Shown here piece by piece: positions 1 to 64,000 of a stretch of DNA of 64,000 bases. The position numbers and the translations under genes were made by a program. Origin of the DNA: Lolium rigidum (lineage: Eukaryota > Streptophyta > Magnoliopsida > Poales > Poaceae); the NCBI RefSeq assembly GCF_022539505.1, contig NC_061513.1:181504017-181568016 (forward strand), given 5' to 3'. Position 1 is the stretch's first letter. Every line of letters begins with the position of its first letter. Under the pieces are notes generated by a model. The model saw only the letters and a list, made by a program, of their open reading frames with translations. It did not search any database and was not told the origin of the DNA.

Positions 1-1040
1 GATTTCCTTGGCTGTACTAATCCCTATTTTACGTGCGTGGTTGATGTAGGTTTTCATCATTGGACCAGTGAAGGAAGTCAGAAAGGCGGAGGCTATCCTG
101 AGGGGCCGAATGCTGGAATTCTAGACAAACTTGTTCTGTGATATAGGATTCCGCTGCTCTATCTTGTAAAAACAAACATGATACAGAACTGCATGTGGTA
201 CTCTACCTTCTGGATCTCTGAACCTTTGACAAAATGAAATAAGAGTTGAAGGCAGCTCCTGCATCTCGATATTCATTATCTGCCAAGGTTTCCCAACCTG
301 CAGTAGTGGGTTTTGGTCTCATGATGCGAAATGCTTGGTTCTTTCTTTGGCTTGTGCCAGGTGGTATATTAGAATGTATACCTGTGATTGATCTAATCTG
401 GTGCCTGCCCATTTATCGTTACCTGGTCCAGTAGGGGGACGGGCAGAAGGAAGGTGGTGTGTCCTACTACCACCACCGTTAGGTCTGTTGCAAGAGATTG
501 AGTTTGGAGATTTTGCCTTGAATGCTGATGGCAACACAGCGTCCGGGAGCAAAACTAGCTGAATTGAAGCGTGGGAGGTTCGTCCAGCGCCCACAGATGA
601 TCCATCAGCAGGATGGAAGCGTAAATTCAGACTCGGCAACAAATCGGATGGACCCCAGGCACGGCGATGGATGTGCCCTCTTCAGTCTCCAGGACCACCT
701 CTTGTTAATTTCACTGTGCCCCTCGTGTGCTACTGCTATCAGTCGCCTCGTATCACTGTTGCCTACTCGTAGTCGTAGCAGTGTTCGTGTTTCGCTCCTC
801 CTCAGCCTCCTCCTGGTTCTATCGCTTTCCTTCGAGTTTTCTCTCTTTCGGCTGATCGATGCATTGTCTTCTTTCGGCGTGTTACTCGTTGGAATGGTTT
901 ACTTATGGGGTTGCAAAAGCATAAGCACAGATCATAAGAAAAATGCGACGTGTACCGTTCGCTGTACGCGAGGATCTACAGCAGCACCAGGGAAGGTTGA
1001 CGAATGCTGTCGGGATATATGCTGTTCACAATCCATGGCC
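1..1040. other. Unassigned gene-like or repeat-derived sequence
   Basis: No protein family is recognised here. On the minus strand two overlapping open stretches (642-319 and 412-203) have plausible coding composition. One contains a run reading GWETLADNEYRDAGAAFNSY, but neither stays open long and they lie in different frames, so this could be a decayed gene or an unknown repeat. The plus strand has a 176-codon open stretch (522-1052) rich in Leu and Ser that looks like chance. No terminal repeats or target duplications are visible. Confidence 0.25.
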
Positions 1041-1509
1041 GGCAAGTCATAGAGAATTTTCCAATTCTGCGTCTGATCCTAGGATGGACGTCGCCGCACT
1101 TACCGGGGGCGAGAGCTGCGGCGGAGGCGGGTTAGACGATCGGGATCGGTCACCGGCCCCACGAGAGCGTGCAGGACGGCGACGGCGGCCCTGGACGCGT
1201 ACGCGGAGACCGAAAACGACGGAGAGCCAGGCGCTGGCGCGTAGCGGCGGCGGATCGGTATCCCCGGCGGTGGCCCAGGTGTGTGTGCGGCCATGTGGGT
1301 CGTCCGTCATACGCTTGTGTATAACTCGCATGCCGCCGAGCGGCCGACGGCCACGCGATGGCTACGGCGCCGCTTCGGTGGACGGTGGTCCAGCCCAGCC
1401 CCGGAAAATGACGCCGCCCCGCTCCGCTCCGCCGATTCGAAACGGTTCCATGTCTCTTGCCGGCCGGAGCACGGAGGAGGCCCGATTTATCAGCTCGCTG
1501 GACATGGCA
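1041..1509 (-). other. GC-rich block with a strong minus-strand splice donor; LINE target region
   Basis: This block is far more GC-rich than its surroundings and stays open on the minus strand from about 1331 to 1104. There it meets a consensus 5' splice site: exon end CCG followed by GTAAGT, at 1104-1098. That is what the first exon of a minus-strand gene reading towards position 1 would look like, but no recognisable product follows. The block ends exactly at the target duplication of the neighbouring LINE, so any promoter of such a gene would have been separated by 7.6 kb. Exon status is inference. Confidence 0.25.
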
Positions 1510-1525
1510 TGCGCTCACTGTGTGT
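1510..1525. repeat. LINE target-site duplication, left copy (16 bp)
   Basis: The 16 bases tgcgctcactgtgtgt are repeated exactly at 9077-9092. This copy is followed at once by a T-run, the poly-A tail of the minus-strand LINE. The last T could belong to either the duplication or the tail. Confidence 0.93.
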
Positions 1526-1845
1526 TTTTTTTTCCAAGCGACCCACCCAGAGGGGATCGATTTTCATTACCTTTTGGATAACGAAAATACAAGTCAGAGT
1601 TTCTTGTTCAAACTAAACGAAAAGAGAAACAAAGCTGAGCCTATCCAAACCAAACGACTATATACAGACTCCAGGAGCAACTACTGGAGAACATCAGTCT
1701 CACAGGAATGCAAGCCAGCAGACACAAAACACAAGTTTTTACAGCTACCAAAAGCTGACAGCCTATCCCAGGAGGCCAAGAACCAACGACACCCACAACA
1801 AAAGCCTGAAGCACAACTAGTTTTAACCGCAACTGAACAGCACTT

Positions 1846-4800
1846 CTAATCATCCAAATTGCCCGCGTCATCATCTTCTTTGTCTCCATCCACATCCATA
1901 TCATCATCTTGTCGATTCATCAGGCGAGGAACATTGCTCACATCATTATCTCCACTCCTTCTATTCACCGTCCCAGCAGCCAGAGAAAGGAGAGCATCGG
2001 CGCCACGATTCAGCTGTGCAGCTTCCTCTGCAGAGTGAGCACCTGCCCAGTATTTCATAAACACCACAGCATGATATATTAGATCAACAGGATTTTTTGG
2101 ATAAATTTTCTCAAAACAAGCCTTATTACGCGCTTTCCATATAGCCCAGCAAATAGCTGCCAGGCCAGCAATTTGAACATTGCGGCTAGCATTGGAATGA
2201 ATTGGCATCCACCAAAAGTATTGTGCAAAGGACCCAGGTCGATTGTGGGCTCCAACAGCTGTCCCCACCATGCTCCACAGGAATTTTGCTGCAGTACAAG
2301 TAAAGAAGAGGTGTAGGATAGATTCATGTGTAAAACAGAACAAACACGATGGATTGCCTGTCCAGTTCCTTTTCAAAAGGTTATCTTTAGTTGCTATGGC
2401 ATTGTGCCAAATGAGCCATAACCAGATTTTTATTTTCGAGAGGGATTTTACTTTTCCAGAGATGCTTGAAGGATCTGTCTATGCCATTGCTGCAGAGTTT
2501 CTTGTATACACTTTTGACAGAAAATTGACCATTTTTTGTCCATTTCCAGCTGGGTCTGTCATGTATATCAGACAGGTTAATCTGCTGCAGAATACTGACA
2601 AGGCCACACCAAATTTCCATCAACCCAGCAGGTAGCCATCGTCTAAAAGAGAGTCTCCAGCCCATAGTCGAAGCGAGCTGCCACTGTGATTTTCTCGCTC
2701 ATTACAAATATCAAACAGCTTCAGGAATTTGTCTTTCAGGGGAGTATGACCACACCATGCATCACCCCAGAAGCTGGTCCTACATCCATTTCCAACAATC
2801 ATCCTCCTTCCACAAAGGTAGATCTCTCTGATATAAAGCATGTCTGACCACAGGGGAGAGTCACCTTTCTTGTGTTTGGTGAAATAGATGCCAGTATTTC
2901 CCAGATATTTTTTCCTCATGAAATCTTGCCAAGGTCCTTCATCCTTTTCCAATTTCCACCACCATTTGCACATCAAGCTAATATTGAATTTGTATAAATC
3001 TTTCACTCCCAGACCTCCTTTACACCTGGGTTTGCAAATCCATCTCCACTTGACAAAGTGATACTTCTTCTTGTCTGCAGCTCCAGCCCAAAAGAAAGTC
3101 CTTATTGGCCTTGAGATATTTTCAATATTGGTTTTGTGTAATAACCTCATGGACATCTGATAAACAGCAATGTTGGATAAACATGCATCAATCTTGATTA
3201 ATCTTCCACCAATAGACAAAGTGCTACCCATCCAACCTCCCATGCATTTCTTCACCTTATCTTCTATGAACTGTAACTCTGCAATCGACGACCTCCCGGC
3301 AGCGACAGGGTACCCAGATACTTGATAGGCCATTTTCCCTTCTGACAATTGAACAAATCCACATAATCTTGTAACTTGTCAGGATCATCAAGCACCATCA
3401 TGATTTCACTTTTATCAAAGTTAATTTTCAGACCAGACATTACTTCAAAAATGTATAAAAGCAGCTTCAAGTTTCTGGCTCCACCAAGGTCATCTTGGAT
3501 CAGCAAAATGGTATCATCTGCATATTGCAAAATGGCAATGCCATGCTCCACCAAATTCTCAGCCAAACCTTTAAACAAGCCATTTTTCTGTGCATTCTCA
3601 ATCATTTTAGACAAACCATTAGCTGCCATGTTAAACAAAAAGGGAGCAAAAGGATCCCCTTGTCTAACCCCTTTGAAACCGCCAAAATAAGGGCCCAAGC
3701 ACATCATTGATTTTAACACTAAGAGTCCCTTTAGATATTGCTTCTTTGATCCATATAATCCACTTGTCATCGAAGCCTTTTTGTCCGCAACGATCCGATA
3801 AGAAATTCCAATTTACTTTGTCATATGCTTTCTCAAAATCAATTTTCAGCACTACCCCCGAGTTTTCTTGTACTTAGATTCTCTCAGAATTTCCTGTAGC
3901 AGCATCACCCCATCTGTGATATATCTTCCTCTAATAAAAGCATTCTGACAAGGATGGATAAGCTTCCCCATTAATGGTTCTACTCTGGCAGTCATGGTTT
4001 TGGTGAAAATCTTAAACAGCACTTGCAGTAAGCAAATAGGTCTGTATTTCTGAATGATATCTGCATCCTCTCCTTTTGGGATAAGAGTAATAATCCCATA
4101 ATTAATTCTCTCCAGCCCAAAAGCATGCTTATGAAAATCATTGAACATCTGCAACAAATCTGATTTGATAATACTCCAGCAGTGTTGATAGAATTCCACA
4201 GGAATTCCATCAGGGCCAGCAGCTTTGTTTTTTTCCATTTGGCAAATAGAATCATATATCTCTTGTTCAGAGAAACTTTTATCAAGGCTAATTCTATCTT
4301 CTTCACTCAACTTTTCATTTTCATCCCAGATATCATCTCTCAATCTGACCCCAGTATCATGTACTGGTCCAAAAAGATTTTTGTAAAAGTTGGTAGCATG
4401 TTCTAAGAGAGCAGGGGTCCCTTGTATATTTTCAGACCCTTTTTTCAAGGAAAACATTGTCCTTTTTCTTTTATTGCCATTTGCAATTCTGTGAAAGTAA
4501 CTGGTATTATTATCTCCATTCAGCAACCACTGTTCCTTTGATCTTTGTTGCCAAAAAGCCTCTTCTTTTTCCAGCAACTGCAGAAGTTCCTCCTGAATAT
4601 GTATCTTTCTACAAGCTTGTTCAAAAGAAAGATTATCTTGCTCCTCCAACTCTTCCAAGGTGGCTAGTTCCAAATGCAAATCATGCTTTTTCCTCTTATC
4701 TCTTCCTCTAATATTTGCACCCCAACCTTTCAACTCACTTTTGATTTTCTTTAGCTTTATCTGTACTTTTTCCAAGGAATTACAGGCTCGATCGGTCTGT

Positions 4801-5591
4801 CTCCAACTTCTTTCCACTCTAAACATGAAATCTTCCTCTGTCAGCCAACTTTTCTCAAACCTGAAAGCTTTTTTCTTCAATTCTCTACCCTCCATGGTAT
4901 CCACAATAATGGGATTGTGATCAGAGACATCTCTGGAAATTTTATGAACAGTTGCCAATGGGAAAATGTCTTCCCAATCTGAAGTCCTCAAAAATCTATC
5001 AAGCTTTTCCGAGTAGGGTTGATCTGATTATTTGACCATGTGTATTGGCCTCCAGACATATCAATCTCCCTAAGATCATGAGCATTAATAATTGCATTAA
5101 ACAAACTAGACCATTTATTCCTTCTCATCCCTTTATTTTTCTCAAAGGAGAATCTCAGAATATTAAAGTCACCTCCAATCAACATGGGCTTACTTTGATT
5201 ACTCGCAAACACCGACCAATTCAGACAGGAACATTTCTTTATCATCCTCCTGTGCAGCCCCATATACAAACACTAAATCCCACTTACTCTGGATTTTCAA
5301 ATCCTGCAGAGTCACCTTGATGAAAAACCTACCCATAACAGTATCAAGCACATCAAATCTGCTTTTACTGAAACCACCAAGAATGCCACCAGTTCTACCC
5401 ACAGAAGGAATCCACCTCCATGAAAATTGATTCACAGGATCAATTTTCCTGAAGAAGGCCTGAGAATAATCTTTCTTAATAGTTTCCTGCAAGCCAATAA
5501 AGTCTAACTGCTGCTCTCTAATAAAATCAGCCAAGAAGACACTCATCCCTTTCTTCCCCACACCTCTGCAATTCATACTGGCACCAATCAT
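1846..5591 (-). pseudogene. LINE ORF2: endonuclease / reverse transcriptase / zinc finger, frameshifted
   Basis: Read from 5591 downwards, the domains follow L1 order. The AP endonuclease has LQET near 5470, LIGGDFN near 5180, a GGQYTWSN block near 5050 and the catalytic SDHNP near 4925. The reverse transcriptase has YGIITLIPKG near 4080, LKIDFEKAYDKVNW near 3845, QGDPFAPFLFN near 3650 and the YADD catalytic motif near 3520. A thumb/connection region follows, then an RVT-type zinc finger with CLFC and HLFFTC near 2330. The stop is at 1846. Reading-frame changes occur near 5200, 4990, 3850, 3700, 3300, 2640 and 2380, so no single protein is made, but the polymerase motif is intact. The family product nicks the target and copies its own RNA at the nick. 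Confidence 0.92.
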
Positions 5592-8500
5592 AGATATTTT
5601 GGATTTTTTCTTCTAACTCTGGGTCCAGTCATTATGCCACACTCAGGGTGACTATCAATGACTTTCCCCTGGGCAGCACCAAAGCCAGACTGTGCCCCCA
5701 AAGACCTTGTCTTGTATCTTTTACTCTCCATAGATCTTTGAATTTTCTTTGCAGATTTCAGCTTTTTCCTGGTCCTCCTGGATATAACAGGAGTAAATTC
5801 TTCTTCCTCCTCATCTTCTTCACCAAAACCCAGCAACAACACCTGATTGGGCTCACCGAGTCCGCATGTCTTCTTGTTCATTTTGCAACACTTGTGATTT
5901 ACATTTCAAGTTATGCCTAGCTATCTCAAGATCTTTTATGTGATTGATATTTTCAAGTGTAAATGTACTAGGATCAACACCCATTTCAAGAGCTCTAGAG
6001 CAAATATCTTCATCATCTAAAATAGCAAAGGAATTAAAGGAATCAAGGTTTGTACCTGAGGTATCCCTTGTCTGATGTGTCCTGGTGCCATCCACCACCC
6101 TGGATGTGGCCTGAGGATGCCCAGCATTTCTTGAGCTTGCCCTTGTAGGTTGCATAGGATTCATAATATTGGACTCCATGTTCCTACCTTCACCACCAGA
6201 AGTTACCTGCACTTCCTCCTGAGTTAATCCTTCCTGCATATCCTCCTGGAAATTTTCAGCTTCAGGCTGAGGGCCCTCCATAGGGATGACTACAGCTGTG
6301 TGTTCATGCTCTAAGGATGGGGCACCTAGAGCAAGGATTGCCCCCTGAATAAACCCACCAGCATTTTCCTCCTCCTGCAGCTCTTCTTCATTATCAGTAC
6401 CATCATAATCAACCATGTCAATCAAACCATCATCAGCATTTTCCTGGACAGGCTGTACTTGCTCTTCAATAATTGGTTCCATCATTTTCTGATACTTTTT
6501 CTGATGGGTGAACTGTTTGTCACTCCCACTCTTAACCAATTTACTCAGGAAGTCTTTAAAACTGGCATCATTGGACATTGATGGTAAGCCAGTCTCTTCA
6601 CACAATTTTTCTGGAGCCAGGGCAGCAACAACGCTTCTATGAACTTCCAACAGGGGAGCCTGAATGTTGTTATGAGCACTATTCTCCATGATTCTGATTT
6701 CAGTAGAAGAGGATCCAGGATTGACAGCAGGGATCCCATGTGGATCCATAATATTTTGAATTCTTGTAGCAAAAGAGTCAGAGACAGTGTCAGACAGACT
6801 AGAGGCACTTACCACCACCTCTTTACCTTTCTGAGGGCCACCTTGAAGAGCATTTTGATTAGAACTCTGAGTATGTCCACCTCTGGTTTCATTCTCCCTT
6901 ATTTCAGTAATTTCAGTCCCACCCCTTGCAGTATTTGCATTGCCATCATTGTTGGTCCTCTGTCTTTTTGGAGAGTTCTGCACTGTATCATCATTTGTAT
7001 TCTCCACAGCAGAAGCATAATATGTTGCAGGATTCGTGTTAGGATCAATCACCTCCCTAGTAAACTGAAACTCATAAAATCCCTTCTTGATAGAGCCAAT
7101 TCTGGAACTTGGTACCAGTGCAGGATCCTGACAGCCAATTTTAGCTCTGATGTAAGCAAAGTTCCTGAGATGATTCATATCCAGAGCCAAAGGCAACCCA
7201 GCCATACTTGCAACATAGTAAGCAGTGGACTTATTTCTGTACTTCAAAGGAATTCCCTTTATTCTAAACCAAGCCTCTTCCATCACAGCAAACGGTTCAA
7301 TGTCTCCAGCCCATTTCTCAATCTTGATAATTGTATCGGGGACAGTTTTCATGAAGAATTTGCCAAAATGGGACAATTCTTCAATGCACTTGGCATTAGG
7401 GAATCTAGTAATGTACTGGTTTTCAGCAGCAACCTTGACATAAAACCTCCATTTGTAACCCATGGAATCAGACCACACCTGAAACTCATGCTCCATATCT
7501 CTGAAGGTAGCTTCACCCCTAACCACAGTTATCTGTGCATAATTCAGCAGTTCAAGAGATTGTACTTCTGCTTCCACATCAGGAATTACATAAAAACCTT
7601 GACCAAAGTCTGGGCTACCATAATAAGGTGCTTTGTATTCCCAGGGGTCCCTGTCCTGACAGATGCTAACATGGTGATTTTTTCCACGAGTTCAAACACC
7701 CAACGGCAAACTCAGCCCTACAGTTCTGAAAAGGGAGAGTAGCAGGAACGACATTTCTATTACCTGTCGCCACCGATGGCAGTACAGAGGACCCCATCGG
7801 CGCAGCAGTAATAGTATTTGGTACAGCAGTGGAGCTAGGAGCAGATCTACCAGAACTAGGACCAGGAGGATCAACAGGTCTAGTTGGGATTGCAGTACTT
7901 ACCATTGTGGTCTGATGTGGAACTGAGGAAGATGGTGCAGTGGCGAAGGAATTCGAAGAAGAATCAGCCCGTGTTCCTGCCATCTCTTGCCTGTGAGCCC
8001 AACGATCTCTGTTGGAGTTGGTCTGATCTTCCTTACGTTGTCTCTCTCGCAAGTGCCCGATCTCTTGCCGCCTTCTCCGTGATGCGTAGAGTCTCCGCAC
8101 GACGGCGGTCTTCCTCCGGACGCCGTTCTTCACCGCGGCGACGGTCTTCCGATTGGCGTCTCAGCTCTGATTCTCTATACCGCTCCTCATCCCGCCTCCG
8201 ATCTTCCTCTCTTCTTCTATCTTCTTCCCACCTTCTCTCATCTTCACGCCTCTCTTCTGCAGATCTGAATCTGTTGTTGTAGGGGGCTCTCTGATACCCC
8301 CGCGGCGGAGATCTACGGAAAGGACGGCGATCCATTCCCCCCACCAGGACTTGAGCAAAAGATCTGCGATCTCCCGATCTCACTCCTTGCCAGATTTGCG
8401 GGGACGAGATCGGCGGAGCCGAAGATCTGGGAGGCTGTGGATCTCTCACGAAAACAACGCCACACACCTCCCTCGATCTAGGGTTTGCAAATGGATTGTA

Positions 8501-9050
8501 TGTGGAGAGCCTCCGGATGCCTTGGCCTAAGGACTGCGGCGGTGGGCTATTGTGAACAGTATTGGGCTGCAACCCCAAACCCAACTGCTGAACGGACCTT
8601 CCCGCCATGGATCTGGGCTGTGGTGATTGTCCAGAATCAACCGAAGAAAACGTCTCCTCCACATGTACACAGGACAGTGAAGGAAGCGCATCTGGAAACT
8701 GCGCCACCGCTGTAACCCGACGAACAATCACCTCAGGACCAACCACAATCAGCAGATCCTCAGATTTCAGGTGAACTCCATTGCCAATCCATCTCGAACA
8801 GGTGATTCTCCCAAATTCTACCTCCGAATCATCCAAAAGCTCGAGATGATCATCTCCCGAAGTCTGGATGAAGCCCCCGCGACGGGCACCGTGCCTGATG
8901 AAGATGGCTTTCCACTTCCTCCGCGCGGCCTGCCTTGATGCACGCGGTGTGTGGTGGAGATCGCCGGCGGTCAGCGATCGATGCCAGAAATCTCCGGTGT
9001 TCGACGGCCGTCGCCAGAAATCGCCAGCGTGTCGCCTACGGAACGCCATC
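5588..9050 (-). pseudogene. LINE ORF1: RNA-binding protein with DUF4283-like domain, frameshifted
   Basis: The first ATG inside the element is at 9050. The N-terminal part (to about 8033) contains a long, highly charged Arg/Glu-rich segment near 8260-8050, probably helical. After frame changes near 8050 and 7680 come residues that look like a broken CCHC zinc knuckle near 7690-7620. An open stretch of about 570 codons (7577-5853) then carries a DUF4283-like fold with FPNAKCIEELSHFG and WAGDIEPFAVMEEAWFRIKG. A further acidic/basic C-terminal stretch (5881-5588) lies in another frame and ends in a TGA that overlaps the ORF2 ATG. This type of ORF1 coats the LINE RNA. The zinc-knuckle call is inference from spacing only. 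Confidence 0.82.
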
Positions 9051-9076
9051 CACTTTTGTAAGAGAAGAGAGTCGAT

Positions 9077-9092
9077 TGCGCTCACTGTGTGT
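9077..9092. repeat. LINE target-site duplication, right copy (16 bp)
   Basis: Exact copy of 1510-1525, abutting the 5' end of the minus-strand LINE. It shows that 1-1509 and 9093 onwards were contiguous before the insertion. Confidence 0.93.
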
Positions 9093-9431
9093 GTTGCTCA
9101 ACTGTGGAGTAAGCCGCCTCCGCGCAGGTCGAAAATGCATCACGGCGACGTGTGAATCTTTCAGCGACGTAAATCTGGCATAAATATGCCTTTTGGATGC
9201 GTCTCCGCGGACGCGCAAAATGTCCGCTCGCGTCTGTTGGAAGTTTCGTCGGCCGACTGGCAGCGATCCAGACTCGATGTGTCTTCTCAGGCGCATCGGT
9301 ACTGGCGCCGAGGCGTCGCTTCGGCAGTCTGCGGCCGCGTAATGGCATGCCTCGCGTGGCACCGTCACCTACCTTTGCGCACGAAGTAATGGCGATACCA
9401 CGCGTGCCACAGCCGTCGCCTGCCTCCGACC

Positions 9432-9439
9432 TATATAAA
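9432..9439 (+). promoter_or_regulatory. TATA box of the small acidic ORF
   Basis: TATATAAA within cctatataaacagcc, about 75 bp upstream of the ATG at 9514 and followed by a C-rich leader. Spacing and context are those of a plant core promoter. Confidence 0.5.
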
Positions 9440-9513
9440 CAGCCTCCCACACTGAACCCTAGGCGCCGCACAATCTCCACCGTAGCGCCCGCTCAACCTC
9501 CACCTTGGCCACC

Positions 9514-9969
9514 ATGAGCAACGCCGGCCGCGGCCAGGCTGCTGCGCCTCCACCTCCACCGCCACCTCCGACTCCACCTCCCCCGGCCTCGAGTTCCGAC
9601 GAGGAGTTCGACGATGATGACAACACCGACGACCTCCTCGACCCGGTCAGGGATGCCAAGTTCCTGGCTGACGCGGAGAAGGAAGCAGAGGAGGAGCGGG
9701 CGGCCCACGCGGCGTTCAACATCGAGATGGAACGACGCAGGGTGGCGGCCGCTGCAGAGGACGATGACTCCGACATCTAATGGTCTTCTGATGACCCTGA
9801 TGCGCCTACCCCGGAGGAGAAAGCGGCGGAGCAGAGAGCGTTAGTCGACTCCTTCGAGACGCTCAAAAAGGTCGACGATGCCGCGAATGAGACGCTGCAA
9901 TGGTGCCTGCTAGAGGACGCGGCGGCGCACCGAGCTCTAGCGGTCACATGGCAGGCGGCGGAGAAGTAG
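9514..9969 (+). pseudogene. Small acidic Pro-rich protein, one in-frame stop
   Basis: The start ATG at 9514 sits in a good context (gccaccATGa). The 88-codon first part has a poly-Pro tract (residues about 10-25), an acidic SSSDEEFDDDDNTDD block and an Ala/Glu-rich helix, and it stops at TAA 9778-9780. The same frame then stays open for about 63 codons (WSSDDPDAPTPEEK onwards) to TAG at 9967-9969. Because the acidic theme and composition continue across it, the TAA is most easily read as a nonsense mutation of a GAA codon. No known family is recognised. It is probably a transposon-borne ORF. Confidence 0.45.
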
Positions 9970-10140
9970 GCCGGGTCGTCGGGCAGCAAGTAGTCTAGGC
10001 TTCTACCAACTGTAGTTTGTATAGTTTGTAGAGTACATTATGCTTTATAAATATTTTGCAAAACAAAAAATGGGTCGCTCCACTGGGAGCACACCCAGAC
10101 ACAAACGGACACATATATCCAGAAGACGAAGCAATCGAAT

Positions 10141-10689
10141 GTGCGAGATCACTTTTGGATGTCCCATATGCGCCTTACACGAGTGGTATTAAATGACGCT
10201 GTACCCGGATCCATCGACCCGATTTGATTATGACGGTATTCTGCGAATGGTACGCGTACTAGGTGGAATACTGTGCTTCGTGTCTTCTGCACATCTCAGT
10301 AGGAGCACGGTTGACGTATAATACAACGATTTATGAGACATGCTTTTTTGTATGAACAGTGATCATCGTCCCTGGTTCTATCGATAAACAACGAAACCAC
10401 TAGCACATAGGTGTTCGTCGCGCAAATCGACTAGCATGTAACCCATGTCTGGAAAGGTCTAAAACTAACAAGAAAAAGGGAAACTACACAATCCAAAGCT
10501 TAAGAACAAAGCCAAAGGTGCGACCACACCGGCTAAACATACGCAAAAGCAAAACAAGTCAGGATAAGCTACTCAGGGGAGATCGCCGAGGATGCTTCCA
10601 AGCTTGAGGTTGGTGTAGCCCAGGTCCCATGGGTTACCGGCTTACCGCGCGCTTAGCAAGCGTTAACGAGCTTTGATCTTCATTTCCAT
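10141..10689. other. No recognisable feature
   Basis: AT-balanced sequence without sustained open frames, terminal repeats or RNA-like structure that I can see. It may be remnants of the old LINE or of other repeats. Confidence 0.4.
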
Positions 10690-11996
10690 CCCTTCCTAGC
10701 TCTCCTCGAAGATTCAACTCCACAGCAGGCGGAAATTTTGGTGCAGGATCCCGCACCCTCTCCCTAACCTAACCCTCCCGCAGCCGCGCGGCGGCCCCCA
10801 GCTGCTCCCCCCTCCCCCTCCCTTGGGCGCCTCCCTCCCGCCGCCGCCACCTGAGGCACCGCCGGGCAAAGCCCTGAAGACATGGTGGCGGCGGCGGACT
10901 TCCTCGACCGCGACAGGCATGGGAGCGCGGTTTCGCGATGCTGGCGGCGACGATCCGCATCAGCCTGGTCGACGGTGGTGCCATGGAGCGGTGGCGACCA
11001 GATATCCCCGATGATCTGCGGCGGTGGTCCGGGTCCGACCTGGGCCCTGACGGGCTCGGGAGGGCTGCGGTCATCCTGCTGCGTCGACAACGACGCCGGA
11101 TTCATGCAGGTTTCTGGGCTGTTCCGAGGAATGAGGACACCATGGGCGGGTGCCCTGGGCATGGTGGTGGCAGCCTCCTCCTTCGCCGGAGGTGGTTGGC
11201 CGATTGGTCTCGAAGGCGAGTTGGGAAAGCGCGGATGCCGGTGAATACCGAGCCCCGACTCCGGTCACGGCGGGCGATGGCAGTGTTTCACGCGTCGTTA
11301 CCTTGTTGAAGGCATCGCCATCGAAGCCCGTGTTTTCCCACTCGCGCCGCTCCGGGGGAAACCCAAGATCCATGGATCGGATGATGGCGGCGCTACCACG
11401 TCGTTTCCCTCCCGAGTGCATCATTCATGGAGTTGTGCATGGCCAGAGAGGCCAATGGATGTTTTCGGTGGATGGAGGTGGATCTTGGTGGAGCGGTGTT
11501 CATCTACCACGTTGACGTCGATGATTCTCGGCGGCGTGGAGCTGCAGGGTATCGAAGACAGGCGTGGACTGCTCGACGCGTGTAGGATGGTGGAGCTGTC
11601 TGGCCTCATGGTGACATGGACGACAGATCTGGCAAGCTCAATGCGGTGATTCCTCTTGAAGATGGATGCGAGAAAGACGGCGGTAGCGATTTCTGCGGCG
11701 TGTGTATTGGCGTACGCTTAGGATCCACTTGACTGGTGGTGATTCTCACCCGCCAATGGGCGTGGAAAGGCATTCAATTTTTAGATGATGTGCGCTGGTG
11801 TATTGTCAGGGTAATTGCCCTGTTTATGGTCACCCCCTTCATCGCTCTTGTAGGTATAGCGAGTTGTCGCTGGAAAGGTGGCTTCGAGTTTGATCTTTGT
11901 ATCTTTCTTGTAAGGCTTTGCGAATAGTTTAATAAAGAAAAGCTGTGTGCATCCTTTGGATGCAGAGGCTGGGGCGATGCTCCCATTTCGAAAAAA
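10690..11996 (+). mobile_element. Non-coding retroposon-like unit with a LINE-type 3' tail
   Basis: A GC-rich body of about 1.1 kb is followed by a 3' end that closely resembles grass LINE 3' UTRs: 'ctttgcgaatagtttaata', then 'gtgtgcatcctttggatgc' and 'agaggctggggcgatgctcc', ending in an A-run at 11988-11996. Several frames are open for 60-130 codons, but they overlap on both strands and look like GC artefacts. No endonuclease or reverse transcriptase is present, so mobilisation would have been in trans. The 5' boundary is approximate and no target duplication was found. A truncated processed transcript is the alternative. Confidence 0.5.
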
Positions 11997-14159
11997 AATC
12001 TCCAACACATGGCCACAAAATTGGTTCACGTTTTTCCTCGTGCCCTCTTTGAACACGAGCTTCCATCTCTTGGTTGAATTCAAAATCTGAGCTAGGATTG
12101 ACCACTAAAGATAATGGCATTCCTAAATTTTCAAATACACTAGAGAGTGTGTGGGAACACAAATTAAATTTAGAACTGCATGTTTTAAATTACCTACCCA
12201 ACATTTGGTAATGGACATATAATCATAGATCCCATATTTGTCTTGTTCATTACAAAGGTTTATTTGTGGTTAGAACCATCCCAAACCTGTTGGACAGTTT
12301 TACCTTGTTCATTACGAAGAAAATAAAGGTCAAAAAATTAAACATCCAAAGGGGGAAGTACCACACCAAGTGTCTTCCTAAAATCTAACCTTCACACCAT
12401 TTTCCATTTATCTTTCATCCGTATTCAAATTGGACACTTTGGACAACCCACATAACACTTCGCAAGAATTGGGAGGTGTTAGTAGTTTCAGTACAAAAGA
12501 TATTGAGGGAATTTATGTCATACTTATCATCTACTAGTTTTCCATAGTTTGCCATCAAACTTTGAGTATCTTTTCACCAAGGATGCAAGCAGACAGAGGT
12601 TTACATTAACCAGATCACGAACACCCAAACCTCCATGCTCTTTATTTTTACACACTAGCTTCCAATTAGCTAAATGAAGTTTCCCATGTCCCTCAAAATC
12701 ATTCCAGAGGCAATTAGCCATCTAGGTGTTGATGAGATGAGGATCCCATTTAAGAAACTTAAAGAAAGATAGGAGGTAAACATATATACTAGCCAATCAG
12801 GTTTTATCAAGGTTAATCTAGCACGATAAAAAAGAAACTTGCCTCTCCAGCCAGCAATTATTTGAAGGATTTTATCTATTAGAGGTTGAACATCCTCTCT
12901 CCTAAGCTCATAATGTAAAGGAATTCCCATGTATTTAATGGGAATGAGCCAACATCACAACCCAAAATGTTAGCAAAATTAGCAAACTTCACTTTTCGAG
13001 TAGTTAATTCTCATATCAGATACTTTCTCAAAACAAGTAAGAACCCATTTAAGGTTTGTGGCTAGCTCAACATCTTCTGCAGATAAAAGGATGGTGTCAT
13101 GTACATATTGAGGACAAATGTCACCACCACGGAAGATATCAGAGCAAAGAGCTTTAATTAGGTTTGCATTAGAGGCTTTAACCAACATTCTAGTAAGCAC
13201 ATCAACTACAAGGTTGAAAAGGAGGGGAGAGAGGGGATCCCTTTGTTTCATACTTTTTCCAGTGAGTAAGAAATTGATATTTAAATTATTAAGTTTGATT
13301 CCAACAGAACCACCATGAGTTATAGATTTGATCCAATCTATAGTTTATGGCCCAAAACCTCTCTTTTTAAGCAGGTTTAAAATGAAGTCTAAATTGACCA
13401 TATTAGAAGCTTTTTCATAATCTAGTTTAAGAACAACCCCTTGATCTTTGGACTGAACCATGGAATGTAGAATTTTATGGGCAGTGACAAAACTTTATAA
13501 AATAAACCTGCCTTTAATGAAGGCTGATTGATTTATGGAGGTGATGATACCTATGATGAGCTAATCTGTTAGTTAGTACTTTTGTAATTTTTTTTGAAAG
13601 AATAGTTTAATGAACTAATAGGCATGGATTTTTTTCGTGCTACTATCCTGAGGCTCCTTTGGGATTAAGGACAAAACAACAAAATTAATCTTCTAAATAT
13701 CTAGTTTGCCATGTGAAAATCTATAAACATATACATCATGTCAGATTTGACAATATCCCAAAATGTTGATAAAAAGGAATGGCAGTACATCAGGACAAGG
13801 AACCCCATCTGATAGGAGTAAAAACAAATTTTTTGACATCCTCTGCAGTAAAGGGGGGCTCAAGCGTTTGGTTCTGTTCAGGTGTAATTTTCTCACTATG
13901 GGATAAAACCTCCTCATGTAAAGGGCAACTAGAAAGGTCTTCTTTCTCAAATAGATTCTTCTAAAAACCAATTGCTATTCATAACATGCCATTATCATCT
14001 GTTACAGGCCCATCAGGCCCATCTGTAGAATGTACCATCATTTCTCTCTCTCTCTGGTTGGCCACCGCATGAAAATAAGCAGTGTTCATATCACCTTCTT
14101 GTATATCTCTATATCTAGATCTTTGATTTGCTTTGACATCTTCCTTTAACCATAGGTTA
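11997..14159 (-). pseudogene. Old LINE ORF2, reverse-transcriptase half
   Basis: Minus-strand fragments show LINE order. HAVANQ near 14070 is the end of the endonuclease/RT linker. KQRDPLSPLLFNLVVDVLT near 13240 is the RT core, and YVHDTILL near 13100 is the YADD site with its catalytic Asp pair disrupted. Then come the thumb (MGIPLHYELRREDVQPLIDK near 12920) and GGLGVRDLVNVNLCLLASL near 12620. Many stops and frameshifts separate the pieces. At 14157-14159 the sequence is cut by the Harbinger element, and it resumes at 19010. It is much more decayed than the LINE at 1526-9076 and belongs to a different subfamily. Confidence 0.82.
14157..14159. repeat. Harbinger target duplication TTA, left
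   Basis: TTA just before the element start (gagaatgttc...). It matches TTA at 19010-19012 and is the 3-bp duplication typical of PIF/Harbinger. Confidence 0.7.
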
Positions 14160-14648
14160 GAGAATGTTCACTCGCCCCTCCCCAAAGTGCCAATACTTAC
14201 AAATGGGGGTGTCGGTGACAAAAAACGCGTCCAACCGTGCACCCAAATTTTGTTTTTACGTCGGCGCAGCCAATGTTATCATCCAGCGGCCCTAGGCCGA
14301 ACCGAACCAAATCCACGGGGGGGGGGGGCTAGCAGGGGTGTTAGATGGATGACATAACACCACGGGCTATCCTGTCGGCAAGACTAAAAGAAATCCCTCC
14401 CCATCTCGCCCTTCCCACCTCACGACGCCCTCCCGCGACGCAAATCAACACCGCAACCACCTCTTGCTCATGTTTGCCGGTAGTCTCTAGTAGGAATCAC
14501 CCCACCACCGCATATCCTATCCCACTACCCGCGCTACCGTGCCGCCCCATCCTGCTGACGTCCCTCCTGCCGTCAGCTCGCAGCCCCACACTTTGTTTCT
14601 ACTCTGCATCCACCTTGCGCGATAGGTGTTTGGTGGTTTGCAAAGGCG

Positions 14649-15372
14649 ATGGACTTCGAGGACGAGGAGGCGCTCGCCGCTCTGATGGACGAGGAAGTCC
14701 CTGTCGCCACCATGGCACGGGCCGTCGGGTACGAAGGACAACTAGCGATCCTTGTCACCCTCCTGGCCATGATCACCGATGAGGATAAGCTGAGGATAGG
14801 TGGTTCTGCACCAAGGAGCCTCAAGAGCAAGGCGATGTCATATTCCTCCGCCATTCCGGATGATCCGGAGCTCTTTTTGAAGAATTGTGAGAATTTGAGT
14901 GAGATCGACTACAAACTTAAGAGAGATGCCGTCAACTTGCTTGGTTTTGCATAATGCAGAAGTACACAGTCACCCTTCAGATGCTTGCATATGGAATGCT
15001 TGTATATACACAAGACGACTACCTGCGGATGGCCGAGTCCATAGCCATTGATTGCATGCACATGTTTTGTAATGCAATTGTCGCAGTATTTGGAAAGAAT
15101 TACCAACACACACCCAATGCAGAAGACACAACTAGGATCTTGGCACAAAACGCGGATAGGGGGTTTCCTGGGATGCTTGGAAGCATCAACTGTTTGGTGT
15201 GTTGCTTGAGGCAGTGGTAGATCAGGATCTCTGGATTTGACATGCTTTCTTTGTACAATTACATCAATGTGTTGCAGTGCTCAAATGTGTTCCAAAAGGA
15301 TGTTGAAGGGACTGATCCTCCGGTGCAGTTTGAGATCAATGGCCACCAATATGACAAGGGGTACACTAGTTG
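14649..15372 (+). pseudogene. Harbinger transposase, N-terminal and catalytic part
   Basis: The ATG at 14649 begins an acidic leader (MDFEDEEALAALMDEEV) followed by a GGSAP...LKSKA block, both usual at the start of grass Harbinger transposases. After a frame change at about 14953 come VTLQMLAYG, DDYLRMAESIAIDCM and then GFPGMLGSINC, where the first catalytic Asp of the DDE triad (GSID in the family) is replaced by Asn. The segment joining these is shorter than in the family, suggesting a deletion near 14860-14950. The reading reaches INVLQCSNVF and FEINGHQYDKGYT and is then cut by the LTR insertion at 15378. It is inactive. Confidence 0.8.
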
Positions 15373-15377
15373 ATGGC
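15373..15377. repeat. LTR-element target duplication ATGGC, left
   Basis: The 5 bases atggc directly precede the 5' LTR (tgatacgtct) and are repeated exactly at 18284-18288 after the 3' LTR. Confidence 0.9.
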
Positions 15378-17061
15378 TGATACGTCTCCGACGTATCGAT
15401 AATTTCTTATGTTCTATGCCATATTATTGATGATACCTACATGTTTTATGCACACTTTATGTCATATTCGTGCATTTTCTGGAACTAACCTATTAACAAG
15501 ATGCCGAAGTGCCGGTTCTCGTTTTCTCGCTGTTTTTTGGTTTCGAAATCCTAGTAACGAAATATTCTCGGAATCGGACGAAATCAAGACCCGGGTTCCT
15601 ATTTTCACCGGAAGCATCCGGAACACCCGAGAGCCGCCGGAGGGGGCCCTGTGGGCCCCGGATGATAGGGTGGCGCGGCTCGGGCCCTGGCCGCGCCAGC
15701 CTATGGTGCCGCCGCCTCTTCGACCCTCTGACGCTGCCCTTCCGCCTATTTAAAGCCTCCATCGAGAAAACCCTGATGCGAAAAACCACGATACGGAAAA
15801 CCTTCCAGAGCCGCCGCCATCGCGAAGCCAAGATCTGGGGGACAGGAGTCTCTGTTCCGGCACCCTGCCGGAGCGGGGAAGTGCCTCCGGAAGGCTTCTC
15901 CATCGACACTGCTGCCATCTCCACCGCCATCTTCATCACCGCTGCTGCTCCCATGAGGAGTGAGTAGTTCTCCATCGAGGCTCGGGGCTGTACCGGTAGC
16001 TATGTGGTTCATCTCTCTCCTATGTGCTTCAATACAATAATCTCATGAGATGTCTTACATGATTGAGATTCATATGATGATGCTTGTAATCTAGATGTCA
16101 CTATGCTAGTCAAGAGAGTTTTACTTATGTGATCTCCGGAGACTCCTTGTCCCACGTGTGTAAAGGTGACGAGTGTGTGCACCGTGTGGGTCTCTTAGGC
16201 TATATTTCACGAATACTTACTCACCGTTATGAATGGCGTAGTGAAGTGCTTATTTATATCTCTTTATGATTGCAATATGTTTTGTATCACAATTTATCTA
16301 TGTGCTACTCTAGTGATGTGTTATTAAAGTAGTTTTATTCCTCCCGCACGGTGTAATGGTGACGAGTGTGTGCATCCGTGTTAGTACTTGGCGTATGCTA
16401 TGATCACGATCTCTTGTAGATTGTGAAGTTAACTATTGCTATGATAGTATTGATATGATCTATTCCTCCTACGTGGCGTGAAGGTGACAGAGTGTGCATG
16501 CTATGTTAGTACTTGGTTTAGTCGTGTTGATCTTTCTTGCACTCTAAGGTTATTTAAATATGAACATTGAATTGTGGAGCTTGTTAACTCCGGCATTGAG
16601 GGTTCGTGTAATCCTACGCAATGTGTTCATCATCCAACAAGAGTGTAGAGTATGCATTTATCTATTCTGTTATGTGATCAATGTTGAGAGTGTCCACTAG
16701 TGAAAGTCTAATCCCTAGGCCTTGTTCCTAAATACTGCGTTACTACTGCTGCGTTACTACTGTTTGTTCACTGTCCTGGGCAAAGCACTTTTCTGGTGCC
16801 GTTGCTACTACTTATTCATACCACCTGTATTTCACTATCTCTTCGCCGAACTAGTGCACCTATTAGGTGTGTTGGGGACACAAGAGACTTCTTGCTTTGT
16901 GGTTGCGGGGTTGCATGAGAGGGATATCTTTGACCTCTTCCTCCCCGAGTTCGATAAACCTTGGGTAATCCACTTAAGGGAAACTTGCTCGCTGTTCTAC
17001 AAACCTCTCGCTCTTGGAGGCCCAACACTGTCTACAAGAATAGAAGCTCCCGTAGACATCA
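15378..17061 (+). repeat. 5' LTR of the non-autonomous element (1684 bp)
   Basis: It starts tgatacgtctccgacgtatc and ends gtagacatca. The segment 16601-17061 is repeated at 17803-18283 in the truncated 3' LTR. A 15-bp unit with core gcgttactactgc is present twice near 16735-16765 but three times in the 3' LTR (17945-17990), a small copy-number change that arose after insertion. Confidence 0.9.
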
Positions 17062-17070
17062 AGCACTTTT

Positions 17071-17089
17071 CCGGCGCCGTTGCCGGGAG
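17071..17089 (+). other. Primer-binding site, tRNA-Asp type
   Basis: The sequence ccggcgccgttgccgggag lies 9 bp after the 5' LTR. It differs slightly from tggcgccgttgccgggga, the complement of the plant tRNA-Asp 3' end used by many grass Ty3/gypsy elements. Confidence 0.75.
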
Positions 17090-17225
17090 GAAAGGTAAAA
17101 GGCACTCATACTCCGGTCTCGAGTAACAGATACTTTTCCGGCGCCATTGTGTTTGTGCTCGAAGCTATTTCCTTTAGATCCTGCAATTGCATCTTTTTGT
17201 TTCTTGTTTACACTAGTTTGGCATA

Positions 17226-17858
17226 ATGGACAACAATGAGCTTCTTATTCTATTTCCTGATTTAAAACATGGATTGTTTGATGCGAAAATTAAAAAACCT
17301 ATGAAATCTTATTTGCATGCTGGTAGTAATATTAGTATGAACGCTTTGAACACCATTGTTGATAATAATATAGAAAGTTCTAAGCTTGGGGAAGCTGGTT
17401 TTCATGATATTTTTAGTCCCCCAAGCATTGAGGAGAAAATTTTCTTTGATGATACTTTGCCTCCTATTTATGATGATTATAATGATAGTGGTCTTTTGGT
17501 GCCACCTATTATGGAGAGTAAACTTTGTTGTGATTATACTATGCCTCCTACACTTGATGAGAATAATAATGATAGCTACTTTGTTGAATTTGCTCCCACT
17601 ATTACTAATAAAATTGATTATGCTTATGTGGAGAGTAATAATTTTATGCATGAGACTCATGATAAGAATGCTTTATGTGATAGTTATATTGTTGAGTTTG
17701 CTCATGATGCTACTGAAAGTTATTATGAGAGAGGAAAATATGGTTGTAGAAATTTTCTTGTTACTAAAATGCCTCTCTATGTGCTGAAATTTTTAAACAA
17801 GTTCATTGAGGGTTCGTGTAATCCTACGCAATGTGTTCATCATCCAACAAGAGTGTAG
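17226..17858 (+). CDS. Acidic repeat protein of a non-autonomous LTR element, C-terminus lost
   Basis: An intact 210-codon ORF from ATG 17226, of which about 192 codons belong to the element. The last part reads into LTR sequence past the deletion junction (17802/17803) to TAG 17858. It is related along its length to the broken ORF at 26794-27605. After a leader with YLHAGSN and ISMNALNTI come repeated acidic units of the form FSPP..EEK...DDT.PPIYDDYND (residues about 65-120), then SYFVEFAP, and a conserved block around DKNALCDSYIVEF and ESYYERGKYGC. No gag zinc knuckle, protease or polymerase motif is visible and I recognise no family. It may be a gag substitute or an accessory protein; this is inference. 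Confidence 0.6.
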   Translation: MDNNELLILFPDLKHGLFDAKIKKPMKSYLHAGSNISMNALNTIVDNNIESSKLGEAGFHDIFSPPSIEEKIFFDDTLPPIYDDYNDSGLLVPPIMESKLCCDYTMPPTLDENNNDSYFVEFAPTITNKIDYAYVESNNFMHETHDKNALCDSYIVEFAHDATESYYERGKYGCRNFLVTKMPLYVLKFLNKFIEGSCNPTQCVHHPTRV

Positions 17859-18283
17859 AGTATGCATTTATCTATTCTGTTATGTGATCAATGTTGAGAG
17901 TGTCCACTAGTGAAAGTCTAATCCCTAGGCCTTGTTCCTAAATACTGCGTTACTACTGCTGCGTTACTACTGCTGCGTTACTACTGTTTGTTCACTGTCC
18001 TGGGCAAAGCACTTTTCTGGTGCCGTTGCTACTACTTATTCATACCACCTGTATTTCACTATCTCTTCGCCGAACTAGTGCACTTATTAGGTGTGTTGGG
18101 GACACAAGAGACTTCTTGCTTTGTGGTTGCAGGGTTGCATGAGAGGGATATCTTTGACCTCTTCCTCCCTGAGTTCGATAAACCTTGGGTAATCCACTTA
18201 AGGGAAACTTGCTGCTGTTCTACAAACCTCTACTCTTGGAGGCCCAACACTGTCTACAAGAATAGAAGCTCCCGTAGACATCA
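17803..18283 (+). repeat. Truncated 3' LTR
   Basis: Nearly identical to 16601-17061 except for one extra 15-bp unit and scattered substitutions. It ends gtagacatca, followed by the target duplication. The upstream ~1.2 kb of the LTR is missing. Confidence 0.9.
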
Positions 18284-18288
18284 ATGGC
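18284..18288. repeat. LTR-element target duplication ATGGC, right
   Basis: Exact match to 15373-15377. Transposase sequence resumes here. Confidence 0.9.
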
Positions 18289-18663
18289 GTCTATCCAAGA
18301 TGGTTAAAATATGTGAAGACACGCTCAAACCCTGTACTTGGAGGGAAAAAAGTTTGGTCTGCTTAGCAGCAAGAGGCTTGTAGGAAGGATGTAGAGCGGG
18401 TATTTGGTGTGCTGCAAGCTTGATTTTCCGTTGTCCGATACCCCGCTCTTACCTGGTCAAAAGATCAGATGTGGGAGGTCATGAGTTCATGTGTGTTATT
18501 GCACAACATGATCATTGAGAGAGGGCGGGAACTTCCAGCATTCAACACTGAACTGTATGAACGGGTGGGTCCTCTTGCAGATATTGATCATCAAGTGCCG
18601 CCTGCATTTTATGATTTTCTCGCCAAGCGTCAAGAAATTCGAGACACAAATACTCATCACTAA
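18289..18663 (+). pseudogene. Harbinger transposase, C-terminal part
   Basis: Continuation of the transposase begun at 14649. The frame is scrambled up to about 18380. Then the family's RKDVERVFGVLQA reads through, with a stop just after it, followed by VVRYPALTWSKDQMWEVMS, CVLLHNMIIERGRE and a Pro-rich tail, ending at TAA 18661-18663. This is the helical C-terminal region containing the last acidic catalytic position (DVERVFG). Confidence 0.82.
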
Positions 18664-19009
18664 TTGCAAGATGATCTAGTGGAGCATTTTTGCATGCACA
18701 AAGGAGAAGCCTAGTTTCTTTATCTCTTCTTTCTAATTCAAATTTGTTAAATTATTTGTGTGCTTTGTTGAACTTAAATTATTACTATGTTGAACTTATT
18801 CAAGCTTTGCGAAATTTGTAATAAATTATTGTAGTTCATTTGTTATTTTAAATTTAATATCATAAAAAGTGTATGGCGTCGGGTGTATATGGTGAACGGC
18901 TGGGCGCCGGCTGCCCCCAGTCGCGAGTATGCGCCGGCGCCCCCCCCCATACGGGCCAAAAAAATGGCTTTGCCGGACGCCGTATTGGGGTGGGGGGATG
19001 GATATGCTC

Positions 19010-19012
19010 TTA
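19010..19012. repeat. Harbinger target duplication TTA, right
   Basis: Matches 14157-14159. Confidence 0.7.
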
Positions 19013-22000
19013 TGCATCTCTCTATAAATTTGTTTTAACCTATTTTGCTCATCAATAGAGAGTTCTGTTTATTCGACTTTTATATCTAAATTATCATACT
19101 CTTCGATAAGGTATTTTTCAAGGTTCTAAATTCAGACTAGATGTTCTTTCTCCAACCATTAGACCATTTCCAAAATGTCCTAAGTTTTTTTTGCCAAATG
19201 TCAACTAAATTACCTCTAGAAACAAATCAATTCTAGTTTTCAATGGCAAGACCCTTAAAATCATATCTCATTAGACACCATTTTTCGAACCTATAAATGG
19301 CTGGCTTTGGAGCTAGATTCCCACATAAAGGGGGTAAGGTCACTTCCAAGTCCAGGAAGATCAGGCCAAAGGGAAAATTTGATCAAGGCCAACATTATAA
19401 AATCTCTACCAATGTTGGACATAATTAATTTTTACCCCAAGTAAACTTCCTATTACTAACCTTTACCTCAAGGAGACTCCGAATTTCAATCCAAGCACCG
19501 AATTTGTCACTCCATTTACGATCAGTTACACTATTATTTTGTCATTTTGGTATGTGACCATGGTGATTAATTATACAAAACTATGTAACTCAGAAATAAA
19601 AGATTCTTTCTTATCCTCATAAAGTGAGCCATATACCGTGATAATTCTAATAACAATGTCTTTTGCCTTCAGCCTAAGAATGATACTGATAGAGAAGATT
19701 TTGACATCCCATATATATCTACTTCTACCACAATGCCTTTAGTAGGTCCAATGGCAGGGATATAATTCCATTCAAATATGCTATTGCATACCAAAGATTT
19801 CAATTAGCTCTCACCTATCACCTCTTTTTTGGTTTCTTGAAAACCAACAATACTAGGATGATTTTTACTGAAAAGTTCCATGAGGGAGGTTTTTCTACCT
19901 AGGGTTTGAATGACACTTGGATACCAAAAATAGATATTCATGATAACCCAATTTTCATGGAGTGCTTTCTACGCCTACTCTTAGTAACTTTAGACAAACC
20001 TAAAGCATCGGGAAAATCCTCCTCAATAGGGGTAGAAACAAGAATCATTCGAGGTACATATTTCTAAAGAGGGCACAGAAACACCAATAGTTTTTGATAT
20101 GCTTTCTAATTTATGAGTAGATAGAACATCAAAAGATTTTTTTTAAAATATACCTTTTAGTTTTGAAGAAGCAGCGATGACTTTTTCCAGGGTCTTCTTC
20201 ATTGCCAATCCTTGAGCCACCTGCAACAATGTTTTACTTACATTGTTGATGAAGCGAGAACTCAGTCTAGTACCACACACAGGGACCATTTTTGAGTTGC
20301 AAACTTGATTAGTTTCTCAATAGTTTTAAGAGGGAAGGGGTGAGTGAAGTGAGCGAATTCAGTTTGGAAGGAGTAACTGTCAGGTTTGTGTAACAGAACT
20401 CCTCATTGGCAAGAGTTCCATTTCTTGAATAAGACCGACACAAGAATCATCCACAATCTTTTGACTGATCCACGAAAGTTCATTTTCCTTTTCAAAGTCC
20501 CCATCAATAGGACTCAACATACTAGGTCCAGGAGAGTGAGAATCCATCTTGTCCATGTACATGTGAGCTACTTCATGCACCTTAGCAGATAAAGGAGAAA
20601 TGCACAAGGTATTTTGTTTTGCAGCAGCAGAATTATCACCAGTTGCATTCCTGTTACCAGAATCTTCCTTGTCAGACTTTTTTTGTGTGTCATCAGTGTA
20701 CATGCTTCTATCTCCTTTACAATGAAGAGAGTCTACACTGTGATCACTATTATCCTTAGGTTGTGGAGGAGGGATGTCATCAACATTCTCATCTAGCTAA
20801 ACCACACTGGAAGGCCCTTCCACAACAAATTTGATCTGGAATAGCACACCCTCAATTTCTAAAATTCTGGTTGCAGGGATCCTACTATGATCTATGCACT
20901 TGATCTTGACCCTGAAAATTTAATAGAAGTTCTAAACATCCCACACCAATTCACAACAACCATAATACCAAAACCAGTAACAAACTTCATCAAAGCGGGC
21001 CATTTGCACAACTCCTGATTCAAACCCCTAATTTGAAGCCAGACTTCGTGATGTCAGCATAGTAGTCAGGAATGCCACATGAAACATGACCTTGAAAAAC
21101 ACCCTTCCTTAGGGAGCCCAAAACTAGGGTAGCCAACAATTTCATATACCTTGAGATGGGGAGGAAATTTAACAAGATAATTTCATTCATCGAACTGCCT
21201 AATCTGCCAGGGAAAATTGGTTCTGTAGATGGTAGCTAATCCTTGGTACAACTACTCCTTGGAGATTTCACCTTTGTCAATGTAAACCCGACCAATGTTC
21301 TTGGGAGCTAGGGTTGTGTTAACTGGGAAAGATAATTCAATGTGGTAAACCCCAATGCCAGAATTGTACTCCCAACAAATTTAACTAGTTTTTTCTTGAC
21401 TGGGAAAATATCCATTTCATGATCAAGAGAGATATAGATGAAAAAGTCTTTGGAAAAGAGCAGGCAACTTCGCGATATCTTGGCTCCTCACAATTATGAC
21501 ATATGACTTCAACATACTGCCCCACCTTATCAGTTGCACCATTACCAGATCCACTTGGAGCAGAGTTTGGCATACCTTCTAGAGATTTTTCAGAACATGT
21601 AGATCTCACCTCATCTTTCTCCTTAGCTTGATTCTTTTTTTTATTTTACTGCTTTGGCCAATATTGTTGGCAAGGGAGGAGGTTTCCACTGAATTGGGTA
21701 CTGATTTGGATAGATTTATTGGGGTGGTGTTTAACAAATTGTTGCTAGGGATGGAGTTGATAAGGAGGGAATCCAAACATATTCTTCCCATGGGGTGGCA
21801 AAATATGATTCGGTGGAGGCTACTGCATAGCTAGGTAACCAAAACCAAATGCATGAGGGGGCTATTGAGGCTGGTTTTGCTGCCAGTCAGCGCATGCACC
21901 ACCACACCCTTTGCCCAGACCATGAGCCTTCTCCGCCACATCACAACGAGCAAGGATATGCTCAAGGAGGGACCTTGGAAGAGAACTCCAGTGACCCCAA

Positions 22001-23640
22001 AGGATGTTGAATTGTCTAATTAGGAGGATGACTTTGTCTGTCGATGACACATGAAAATAGTATGGAGCCAAGATGCGATGACCAGCGAGGTGATCTCGTA
22101 TAATTTAGACCATCACTGAAGAGGGAGACCACAAAATAGGTGGGGAAACCCTATTTTATGGGGTAGCATCTCCCTCACAAATTTGTCCAAACATAAAATC
22201 CCAAGCACTTTCTCCATCATCCTCCTCCCAAGATCTGCATGTGAGCACTGACTCAGCACAACCGACGACCTGGCAACTGAGATTAGGAATAAGGAGACCT
22301 CCAGGAGTCATGGAAGATTTCCTGGTTTCAGGATCTGTCTTCTAGGAATTCTGACAGAGTCTCACCCGGGTTGACATAACCCTATCTAAGGGTTACTAGC
22401 GTTTCTACTGCTACTGCATGCCTGAATGCAAAGCGTTGGTTCTATGCTAGGTGACTTGGTGGAAGGGGGAAGCTCGCGTGTGGGAGGGTCATTGATGATG
22501 ATTTAACCAACTCGGATAGGCCACCATTGCGTTGTAACATGTTCTTCTGCTTGCGCTTCAGGGTCGTGGCTTACATTGAGAACTTTGCCAAACAACTTGG
22601 AACAATGGAGTAATAGTCTTGAAGAGAGTAGCACCTTTGAAGTTTTCTTGAAGATGATGCAAGATTCAGAACCAATTTCTCGACCTGCTCCTTTAGCAAC
22701 TCAAAATTCATCAAGGCTCTGCGGGCCTGCCACATTCATGTCCTTCCCCAAGTGAATTCAATCCAGAGCTGCATTGGTCGATGATGAACTTGATTCTCTT
22801 GGAAGAGACATATCCACGATAGGATAAGTGTTTATCAGAGTTATGATGGCTTGAGTGGTCATCACCTGCTGCACCATCGCCACTTGACACATCCTCTACT
22901 CCATCATACGATATCGCTAGAGTGAGACGGCGAGCCGCTCGTGATAGTGGGCGGATGTTGTGCGCCAATGATGGATTTGGGTCATGATTTGATGGTGGAG
23001 TTGGGAAAAAACCTGAGAGTAGCGCAATTGCAAGACCAGAAGCAGAGCTAAACTGGGAAGAGCTTGCACGAACTCCTCATTGACTAGTTGGAAAACCATC
23101 GAAGCCATGAGTCGGAAAAGTGGCATGGCTCGCATGGGGAGGCGATTTGGTTCAGCCATAGAACAGTGCAGAGCGCCCTATGCTCCGAGTGCAACCGGCT
23201 CCCATAAAGGAGAGTGTGCACGAAACTCACCGAGGTGGAATTCCGGTGCTTAGACCCCAGTCCCCTGCCGCTAGCCGCGCCTCGAGGTACCGGATCTGCT
23301 CCGGGAGATCCATTCCATAGAACTCCAGCCGCCACCCGATGGGCTCTGCCATGGCCACCCTATCCTCTTCCGACTCCACCTATAAGGAGCTTCCTCTTCA
23401 GCTTGTCCTGGAGCTCCAAATCTTGCTCCGTTTCATGGCGCGCTTTCGCAGAGAGATGCCTTGAGCTTTCGGAGTATCTTGGTGCCGCCATGAGTGTCCC
23501 TCCTCACCTCTGCAGGCTCCAACAGAGCAGAGATCAAACCCTATTAGTGGTGAGGAGGTGATTATCTTGGCAAATCGTCGTGAGCATCGCCCGAGGAGCG
23601 GTGGAGGAGAGCGATGGAGCATCATGGCACATGTTCTGTT
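19010..23640 (-). pseudogene. Old LINE: ORF1 and endonuclease half
   Basis: This is the 5' half of the LINE whose reverse transcriptase is at 11997-14159. On the minus strand, 23500-23440 carries a start-like MAAPRYSESSRHLSAKARH segment. A CHNCEEPRYREVACS remnant of a CCHC knuckle lies near 21500, and ORF1 tail pieces lie near 20700-20380. Degenerate endonuclease sequence occupies about 19900-19020. Almost every frame is broken. The plus-strand Harbinger element separates the halves at 19009. The 5' end is placed where ORF1-like sequence stops, so it is approximate. Confidence 0.65.
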
Positions 23641-23804
23641 TTCCCCAACATATATGAACCGGGACAGTGGCAGGGCCGCATGCTACTTCAGTCATTCATG
23701 AGAGTTTCTTATTTACATCTCGGCATTGCTCACTTTTTAATGGAGTAACAATCAACTGTAGTTTTTGTAATTATTTTAGAGAGCTGAACTTTACTACTCA
23801 TACT
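23641..23804. other. No recognisable feature
   Basis: Short AT-rich spacer between the 5' end of the old LINE and the next retroposon-like unit. Confidence 0.4.
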
Positions 23805-24814
23805 ATTTTTCGATAAGGAGCATATACTAATATAACAAAGACATCAATTACACCCAGCCTCTGCAATAACGCATTGCCCTAGCAGGCCTTACAAATGCAC
23901 ACAGCAAAAAAAAAAGACAAGAAGAATTACAAAAAAGCCTCGCTACAGCGATCAATTCCTTGTAGCAGCAAAACTAACACCACGAAGACAACACCAGAAA
24001 TCCAACTTCTCCAAAACACCAGAAAGACAAAAGTCACCATTACTAGTCCTCATATCAGGGATGTCCTCACATTCTCCCGCTTCTGACTTCATCATGGAAC
24101 GTCTAAGACGTGTCCCATGATGGTAACAGACATCAGAGCTTCGCAACGCTTGCTGTGAAACCAAACGGTCAGAAAAATATGGAAGCGCACGACCGAATTC
24201 AATCAAATCCAGCGATCTCCAGGTATGAGGCACCCATGGGAGTTCGCCGGCAGAGCCTTCCGGAACTCGCCGCTCCAGGCCAGATCAATGAGGGCGGGCA
24301 TGAATCCGATCTTCATCTTCGCGTGGAAGGAACCCTAGACCGTCCACTTCCTTTATTGTGCAAGGCATGGGATCCCATGATCCGCCATGTCTCACTTCAC
24401 CCCTACGGTGGAAGGAGGAGGTTGTCGCCTCCATATTGGCCGAGGCCACCACCCTGGTGCCCAGGTGATGCGGGCAGAGCAACATGCCATCGGTGCCACC
24501 GGCAGGAATAAAGGCGAAGGAGTTCGGGGCCCTCGAGGTCCCTGCGGATCCAGATCGGCCCAACCTCACCGCCACCGTTGCCAGCCACCATTGCCGCAGT
24601 AGAGGAGAAGCATCATGCGCCGCCGCCTCACCTAGCCACAGCTAGCAGGGGCCCCACCGCTGCCGCTCAACGCTGGCTTTGCCTGGCATTGCCTTTGACG
24701 GCGGCAGAGGGAGGGGAGAGTGTGATGGAGGTCTTGAGCACCGAGAGGAGGATCCCCGATGCGGTGCACGGTGCCGCTGCACGGGGTTAGGTCAGGGGAG
24801 CTTTTGGGAGTGAG
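23805..24814 (-). mobile_element. Second non-coding retroposon-like unit with a LINE-type tail
   Basis: On the minus strand a GC-rich body (24790-24200) leads into a 3' end reading 'ctgctagggcaatgcg', 'ttgcagaggctgggtgtaat' and 'ctccttatcgaaaaat', the sort of terminus found on grass LINEs and their dependants. An imperfectly delimited 8-bp repeat, ctcatact, lies at 23797-23804 and 24815-24822 and may be the target duplication. No reverse transcriptase is encoded; the open frames in the GC-rich part overlap on both strands. It is comparable in design to the unit at 10690-11996, though the two do not look like close copies. Confidence 0.5.
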
Positions 24815-24822
24815 CTCATACT

Positions 24823-25078
24823 TATTTATACATTGTTGAATCTGATCTTCCTTTCAGCGGGTAGACACTTCGACAATGTAGTCACTCATGTTCATGGGTT
24901 TATGGTCATGGTTTTATGAATTTATGTCAGTGAAAGGCCGCAGAAATGAATAGACATTTTTGAAAAATAAATTTACGGTTCTTGTGGAAACCAACAGAAA
25001 CTCAAAGTTTGACAACATATGTGCCACCCGACATTCAACTCACTCTTGTTTTACCTTTTACGAGTTACGACCCTATTC
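24823..25078. other. No recognisable feature
   Basis: AT-rich sequence up to the start of the second Harbinger element. No ORF or repeat seen. Confidence 0.4.
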
Positions 25079-25214
25079 TTAGGGCATCTCCAACGGGGCG
25101 ACGCATTTCAGACGTGCAAATTGGTCGCACGCGTCCGTTTGCGTCAGGAAGCAGACACAAAATTGGTCATTTTTTACCGCACGTCCATTTGCTCTTGGGG
25201 GTGCCTCCAGTGGG

Positions 25215-25219
25215 GTGAC
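25215..25219. repeat. LTR-element target duplication GTGAC, left
   Basis: Precedes the 5' LTR (tgatacgttg). The right partner at 31891-31895 is GCGAC, one substitution apart. Confidence 0.75.
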
Positions 25220-26633
25220 TGATACGTTGCAAACGTATCTATAATTTTTTATGCTCCATGCTTTTTTACACCAATTTCTATATGTTTTGTTTACACTTCG
25301 TTGCACTTTTATACATTTTCCGGCACTAACCTATTGACAAGATGCCACAGTGCCAGTTCCCTGTTTTCTATTGTTTTGTATTTCAGAAAAGTTGTACAGG
25401 AAATATTCTCGGAATTGGACAAAACAAAAGCTGAAGATCTTATTTTTCTGTAACGAAGACGAAGTCTAGAGGGGGGACGAAGAGGCGCCACAGGGCACCC
25501 AGACTAGGCCTTGGCGCGGCCCATGCTCTGGCCGTGCCTAGGGGTGGTCTGGGGCCCCCTGGCCTCCACCGACCTCGCCCTTCTGCCTATAAGGAGTCTC
25601 CCGACGCGCGAACCCTAAATCAATAAGTTTTCGCCCACTAAAAGTTCCGTAGCTCCACCGCCGTCGTAGATAAGATTCGGGGGACAGAAGTCTCTGTTCC
25701 GGCACCCTGCTGGGACGGGGAATTGCCCCCAGAGCCATCTCCATCGACTCCACTGCCATCTTCATCACCGTTGCTGACTCCCATAATGAGGAGTGAGTAG
25801 TTCTCCCCCGAGGCTGAGGGCTTTACCGGTAGCTATGTGGTCTATCTATCTCTCCATGTATGATCTTTATGTGATCATGAGCTTTGTAATTTAGTTGAAT
25901 AAGTAGATGTTATTCTTCAACTATTGTGCTACTCAAGTGGTTTTATTATGTGATCTCCGGGGACACCTTGTCCAATGGTGTGAAGGTGACAATGTGCACA
26001 CCGTGTTTATTTCGTATGCTTAATTTACAGATATACTTATGATTTGAGGTGACTAGTTAGTACCATCTTTGTATGCTCAAAGTGACAGCGTGGGGCGTCC
26101 ATGGATTGGGAATGCGAACTTTAAGGAGTGCTTATGCATCCCTACACAGTGAATTTGTGTTTATTATCAAACCAGAGAGTGGTTCAGAGTAGCATAGTGA
26201 AGTGATAATATCTATGTATTCAATTATGGTATCATTGTTGAGAGTGTCCACTAGTGAAAGTATGATCCCTAGGCCTTGTTTCCAAGCATTGAAACACCGT
26301 TTACAACCAGTTCTGCTACATGTTTGCTTTCTTCCATTTTTATTGAAGATTGCTATTACTACTTACAATCATCCATATTACTTGTATTTCACTATCTCTT
26401 CGCCGAACTAGTGCACCTATACACCTGACAAGTGTATTGGGTGTGTTGGGGACACAAGAGACTTCTTGTATCATAATTGCAGGGTTGCTTGAGAGGGATA
26501 TCTTTGACCTCTACCTCCCCGAGTTCGATAAACCTTGGGTGATCCACTTAAGGGAAACTTGCTGCTGTTCTACAAACCTCTGCACTTGGAGGCCCAACAC
26601 TTTCTACAAGAATAGAAGCGTGCGTAGACATCA
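25220..26633 (+). repeat. 5' LTR (1414 bp)
   Basis: Starts tgatacgttgcaaacgtatc, ends gcgtagacatca. It is closely matched by 30470-31890, with scattered substitutions and small indels. Confidence 0.92.
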
Positions 26634-26643
26634 AGCTATTTTC

Positions 26644-26662
26644 TGGCGCCGTTGCCTGGGAG
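26644..26662 (+). other. Primer-binding site, tRNA-Asp type
   Basis: tggcgccgttgcctgggag, 10 bp after the 5' LTR, nearly the complement of the tRNA-Asp 3' end. Confidence 0.85.
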
Positions 26663-26793
26663 GTAAGGTAAAACGTACTCACATCCTCTGGCTACTAAGT
26701 TTTTTAGTTGCTGGTGAGTGCTCGAAGTTATTCCTTTAGATTCTGCAATTACATCTTTTTGTTTCTTATTTTTATTTTCGCTAGTTAGGTTTA

Positions 26794-27605
26794 ATGGGAA
26801 ACAACAACAAAATTAGAGAGCTTTATAGTATTTATCTTGAGTTAGGACATGATGTGTTTGAAGAGAAAATTTAAAAACCTATGGAACTATACTTGCATGC
26901 TGGTAGCAATGTTATTAGTATGAATTCTTTGAACACCATTATTGCTAATTCTATGGAAAATTCTAAGCTTGGGGAAGCTAGTTTTTTTTTATGAAAAATG
27001 ATCTTTTTAGTCCCCCAGCTTTAGAGGAGGAAGTTTGCTATGATGATACTATGCCTCCAATATATGATGATTACAATGATGATTATGTTATTTTCAGTCC
27101 ACCTACTATCGAGGAGAAAATTAATTATGATTACAATATGCCTCCTATATTTGATGATTATGGTGATGAGAATAATGATGATAGCTATTTTGTTGAATTT
27201 GCTCCCACTAGAATTAATTAGAATGACCATGCTTATGTGGGGAGTAGTAATTATTTTATGCATGTGGCTCATGATAAGAATGCTTTATGTGATGGTTATA
27301 TTGTTGAGTTTATTCATAACGCTACTGAAAGTTATTATGAGAGAGGAAAATATGGTTGTAGAAGTTTTCATGTTACGAAAACACCTCTCTATATGCTGAA
27401 AGTTTTGAAGTTGCTCTTGTTTTATCTTCCTATGCTTGTCACTTTTTTCTTTGTGAATCTATTTGTGTACAAGATTTCTATGCATAAGAAGTGGGTTAGA
27501 CTTAAATGTGTTTTTAATTTGCTTTTTGATGCTCTCTTTTACTTCAATTCATATTTCTTATGTGAGCATCTTCTCAAACTACTGCGCCTAGTTGAAAGAC
27601 ATTAA
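26794..27605 (+). pseudogene. Acidic repeat protein with C-terminal membrane segment, broken copy
   Basis: Same protein type as at 17226 but with lesions: TAA at 26872-26874, a frame change near 26985-26991 and TAG near 27219. Shared features in order are LHAGSN, a SLNTII region, NSKLGEA, two or three acidic units (SPP...EE...YD...MPPIYDDYND, 27010-27180), SYFVEFAP, DKNALCDGYIVEF and ESYYERGKYGC. This copy keeps the C-terminus missing from the other. It has a strongly hydrophobic run of about 22 residues (LKLLLFYLPMLVTFFFVNLF, about 27408-27470), then a basic HKKW patch and a further hydrophobic, Cys-containing tail ending at TAA 27603-27605. A membrane anchor is inferred from composition. 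No known family is recognised. Confidence 0.6.
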
Positions 27606-30469
27606 AGAAAAGCGCTGATGGGAGACAACCCATTATTTTATTTCTGTAATTTTTATTTTTTTTTATTCTTGGAAGTTATTACCTTTGTAATAACCTCTCC
27701 TTATCATTTTTATTTCGTTTTTATGCCAAGAATAGCCTCTAATAGGAAGAAAGTAAGATTTGGGGAAGTTGCTGTTCTGAAACAGATTTTGTGCTGTCAC
27801 CATAAAAATTTATATTCCCAGAAAGAACGTAATTTTGAGCTACCAATTTTTGTGCCTATGCCCCAGGTTATTATGTAACTTTCGTTAATTGACCACTTTT
27901 CTATCTGAGCAACAGAAGATTTTCGAAAAAATCGGTCTTTACCTGCTGTTCTGTTTTGACATATTTGCCTCTTAATCTCTTTCTTTTCGAGTTATTTTGA
28001 GTAAAGAGCTTTTTGAAGAAGTTTCTACACTATCTAATGTTTTAATAGATGTTTGATATATGTTAGAACTGAACCCAGGTGAATTTGTTATTTTGATTAC
28101 ACTAATTTTGCTAATGAGACTTGTGTGAAGTTTTGTATGAAGGAAGTTTTCAAGTGTAGGGAGAGAAGAATGATGTAATGGGATGAAGTATGGACAAAAG
28201 CTCAAGCTTGTGGATTCCCATGTCACCCCAAGAAATATCCAATAGGTACAAGTGTCAAAACTTGGGGATGCCCAAGGCATCCCCTCTTCATCAACAAAGC
28301 ATCATGTCATCTTTCTATGCGCTATATTTTTATTGCTTCATATGCTATGTGTTGTTCTTGGAGCGTCTTTATTTTAGTTTTTAGTTTTATTTTGTTTTGT
28401 TTGCTGTAGCATATGGTTGGATCCTAGCATTGTTGTGTCGGAGAGAGATACGCTCCGTTTTCATTGCATAGAACACTCTAGTTTTCACTCTTATTATTCT
28501 GCGAGTGTTCTCTTTTGCTAGTACTGCGTTTAGCTCTTGGTTTTCCATTCTAATTTTGTTCAGAGCTCGTTAGTATTCTTTATTTATGTCTGATTAGCTC
28601 TCTGGTCCATTTTTTTTCATCTCTGAGAGCTATTTCAAATAAGTTGATTGGTGTTGGAGACGAGTAAAATGTTTCATGCTGATAGTGATGCAAAAGGAAG
28701 CTTGCCTAGACTGTGCCATAGACTTTGACATGTCATGTTAGATGTTATTCTTATCATATGCTTAGTAATATTTGTTGTAGCATGACTTGTCTCAATTAGC
28801 TGAGAGTGCTTAATGTGTCATTGAAAGAATCATGTGTTGTTTCCATCATACAAATAATATTATGGTATTCTCCTTTGATGCTTTATTGGGTTGACTTGGC
28901 GCATGCTTATACCATGTTATGACTAGAACCAGTCAACTAAAGCCTCTATGATCATTTAGTTTTTGACTTGTAATATCACTTTATGTTTTGATTGATAATG
29001 TTTTTTCGCTATGCATGATTATAGCCATTATTGCTCTCTTAGTTGGTCGCTCCCAGTCTTTTGCTAGCCTCCGCCTGTACTGAGTATGAGCTCTACTCGC
29101 GCATCCAACCACCAATAACCAAAGTTTGCCAATTGTGTCCACCATATCTACCTACTAGCATTATTGCTATTCCAAGTATATTCATCATAATTTTATTTAT
29201 CTTCCAAATTAAATTTTGGCATGAGAAAATTAGTTAGTAAAGCTCTCACGAACTTGATGGCACATTTACTTTCTTGCACTTAATAAACTTGATCATTGTG
29301 ACTATCTTATGAAGTTTATATGTTTCCAAATTGCGAGTTGGGAGTTAGCACAACCATGCTTTCATGGGGAACGTTTTCAACATTGCACTTATTCATATTT
29401 AGTTGATGTCATGTTCTTTTGTTTATGGATGCCTAACGGTGCGAAATAAAATGGAAACTTGTAAGTCCATGGAGTTTGTATATATGTTAGAGAAACACCT
29501 GGGCCGTTAATCTCAGCCATGCATCATTCATGGTGGAAATTTACAGTGAACCATAGTGAGCATTCTATGAAGCATTTCTAATAAAAAGCTATACCCATAG
29601 TAAATAAAAATATTGTTGAGATGCTCATTATCTGTTTGTCTTGTCATTTTGGTATGAGAATGCTCCTATATCATGGGACAGGATGTACCCTGTTGGTGGT
29701 TCTCGATGAGACATGTATACTTACAATAACAAGAACTTATTTGGGACCTAAATTGAGTAGCATGAGGTTTAGGTACTCATATTTAAGGGGCACGAGATTT
29801 TGAACTTGTGATTTGTCAAGCATATAACTCATATTTGCCATCACATTGACTTTAACCATTCAAGATGCTTATGATAGGGGCAATGAGAGCTCAAAGCTAA
29901 TGAGTACAATACTTTTTTGGAAGGTTTATAAAACTTGTTAATCTTGCTTCCTTCTTCGAAGGAATTCTCTTTTACTTTTATGTTGAGTTTTCATCTTCTT
30001 CCTTGTGCACCAATTAAGAGAGCATAGTTGTTATTTTTAGTGCAATGTGCATAGTACCAAAATTATTAGTGATTGATTCATGATTATGCTAGTGCTTGTT
30101 CTTAAATTACTTGTATATAGTTATCGTTTGAACTTTAAAGGTGTCCTGGCATTTATATTTTGCTACTTCATAAAGGACAAGCTGAGTACCACTTTTCTAT
30201 GTTTTATCTATGCTCATAAACAAACAGTTGCTTTTAGTGCACAATCGTCCATGAACCTTTGTTTGAGTTACTTTTCATGTTGTAACATAGTTGCTAAGTT
30301 CTATTATTAGAATTATATCTATCATGCCTATGTTTAGAGTACTTTGATCCCAGCTCACAATGCTTTTACAATAACTTGATCAAGATTGTGTTGGCTGCAT
30401 GTCACCTCAAAAATTATTTTGTTATCATTTACCTACTCGAGGACGAGCAGGAGTTAAGCTTGGGGATGA
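27606..30469 (+). other. Long non-coding internal region of the LTR element
   Basis: About 2.86 kb with stops in all frames. The part from about 28415 to 30469 is closely paralleled by 43856-45894. Just before the 3' LTR is a shared stretch, 'ctactcgaggacgagcagg' followed by 'agttaagcttgggga'; the latter is the likely polypurine tract for plus-strand priming. Confidence 0.75.
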
Positions 30470-31890
30470 TGATAGGTTGCAAACGTATCTATAATTTTTT
30501 TATGCTCCATGCTTGTTTTACACCAATTTCTATATGTTTTGTTTACACATCGTTGCACTTTTTTTACATTTTCCGGCACTAACCTATTGACAAGACGCCA
30601 CAGTGCCAGTTCCCTGTTTTCCGCTGTTTTGTATTTCAGAAAAATTGTACAGGAAATATTCTCGGAATTGGACGAAACAAAAGCCGAAGATCTTATTTTT
30701 CCGTAACGAAGACAAAGTCTAGAGGGGGGGGGGGGCGAAGAGGTGCCACAGGGCAGCCATACCAGGCCTAGGCGCGGCACAGGCCCTGGCCGCGCCTAGG
30801 GGTGGTATGGGGCCCCTGGCCTCCACCGACCTCTCCCTTCCGCCTATAAGAAGCCTCCCGACGCGTGAACCCTAAATCAATAAGCATCTGCCCACGAAAA
30901 GTTCCGTAGCTCCACCGCCATCGCAGACAAGATTCGGGGGACAGAAATATCTATTCCGGCACCCTGCCGGGACGGGGAATTGCCCTCGGAGCCGTCTCCA
31001 TCGACTCCACCGCCATCTTCATCGCCGTTGGTGATTCCCATGATGAGGAGTGAGTAGTTCTCCCCCGAGGCTAAGGGCTTTACCGATATCTATATGGTCT
31101 ATCTATCTCTCCATGTATGATGTTTATGTGATCATGAGCTTTGTAATCTAGTTGAATAAGTAGATGTTATTCTTCAACTATTGTGCTACTCAAGTGGTTT
31201 TATTATGTGATCTCCGAGGACACCTTGTCCAACAGTGTGAGGGTAACAGTGTGCACACCGTGTTTGTTTCTTAAGTTTAATTTACAGAAATACTTATGAA
31301 TTGTGGTGACTAGTTAGTACCATCTTTGAATGCTCAAAGTGACAGCGTGGGGCGTCCATAGATTGTGAATGCGGACTTTAAGGAGTACTTATGCATCCCT
31401 ACGCAGTGAATTTGTGTTTGTTATCAAACCGGAGAGTGGTTCGGAGTAACATAGTGAAGTGATAATATCTATGTATTCAATTATGGTATCATTGTTGAGA
31501 GTGTCCACTAGTAAAAGTATGATCCCTATGTCTTGTTTCCAAGCATTGAAACGCCGTTTACAACCAGTTCTGCTACATGTTTGCTTGTTGCCATTTTTAT
31601 TTCAGATTGCAATTACTACTTACAATCATCAATATTACTTGTATTTCACTATCTCTTCGCCAAACTAGTGCACCTATACACCTGACAAGTGTATTGGGTG
31701 TGTTGGGGACACAAGAGACTTCTTGTATCGTAATTGCAGGGTTGCTTGAGAGGAATATCTTTGACCTCTACCTCCCTGAGTTCGATAAACCTTGAGTGAT
31801 CCACTTAAGGGAAACTTGCTGCTGTTCTACAAATCTCTACACTTGGAGGCCCAACACTGTCTACAAGAATAGAAGCGTGCGTAGACATCA
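30470..31890 (+). repeat. 3' LTR (1421 bp)
   Basis: Pairs with 25220-26633. It begins tgataggttgcaaacgtatc, with one change in the usually conserved TGATACG start, and ends gtagacatca. Confidence 0.92.
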
Positions 31891-32860
31891 GCGACGTATT
31901 TGCGCCTCGGCATGAATTGAGATGTTTTAAACAACAAAATAAATAGGTTCAAAGTACTCTTAGTTATTACATCCAAATTCTTAAAAGTCTACATAAAAAT
32001 AACATGAAATTGACCTCTACGCATTGCCTTCGTGGCCAACCAATGCTCACTGATGCTCAATCGGATCCTTATGTAGGCATCTGGACATGTTCTCGTCAGT
32101 GACTTCAACATTCATATGCAGATACTGCTGCCAAGATGATGCCCCAGGGATTAGCGCAACCAACTCACCTTGGAAATCCCATTGGTGCTCATTGCGGCCA
32201 TCATGAAGCTTGTTCTCAATTATCATTTTGTGCATGATCACGCAATAGGTCATAACCTCATGCATGATCTTCAGCGACCATGTTCTTCCCGGGTGACGGA
32301 CAATTTTCCACCGAGTTTGGAGCACACCAAATCCCCGCTCCACATCTTTCCTGCAAGCCTCTTGCATCTTGGCTAACCTCTTCATCTTTTCCGTGTTTGG
32401 TTACGAACAATATTCACCAATGTGGCACAGTTAGGGTAGATGCCATCAGCAAGATAATATGACTTGTCATATTCATTTCCATTGATCTCGTAGCTTACCC
32501 GGGGAGGTTTGCCTTGAATAAGCCTATTGAAAACCGGTGATCGGTGCAACACATTGATGTGATTGTTGGAACCGGCCATGCCAAAGAATGAATGCCAAAT
32601 CCATAAATCTTGAGATATCACTGCTTCAAGAATGATAGTGCATCCCTCCGCATGGCCGATGTACTGACCCTGCCATCCAAATGGACAGTTCTTTCACTCC
32701 TAGTGCATGCAATCTATGCGGCCGATCATTCCTGGGAACCCTCTAGACTAGTTGATAGACAGTAGCCGCCTTGTATCCTCAACTGTTGGCTCGCTACAGT
32801 AATGTTCCGCGAACACGATAATCACAGCTCGACAAAACTTGTACAAGGACTCAAGGCAGG
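31891..32860 (-). pseudogene. Second Harbinger transposase, central and C-terminal part
   Basis: On the minus strand, following a break at 32866: CLESLYKFCRAVIIVFAEHY near 32855-32800, then VEDTRRLLSIN, a frame with stops, and ISQDLWIWHSFFGMAGSNNH near 32615. DLWIWHSFFG is a family hallmark around the second catalytic Asp. INVLHRSPVFNRL, YYLADGIYPN, EACRKDVERGFGVLQ (third acidic position) and VMTYCVIMHKMIIENK follow, ending at about 32047. Two or three frame changes make it inactive. The N-terminal part lies at 57171-57633 on the other strand; the sequence at 57601-57638 (DIFDEYLRMGES-like) is what should precede this segment. Confidence 0.87.
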
Positions 32861-32865
32861 TGCTC
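32861..32865. repeat. Athila-like element target duplication (TGCTC = GAGCA on minus)
   Basis: Directly abuts the LTR end at 32866. The partner copy GAGCA is at 57634-57638, next to the other LTR, 25 kb away in opposite orientation. Confidence 0.88.
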
Positions 32866-34378
32866 TGATGACCCACAAGTATAGGGGGTGTATCGTAGTA
32901 TCTTTGATAAGTAAGAATGTCGATCCCAACGAGGAGCAGAAGGTGTTGACAAGCAGTTTCGATGAAGGATTCACTGTAAATGCTCACAGACAAGTATTCG
33001 GGGGTTTTGATGTAACGGATGAATAAAGTACGAGTAAGTAAAGTGCGAGAGTAATAATTGCAGCGAGTGGCCCAATCCTTTTTAGCACAAAGGACAAGCC
33101 GGTTTTTTTACTTATAATGACCAAACGTTCTCGAGGACACACGGGATTTTAGTCTAGTGCTTTCGCTACATACGGCTAATTAATCTTCATTGTTTTGATA
33201 AGTGTTGTGTGGGTGAACCTATGCTAATGTACCGCCCTTCCTAGGACTAATACATACTTGTGATTATACCCCTTGCAAGCATCCGCAACTACAAGAAAGT
33301 AATTAAGATAAATCTAACCACAGCCTTAAACTCCGAGATCCTGCTATCCCTCCTGCATCGATATACCAACGGGGGCTCAGGTTTCTGTCACTCCGGCAAC
33401 CCCGCAATTGGCAAACGAGTACAAGATGCATTCCCCTAGGCCCATAAAGGTGAAGTGTCATGTAGTCGACGTTCACACGACACCACTAGAAGAATAACAC
33501 CACAACTTAAATATCATAACATTGAATATTACTCAACCATACTTCACTACTAACATTTAGACTTCACCCATGTCCTCAAGAACTAAACAAACTACTCACG
33601 AGACATCATATGGAACATGATCAGAGGTGATATGATGATGAATAATAATCTGAACATAAACCTTGGTTCAACGGTTTCACTCAATAGCATCAATAACAAG
33701 TAGAAATCAACACCGGGAGAGTTTCCCCCTATCAAACAATCAAGATCAAACCCAAATTGTTACAGCGGTGACGAGGTGCAGCGGTGGAGACGGAGGTGAT
33801 GATGATGAAGATGATGGTGATGGTGATGGAGATGATGTCCAGCTCGATGACGGTGACGATGGCGTCGATTTCCCCCTCCGGGAGGGAATTTCCCCGGTGG
33901 ATCTCAGCCTGCCGGAGAGCTCTTTTCTCTCTGGTGTTCTCCGCCCCGCAGAGGCGGCTGTGACTCTTCGCGACGTACCCCTGGAGCTTAGGTTTTCGGG
34001 ACGAAGGCGTACGCGAAGAAAAGGAGGCGAGAGGGGGCTGTGGGCCCCCTCCTCACAGGGCGGCGCGGCCAGGCCTTGGGCCACGCCGGCCTATGAGGTG
34101 GGCCCACCTCGGGTCCCCTCGGCTCCCCCTTCTGGCTCCCTTCGTCTTCTGGAAAAATAGGATTTTTCATATAATTTCCGTCAACTGTTGATCTTCCGAA
34201 ATATTGCATTCTGACGGTGCTTTTTCCAGCAGAATCCTGGCTCCGGTGCGCGATCCTCCAATAATCATGAAACATGCAAAATAGATGAAATAACATAAGT
34301 ATTATCTCCAAATATGAAATATATCAATGAATAACAGCAAATCATGATATAAAATAGTGATGCAAATTGGACGTATCA
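32866..34378 (-). repeat. LTR of the Athila-like element (1513 bp, 3' LTR)
   Basis: On the minus strand it starts tgatacgtccaatttgcatc and ends gtgggtcatca. It is nearly identical to 57639-59145 on the plus strand, differing by a few substitutions and 6 bp in length, as expected for the LTR pair of one fairly recent insertion. The open stretches inside it (for example 33663-34160) are LTR sequence and not genes. Confidence 0.93.
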
Positions 34379-36163
34379 TCTCCCCCCAAGCTTAGACTTC
34401 GCTTGTCCCCAAGCGAAACTGAACTCGGTAAACAGGACCACATGTTTATGGAGTGAAGAGTCGATAAATCAAATACGGACAAGAAGCATCATATTCATTC
34501 ACACAAGACATTCTAGTAAACAACTTCCTCATATAATTCAACTTGAAACAAGTATAAGGTAATCACAAAATAAAGGTGCATAAGAAATCATAATTGGTGA
34601 TGGCAAACTTTGTTCTTGGTCAGAGAACAGTTAACAGATTATTCTTATCTATCAAGCGGCGCTCTCATGTTAAAGTTTATATGGCTCATCTTGCACACTC
34701 AATCATAATGATCATTGATAACTTTAAAAGCTATATCCATTTAGATAAAACTTGTACTAAACAAGGAAGAATAAAAGACATGATGAAATAAATCACAATA
34801 TAATGGTTTGATCACAACAACTCAAATGCTTGCTTGAGATGGAGGGAAATAGGTTTACTGACTCAACATAAAGTAAAAGACAGGCCCTTCGCAGAGGGAA
34901 GTAGGGATTAAATCATGTGCTAGAGCTTTTTCAATTTTGAAATCGCATAAAGAGAATAAAAGTAATATTTTGAGAGGTGTTTGTTGTTGTCAACGACTGG
35001 TAGCGGGTACTCTAACCCCCTTGCCAAACAGACCTCCAAAGAGCGGCTCCCATGAAGGATGTTATCTCTACCAGCAAGGTAGATCATCCCTCTTCTCTTT
35101 TGTTTACACATGTACTTTAGTTTATTTAAGGATGACACACCCCCAACCTTTGCTTACACAAGCCATGGCTAACCGAATCCTCGGGTGCCTTCCAACAATC
35201 TCATACCATGGAGGAGTGTCTATTGCAAAATTAAGTTGCTTACTGATGAATCAGAGCAAAACATGTGAAGAGAATCATTAATGAGAGTTGATTAATTGGG
35301 GCTGGGAACCCCGTTGCCAGCTCTTTTTGCAAAATTATAGGATAAGTGGATGAAGCCACTAGTCCATTAGTGGAAACTGCCTAACAAGAATGAAAGATAA
35401 AACACCACATACTTCCTCATGAGCTATAAAACATTGACACAGATAAGAAGTAATAAATTTTGAATTGTTTAAAGGTAGCACATGAAGTATTTACTTGGAA
35501 TGGCAGGAAATACCATGTAGTAGGTAGATATGGTGGACACAAATGGCATAGGTTTGGGTTGAGGTTTGGATGCACGAGAAGCATTCCCTCTCGGTACGGG
35601 TCTTTGGCTAGCAAGGTTAATTAGCAAGCACAAAAGTTGAGGGAAACAAACGAATATAAATGTGATAGAAACAATCATGCATCTTTCTTGTAAGCACAAA
35701 CAATTTTAACTTCAGAATAATAAGCTATGAGCTAACAAGAAAGGAAGACAATGAAACAACTGTATGTATTTCTCTTTTCCACTTAAACCTCAAGGTGTTG
35801 TTGCTATTGACCAATGCTAAGTTTGCCAAAACCAAATAGATTTACTCAATGCTCCCAAAGTGGTACCAATACTAAAATCAAGATCAATCATATAGTAGAA
35901 ATTGCAAACTAAAATAAAGTGTGCAATATGTAAATGATAAGACTTCTCATTAATATTTCATAACGATAACTCACACCAAGGGATACATAGACAACCAACT
36001 AAAGGAGAGATACTTCCACACTGCAACCCATCTTATATGATAACTTCCCTACTCATGATATGACACTACTTGATAATAAAAAGTAAAAGGTAGTGATGAT
36101 GTGATACCGCGGCACTCCCCCAAGCTTGGAACAAACCAAGAGGATGCCAATACCGATGATGAA

Positions 36164-36619
36164 TTACTCCTTTGGCGATGGTGGTGATGAACTCCTCCCG
36201 CGCTTCTTACAGATCTCCTTCAGCTTCAGTTTCTCAGCTTGGCAATTCTGCACTAAGACTCGAAGAGATTCATTGTTATCTGAAGTTGGCGGTGGCGACC
36301 TTGTGATGGGTATCGAATAATATTCCAGCATTCTACGGAGTCGGTAATTCTCCTCCTGGAGTATCTCCACTTCTCTTCTTAGAGCCCGGTATTGACCACA
36401 AAACTCATCGGTAGTCCGTAGAGCTTCTTAAAGCACAGGGAAAGAGTCGAGGCCAAGAGCAGGTGGTAAGGGTCCCTGCAAGTTATGAGAGAAAGAACGT
36501 CGAGTGTCAACAGATCCCACCAAGATTTGCTTACTCCCAATAGCTTGTTGCTCTTGTCTTGATGACACCCTTTTCACTTCTTCCTTCGAAAGCCCTTTGC
36601 CCTTGTTGTTGGAGGCCAT
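36164..36619 (-). pseudogene. Extra ORF downstream of integrase: small coiled-coil protein
   Basis: The ATG at 36619 opens MASNNKGKGLSKEEVKRVSS. One TAA (about 36430) interrupts the frame, and the same frame continues to a stop at 36164, giving about 150 codons in all. After the stop comes a likely coiled coil (ALRREVEILQEENYRLRRML) and a basic, Ser/Pro-rich tail. It sits between integrase and 3' LTR, the place where Athila-lineage elements often carry an additional ORF. There is no signal peptide or membrane segment, so it is not env-like in composition. Function unknown. Confidence 0.55.
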
Positions 36620-36933
36620 GTTGCTCCTAGATTGAAAATAGATCCTGGCAGAAATAGCTCGAAACAAAACACGTCGAGAAAACGATATACGGACCTCCAG
36701 GGGTCCGGGGGATTATATAGCAGGAATTTTTATGTCATAAGGAAAGTACCAGGTCGAACCGGAGTCGGAAAGGGGCGACGAGGCCCAAGGCCTGGCCGCG
36801 CCGGCCTATGGGGGCACGCCCTCGTGCGTCTCCTCCACTCCGTTTCGATATCGTAATTTTTCATATTTTCCAAAAACAGCAAAAACATTGTCCGGAATGT
36901 AAATCGCGAACTTTTTATTACCTGTATTGTTAC

Positions 36934-37822
36934 CTATTCAAAGTTGAGTTCTGGCGGACTGTCAATTTGACCTTTGATGAAAGCCTCCGGTGTTTCCACT
37001 CGAATAACATCAACATCTACATTATAAGAATCACCTGAGATATAATGCTTGAGTCTTTGTCCATTCACCACTTGCGTGGCATTGCCTTGGAGAGAACTAA
37101 TTTTAATTGCTCCGGAACGATACACCTCCTCAACAACATATGGTCCTTCCCATTTCGAGAGTAATTTCCCTGCAAAGAATCTGAGACGAGACCGATACAA
37201 TAGGACTTTATCCCCAATATTAAACTCTCTTTTGATAATCCTTCTATCATGCCATTTCTTAACTTTCTCTTTAAAGAGTTTAGCATTTTCATAAGCTTCA
37301 CTTCTCCATTCATCTAGAGAACTTAATTGCAGCAACCTCTTATTACCGGCTAGTTTAGGATCTTTATTTAGTTCTCTAACAGCCCAATAAGCTTTGTGCT
37401 CTAGTTCTAAAGGTAAATGACAAGCTTTTCCATAAACCATTTTATAAGGTGACATTCCCATGGGGTTTTTATAAGCGGTTCTATAAGCCCATAGTGCTTC
37501 CTTCAATTTACTAGCCCAATTCTTTCTAGTTTTATTAACAGTCTTTTGCAAGATAGATTTAATCTCTCTATTTGATAGTTCCACTTGCCCACTAGTTTGA
37601 GGATGATAAGCGGAAGCAATTCTATGATTAATACCATATTTAGCAAGAGTTTTTCTAAAACCACCATGAATAAAATGAGAACCTCCATCTGTCATAATAT
37701 ATCTAGGAACTCCAAATCTAGGAAAAATAATGTCTAAAAGCATTCTTAAAGAGGTCTCACCATCAACACTTTTTGTAGGTATGGCTTCCACCCATTTAGT
37801 AACATAATCAACAGCAACAAGT
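36934..37822 (-). pseudogene. Integrase, catalytic core and C-terminal domain (5' part missing)
   Basis: From 37822 on the minus strand the first catalytic Asp lies in AVDYVTKWVEAIP. The second is in IMTDGGSHFIHGGF and the catalytic Glu in TSGQVELSNREIK: a complete DD35E set. A chromodomain-less C-terminal region with GDKVLLYRSRLRFFAGKL and WEGPYVVEEVYRSGAI follows, the usual gypsy C-terminal fold, ending at TGA near 36934. This portion has no stop. The upstream HHCC zinc-binding part is at 62820-62990 on the plus strand. The gag-like codons upstream of 37822 in the same frame are unrelated sequence. Confidence 0.93.
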
Positions 37823-37997
37823 GATGCGGGGTGGCCTTCGGACACCTCCACACCAAGACCAACAAGTCCCCCAAGTGGACCAATGACTCGGGCTCGAGTA
37901 AAAGCGCTACATGATAAGGTGAACTCGCTCCTCACCACCCTTGATCTTGATACCCCTTTGGATGGAATGCTACCTCATGCCGATGTGCTATGTGTCA
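37823..37997 (+). other. Foreign 175-bp contig tail with gag-like coding
   Basis: On the plus strand this reads GPMTRARVKALHDKVNSLL followed by DTPLDGMLPHADVLCV. I recognise this as the N-terminal part of a polyprotein common in other grass Ty3/gypsy elements. It is joined without spacer to the broken integrase and ends at the N-gap. It is either a chimeric contig end or the edge of another insertion. Confidence 0.6.
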
Positions 37998-38097
37998 NNN
38001 NNNNNNNNNNNNNNNNNNNNNNNNNNNNNNNNNNNNNNNNNNNNNNNNNNNNNNNNNNNNNNNNNNNNNNNNNNNNNNNNNNNNNNNNNNNNNNNNN
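37998..38097. other. Assembly gap (100 N)
   Basis: Exactly 100 N, the conventional placeholder for unknown length. ORFs crossing it are meaningless. Confidence 0.99.
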
Positions 38098-41000
38098 TCT
38101 CCTCCTCCATCTCCTTCCGTAGTTGCGTGCTGGCGTTGGTGAAGTCCTTCAGGGACTCATCCAACTTGGCCTCAGCAGCAGCCTGGGCCTCCTTGAGCTC
38201 CCGAGTTCAGCCTGCATAATCTAATCCTTCAGCGCAGCGGAGATGTTCTCCTGAGCGTCCAGGGCCTTGCGGTGCTCCAAGACAAGCTGCTCCTTTTCAG
38301 CTGTAATCCGGAAGAAGAAACGATTAACAAAAGAATCCGGTAGGTTCAAGAGAGGCAAAACAAGCGAAAAAGAAAATAGTACCTTTGAGCGCGGAAACCT
38401 GAGCAGTGAGGTCCTCAAAGGAGGCTTCCGGAAGCACTGCTATGCAAATAACTTATGAGTATAAATTGAAAAAAGCAGCCGGTACAAAAGAAGCCGGAGG
38501 CAGAGAAACGAACCTTGGCATTTGCTGTGGGCCTCGGAGAGGTACCGGTGCTCCCACAGAAGCTCCTCGAAGAATTTCTTCCGGGCGTCCAAGGTGCCCT
38601 GTTCAAGTTACAAGATTCCGGTAAGGCTATGCCGGCATTTTGTTTCAAGCAAAGTTTCGCGCTAAGAACTGCGTTCTCAACCCGAAACTCGGGGACTGGC
38701 TATGCCGGTTTTTTGGTTTCTAAGAGAGTTTCGCGCTAAGAACTGCGTTCTCAATCCGAAACTCGGGGACTGGCTATGCCGGTTTTTTGGTTTCTAAGAG
38801 AGTTTCGCGCTAAGAACTGCGTTCTCAACCCGAAACTCGGGGACTGGTATATAAGCTGGAGGATTGAAAACCGGCAGAAATTTAAAGGAACTTTGAGGTT
38901 TGTGCAACTTACCACCACGTTGCCGCTGGCCTCATGCCATGCGGTGTCGAACTCCTTGACCGCGCGCCTGAGCCGGCTGAGGTGCTGCGCGGTACTCCGC
39001 CGGCCAGAAGGGTTGATCACCGGAAGCTTGTCCTTCCCAAGGCCGCGGGTTGCTTGAGACAAATCCGCCTGATTCCACTTCTCAGCGTAATCAAGCAGAG
39101 GCCCCAGGTTGACCTCGCCGCGGTTAAGCTCAGTGATCCGGCCCAGTTGAGCTGAGGCCTTCTCACTGGCCGCAACGGCGGTGCGGCCGGCGTGCTGTAC
39201 TAGTGACTGCGAGCCGGAAGAGGGGGAGGTCGCTGCTGTGACCACCGCAGCAAGTTGCTGGGCGGTAAACTTGGCGCCTTCCGGAGGAGCTGGCTTGGCG
39301 GCAGCTGGTTTGCCGGCGGGAGCTGCCGGGGGAGTTGGCGCGGGAGCCTCCGGCGTCTCCTTACCCGGAGAAGAGGTTGCCAGCGCGGAAGCTTCCCGCA
39401 CGGTCTTGGAGGGGGAGGCAGAGACCTTCTTCTTCTTCTTCTTCTTGGGGGTCGGGGGAACCGGAGGTTCCGCCCGCTCAGGTTCTTCGGTGCCGGCGCC
39501 GATGTTGCAGGCGCCGGTGTCTTCAGCTTCTGGAGGGGAAGATGAATCCTCCTCCGCGCGGTGGTGAGAAGTTTCAGGGGCCGCGCGCCCTGCACTTGTG
39601 TTGCCTCCCCGAGAGGAGGCAAGAGATTTGTCGGCACTAGATGGTACCGGACTTGCTTGAGGAGGTGGCGAGGTCCTGGCGGCGTCCTCAGATGCTTCCG
39701 GCCTCATGCCCGTGGCACTCCTGGTGAGGCTAAGGGCAGGCCTAAGAAAGAAAAAGGAAAGTAAAGTTAGAAAAAGCAACCGGACAAAGAAAGTCACGAG
39801 AGACAAAAAGAAAGAAAAACCGGAAGCTTACCCGGAAGCAACCAGAATTTGACTCCAGTAGCGCTTCTTGGTGTAGGGCTTGCCGCCACCGTCCTTCTTG
39901 GAGCGCTTGGCGGGGGGAGTTCCGCTAGAGCCGGCCTCAGGGGCCAGAGCTTTGTTCTTTTGCCCCCGAGAGGCTAGGTTGTCCAGGAATTCGTGGCCAA
40001 CCTCGGCCTGCAGTGGTGCAGCGTGCTCCACAACCTGAGGGTTTACGTTGGCTGAGGCAGGATCCACGAGGTAACCATCTATAAAGAAACGGGTGAGTAA
40101 GATACCTCAAGGATAGTGACATCATCATCAGAACCGGAATCATTTGCCGGAAGAGGATTTGGGAGGTTACCAAGGAGCTTAGTGTGCGTCGGACCCATCT
40201 TATGCTTTCCCTTGACGTAGGGGTCGGCGTCACAATCGTCCCGGAAAATCCGGTCGGGAGTAAAAGATGCCGGCTCCTCCTTGGCGATCCGGCGGAAGTT
40301 CTGAGATACAGAAAGAACATGTTAGAACAAAATACTCGTAGTTATACCGGTGAAAGCTTTCCGAAGATCCAGAGGTCTTACTCGCCGCGGAGGAGAATTG
40401 ATGTGGCTGTAAGGGACCAGCCCGTACTTCCCGCTAGGACTCAGCGGGTTTTGGTAAATCTGCTTGGCCTTAAGGACCAAGTTAGTGGAGCTCAACCGGT
40501 GAGTTGTGATCCTAGTCGGGTCCATTGGGCCCGACATTTGGCTGATCTTGTGGGCGCGCCGCTGAAGGGGCAGCACCCGGCGCGCGAGAAAAGCCCGGAC
40601 CAGATCTTCCGCGCAGAGGTTGGTCTCCTCCTTGTTGGTGTCGATGAAACCGGCTATCCGGATGGACTCCTTGTCGTCCTTAGGGTAATGGAGCCAGTTC
40701 TTCATGGAGGGCGGCCCGGGAATATACCGGGAGATTGATGAAATCTTCCGGGCCGCCGTTCCGGACGTAAAAGAAGGTCCTCTGCCAGGTCCGGACAGAG
40801 TCCAGACCGGAGAGTTTGTAAAAGTTGCTCCCGGGACGGGGAAACAAGATGCAACCCCCGCACCGGACAAAGGGTTTGGGGTGTGGAAGTTTTCTATCTT
40901 GGATAGAATTCTTCCGGAGGTAGTAAAAGAAAGAGAAGTTGTCAACACAAGGAGTGATACCGATGTATCCCTCCATGAAAGTGGTGAAGGAAGAAAGGTA

Positions 41001-41475
41001 AAAGATCGAGTTGCCCGGAAGATGATGGGGCTGGAGCTCGTAGAAATTGAGGAAGCGCCGGAAGAAGTCCGACGCTGGAAGGCCAAAGTCGTGCTCAAAA
41101 TGAGCGGCGAAGACCATGTACTCACCCGACTGAGGCTCGGGCTGGCGCTCCTTGCCGGGGATGCGGCACCAAACCTCCTCCGGTATCCTCCGGGAGCGGT
41201 AGAGCCAATCTATCTCCGCCTGGGTCACGTCGGAGCCCATCCAGGCCCCGCGTGTGTAGGAGTCCAAATCTACGCCGGCACCCTGACTTGAGCTGCCGGC
41301 CTCTCCTTGGTTATCGGTAGGCTGAGCAGAGCTACCGGTACCGGCTCTGGGCGAGTTCCGCCTCGAGCCCGTCGGATGCTTGATCCACCGGGATTTCCCC
41401 ACCGGAAGAGGCAGTGGGATCCTCGGTATGGTCGCTGCTACCGGCGGATTCAGTTAGGTACTCCTCGGAAGACAT
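38098..41475 (-). pseudogene. Antisense multi-exon gene with Transposase_28-type domain and coiled coil
   Basis: The likely start ATG at 41475 gives MSSEEYLTESAGSSD; a frame change near 41400 leads to the main domain (41402-40680). There MVFAAHFEHDFGLPASDFF, RFLNFYELQPHHLPGNSI and FYLSSFTTFMEGYIGITPC match the domain I know as Transposase_28 in grass elements. After a frame change near 40690 the reading continues to about 40390. Further exons follow near 40290-40080 and 40067-39838, then a Pro/Ala/Lys-rich exon with a seven-Lys run (39745-38905), and short helical exons near 38600-38515 and 38445-38380, consistent with a coiled coil. Intron-like spacers separate them. The 3' end is in the gap. 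Function is unknown; the domain name implies no demonstrated activity. Confidence 0.68.
38654..38850. repeat. 74-bp tandem repeat, about 2.7 copies
   Basis: Units start at 38654, 38728 and 38802, each opening gtttcgcgctaagaactgcg. The first two are complete and differ from each other at very few positions; the third stops at about 38850. They lie in an intron of the antisense gene. Confidence 0.92.
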
Positions 41476-41939
41476 ACCGGTATAAAGTTCCAAGATCTAC
41501 CTAGAAACAGTTTTCCCCGAACCTAGCTTCTCGTGAAGATCTACGAGTAAGAGAAAAAGCAAAAGAAAAGGAAGGGTAAATACACTACCGGCCCAAAAGT
41601 AATGCAAAGAGGAAGGAAAAAGAAAGTGAGTTCGCGAGGCTAACCTGGGGCGGCGGAGAACGACGAAGACGACGGCCGCCGGAGTTGGACGAGCTTGCGG
41701 ACGATGGCGGTGAACATAGAAGAAGAAGAAGAGGAAGTGCCGTGAGGCGCTCGGAGCAGGAGAGGCGAAGTTCTGCGGTGAATCTCTGCGGAGCGGAGCC
41801 CTGCGGAGCTTCTTCGGAAGTTCATCGGAGAGCAAGGCTTCGGCGGCGAGCGGCGGCGAAGAGAGCGCAAAGGGCGGAAGCTCTGAGTGCTCTGGAACTT
41901 GGCAAATGCGGGGAAGACGATGATGTGGAACCGCCGCCC

Positions 41940-41951
41940 CCTTAAATAGGG
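41940..41951 (-). promoter_or_regulatory. TATA-like element for the antisense gene
   Basis: On the minus strand, ccctatttaaggg lies about 470 bp upstream of the start codon at 41475. It is followed by a leader with a plausible intron (donor CAG|GTTAGC near 41643, acceptor TTTCTAG near 41504). This suggests the antisense gene has its own promoter. Inference from sequence only. Confidence 0.4.
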
Positions 41952-42383
41952 AGAGAGGTTCGTGGGCCGGCAACCGCTGGGCCGTGACGCTTCGCCTCGT
42001 GGGCCGGCACGTGGCGCAGAGATACACGCGTGAAAAATAGGATGCCACAGGGAGGCCACACGGATCCGGAACGGCAGTGAGGATCCGGTGCGGCAAATTA
42101 AATGCAAGCGCAGAAGCCGAAGGGAAGTGACCCCTGACACTGTGGCGCCAGGCACAGTGCGCATGTCTCTGAGAGGCACTGTGTCCGAGATATTCTCGAC
42201 TTCGCCGAGGAGAGTTTAATGACAAAGATGCCGGAAAAGATCGGTATGGTTAGAAGAGTTCGGCAGAGATGCCGGAAGGTTTGAACTGGTTGCCGGAAGG
42301 TTTAAACCGGTACGTTGAGTAATGGGAACCTGGCATGGTCCGTCGGATAGGATCCGCCGGACTATACCAGCTTCGGGGACTAA

Positions 42384-43111
42384 TGTTGGGGGGATGACCC
42401 CTGGTATGCCAAAGGCATGCCGAGCTTGCCTAGTTTAGGCTGATAAGGTACTAGTTTAAAGATTATTCCGGACAAAAGAGTTAAGCTGATGGCTAAGTGA
42501 GCTTATGCCGGTATCCCAGGAGGGGTATACCGGAATAGGCTAAGAAGGTACCGGATTACCGGTACAGGCTACACTGTAGCACGTCGGCAAGCTGGTCAAA
42601 GATTCTCTCAAGAGCTAGAGGACAAAGATGAGTGAAGCACTTCAGCTTTAATCGAACCTCTGAGGCCAAAGCAGAAGATGACGTAAAAGGTACCGGGGGA
42701 TGTCACCGTTCCTGATTAAAGGTCTACCGGTGTCATCAGCTGCCAAAGAGGCTTTGTAAAGTAGTTTGTCTAGTCAAAGATGCCATTAGGGTTTCCTAGG
42801 GTTTCTTCCCCTGTAAGCCACCCTCTCCCCTATATAAGGAGAGGGGGCACACCCTTGCGCGGGGACGACGATTACCTTGTACTGAAAACCTGTAACCTTG
42901 TTCGACCATGGAATAGAGAGATCCAAAGTTGAGCTAGTTGTTCTGTTCTTCTTCTTCAACCTCTGGCCAAGGCCAAGTTTATCAAGAGAGCATCCGGTAT
43001 TCCATCCGGAATCCATCCCCATATAACCAAAACCCTCCCCCGAATCCTCTAGCGCACATTCGGCCCCAACTTAAGCCATCCCATGGCATCTGTCTGTTCA
43101 CCACGACGACA
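42384..43111 (+). repeat. 3' LTR of the Tat-like element (728 bp)
   Basis: Starts tgttggggggatgacccctg and ends cacgacgaca. A TATA box (tatataagga, 42831-42840) sits in a pyrimidine/purine-rich promoter context. The end is followed by ggggt (43112-43116), the presumed right target duplication, whose partner is lost. Confidence 0.75.
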
Positions 43112-43853
43112 GGGGTTCGGAAAAGTTTGGGATTTTTCCGGTGGAAGACCGAGAAGGTTCTAGAATGTTCCGGAGGGTCCAGCAGTGGGCCCACAACCCT
43201 AGGAGGGGCCACATGGGCCGAGGGGGTGCCACCCAGCTCTAATGGGCCAGGCACACAATCCCCTCAAGGCCCAGGCTGGCCACCCCTTTAGGGTTTCCCC
43301 AAAACCCTAGGGGGTAGACTTGGGAGGGAAGAAATCCCCCCCCCCTCTTTTGGTCGCCACCCTAGACTTGAGGAGGGGCCAAGGCAAACCCTGGCCGGCC
43401 TCCCCCTATATAAAAAGGGGAGGGGGCAGGGTGCGCAGCCCTCCCTCACTCTCCTACCCAGGTCGCCCCTCTCCTCCTCCACCATACCTCCCGCTCCGGC
43501 TTAGGCGAAGCCCTGCAGGAATTCTCCCCCACCACCACCACACCGTCGTACTGCTGGGATTCCGAGGAGATCTACCACACTTCCGCTGCCCGCTGGAACA
43601 GGGAGAGGAAGGACTTCATCGACACCGTACGTGCGACCGAGTACGGAAGTGCTGCTGGATTGCAGCACCAGAACGATTGACTACATTAACCATGAGATAT
43701 GATCTCGTAAGGCTTTGGATATCCGTGGGTTAGTCTCTCATCTCTCTCGTTGCTCCGATCTTCATAGATTAGATCTTGGCTTTTCCTATATTGGATCTTG
43801 GATTTGTTCTTCTTCTCGGTAGAATTTTTGTTTTCTATGCAACGAACCCATCA
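43112..43853 (+). repeat. Partial LTR of another retrotransposon
   Basis: LTR-like sequence with a strong TATA box (tatataaaaa, 43407-43416) in a C-rich context. It ends in a typical 'ttttctatgcaacgaaccca' terminus just before sequence of a different element resumes. Its 5' part is missing where the Tat-like element lies, so the latter probably inserted into it. Confidence 0.55.
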
Positions 43854-45894
43854 GTTGGATCCCGACACATTTGTTTTGGAGAAAGACCCGCTCCGTTTTA
43901 ATTGCATAGAACACTCTAGTTTTCGCTGTTATTGTTCTGTGAGTGTTCTAGTTTTCTAGTATTGCGTTTAGATCTTGTTCTTTCACTTGAATTTTGTTCA
44001 GAACTCGTTAGTATTATTTATTTATGTATGATTAGCTCTCTGGTCCATATTGTATTTCATCTCTGAGAGTTATTTCAAATAAGTTGATTGGTGTTGGATA
44101 CGAGTAAAATATTTCATGACTATAGTGATGCAAAAGGAAGCTTGTCTAGACTGTGGCATGTCATATTGGATGTTATTTTAATCATATGCTTAGTTATTGT
44201 TGTAGCATGACTTTTTTCAAATGGTTGAGAGTGCATAATGTGTCATTGAAAGAATCATGTGTTGTTTCCATCATAAAAGCATAATATTATCGTATTCTCC
44301 TTTGATGCTTTATTGGGTTGACTTGGCACATGCTTATACCATGTTATGACTATAACCAGTCAACTAAAGCCTCTATGATCATTTAGTTTTTGACTTGTAA
44401 TATCACTTTATGGTTTGATTGATAATGTTTTGTCGTTATGCATGATTATGGCCATTATTGCTCTCTTATTTGACCGCTCCCAGTCTTTTGCTAGCATTCG
44501 CCTACGCTGAGTATGAACTCTACTCGTGCATCCAACCACCAATAACCAAAGTTTGCCAATTGTTTCCACCATATCTACCTAGTAGCATTATTGCTATTCC
44601 AATTAATCCATCATGTTTTATTTATCTTCCAAATTAAATTTTGGCATGAGAAAATTAGTCAGTAATGCTCTCACGAACTTGATGGCACATTTACTTTCTT
44701 GCACTTAATAAATTTTATCATTGTGCCTATCTTATGAAGTTTATATGGTTGCAAATTGCAATTTTGGAGTTAGTATAACCATGCTTTCATGGGCAACACT
44801 TTCGATATTGCACTTATATTTAGTTGATCTCATGTTCTTTTGTTTATGGTTGCCTAGCGGTAAGAAATAAAATGGAAATTGTAAGTCCATGGAGTTTGTA
44901 TATGAGTTAGAGAAAATCCTGGGCTGCTAATCTAAGTCATGCATCATTCATGGTGGAAATTTATAGCTAAACCATAGTGAGCATTCTATGAAGCATTTGC
45001 ATTAAAAAGCTATACCCATAGTAAATAAAAAGATTGCTGAGATGATCATTGTCTGTTTGTCTTGTCATTTTGGCATGAGATTGCTCCTGCAAGAGTACCT
45101 CCATATCATCGGGCAAGAGGTACCCGGTTGGCGGTTCTCAATGATACATGTATACTTACAATGACAAGAACTTATTTGGGACCTAAGTTGAGTAGCGTGA
45201 GGTTTAGGTACTCGCATTCAAGGGGCATGAGATTTTCAACTTGTGATTTGCAAGCACATAGCTCATTTTTGACTCACATTAACTTTAACCATTCAAGATG
45301 CTTATGATAGGGGCAATGAGAGCTCAAAGCTAATAACTACCATACTTTTTCGAAGGTTTATAAAACTTGTTTATCTTCCTTACTCTGCAAAGAGTCTTTC
45401 TTTTACCTTTATGTTGAGTCTTCATCTTCTACTTTATGCACCAATTAAGACAATATAGTTGTCATTCTTAGTGCAATGTGCATAGTTCCAAAATTATTAT
45501 TGATTGATTCATGATTGTGCCATTGTTTGCTCTTAAACTACTTGTACCTAGTCACCCTTTGAACTTTAAAGGTGTCCTAGCATTTATGTTTTTCTACTCC
45601 ATAAAGGACATGTTGAGTACCACTTTGTTATGTTTGCTCTATGCTCATAAACAAACAGTTACTTTCAATGCACTATTATTCATGATCCTTTGTTCGAGTT
45701 ACTCTTCATATTATAACATAGTTGCTAAGTTATATTGAATTATATCTATCATGCCTATGTTAGAGTACTTAGATCTCAGCTCACAATGCTTTACAATGCT
45801 TAATTAAGATTGTTTTGACTGCATGTCACATCAAAAGTTATTTTGTTATCACTTACCTACTCGAGGACGAGCAGGAGTTAAGCTTGGGGATACT
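43854..45894 (+). repeat. Internal non-coding region of a non-autonomous LTR element (fragment)
   Basis: Closely follows 28415-30469 over its whole length (about 2.04 against 2.06 kb), including the tract 'ctactcgaggacgagcagg' and the polypurine tract before the LTR. No long ORF. The 5' part of this element, including the ORF region, is absent here. Confidence 0.85.
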
Positions 45895-47461
45895 TGATAC
45901 GTCTTAAACGTATCTATAATTTTTGATGCTCCATGTTTGTTTTACACCAATTTACATATGTTTTGCTTACACTTCGATGCACTTTTATATGATTTCTGGC
46001 ACTAACCTATTAACAAGATGGCACAGTGTTAGTTCCCTGTTTTCCGATGTTTTTGTAATTCAGAAAAGTTGTACAGGAAATATTCTTGGAATTGGACGAA
46101 ACAAAAGCCGAAGTCAATAGTTTACCATAACGAAGACAAAGTTCGGAGGGGGGACGAAGTGGCGCCACATGACGTCCAGATCACCCCATGGAACGGCCTG
46201 GGTGTGAACCGCGCCTAGAGGTGGTTTGGGCCCCCGTGCGGCCACCGACCTCGCCTCATCAGCCTATTTATTCACGACCTCTGGAAAACCCTGGATGCTC
46301 GAGCCTCCATCCACGAAAAGTTCCGTCGCGGCCGCCATCGCAGAACCCATCTCCGGGGTTCTGAAGCTCTTCCGGGCACCCTGCCGTAGGGGGAAATCAT
46401 CGCCATGCCCGCCTTCGTAGTGATGCGTGAGTAGTTCATCCCTGGATTATGGGTCCATAGCAGTACCTAGATGGTTGTCTTATCCAATTTGTGCCTCATG
46501 TTTAGATCTTGTGAGCTGCCCTACATGATCAAGATCATCCTTATGTAATCTTACATGTTGTGTTTGCTGGGATCCGATGAATATTGTATACTATGTTGAG
46601 GTCGATTATATATCATGTCATATGTTATTTGTGATCTTGCATGCTCTCCGTTGCTAGTAGATACTCTAGCCAAATAGATGCTTGTGACTCCAAGAGGGGG
46701 TATTTATGCTCGATAGAAGGTTCATGCATCTAGTAATCTGGGAGAGTGACAGTAACTTCTAAGATTGTAGATGTGTTGTTGCTACTAGGGAGAAAACAAC
46801 AATGTTTTATCCAAGGGTAATTCTATTGTTTACTTTACACACATTGCTTAACGCGATAATCTATTGCTTGCAACTTAATACTGAAAGGGGTTTGGACGAT
46901 AACCGGAAGGTGGATTATTAGTCATAGACGCAGTTGGATTACGGTCTATGTATTATGTTATAATGCCCAATCAAATCTCATAGTAATCATCTTGTCATGT
47001 ATGGTCGATATTCTGTCAATTTCCCAGCTGTAATTTGTTCACCCAACATGCTATTTATCTTTATGGAGAGACACCTCTAGTGAACTGTGGACCCGATCTT
47101 TTCTTTTACACTGATACAATCATCCTATTCTGTTTACTTACTGCAATTTCTGTTCTTTTTAATTACTGCAAACATCTCTTTCCACTCGATACGTCTAACC
47201 CTTTGTGTTCCGCAAACCGGTGAGATTGACAACCTCACCGTAAGTTGGGGCAAAGTACTTTGGTTGTGTTGTGTGCAGGTTCCACGTTGTTGCTGACGCC
47301 GGTAGTGTGCCCAGCCACTAGTCAGCTAGCAACACCTTCAGAAGTCACGCCTTTCTCCTACTGGTCGATTAAACCTTGGTTTCGTACTGAGGGAAAACTT
47401 GCTGCTGTGCTCATCACACCTTCCTCTTGGGGTTTCCCAACCGCTTCCACAACAACACTCA
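45895..47461 (+). repeat. LTR of the fragmentary non-autonomous element (about 1567 bp)
   Basis: Begins tgatacgtcttaaacgtatc right after the polypurine tract, so by position it is a 3' LTR. The first ~250 bp resemble the LTRs at 25220 and 30470; the later part is different. It ends near 'cacaacaacactca'. The 19 bases at 47470-47488, tctggagccatcaccggag, resemble a degraded tRNA-Asp primer site, which would instead suit a 5' LTR. Confidence 0.7.
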
Positions 47462-48193
47462 GCAAGATTGTCTGGAGCCATCACCGGAGCACCATCATGT
47501 TGGTGCACCGGTAGTAACTGACCCTCATGCAATGCAATCAACCAAATGTGTGATGTATATATGTACTAGGTTTCCTCAGTTGGCTCCGCTAGGCCTGGCT
47601 GTTTATCTAATAATGTAACCAAAGTGCCCTATTTTAAACCCTTAGGTTTTGCTTGTAATGTAAAGTTCTAGAAATACACGTGAAAAACTTGATGGGTTCG
47701 CTAGGACAAGAAAACATATGTAAGATTAAGAAGTCACGACTAGATACCCGTGAAAAACTTGATGGGTTCGCTAGGACACAAATCTGCCGATATTGTTGCC
47801 AGTCACAATCAATTGCAAGGCGTGGTACCTTTGTTTGGTGCACTTTCTAGAAAATTTCACCTAAACTATCGCTAGATTGGAGTTACAATTTTGATGCAGA
47901 ACTAGGAATATCTCAATAGGTTGGCACTACCTAGAAATACTCCCGTTTGGCACCCATCATTTTATTTTATTTGGCCGAAATGAAATAAAAATGAATTTGA
48001 TGATATCATTTCATTCAGCAATTTTTTTAAAACAAATGACAGGCTACCAAGAGGAATTAAGGTTAGGCATGGGGTGTAATCCATGGAATTCTCAATTGAA
48101 TTGCAATACCAATTCTGTGGCAGCCAAACAAGTTGATTCTCGGAATCACAAACAAATTCCTTGATTCCGGCACCAAATGATGGGAACCAAAAA
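47462..48193. other. Unassigned sequence with a short direct repeat
   Basis: No gene is seen. A possible degraded terminal-inverted-repeat element spans about 47945-48190: 'cacccatcattt' on the left against 'caaatgatggg' on the right. This is weak. Confidence 0.3.
47679..47778. repeat. 30-bp perfect direct repeat, 70 bp apart
   Basis: The 30 bases from 47679 to 47708 (beginning cgtgaaaaacttgatggg) recur without change at 47749-47778, with 40 bp between. No coding or structural role is evident. Confidence 0.92.
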
Positions 48194-48208
48194 AGCTCAA
48201 ATTATTTT
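48194..48208. repeat. SINE target-site duplication, left
   Basis: agctcaaattatttt, exact partner at 48376-48390. Confidence 0.9.
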
Positions 48209-48375
48209 TTGAAAAAAATGAATTAGTGCTAGTAGGAACTAGATACTAAATGATATAGTAGAAGCGGGACCTCGGCGTGAGAATTCCAGAAATTCATTCC
48301 TGACAGGATTCGAACTCTGATCGTTGGGTGCGCCACTGCGACCCCAACCACTGGGCTATGCCCACGTCCTCAAAG
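48209..48375 (-). mobile_element. tRNA-derived SINE
   Basis: On the minus strand the 5' part resembles a tRNA gene with RNA polymerase III boxes: box A tagcccagtgg (48358-48348) and box B gagttcgaatcc (48317-48306). The rest is a non-tRNA body ending in a T-rich tail (cactaattcattttttt). The element is bounded by the exact 15-bp repeat agctcaaattatttt at 48194-48208 and 48376-48390. Length (167 bp) and build fit grass SINEs of the Au type. It lies about 1.1 kb downstream of the bHLH stop codon. Confidence 0.88.
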
Positions 48376-48390
48376 AGCTCAAATTATTTT
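48376..48390. repeat. SINE target-site duplication, right
   Basis: agctcaaattatttt, exact partner at 48194-48208. Confidence 0.9.
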
Positions 48391-49516
48391 GAAATTCCAG
48401 TAATGCAAAGGGCCTTCATCAAATTCTACCGGACATGGATTTGTTGTTGTTGTATGTGAGTAGATGAGACCTGCACTCTTGGAGTATACAGAAGTAAAAC
48501 ATGGGGAAGAAATCTCATCAAGATTCAGAGGCAATGCCAGCATCTCATCGAGAATTTTCGCACGCAGCTCGAGGAGGAAAAGGCGTGTAATTTTTTGAAT
48601 GAAAAGGGAAAGGGAATGATTCCTTTTAGACGCATGCCTTTTGATGCAGCGAGTGCCTGCACCCGGCCGTCTAAAAAGCTCACCCAGCCCAAACCCTGAA
48701 ACCTGACCCGGCCGAGTGGGCTCAAAACTCTCCCCGCATGCACACTGCACGAACCATCGGCATCGACATTGCCATTGCCATGGCAGACCTCTCCTCGATC
48801 ATACTCCACAATACTAGTTTATTAACAATTGCATGCATGCTTTTCTTTCCTCCGCTTTGCTTTGCTTCCCTAGCAAAGACGACGACCAGAAAGTAGGCAA
48901 TGATGAAGCTATGATTTTCGCCATCTTTTCCTTCTTTCGATCGATCGATCCATGGATCCCTTTTTGATAGGGTTTTTGCATGCACAAAGAAAAGACCTTT
49001 TCTCTTTCAAAGAGGTTAATTATGCCCTAGAAAGTTGCCATGATGATGTTTCGAGCTCTGCTTGTACTCCATGGCCATATGGATCGGAACTCAGAAAGCA
49101 TACACACGCTCGCTGGAAAAAGCTTTGCTTTCACGCATGTACATGCTTGCCACATGAAAAGATGGAGACGACGACGACTTATTAAGTTGATGATCTAAAA
49201 GAAAAAAAAGGAGCAAACTTTCCAAGCCCTCCTTTTCTAGCTTGTGCTCTGCTAAAGCGTGTCATCGACTAATTTCCGAAAGCACGTACACTCATCAGAA
49301 TGCATGGCATGATCAAACAGGAGACGAAGAAAAAAGGTTTAAGACGACGACATCATGATTAATTCCATCGGTCGATACGATCGATCATCCCTAATCAGTA
49401 GCTAATGATGATGGATCGATCGATCTATCATGTGATTCATGCATATGGTCTCTCTTACATTGGACAAAGCACATGAAAATACTTGCGTACGTGCATGTCT
49501 CGAATTATTGATTAAT
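48391..49516. other. Downstream flank of the bHLH gene
   Basis: No second gene is recognised. The sequence is rich in short palindromes (runs of gatc near 48940 and 49410-49430). The stretch next to the stop codon (49516 down to about 49200) is presumably the 3' UTR. No clear polyadenylation site could be assigned. Confidence 0.4.
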
Positions 49517-50761
49517 CTATCTAAATCGGCTGCTCATGAACCCCTCCTCTCCCCCTCCTCCTCCTCCTAGGTTTTCGGCTGCAGCCGGGAAGGAGAAGGC
49601 AGGCATCATGTTGTTGTAGCTCAGCGGCGCCATGTTCACCATGGCATTAGCCCCGTAGTTCCGGCGGTCTAGGGTTTGCAGTTCCCTGATCTGGGACTTG
49701 AGGAAGCGGAGGTAGTTGGCGGCCTCGTCCAGCATGGATGCCGTGTCCATCTTGGCGCCCCCCGGGACCAGCTTCTGCAGCACGCGCAGCCGCTCGCTGA
49801 TTCGCTCCCGGCGCTGCCGCGCCGCCACCGTCTGCGGGTCGGAGGAGATGCGCACGTTGCGCCTGCTCGGCCGCTCTCCGGCGTCCTCCTCCGCGTCTCC
49901 GAGGCTCACGGGCCGCATCGCCGCCGCGCGGTAGATCATCTCCTTCACCTGCGCCAGCGCCTCCGTGTCCGGCTCGTACCGGCCGGGGACGTCGTCGCAG
50001 CCGCTCCTGCCGTCGAAGCTGATGCTCGACGAGGTGCTGCTCAGGGACGGCTTCGTGCGCTTGGCGGACGGCGCGGCGGTGCTGAACGCGATCTGGATAC
50101 CGCCGCCATTTCCCGTGTTGCCTGACGCGAGGAGGCTGCACAGAGGGTTCTCCATCTCCTGGGCCGCGTGCACGTCCGCGGCCGTGCATGGCGGCTCGGC
50201 GGCTCTCCGCTTTCTGCTCGACCGACGCTGCTGTCTTCTGACACCACTGCCGTTGCCTTCCTCCCACTGGCTTTTCGTCGTGGCCGCGGTCGGCGCATCC
50301 GCTGCGTCGTCGTTGTTGCCGTAGTCGACGACGACGCCGCCACGGTCAGTGAAGGAAGGTGCTGCAGGTACAGTAGCCAACGTGACAGCTCGTGCTGCTG
50401 GTACGAGGTCGTAGTCCGGAGGCATCACCATCGCGCCCTGATGGCGATGGTGATGCTGCTGTCGCTGCGCGACAGCCCCGTCAACGTCCGCGTAGGCAGG
50501 CGTGGCGGGGCCCATCGAGCTGTACGCGAGGGTGGCCGGCTCGACGCCTCCGGCCACCGCCTTGCCGCCTCCGCACGGCACCTGGATGCCCTGCAGCTCC
50601 ATGATGGCCGCCGCGAGTGCCTCGTCCAGCACCAGCCTCTCCAGCACCGTCATGCCGCTCCCGTCGACGACGTTAACGACATCACCTGCCGCAGCAGCAG
50701 TGTCGCCGCCGTTCCACGCGCTCTCGCTTAAGATCATGTCGTTGCAGAAGCCATGATCCAT
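49517..50761 (-). CDS. bHLH transcription factor, bHLH87/HECATE-like
   Basis: A single-exon coding region of 414 codons, ATG at 50761 and TAG at 49519-49517, no frameshift. A GTG four codons upstream in frame is not a plant start. The bHLH domain is at residues about 308-360: a basic region with [20 protein letters not shown] (the H-E-R pattern is Q-E-R here, as in HECATE-type factors), a loop [10 protein letters not shown] and helix 2 [20 protein letters not shown]. The preceding [18 protein letters not shown] is characteristic of bHLH87-like proteins. A basic cluster ([12 protein letters not shown], about 175-186) may be a nuclear signal. The rest is low-complexity Ala/Gly/His-rich sequence. 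By homology it dimerises in the nucleus and regulates development; its target genes cannot be told. It is the only intact host gene in the window. If the contig is flipped, its true strand is plus. Confidence 0.93.
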
Positions 50762-50773
50762 CACGCCCGGCAC

Positions 50774-50978
50774 CTAAGAGGAAATAATCAAAGTACGTGG
50801 ATGGATTAGCTATACATCGAAGCTAGCAGCTGGATATATACGCCAATCTGATGAAGATCGAAGCACATGCATATTGCAAGAAGACAAACGGAAGATGAAA
50901 GATTTAATCGAGGGAAAAACATGCAAGTGCGCAGAGAAATCGATACATGTGAATCGATGGATGGATCAGCGATCGTAC
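50774..50978 (-). other. Intron in the 5' leader of the bHLH gene
   Basis: On the minus strand a donor (AAGG|GTACGA at 50978) and an acceptor preceded by pyrimidines (ttatttcctcttag, ending 50774) define a 205-bp intron. It ends 12 bp before the start codon. Leader introns are common in plant transcription-factor genes. Predicted only; transcript evidence would decide. Confidence 0.55.
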
Positions 50979-50980
50979 CC

Positions 50981-51105
50981 TTAATGAGACGCAAGTAAGC
51001 TAGCTGAGGTAGAGCGCACACTCCGTGCTGGTGTTGGCGATGGTATGCTAGCTAGTGAGAGACGATATGTGGTATGCAGCAGCAACAGAAGGAGCATTCG
51101 CGCAT
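50981..51105 (-). promoter_or_regulatory. Two overlapping upstream ORFs in the bHLH leader
   Basis: uORF1 (51105-51052) encodes 17 residues, MRECSFCCCCIPHIVSH. uORF2 (51097-50981) starts 8 bp later in another frame, encodes 38 residues beginning MLLLLLLHTTYRLSL, and ends with TAA 2 bp before the predicted splice donor. If the leader is as predicted, scanning ribosomes meet both before the main ATG, which would lower or condition translation. Confidence 0.5.
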
Positions 51106-51270
51106 TAAACACTCGAGGTAGGAGCAAGGAGAGAGGAGGAAGATGCTAATGGCGCAATAAGACAAGAAGCCTGCAGCAGTGTTGAAGCTACTTTTAGGGC
51201 CCTGCGCGCAGTGTGCTCTCCCTCTCTCTAGCAAAAGGCTGCAGGCCGGAGGGGAAAGCGAGCAGGCTGG

Positions 51271-51283
51271 CTCTTATAAAGAG
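51271..51283 (-). promoter_or_regulatory. TATA-like element of the bHLH gene
   Basis: ctctttataagag on the minus strand, about 165 bp upstream of uORF1 and followed by a CT-rich leader. It is a palindrome-like site, so it could serve either strand, but only the minus strand has a gene at the right distance. Confidence 0.45.
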
Positions 51284-52228
51284 GCAAAGCCAAACAACGG
51301 ACTCAGCTCGGATAGATAGATAATCTGGCCTGGTTGCATCTACTCTATCTCTACGATGGTGGTGTACATACTGCACTTGTATACTTGTAACTAGCAGTAC
51401 ACACTACATCCATGGTCCTCACACTTGACACACTACTCTTCTGTGCAGCATAGTGAAGTGATGCACACATCTATCTATCTATCTATAGCCACGGCACAGC
51501 CTAGCTACCTGCTATTATCACTCACTTTGGTATGCCTATCTAGTTAATGCTCTTGATTGTGTGGGTTCTGAAAGATAAGCTTGCTAACATGTCTAGGGCT
51601 TTTACTTACCAGAGAATAGGGGTACTGGTCTCTCTCATGCCTAGCTTAGGGCTCGATCTATAGCCTGGGGCAGGGCTCAATTATACAAGTAGTACCGGTA
51701 TATTTATTATGTGTAGTACTTTTGTGTTATTGTGTGTGTTTGTGTTCCAATCCTATCGTGTAGGGTGACAGATTTCTTTGGATTTCTTTAATTGACATCT
51801 TTATAATTTACGGAGATACTTTATTTCACATCAGAGGAGGGAGAGAAACTAAAAAAGGCTGTCACCAGTTACTTAGCTCGCTCCATCTGGGGTGCTATGA
51901 TTTGATTATGATCAAGTGTAAGAAAGATAGAGGAGATCAAAGACAGGGTTGGCTTTGAGCTCATGACCACCACTGCCCCTTGTCGTCTACACATAACAGC
52001 AAGTACAACAGGGTGATGTAAGCAAATGGTGAGAGTTAGAATATTACATTTTTGTTCAATTTAACAAGTGAGAATAATATATTGCCCATTATCGAAAACA
52101 AGTGAGATAGAAGTGGGCTGTCATGCAAGAGTAGATGCAGGCTGCAACACGTGCTTCTAATTAAGCACTTTGCAAGAGTATCAGATGGACCACATATTAA
52201 TAAAATAGTTCATTTTTGTAGCTAACTA
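51284..52228. other. Upstream region of the bHLH gene
   Basis: No ORF or transposon recognised. Contains a short (atct)n run at about 51469-51487. Probably promoter and intergenic DNA. Confidence 0.4.
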
Positions 52229-52355
52229 CTCCCTCCGTCACACCAAACATGTCGAAGGTTTGTTAAAATTTGGATGTAACTATTACTAAATATTTAGTGT
52301 CTAGATACGTCCAAATTTTAATAAACCTTGGACATGTTTCATGGGATGGAGGAAG
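52229..52355. mobile_element. Stowaway-type MITE (127 bp)
   Basis: Inverted termini ctccctccgtcacaccaaac and, from the other end, cttcctccatcccatgaaac. They continue into long inverted arms (about 55 bp each side, including ggtttgttaaaatttgga). TA dinucleotides at 52227-52228 and 52356-52357 form the target duplication. This is the standard build of Tc1/mariner-derived Stowaway MITEs. It lies about 0.95 kb upstream of the bHLH TATA-like element. Confidence 0.9.
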
Positions 52356-52357
52356 TA

Positions 52358-55300
52358 TTATACATGTTGGCTATAGAGCTACATATAACCAGCATTTGGA
52401 TCTACTATTGAAGTTTGCTCCAAACATGCATGTGTGCATACATGCGTGCGTGTAGTGCATGCATTACTTATAGCCAGCCTAAAAATGACCTTGCTGTAGC
52501 AACTGTCACAAGTGCAAAAAGATTTTCACTTTTACTGGCAGCTTTAACTTTGGGCACTTTCATGCATGCATTCATGTATTCTAACTGCAGCCTAGTGTAT
52601 GTGGAGTGTATATGTAGGATTTGCTAGTTAGGTAGGCATGCATGATGCAGCTCTTGGAGCGGAGGATGTGATAGTGAAACAGTACGCTGTCAAAACTGGA
52701 GCTATATATGGCTCCTATCAGGGTAGCTAGCTGCCCGCTGGGCAGAGAGCTCAGCGTGAGTACAATCGTACGCAGTCACCAGCGACCGTAAATATGAGCG
52801 GTGCAGAACAGATGTGCGGGAGACACTGACGGCTCAGATCGCCCGTAGCGATATGCTATATAGCTAAGCTAGTGACTAGACGCGCGCTGGCTTTGTGCAA
52901 ATGTCAGGGGTGGCGCTGGCCACACGCATCATCGAGAGCTTTCCATGATGTCATTTCGCTACAGGAGTTACTACTGTGGAGTGTGGAGAAAATCCGTTTT
53001 TGAGCAATCGGCCCGCTGTGTCTCGGTTATTTATTTCATTATTGTATACACGATTTTTATTTGTCTGGAAAAGTGGGTAACATTGTCAATCGTTTTCATG
53101 CTCCTTTTAAATTGATAATGACACAATTTAGAAAATTTCAAATTGTTTTCCTCTTAAAAGTTTAATTATGAATGGCAATTGGGATATACATATGTCACAA
53201 CGCTAAAATCGCTAGAACCTCTCAAGGGCAAGAGAAATATAACCCCTAAGAACTCCTTGCTTTCTCGCTGGTGCGGTCCAGACTTGACCTATTTTTTTTT
53301 TTAATATTAGTAAGGCTCTACTAGTTAGCAAAAGTTTTTTTAGGATCATCTAACATCATCTGAATTAAGAGAATTGGTGGTTCATCATACCAAACAATCG
53401 TAAATGTTTGCCTTGCTAAGCTAGCTATAAATGTGCGGCCCTATTTTGCTCACACAACAACATCGTCTCGATCTCCTCCATGGAGTCAAAGTTCACGATC
53501 ACCTGGCTGCAACATAGGGATAATGCGATCGTAACATAACCGCATGAAACCACAAGGGAAAAAAAGCTAACTTAGCCCCAAAAGACACCAAAGGTACACT
53601 AATAACCCACAAGTACAAACAAAAGTTTATAATTGATTTCTAAAATTTTATAACGATAAGAAGAAAAATGCCCGCCAAGGCGCTAGGCTCAAGCCCTTAC
53701 TCACCTGGATGTTGTGAACTTGATTAGTGTGGTTCAAGAAACCCGCAATTCTGGAAACTTCCACTTGATTTTCCTTACTAGCAAAAACTATAAGCTAATG
53801 TGAAGTATTGTTCCAAATTGAAGATAAGTGTGTCATTTGTCCAACATAATTAATAACTTGTTTCCACGTATTCAAAACTTTAATCCAAATTTTAATTGAT
53901 ATTTTGAAGTTGTTTTCAAACGGTTCATACTTGTAAGGTGCAATATAAACTAAAATGTAGATAGATTTGCAACTTAAAGGGTGAGGCCTCAAGTAATGTT
54001 GGGAATTAATGCATATTTTCCGCATCTGGAAGCATCTTCATCTCGTAATCTATCATTGTCTAGTGAAGTTTTATCCTGAATGCCAAATCAAAAAAATGAG
54101 TGGATGGAAATCTAGGAGATGATTCTTTGAAAAGGAAACACACCAAGCTAGAAGCCATTAGCCATGATCGAATCTCGTTTGCTAGCTAGCTTTATTATTG
54201 CTAGTTTGGACCAGATAATTGCCTCCACTATACTCTAGCAAGAACTCTCATATATTTTTTCCTTTGAATATATATTCGAGCCTCCACTAATAATCTATGT
54301 ACAAGGCGAATGAATGCACGATGAGGACTAGCTAAATCTAGATTTGCCTAAGATGATCATCCTCTTGACTACCATATATATATGTACCTCACGTGTGATT
54401 CATTATTATAGTAAATTAATTAAAGAAATGGCTAATGGAGTGGTATTAGACAAGGAGGAGAGGACAACCTTGTGTGCACATCATTGCTTTCCACTGATTG
54501 ATCGAGTGAGATAACAGGAAAGCAACAACAGAGGAAGAGGCAGCTGCTGGTTTGGAATGTCCTGAACAGTGTGGCAAGCAAGCAACAAGACACCTAATCG
54601 TCCATCCAGAATTCCATGTAGGACGTGACAATCTTCCATCCTCTAGCTGCTGTCATTTTCCTAGAGATGGCAGAGCAGTAAACCAAGCAGAAACTTGCAA
54701 GAGTGAGATTTGTAGCCGCATATGTACTAGAGAAACAAACCTCTGCCGCGTTTTGTATGTATATACCGAAGCCTGTACGTGGAGACTTGTGCAGTGGGAC
54801 GCCAGATAAAATCAAGAACAGTTATAAAACAGACAAACATGTGTGTGAGTGCGCATGTGTGCAGCAAGGTGCCAAGCCAAGGACTAGGTGCAGTTGCCGT
54901 TAAACTTAATTAAAGTCACCCTATATAGTCTATCCATATCTGCATATTTTAATGGTGAACTGTATACATAATAATCATTTGACGTGGCTCTTCGGTAGCT
55001 CGACACGGGGCCTCTTTAGCTGTTAATTTAGCTGCTTGATTTTTCTTACCAACTCGACAGCGATCCATCCACGTCCCCTTCAACGGATCGATCATACATG
55101 GATGGACCAGTGTCAACTTGCAGCATGCAAACAGGCCTCATAATCTCATACGATCCACGGGAAGCGGTCCCCCGTCATATGAACATTGACCCAAGTACAA
55201 ATGCTCCCACAATAATGTGGATAAGTTCACAGAATTGAATGTGTACATATCTCAGCTAATGTTAGCATCCAAAACTAGATCATTTTTCTTCGATAGACTT

Positions 55301-56639
55301 GTTCCTTATAGAATAATTGAGTTTTATATCCCCCTTCCTGGCCGACCTTATTGTGACGATAAATGGCAGATTGAACTCAACAAGATAGAATATTTGGAAC
55401 ATGGATTTGGTTTGTTTCCTGCATAACTCTCTTGTCACCTTCTCCCGCCTATGGCACTACTATCACCGCCCTCGTCCACTTGTGGTGGAGAGCCATTCTC
55501 GGTCTAGGTTTCGTAATTTAGCCACCAAAGTACCTCATTGCAATCAATTGCAATCATTTGTGATATCATAAGAAAGATTGCAAGGCAAAACAAGAGCTTT
55601 TACCGTAATGGGAAACCTCTAATCCATCCGGATCAATTGATGGCGCCGCTATATGTGTAGCTCCCTTCATTGGAGGCATCATAGAGGAGCCCCTCCTTTT
55701 GCAAGTTGGCGAACATTGTCCGAAGACCATTAGTTTGGTTGTTATGTGGCGCATTTGCATCTCCTTGAGGGGTGCTTCTGTCGCAATGCTAACAATGGTG
55801 AGTGGTGAGTCCTTCTATTCTACGAGCGCGGAGCTGCATTTCATCGTCAGGTTTCATGTTTATGGCATTTTTTGGATGACGCATGCATGGTGACTTTATT
55901 GTGGGATTTTTTTTTGCATTGCTTGCTAGTTCTTGCACGGACGGAGTTGCTAACATGTTGAGAGGTGATGACGATGATGTTATGGTGGTGCCAACGGCTT
56001 GCTTAGTGTGTGTTTCAGTTTATTTTTTTCTTGTTCTTTCATAGATCGATATTGGTTAGCTGACACTAATACACAACGATTATGTACATGGGTCATTGAT
56101 ATCGCCCATACATTTTTATTTTCCACCTTTGCTGATGTTGGAACCATGTGCTTTAGGATGTGGCCTTCATACTGCTCTGTACTAGTTTGGGATGATTCGG
56201 TGTTTGCTCCCGCTTGCTTGTTCAAAAAAGATAAACTGTTTTTGATAAAGGGTACTTTATTTAAAAAAAAATTTGCTCGACCTGGGTCTAGCTTAGACTA
56301 CATCGTCTAACATGCATGACTCGACATCACAAATTATATATGATCTGACAAGTGTAAAGATCGTGGTGTACTGCTCTAAAATGTGGGGTTGTACTCAAAA
56401 TAAAATTGGAAGTTGGAGACAAGACTACAAAAGAACGGAATTTGACTCCTAGTAGCTCCTAAGTACTCCGTACCTTGTTGCATCGGAATATAGTATCATT
56501 GTCCCTATCCCTTATAAAATTCTTAAGAGAGATTATCTAGGAGAACAAGCAATAGCACATAGGTACTGTTAGTGAGGAAAGATGAGCCCTAGCTACCCTC
56601 TCTTGTCGTTCTTGCAAGTCTACAATTTCTACGGTAGTT
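52358..56639. other. Intergenic sequence without recognised genes
   Basis: About 4.3 kb of AT-rich DNA. Open stretches are short (at most about 100 codons) and match nothing I recognise. Near 56240-56275 a 'gataaagggtactttattta' stretch followed by an A-run resembles a retroposon 3' end, but I cannot delimit an element. Confidence 0.4.
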
Positions 56640-57170
56640 TTTATAAGGGACGGGACGATACAAACAGTCGTTGACCGACCGTTTGCGTTCGCGTGGTCGA
56701 AAAATGTGCCTGCACCATACTCCCGCGGGGCGAGGCATAGTGACCGAGCCGTTCGTGGAGACGCAAACGCGGCCCAAATATGCGGCACGTTTGCGTCTCC
56801 GCGGATGCTGCGCCATCGTGTCGAGCGTCCTCCTTTTCTTATCTGGTCTCGCATGTCAGGGACAGTGAAATCGACCGTGCGGATTTGCTTCATTTTCATC
56901 TGTGCGACGCCACCACCCCGCCTCCGCCGCTCCGCCGCACCGCCATAGTACACGTCGTCTGCTCGGGCCACACCGCGCCAAAGAACATGATCTGAGTCGG
57001 GGTAGGTTCTAGGGTGCACTTGTCAAGTGTTTGGGGGCCAAACATCTACCGGTTGCGCCGCCCGGCCTTGCCGCCCACGACCCTGTTCACTCAATTGCAC
57101 CGGTAGATTTCTTACTCATTTTTGGGCGCTATTGTGGGCAACCATTGGTCCGCAGTTGCTACCCACGCAG

Positions 57171-57633
57171 ATGGTCTTGTGCAAGATGTTGGACAAGTTC
57201 CGCGATGAGGTCATTGACTCCTCTTCTGATGAAGAGTCCGATCAAATGATGCAGACCATGGCTACTGTCGCAGCCTCCATCCTCCACGAGCACAATGCTA
57301 GCCAGATGCCGGTGTACCGGGGCTATGTGAAGGTCCGCTCAAAAAACCTGTCGCGCAACAGAGTGGAAGGGCACCTCCGACTCCACAAGGACTACTTCCA
57401 CCGCAACAATCCGGTGTTCCTAGAAAAACATGTTCTGACGCCGGTACAGGATGTCAAGGGACCTGTTCATGGTCATTCTATGGGGCGGCAGAGACTACGA
57501 CCCTACTTCAATGCAGGCCCGATACAACAGGTGCGCTAGGTTTCACCTCGTACCAAAAATGTTCCGTAGCTATTCACATGCTATCATATGGAATGGTTGC
57601 CGATATATTCGACGAGTATCTTCGAATGGGTGA
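57171..57633 (+). pseudogene. Second Harbinger transposase, N-terminal part
   Basis: The ATG at 57171 (or 57186) opens KMLDKFRDEVIDSSSDEES, the acidic leader usual for the family. RNRVEGHLRLHKDYFHRNNP follows, a hallmark of grass Harbinger transposases. A frame change near 57440 leads to MSRDLFMVILWGGRDYDP. Further decay follows, up to the sequence at 57601-57638, which reads DIFDEYLRMGES in another frame. The protein then continues at 32860 on the minus strand. Confidence 0.85.
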
Positions 57634-57638
57634 GAGCA
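57634..57638. repeat. Athila-like element target duplication GAGCA
   Basis: Directly before the LTR start (tgatacgtcc, 57639). Identical to the minus-strand reading of 32861-32865. Confidence 0.88.
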
Positions 57639-59145
57639 TGATACGTCCAATTTGCATCACTATTTTATATCATGATTTGCTGTTATTCATTGATATATTT
57701 CATATTTGGAGATAATACTTATGTTATTTCATCTATTTTGCATGTTTCATGATTATTGGAGGATCGCTCACCGGAGCCAGTATTCTGCTGGAAAAAGCAC
57801 CGTCAGAATGCAATATTTCGGAAGATCAACAGTTGACGGAAATTATATGAAAAATCCTATTTTTCCAGAAGACGAAGGGAGCCGGAAGGGGAGCCGAGGG
57901 GACCCGAGGTGGGCCCACCTCATAGGCCGGCGCGGCCCAAGGCCCGGCCGCGCCGCCCGTGAGGAGGGGGCCCACAGCCCCTCTCGCCTCCTTTTCTTCG
58001 CGTACGCCTTTGTCCCGAAAACCTAAGCTCCAGGGGTACGTCGCGAAGAGTCACGGCCGCCTCGCGGGGCGGAGAACACCAGAGAGAAAGAGCTCTCCGG
58101 CAGGCTGAGATCCGCCGGGGAAATTCCCTCCCGGAGGGGAAATCGACGCCATCGTCACCGTCATCGAGCTGGACATCATCTCCATCACCATCACCATCAT
58201 CTTCATCATCATCACCGCCGTCTCCACCGCTGCACCTCGTCACCGCTGTAACAATTTGGGTTTGATCTTGATTGTTTGATAGGGGAAACTCTCCCGGTGT
58301 TGATTTCTACTTGTTATTGATGCTATTGAGTGAAACCGTTGAACCAAGGTTTATGTTCAGATTGTTATTCATCATCATATCACCTCTGATCATGTTCCAT
58401 ATGATGTCTCGTGAGTAGTTCGTTTAGTTCTTGAGGACATGGGTGAAGTCTAAATGTTAGTAGTGAAGTATGGTTGAGTAATATTCAATGTTATGATATT
58501 TAAGTTGTGGTGTTATTCTTCTTGTGGTGTCGTGTGAACGTCGACTACACGACACTTCACCTTTATGGGTCTAGGGGAATGCATCTTGTACTCGTTTGCC
58601 AATTGCGGGGTTGCCGGAGTGACAGAAACCTGAGCCCCCGTTGGTATATCGATGCAGGAGGGATAGCAGGATCTCGGAGTTTAAGGTTGTGGTTAGATTT
58701 ATCTTAATTACTTTCTTGTAGTTGCGGATGCTTGCAAGGGGTATAATCACAAGTATGTATTAGTCCTAGGAAGGGCGGTACATTAGCATAGGTTCACCCA
58801 CACAACACTTATCAAAATAATGAAGATTAATTAGCCGTATGTAGCGAAAGCACTAGACTAAAATCCCGTGTGTCCTCGAGAACGTTTGGTCATTATAAGT
58901 AAACAAAGCGGCTTGTCCTTTGTGCTAAAAAGGATTGGGCCACTCGCTGCAATTATTACTCTCGCACTTTACTTACTCGTACTTTATTCATCTGTTACAT
59001 CAAAACCCCCTGAATACTTGTCTGTGAGCATTTACAGTGAATCCTTCACCGAAACTGCTTGTCAACACCTTCTGCTCCTCATTGGGATCGACATTCTTGC
59101 TTATCGAAGATACTACGATACACCCCCTATACTTGTGGGTCATCA
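57639..59145 (+). repeat. 5' LTR of the Athila-like element (1507 bp)
   Basis: Starts tgatacgtccaatttgcatc, ends gtgggtcatca. Partner of 32866-34378. Confidence 0.94.
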
Positions 59146-59156
59146 AGACTATTTTC

Positions 59157-59175
59157 TGGCGCCGTTGCCGGGGAG
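59157..59175 (+). other. Primer-binding site, tRNA-Asp type
   Basis: tggcgccgttgccggggag, 11 bp after the LTR; it agrees with the complement of the tRNA-Asp 3' end. Confidence 0.9.
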
Positions 59176-59260
59176 TGAAGCGCTATTGGTAAGTGGAATT
59201 GGTAAGGGAAATTTCTACTGTTTGTGCTGATTTTATTTCTGCCTGCAGCTATAATTCAGT

Positions 59261-60080
59261 ATGGAGAGATCTTCTCTTGAGTGTTTATTTGGGAAATCTA
59301 CTACTACTGCAAAGGTAGTGGATGAGGCGCCAGGTAAGGAAGAAATACCATACAAAATACCTATGAAAATTATTGAACGTGTAGTGGATAACCGTTATAC
59401 AGGGGATGGAACTGTCCACCCTGGAGATCATTTACTTGTTCTTACATGAATTATGCGGTTTATTCAAGTGTGCAGGTATTGCTATGGATGAAGTGAGGAA
59501 GAAACTATTCTCTGTATCGCTGTCTGGTAAAGCGGCGCATTGGTATAAATTACTGGATAATGGGGATTCTCTTGAATGGAATGATATTGTGCCCCGGTTT
59601 TATTCTAAGTTCTATCCTCCAAGTGAGATTCATAAAGATCGGAATCGCATATATAATTTTTGGCCTCATGAAGGAGAAAGTATTGCCCAAGCGTGGGGAG
59701 ATTGAAGTCTTTAATGCTCAAATGCCCCATTCATGAGCTTCCTGGTAATATTATTATTGATAATTTCTATGCAAGACTTTCTTTTCAAGACAAGACCTTG
59801 CTGGATACTTCTTGTTCTGGATCATTTACACGCAACAAGGAAGAGTTTAAAAGGAACCGTCTTAATCGGATCCAAGAAAATACTGAAGGATGGGAGAACG
59901 ACAAGGATGGAGAATCAGGTATAAATTATGATTATAAATGCATTGAAGCTTTTATGGATACTGATAAATTTCGTAATATGAGTGCTACTTATGGTCTTGA
60001 TTCTCAAGTTGCTGCAAATCTTTATAAAGCTTTTGCTTCTCATTATGAATTGCCTAAGAAGAACTTTGATAAGTATCATG
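59261..60080 (+). pseudogene. gag region, frameshifted
   Basis: The ATG at 59261 begins MERSSLECLFGKSTTTAKVV. After frame changes near 59430 and 59700 the capsid-like part reads ELCGLFKCAGIAMDEVRKKL, VSLSGKAAHWYKLLDNGDSL and RFYSKFYPPSEIHKDRNRI, which resemble the retrotransposon gag core of this lineage. HELPGNIIIDNFYARLSFQD follows. No CCHC zinc knuckle is seen, as is usual for many Athila copies. Confidence 0.82.
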
Positions 60081-60754
60081 AACCGTACAAAGATAAAATT
60101 GATTCATCTATAAATAAATGTGTTGTAATTGAAACTGTTGATCATGTTATTCCTGAAGGTTATATTGAAAAAACTCCTTTCCCTGCTAAAATGAAGGAGT
60201 ACTCTGTTATAAATAGTGCGGTTCATAAAAGTGAAAAGAAACCTATAGAACCTGAAGAACAAATAAAAGTTGAACCTGCTGTTGCAATTGTTAAAGATCT
60301 TGTGACTGAAAATGTAGAAGATGGTCATATTATTTTCTGTGAAGATGCTTCTAATATTGTTTCGCATCCTAATAAGTCCAGGAAAGCTAGTGTTCCTATG
60401 CTATCTGTTAGAATTGGTGATCTTTGTTATTATGGTTTATGTGATATTGGTGCAAGTATTAGTGCTATTCCTTATGAGCTTTACACGAAGATTATGCACG
60501 AAATTGGTTCTTGTGAACTTGAAGATATTGATGTGGTTATTCGGTTGGCTAATAGAGAAACTATCTCTCCAATTGGTATTGTTCGAGATGTGGAAGTTCT
60601 ATGTGGTAAGATTAAATATCCTGCTGACTTTTTGGTACTTGGTTCTGCTGCTAGTAAATATTGTCCTATCATTTTTGGTAGACCTTTTCTAAATACTTGT
60701 GGAGCTATTATAGATTGCAAGAAAGAGAAAATTTTGACTAAATTTTCTCGGTGA
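60081..60754 (+). pseudogene. Aspartic protease region
   Basis: Continuous with the gag frame from 59693. The protease core has VPMLSVRIGDLCYYGLCDIG with the DIGAS active-site variant (DSG/DTG in retroviruses, D[IL]GAS in this lineage). It continues with VIRLANRETISPIGIVRDVE, a PADFLVLGSA region and IIFGRPFLNTCGAII, the usual final strand and helix. The stop at 60752-60754 is probably a frameshift product. Confidence 0.87.
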
Positions 60755-62759
60755 ATCTTATGAGTTTAACTTCTCTAAATTTACCAAAACTCCTTATAAA
60801 ATTGATTCGCCTAATAGTGATTTTAAGGTTGAACAAGTGTGCATCTATTGCTCTTGCTCCTAGTAATCCTTTGCAGCAACATTTGGAGAATAGTGAGAGT
60901 GAAGTTTTTAGGGAAGAAAGAGATGAGCTTGATGAAATTTTCCTTCGTCAACCTATTCTTAAGCATGATTTACCGGTGGAAGATCCGGGTACAACACCAC
61001 CACCAAAGGAAGATCCTGTCTTTGATTTAAAACCATTGCCCGATAATCTTAAATATGCTCATATTGATGATAAGAAAATATATCCTGTTATTATTAGTTC
61101 TAAGCTTTCAGAGTTTGAAGAAGAAAGGTTATTGGAAATACTGAAGAAACACCGTGGTGCTATTGGCTACACTCTTGGTGACTTGAAGGGGATTTCTCCC
61201 TCTATTTGCCAACACGCCATTAATATGGAAGACGATGCGAAGCCTGTTGTTGAACCTTAGCGTCGCCTAATTCCTAAGATGAAGGATGTGGTAAGAAATG
61301 AGGTATTAAGACTCCTTGAAGCTGGTATTATATATCCTATTGCTGATAGTAGATGGGTTAGTCCTGTGCATTGTGTTCCTAAGAAAGGAGGAATGACTCG
61401 TTGTGCCTAATGATAATGATGAGCTTATACCTCAAAGAGTAGTTGTAGGGTATAGAATGTGCATTGATTATCGAAAAGTTAATAAGGTTACTAAGAAAGA
61501 TCATTACCCTTTGCCTTTTATTGATCAAATGTTAGAAAGGTTATCTAAAAATACTCATTTTTGCTTTCTTGATGGTTATTCCGGGTTTTCACAAATTGCT
61601 CTTAAAACTAAAGATCAAGAGAAAACCACTTTCACTTGTCCCTATGGAACTTATGCTTATAGGCGTATGCCTTTTGGTTTATGTAATGCTCCTGCTACCT
61701 TTCAAAGATGCATGTCTGCTATTTTTCATGGCTTTTGTGAGAGTATTGTAGAGGTATTCATGGACGATTTTTCCGTCTATGGAAATTCTTTTGATAATTG
61801 CTTGCGGAACCTTGATAAAGTTTTGCAGAGATGTGAAGAAACTAACCTTGTTCTTAATTGGGAGAAATGCCACTTTATGGTTAATTAAGGAATTGTATTG
61901 GGACATAAAATTTCCGAGAGAGGTATTGAAGTTGATATAGCTAAAGTTGAAGCCATTGAGAAGATGCCCTATCCTAGGGATGTTAAAGGTATTCGTAGTG
62001 TTCTTGGTCATGCTGGGTTTTATAGGAGGTTTATTAAAGATTTCTCCAAGATTTCAAAGCCTCTTACTAATCTTCTTCAAAAAGATGTACCTTTTGTTTT
62101 TTATGATGATTGTAAGGAAGCTTTTGAAACTCTAAAGAAAGCCTTAACAACTGCCCCTATAGTTGAACCTCCTGATTGGAACTTACCATTTGAAATTATG
62201 TGTGATGCTAGTGATTTTGCTGTAGGCGCTGTTCTTGGACAGCGAGTAGATAAAAAACTGAATGTTATTCATTATGCTAGTAAAACTCTTGATGCTGCTC
62301 AAAGAAATTATGCTACTACTGAAAAAGAATTGTTAGCTGTAGTCTTTGCTTGTGATAAGTTTAGATCTTATATTGTTGATTCAAATTACGATTCATACTG
62401 ATCATGCTGCAATTAGATACCTTATGACAAAGAAAGATGCTAAGCCGAGGCTTATTAGATGGGTACTTCTTTTGCAAGAATTTGATTTACATATTGTAGA
62501 TAGGAAAGGTGCTGATAATCCTGTCGCTGATAATTTGTCTAGATTGGAAAATATTGCTTATGATCCTGTTCCTGTTAATGATAGTTTTCCAAATGAGCAA
62601 TTGGCTGTAATAAAGGTGAGCTCGCGAGACAGTCCTTGGTATGCTGATTATGCTAACTTTATTGTTTCCAAGTACTTGCCTCCAACCTTTTCAGCTCAGC
62701 AAAGGAGGAAATTCTTTTATGACTTGAGGCATTATTTTTGGGATGACCCACACTTATAA
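60755..62759 (+). pseudogene. Reverse transcriptase and RNase H region
   Basis: A linker (60835-61257) is followed by a TAG at 61258. PIADSRWVSPVHCVPKKGG near 61350 and, after a frameshift near 61400, RMCIDYRKVNKVTKKDHYPL follow. FLDGYSGFSQIAL and the catalytic FMDDFSVYG near 61765 come next. A TAA at 61886 interrupts the frame before the RNase H domain, which has [35 protein letters not shown] and, after a frameshift near 62390, [15 protein letters not shown] sequence. LRYFW-like residues lead to a stop at 62757. The active-site residues are kept; the copy is dead because of the frame lesions. Confidence 0.92.
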
Positions 62760-63093
62760 AAAGAAGGAGTGGATGGTATTCTGCGAAGATGTGTTCCCGA
62801 ATATGAACAACAAGAGATATTGAGTAAATGTCATGGTAGTGCTTATGGAGGACATCACGCCGGAGATAGAACCGCACAAAAGGTTCTACAATCGGGTTTT
62901 TATTGGCCAACTCTCTTCAAAGATGCAAGGAAGTTTATTTTATCTTGTGATGAATGTCAAAGGGTTGGTAATATCTCCAGACGCAATGAAATGCCTATGA
63001 ATTATACTCTTGTTATTGAACCATTCGATTGTTGGGGATTTGACTTCATGGGACCTTTTCCCTCTTCAGAAGGTAACACTCATATACTTGTTG
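62760..63093 (+). pseudogene. Integrase, N-terminal zinc-binding part (truncated)
   Basis: Contains the HHCC zinc-binding module: HGSAYGGHHAGDRTAQKV, then LSCDECQRVGN. The start of the catalytic core follows (CWGFDFMGPFPSSEGNTH). Sequence belonging to the element stops at 63093, one short step before the first catalytic Asp. The continuation is at 37822 on the minus strand. Confidence 0.92.
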
Positions 63094-63136
63094 ATGAGGT
63101 CTAAGACCCCGTGTGTGGCCCGATCTCGCGGATTGA
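63094..63136. other. Foreign 43-bp contig tail
   Basis: atgaggtctaagaccccgtg onward does not belong to the integrase and runs into the N-gap. It may be a chimeric contig end or the edge of another insertion. Confidence 0.6.
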
Positions 63137-63236
63137 NNNNNNNNNNNNNNNNNNNNNNNNNNNNNNNNNNNNNNNNNNNNNNNNNNNNNNNNNNNNNNNN
63201 NNNNNNNNNNNNNNNNNNNNNNNNNNNNNNNNNNNN
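63137..63236. other. Assembly gap (100 N)
   Basis: Exactly 100 N, a placeholder gap. Confidence 0.99.
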
Positions 63237-63614
63237 TAGAAAGAATTTTGGTTCATAGAGGATGACAAGCGGGACCCATGATCCTGCATCGTAAACGGCT
63301 CGATCGGAGAGTGTTGAACGAGATGGCGCGATCGAGAAAAAAAAATGCTAGAGAGGCTGCCATCTGGGCCCTACATCCCTGGACGGTGCGGATTTGCGTT
63401 GACTCGGCCGGCGAACCCGAGAATTCGCGATGCACCACGTCCCGGGCCACCATACGCGACGTTTTGGCCGCTTTCGTCGGGCTAGGTGGCCTCAAAAACG
63501 AGAAAAAAAAGTTTTGACATGCACCACGGAGGGACCCAAAATCGTCGGCCATGGTACACCAGCAACCACGGCGCGACTTCAACTTCGTCGGCCATGGCAA
63601 CTTTTCTTGTAGTG
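63237..63614. mobile_element. CACTA transposon terminus
   Basis: The segment ends at 63614 with ttttcttgtagtg, which read inwards is cactacaagaaaa, the standard CACTA (En/Spm-type) terminal repeat. Inside are subterminal repeats of 'cgtcggccatgg' (63551-63562 and 63588-63599) and GC-rich blocks. The rest of the element lies in or beyond the gap. The 3-bp target duplication cannot be tested. Confidence 0.75.
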
Positions 63615-64000
63615 CAAGAGGAGGAGGTATTCTACCAGGAGGAAGAGCCAGAAAACTTTGATCACCTCACCAATCAAGGCAAGCTAATATTCTTGCAAGC
63701 TAATATTCTTGCAAGCTAATATTCTTGCAAGCTAATATTCTTGCAAGCTAACACTCTTGCAAGGTTCCCTTGTGCAAAGCTCTACAAGAGCAAGGCACCA
63801 TTATTTTTACTTTATGTTTAATGCTCCTATCCCAAGTTTTTACTTTACAAGCTTTTCTAAATTTTGTTTATCAAAAGTTTACTTTTTGATTCATGATTCA
63901 CTTGGTTTAGATATAGAGTAGAACAAGAGCATCAAAGTTAGCCTAGAGCAAGAAAAGCTAGTTAGCACCCCTCATGACTAGTTGCTATTGCTAAATAAAT
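63615..64000. other. Flank with a minisatellite
   Basis: After the CACTA end the plus strand reads EEEVFYQEEEPENFDHLTNQ before entering the minisatellite. This resembles a polyprotein leader of an LTR element but is too short to assign. The remainder is AT-rich with no feature seen. Confidence 0.35.
63679..63758. repeat. 16-bp minisatellite, five units
   Basis: Five head-to-tail copies of gcaagctaatattctt. The first four are identical; the fifth has two changes (gcaagctaacactctt). A partial sixth (gcaagg) follows. Confidence 0.95.

Follow-up and report, generated by a model that had tools for sequence, protein, structure and literature searches.

Nested target-site duplications point to a 25-kb contig placed backwards in the Lolium rigidum reference assembly

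Transposons whose halves lie on opposite strands on either side of an assembly gap raise the question of whether the chromosome was inverted or a contig was set in the wrong direction. Both possibilities arise in the window analysed here, the whole 64,000-nucleotide stretch of the Lolium rigidum reference, which two runs of N divide into a left, a middle and a right contig. The first-pass annotation had proposed that the segment between the gaps is inverted, with a wrongly oriented contig as the simplest explanation. That explanation is now our best reading: because turning the middle contig round closes two independent target duplications (GAGCA and CTTGT) as well as a transposase gene, we consider it highly probable (roughly 93%) that this 25-kb contig was reversed during scaffolding, and that the arrangement is not a biological inversion. 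The layout is as follows.

1..9050, plus strand: part of the left contig matching the end of the right contig at 99.1%; belongs to the first 22.75 kb
37998..38097, no strand: scaffold gap, 100 N, at the left end of the apparently misplaced contig
38098..63136, minus strand (probable real orientation with respect to the left contig): middle contig, 25,039 bp, apparently placed backwards
63137..63236, no strand: scaffold gap, 100 N, at the right end of the apparently misplaced contig
63237..64000, plus strand: start of the right contig, which continues to 97382 beyond the window and probably belongs before the left contig

The largest of the interrupted features is a Ty3/gypsy element, hereafter the outer element, which we take to be Athila-like. 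Its 5′ half lies on the plus strand of the middle contig and its 3′ half on the minus strand of the left contig.

57634..57638, plus strand: target duplication GAGCA, upstream copy
57639..59145, plus strand: 5′ LTR of the outer element, TGATAC..TCATCA
59146..63091, plus strand: 5′ internal part, with reverse transcriptase (RT), RNase H and the integrase zinc-binding domain
61397..61888, plus strand: ORF with RT
61889..62401 and 62343..62756, plus strand: ORFs with RNase H
62760..63101, plus strand: ORF containing the integrase zinc-binding domain
34379..37821, minus strand: 3′ internal part, beginning inside the integrase core (rve)
32866..34378, minus strand: 3′ LTR
32861..32865, minus strand (element orientation): target duplication GAGCA, downstream copy

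The order RT, RNase H, integrase is present, with the integrase core located in the other contig; the minus-strand half opens inside this core domain, at profile position 21 or 27 of 102 depending on the piece scanned. The site just past the 5′ LTR is presumably a primer site resembling tRNA-Asp. That a single integrase had been split between the strands was borne out, since all six other copies of the element that were examined show the same junction between the plus-strand and minus-strand halves, but its boundaries shifted slightly, the element ending at 63091 and resuming at 37821. In the alignment to one such copy (L012), the plus half extends to position 1561 and the start of the minus half falls at 1554; the plus-half alignment is three bases longer in two of the six copies (L052 and L055), and in two (L051 and L052) the match ends 63–69 bases further downstream.

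The two outer LTRs, described earlier as near-identical, are 97.8% alike across their whole length and lie in opposite orientation, and the GAGCA expected beside each outer end in element orientation was found at both places. Paired LTRs with TG..CA termini and a 5-bp target duplication are thus obtained, only after reversal of the contig. LTR similarity alone is weak evidence for pairing the two halves. The family is abundant, all 40 sequences scored of 6,383 candidates matching at 96–100% (38 along the entire query, the window's own two being among the 40). In a tree the two outer LTRs are sisters (92/71). Pairing of these LTRs is only moderately supported, because among the 29 LTRs compared they have no private site in common, and because the downstream LTR is slightly closer to two relatives elsewhere (1.39% to L004 and 1.52% to L003) than to its partner (1.53%).

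Further constraints come from the sequence into which the outer element was inserted, both flanks of which had been assigned to one Harbinger transposase.

57006..57638, plus strand: upstream flank of the outer element, holding the N-terminal part of a degenerate transposase gene of Harbinger type (Plant_tran)
31891..32865, minus strand: C-terminal part of the same gene, downstream flank

Minus-strand pieces of 32047–32693 match Plant_tran (PF04827) above the cut-off, with E-values of 3.4e-41 and 9.5e-22, while DDE_Tnp_4 scored 15.1 bits on this gene, under its cut-off of 24.8; the ORF in the upstream flank had no Pfam match on its own. When the flanks were compared separately, 102 of 103 transposases matched the upstream flank and all 103 the downstream one; these proteins had been found with a joined query, a procedure that favours proteins having both parts and does not fix the point at which the parts meet. 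In 96 of the 102 transposases matching both flanks, the two parts meet at the same residue with an overlap of 5 bp, and in six they do not. Homologous proteins of Lolium, wheat, barley and Brachypodium cover both parts. The assignment of the flanks to a single gene stood.

A second insertion lies exactly where the outer element breaks off. The last bases of the middle contig and the last bases of the left contig before its gap belong to a different, nested LTR.

63087..63091, plus strand: target duplication CTTGT of the nested LTR, first copy
63092..63136, plus strand: first 45 bp of the nested LTR in the orientation of the outer element, cut by the contig end
37822..37997, minus strand: last 176 bp of the nested LTR in the orientation of the outer element, cut by the contig end
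37817..37821, minus strand: target duplication CTTGT, second copy

In all four copies fetched, a single LTR of 0.95–1.01 kb has the 45-bp piece at one end and the 176-bp piece at the other, and both ends are accompanied here by the matching target duplication. The alignments begin at TG and end at CA, running two bases further in one copy (L056), and the LTR is absent from this integrase site in all six other copies of the outer element. The repeat is abundant, with all 40 scored of 2,414 candidates matching a 175-bp query along its full length. The 5′ end is just 75.6–80% alike in three of the four copies, making the family mosaic, a point that counts against our reading. The middle of the nested LTR is missing, inside the gap, and the insertion is either an LTR element or a solo LTR. 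Two other origins for these ends were considered and rejected. An unmerged overlap of the two contig ends would amount to only 8 shared bases, made up of the 5-bp duplication and three chance matches, and a hAT-type DNA transposon with an 8-bp duplication does not agree with an insert that ends in TG..CA and matches the ends of an LTR of ~1.0 kb in four of four copies. Because 63092–63136 and 37822–37997 belong to a second LTR, as its opposite ends, the piece to be turned is the whole contig, 38098–63136, and not 37823–63093 as had been suggested.

Both apparent inversion junctions are runs of 100 N, and neither is present as continuous sequence. The discordant junctions therefore coincide with scaffold gaps, and reversal of the contig restores continuity on independent grounds, as expected of an orientation artefact; a true inversion would be recognised by breakpoints in continuous assembled sequence, and gaps were found at both. 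One end of the middle contig, at 38098, is paired with no neighbour, since its first 528 bp have no other match within the 273 kb compared, which counts against the proposed arrangement. The middle contig also carries a bHLH-type gene (49517–50773, minus strand) with a single full-length match in the genome. We rejected the idea that an allele of this contig exists elsewhere: of 13 matches to the bHLH ORF, one is full-length (the gene itself) and the other 12 are short stretches at 72–81%.

The order of the contigs is probably wrong as well, because the end of the right contig duplicates the start of the left contig, end to end. In window numbering, 74639–97382 and -13699 to 9050 agree at 99.1% along 22.8 kb, in a match that opens with the very first base of the left contig and closes with the final base of the right one. 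In assembly coordinates these stretches are C6:181578655-181601398 and C6:181490317-181513066. This end-to-end match most likely represents an uncollapsed allele. The likely order would be the right contig, the left contig, the missing middle of the nested LTR and the reversed middle contig. With the right contig probably belonging before the left one, turning the middle contig where it stands would correct the layout only in part. Alternatively, the middle contig may be reversed in an otherwise correct order, with the 22.8-kb match a real segmental duplication; this is compatible with our reading, and we regard it as a minority possibility. Assemblers do halt at the ends of repeats, and the match contains ~7 kb in its middle without any difference and one stretch near its end differing by 2.8%. 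However, the match reaches both contig ends, and the assembly's high share of duplicated BUSCOs has been read elsewhere as unpurged alleles. According to its published description, the assembly was built with Flye, purge_dups, ALLHiC and JuiceBox and has 70.4% duplicated Viridiplantae BUSCOs; a later paper cites it to illustrate false duplication of alleles (PMC12376112).

A real inversion of ~25 kb, for instance by recombination between inverted copies of the nested LTR and now hidden in the gaps, is very improbable. Each breakpoint falls within a high-copy LTR, a kind of repeat able to mediate inversions, the gaps could conceal full copies of it, and an inversion, possibly heterozygous, would explain why the contigs are broken and why there is an allelic overlap. 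Against this, no continuous sequence exists at either junction, the nested LTR was not found in the opening 528 bp of the middle contig or in the opening 564 bp of the right contig, and the overlap of the right contig with the start of the left argues that it is not the true right-hand neighbour. Still more remote is the suggestion that the two halves come from different insertions that only resemble partners, for which the abundance of the outer LTR family and the affinities of the downstream LTR could be cited, but which would need, all by chance, the same GAGCA, insertion at an identical residue of one host gene, the same integrase position, and a single nested LTR supplying both ends, each with a matching CTTGT.

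Under the preferred reading of a reversed contig, a Harbinger-type transposase gene would first have been struck by the Ty3/gypsy retrotransposon, producing the GAGCA duplication, and the integrase gene of that element would later have been struck by the high-copy LTR element or solo LTR, producing CTTGT. The assembler presumably halted at this repeat, leaving both contigs ending inside the nested LTR, and scaffolding would then have inserted the 25-kb contig the wrong way round between its neighbours, with the contig order probably wrong too. A further candidate for such a split element, outside the window at 109395–110412 and 130163–131184 (window numbering) with CTAAC on both outer sides, was dropped because the contig stretches supposed to lie inside it are 75% homologous and hardly two halves of one element.

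In conclusion, a specific orientation error, and probably an order error, can be located in the L. rigidum reference beside a bHLH-type gene. The biological novelty is little and the value practical: the reference is correctable here, three nested transposons only appear torn apart, and local synteny, inversion calls and structural-variant calls at this position are not trustworthy. Where insertions are nested, their target duplications allow the contigs on either side of a gap to be oriented from sequence alone; such a check could be applied to every gap of a repeat-rich genome.

Athila-type Ty3/gypsy elements have long LTRs with TG..CA termini, a 5-bp target duplication, the order RT, RNase H, integrase and a tRNA-Asp-like primer site downstream of the 5′ LTR. 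The outer element is alike in all of these, the primer site being a presumed one, and unusual only in being cut by the assembly and by the nested LTR. Its host gene resembles PIF/Harbinger transposases in its Plant_tran domain and in homology along both parts, and differs in being degenerate, with stops and frame changes, and interrupted by a retrotransposon. Our literature search, within the text it reached, returned no report of this particular assembly error. Related errors are described in the HiC-Hiker paper, where orientation is harder for shorter contigs and where ALLHiC performs better than 3D-DNA on local layout, which counts against an error here, and worse on anchoring and global order (PMC7672694). 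Like those Hi-C scaffold orientation errors, ours concerns a short contig between gaps facing the wrong direction; it differs in being inferred from nested target duplications rather than from Hi-C data (PMC7672694). As in the false duplication by unpurged alleles noted for the same Lolium assembly, two near-identical copies stand in a nominally haploid scaffold (PMC12376112); as a difference, the duplication here also points to a wrong contig order.

The middle of three contigs in this stretch (38098-63136) is very probably placed in the wrong orientation; from the sequence evidence, we put the probability at 0.93. The two gaps that the first-pass annotation reported near the breakpoints are both present, and an Athila-like Ty3/gypsy retrotransposon (the outer element) is divided between the left and middle contigs:

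37998-38097, 100-N gap, left end of the middle contig
63137-63236, 100-N gap, right end of the middle contig
57639-59145, plus strand, upstream LTR of the outer element, in the middle contig
32866-34378, minus strand, downstream LTR of the outer element, in the left contig

Aligned in opposite orientation, the two LTRs are 97.8% identical, and GAGCA lies on the outer side of each when read in element orientation, as had been described. A Pfam scan placed RT, RNase H and integrase zinc-binding domains in the plus half, and the minus half enters the integrase core domain at profile position 21 or 27 of 102, depending on the piece scanned. That the element is split at a single integrase position is confirmed by its other genomic copies, as the halves adjoin at the same place in all six examined (L012, L051-L055); in L012, a copy on C2, the last plus-half position is 1561 and the first minus-half position 1554, and the plus-half alignment is three bases longer in L052 and L055. 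The downstream match persists through all 325 bases tested in four of the six; in L051 (about 1071) and L052 (about 581) it is lost 63-69 bases downstream of the window copy's interruption site, where non-element sequence follows.

The proposal that the outer flanks are parts of one Harbinger transposase also held. The read-through host gene, used as query, found 1,436 related proteins; organisms named among the 120 listed were plants, Lolium included, and one rust fungus. With the flanks used as separate DNA pieces, both were matched by 102 of the 103 listed proteins of at least 290 residues, and in 96 of these 102 a single residue contains both the end of the upstream flank and the start of the downstream one (six misfit); therefore, the outer element sits in one transposase gene. 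The printed flank overlap of -0.7 equals 1.67 residues with both end residues counted, or five bases, the length of the duplication. Two minus-strand pieces of 32047-32693 matched Pfam Plant_tran (3.4e-41 and 9.5e-22), with DDE_Tnp_4 reaching only 15.1 bits, below its cut-off; the upstream-flank ORF had no Pfam match. Adjoining the gene, 25211-31890 holds an LTR-like pair (25211-26633 and 30461-31890, 92.5% alike) around which matching 5-bp flanks are absent.

The outer LTRs were compared with 27 others, 29 in all, drawn from 40 places listed, 11 of which were not fetched. The upstream LTR is closest to its downstream counterpart (1.53%), which is itself slightly closer to L004 (1.39%) and L003 (1.52%). 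Among the 29, no private sites are common to the two; elsewhere the best pairs share five, and L005 and L007, 7.5 kb apart, share one. The tree makes the two LTRs sisters (support 92/71). These data are weakly consistent with their pairing. Dated with a grass substitution rate of 1.3e-8 per site per year, the 1.53% divergence would put the outer insertion about 0.6 million years ago. Of the 27 others, four (L042, L043, L045 and L046) are flanked on both sides by identical 5-mers, consistent with their being solo LTRs and with a 5-bp target duplication in this family.

The 44-175 bp reported between breaks and gaps do exist, but they are the two ends of a second, nested LTR rather than outer element. 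The sequence at 63092-63136 begins TGATGAGG, and the minus-strand reading of 37997-37822 finishes GCATCA. All four fetched copies of the nested LTR (L056-L059) contain both pieces, spanning 0.95-1.01 kb between their outer ends. L057 (352-1360) matches the two pieces at 100% and 98.9%; in L056, L058 and L059, similarity is just 75.6-80% for the 5' piece and 97.7-100% for the 3' piece. The alignments begin at TG and stop at CA, outside the outer element's adjoining bases, with L056 running two bases further. The pair is flanked on the outside by CTTGT (63087-63091 and, reversed, 37817-37821). This repeat has many copies: there were 2,414 candidates, and all 40 that were scored match the whole 175-base query at 96-100%. 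A second LTR insertion thus interrupts the outer element's integrase, and both contigs stop inside it. Its middle is missing, a loss of about 0.8 kb for a solo LTR and of more for a full element. Flipping 37823-63093, as first suggested, was not borne out; the unit is the whole contig 38098-63136.

Within that contig, a 74-bp unit is repeated three times in tandem close to the contig end (38625-38847), and a minus-strand gene with a helix-loop-helix domain (PF00010) lies at 49517-50773. The gene has one full match in the genome and 12 partial ones, among them three pairs (C6, C5, C2) with equal or near-equal scores on opposite strands of one scaffold, which might be unpurged alleles. In the L013-L030 region, related LTRs of ~1.0 kb in different contigs (109395-110412 and 130163-131184, window numbering) have CTAAC outside; they hardly form one split element, as their inner sequences are homologous, and CTAAC is an unexplained coincidence.

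Both discordant junctions are gaps, and the inverted arrangement occurs in no continuous sequence, which supports the earlier view of a wrongly oriented contig as the simplest reading and speaks against a real inversion. A real inversion mediated by the nested LTR repeat might have left that repeat at the starts of the middle and right contigs, but it is absent from their first 528 and 564 bp, respectively; the gaps could hide copies.

Besides the misorientation of the middle contig, the contig order is likely wrong as well. Across 273 kb of surrounding sequence searched for long matches, the sole long near-identical one joins -13699 to 9050 with 74639 to 97382 (window numbering; 99.13% over 22,788 columns), with 116 substitutions (98 transitions), 82 gap letters and about 7 kb free of any difference. 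The window holds 1-9050 of it in the left contig; the right contig is seen as 63237-64000, the match itself lying beyond. Because it runs from the left contig's first base (left 1-22750) to the right contig's last (right 11403-34146 of 34,146), this 22.8-kb match is probably a suffix-prefix overlap, such that the right contig should precede the left. The overlapping copies are most likely the other allele, uncollapsed; they may instead be a real duplication. The right contig's start (63237-63614) also matches 174908-175287 (window numbering), inverted, at 96.9%; that stretch stops 10 bp from another contig's end, placing two contig ends in one repeat.

The genome searched comprised 2,438,458,167 bases in 1,764 contigs, with C6 of 361,799,021 bases; the window is C6:181504017-181568016. 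The Lolium rigidum assembly described in PMC9664059 (2.44 Gb, 1,764 scaffolds, N50 361.79 Mb) was built from Nanopore reads with Flye, purge_dups and ALLHiC and curated by hand in JuiceBox. Its duplicated BUSCOs (70.4% Viridiplantae, 64.8% Poales) were read by its authors as common plant gene duplication; a later paper (PMC12376112) names it as a case of alleles falsely duplicated. Short contigs are hard to orient by Hi-C, according to a comparison in PMC7672694, in which ALLHiC and 3D-DNA were similar overall; ALLHiC did better on local layout but less well on anchoring and on the global order of contigs.
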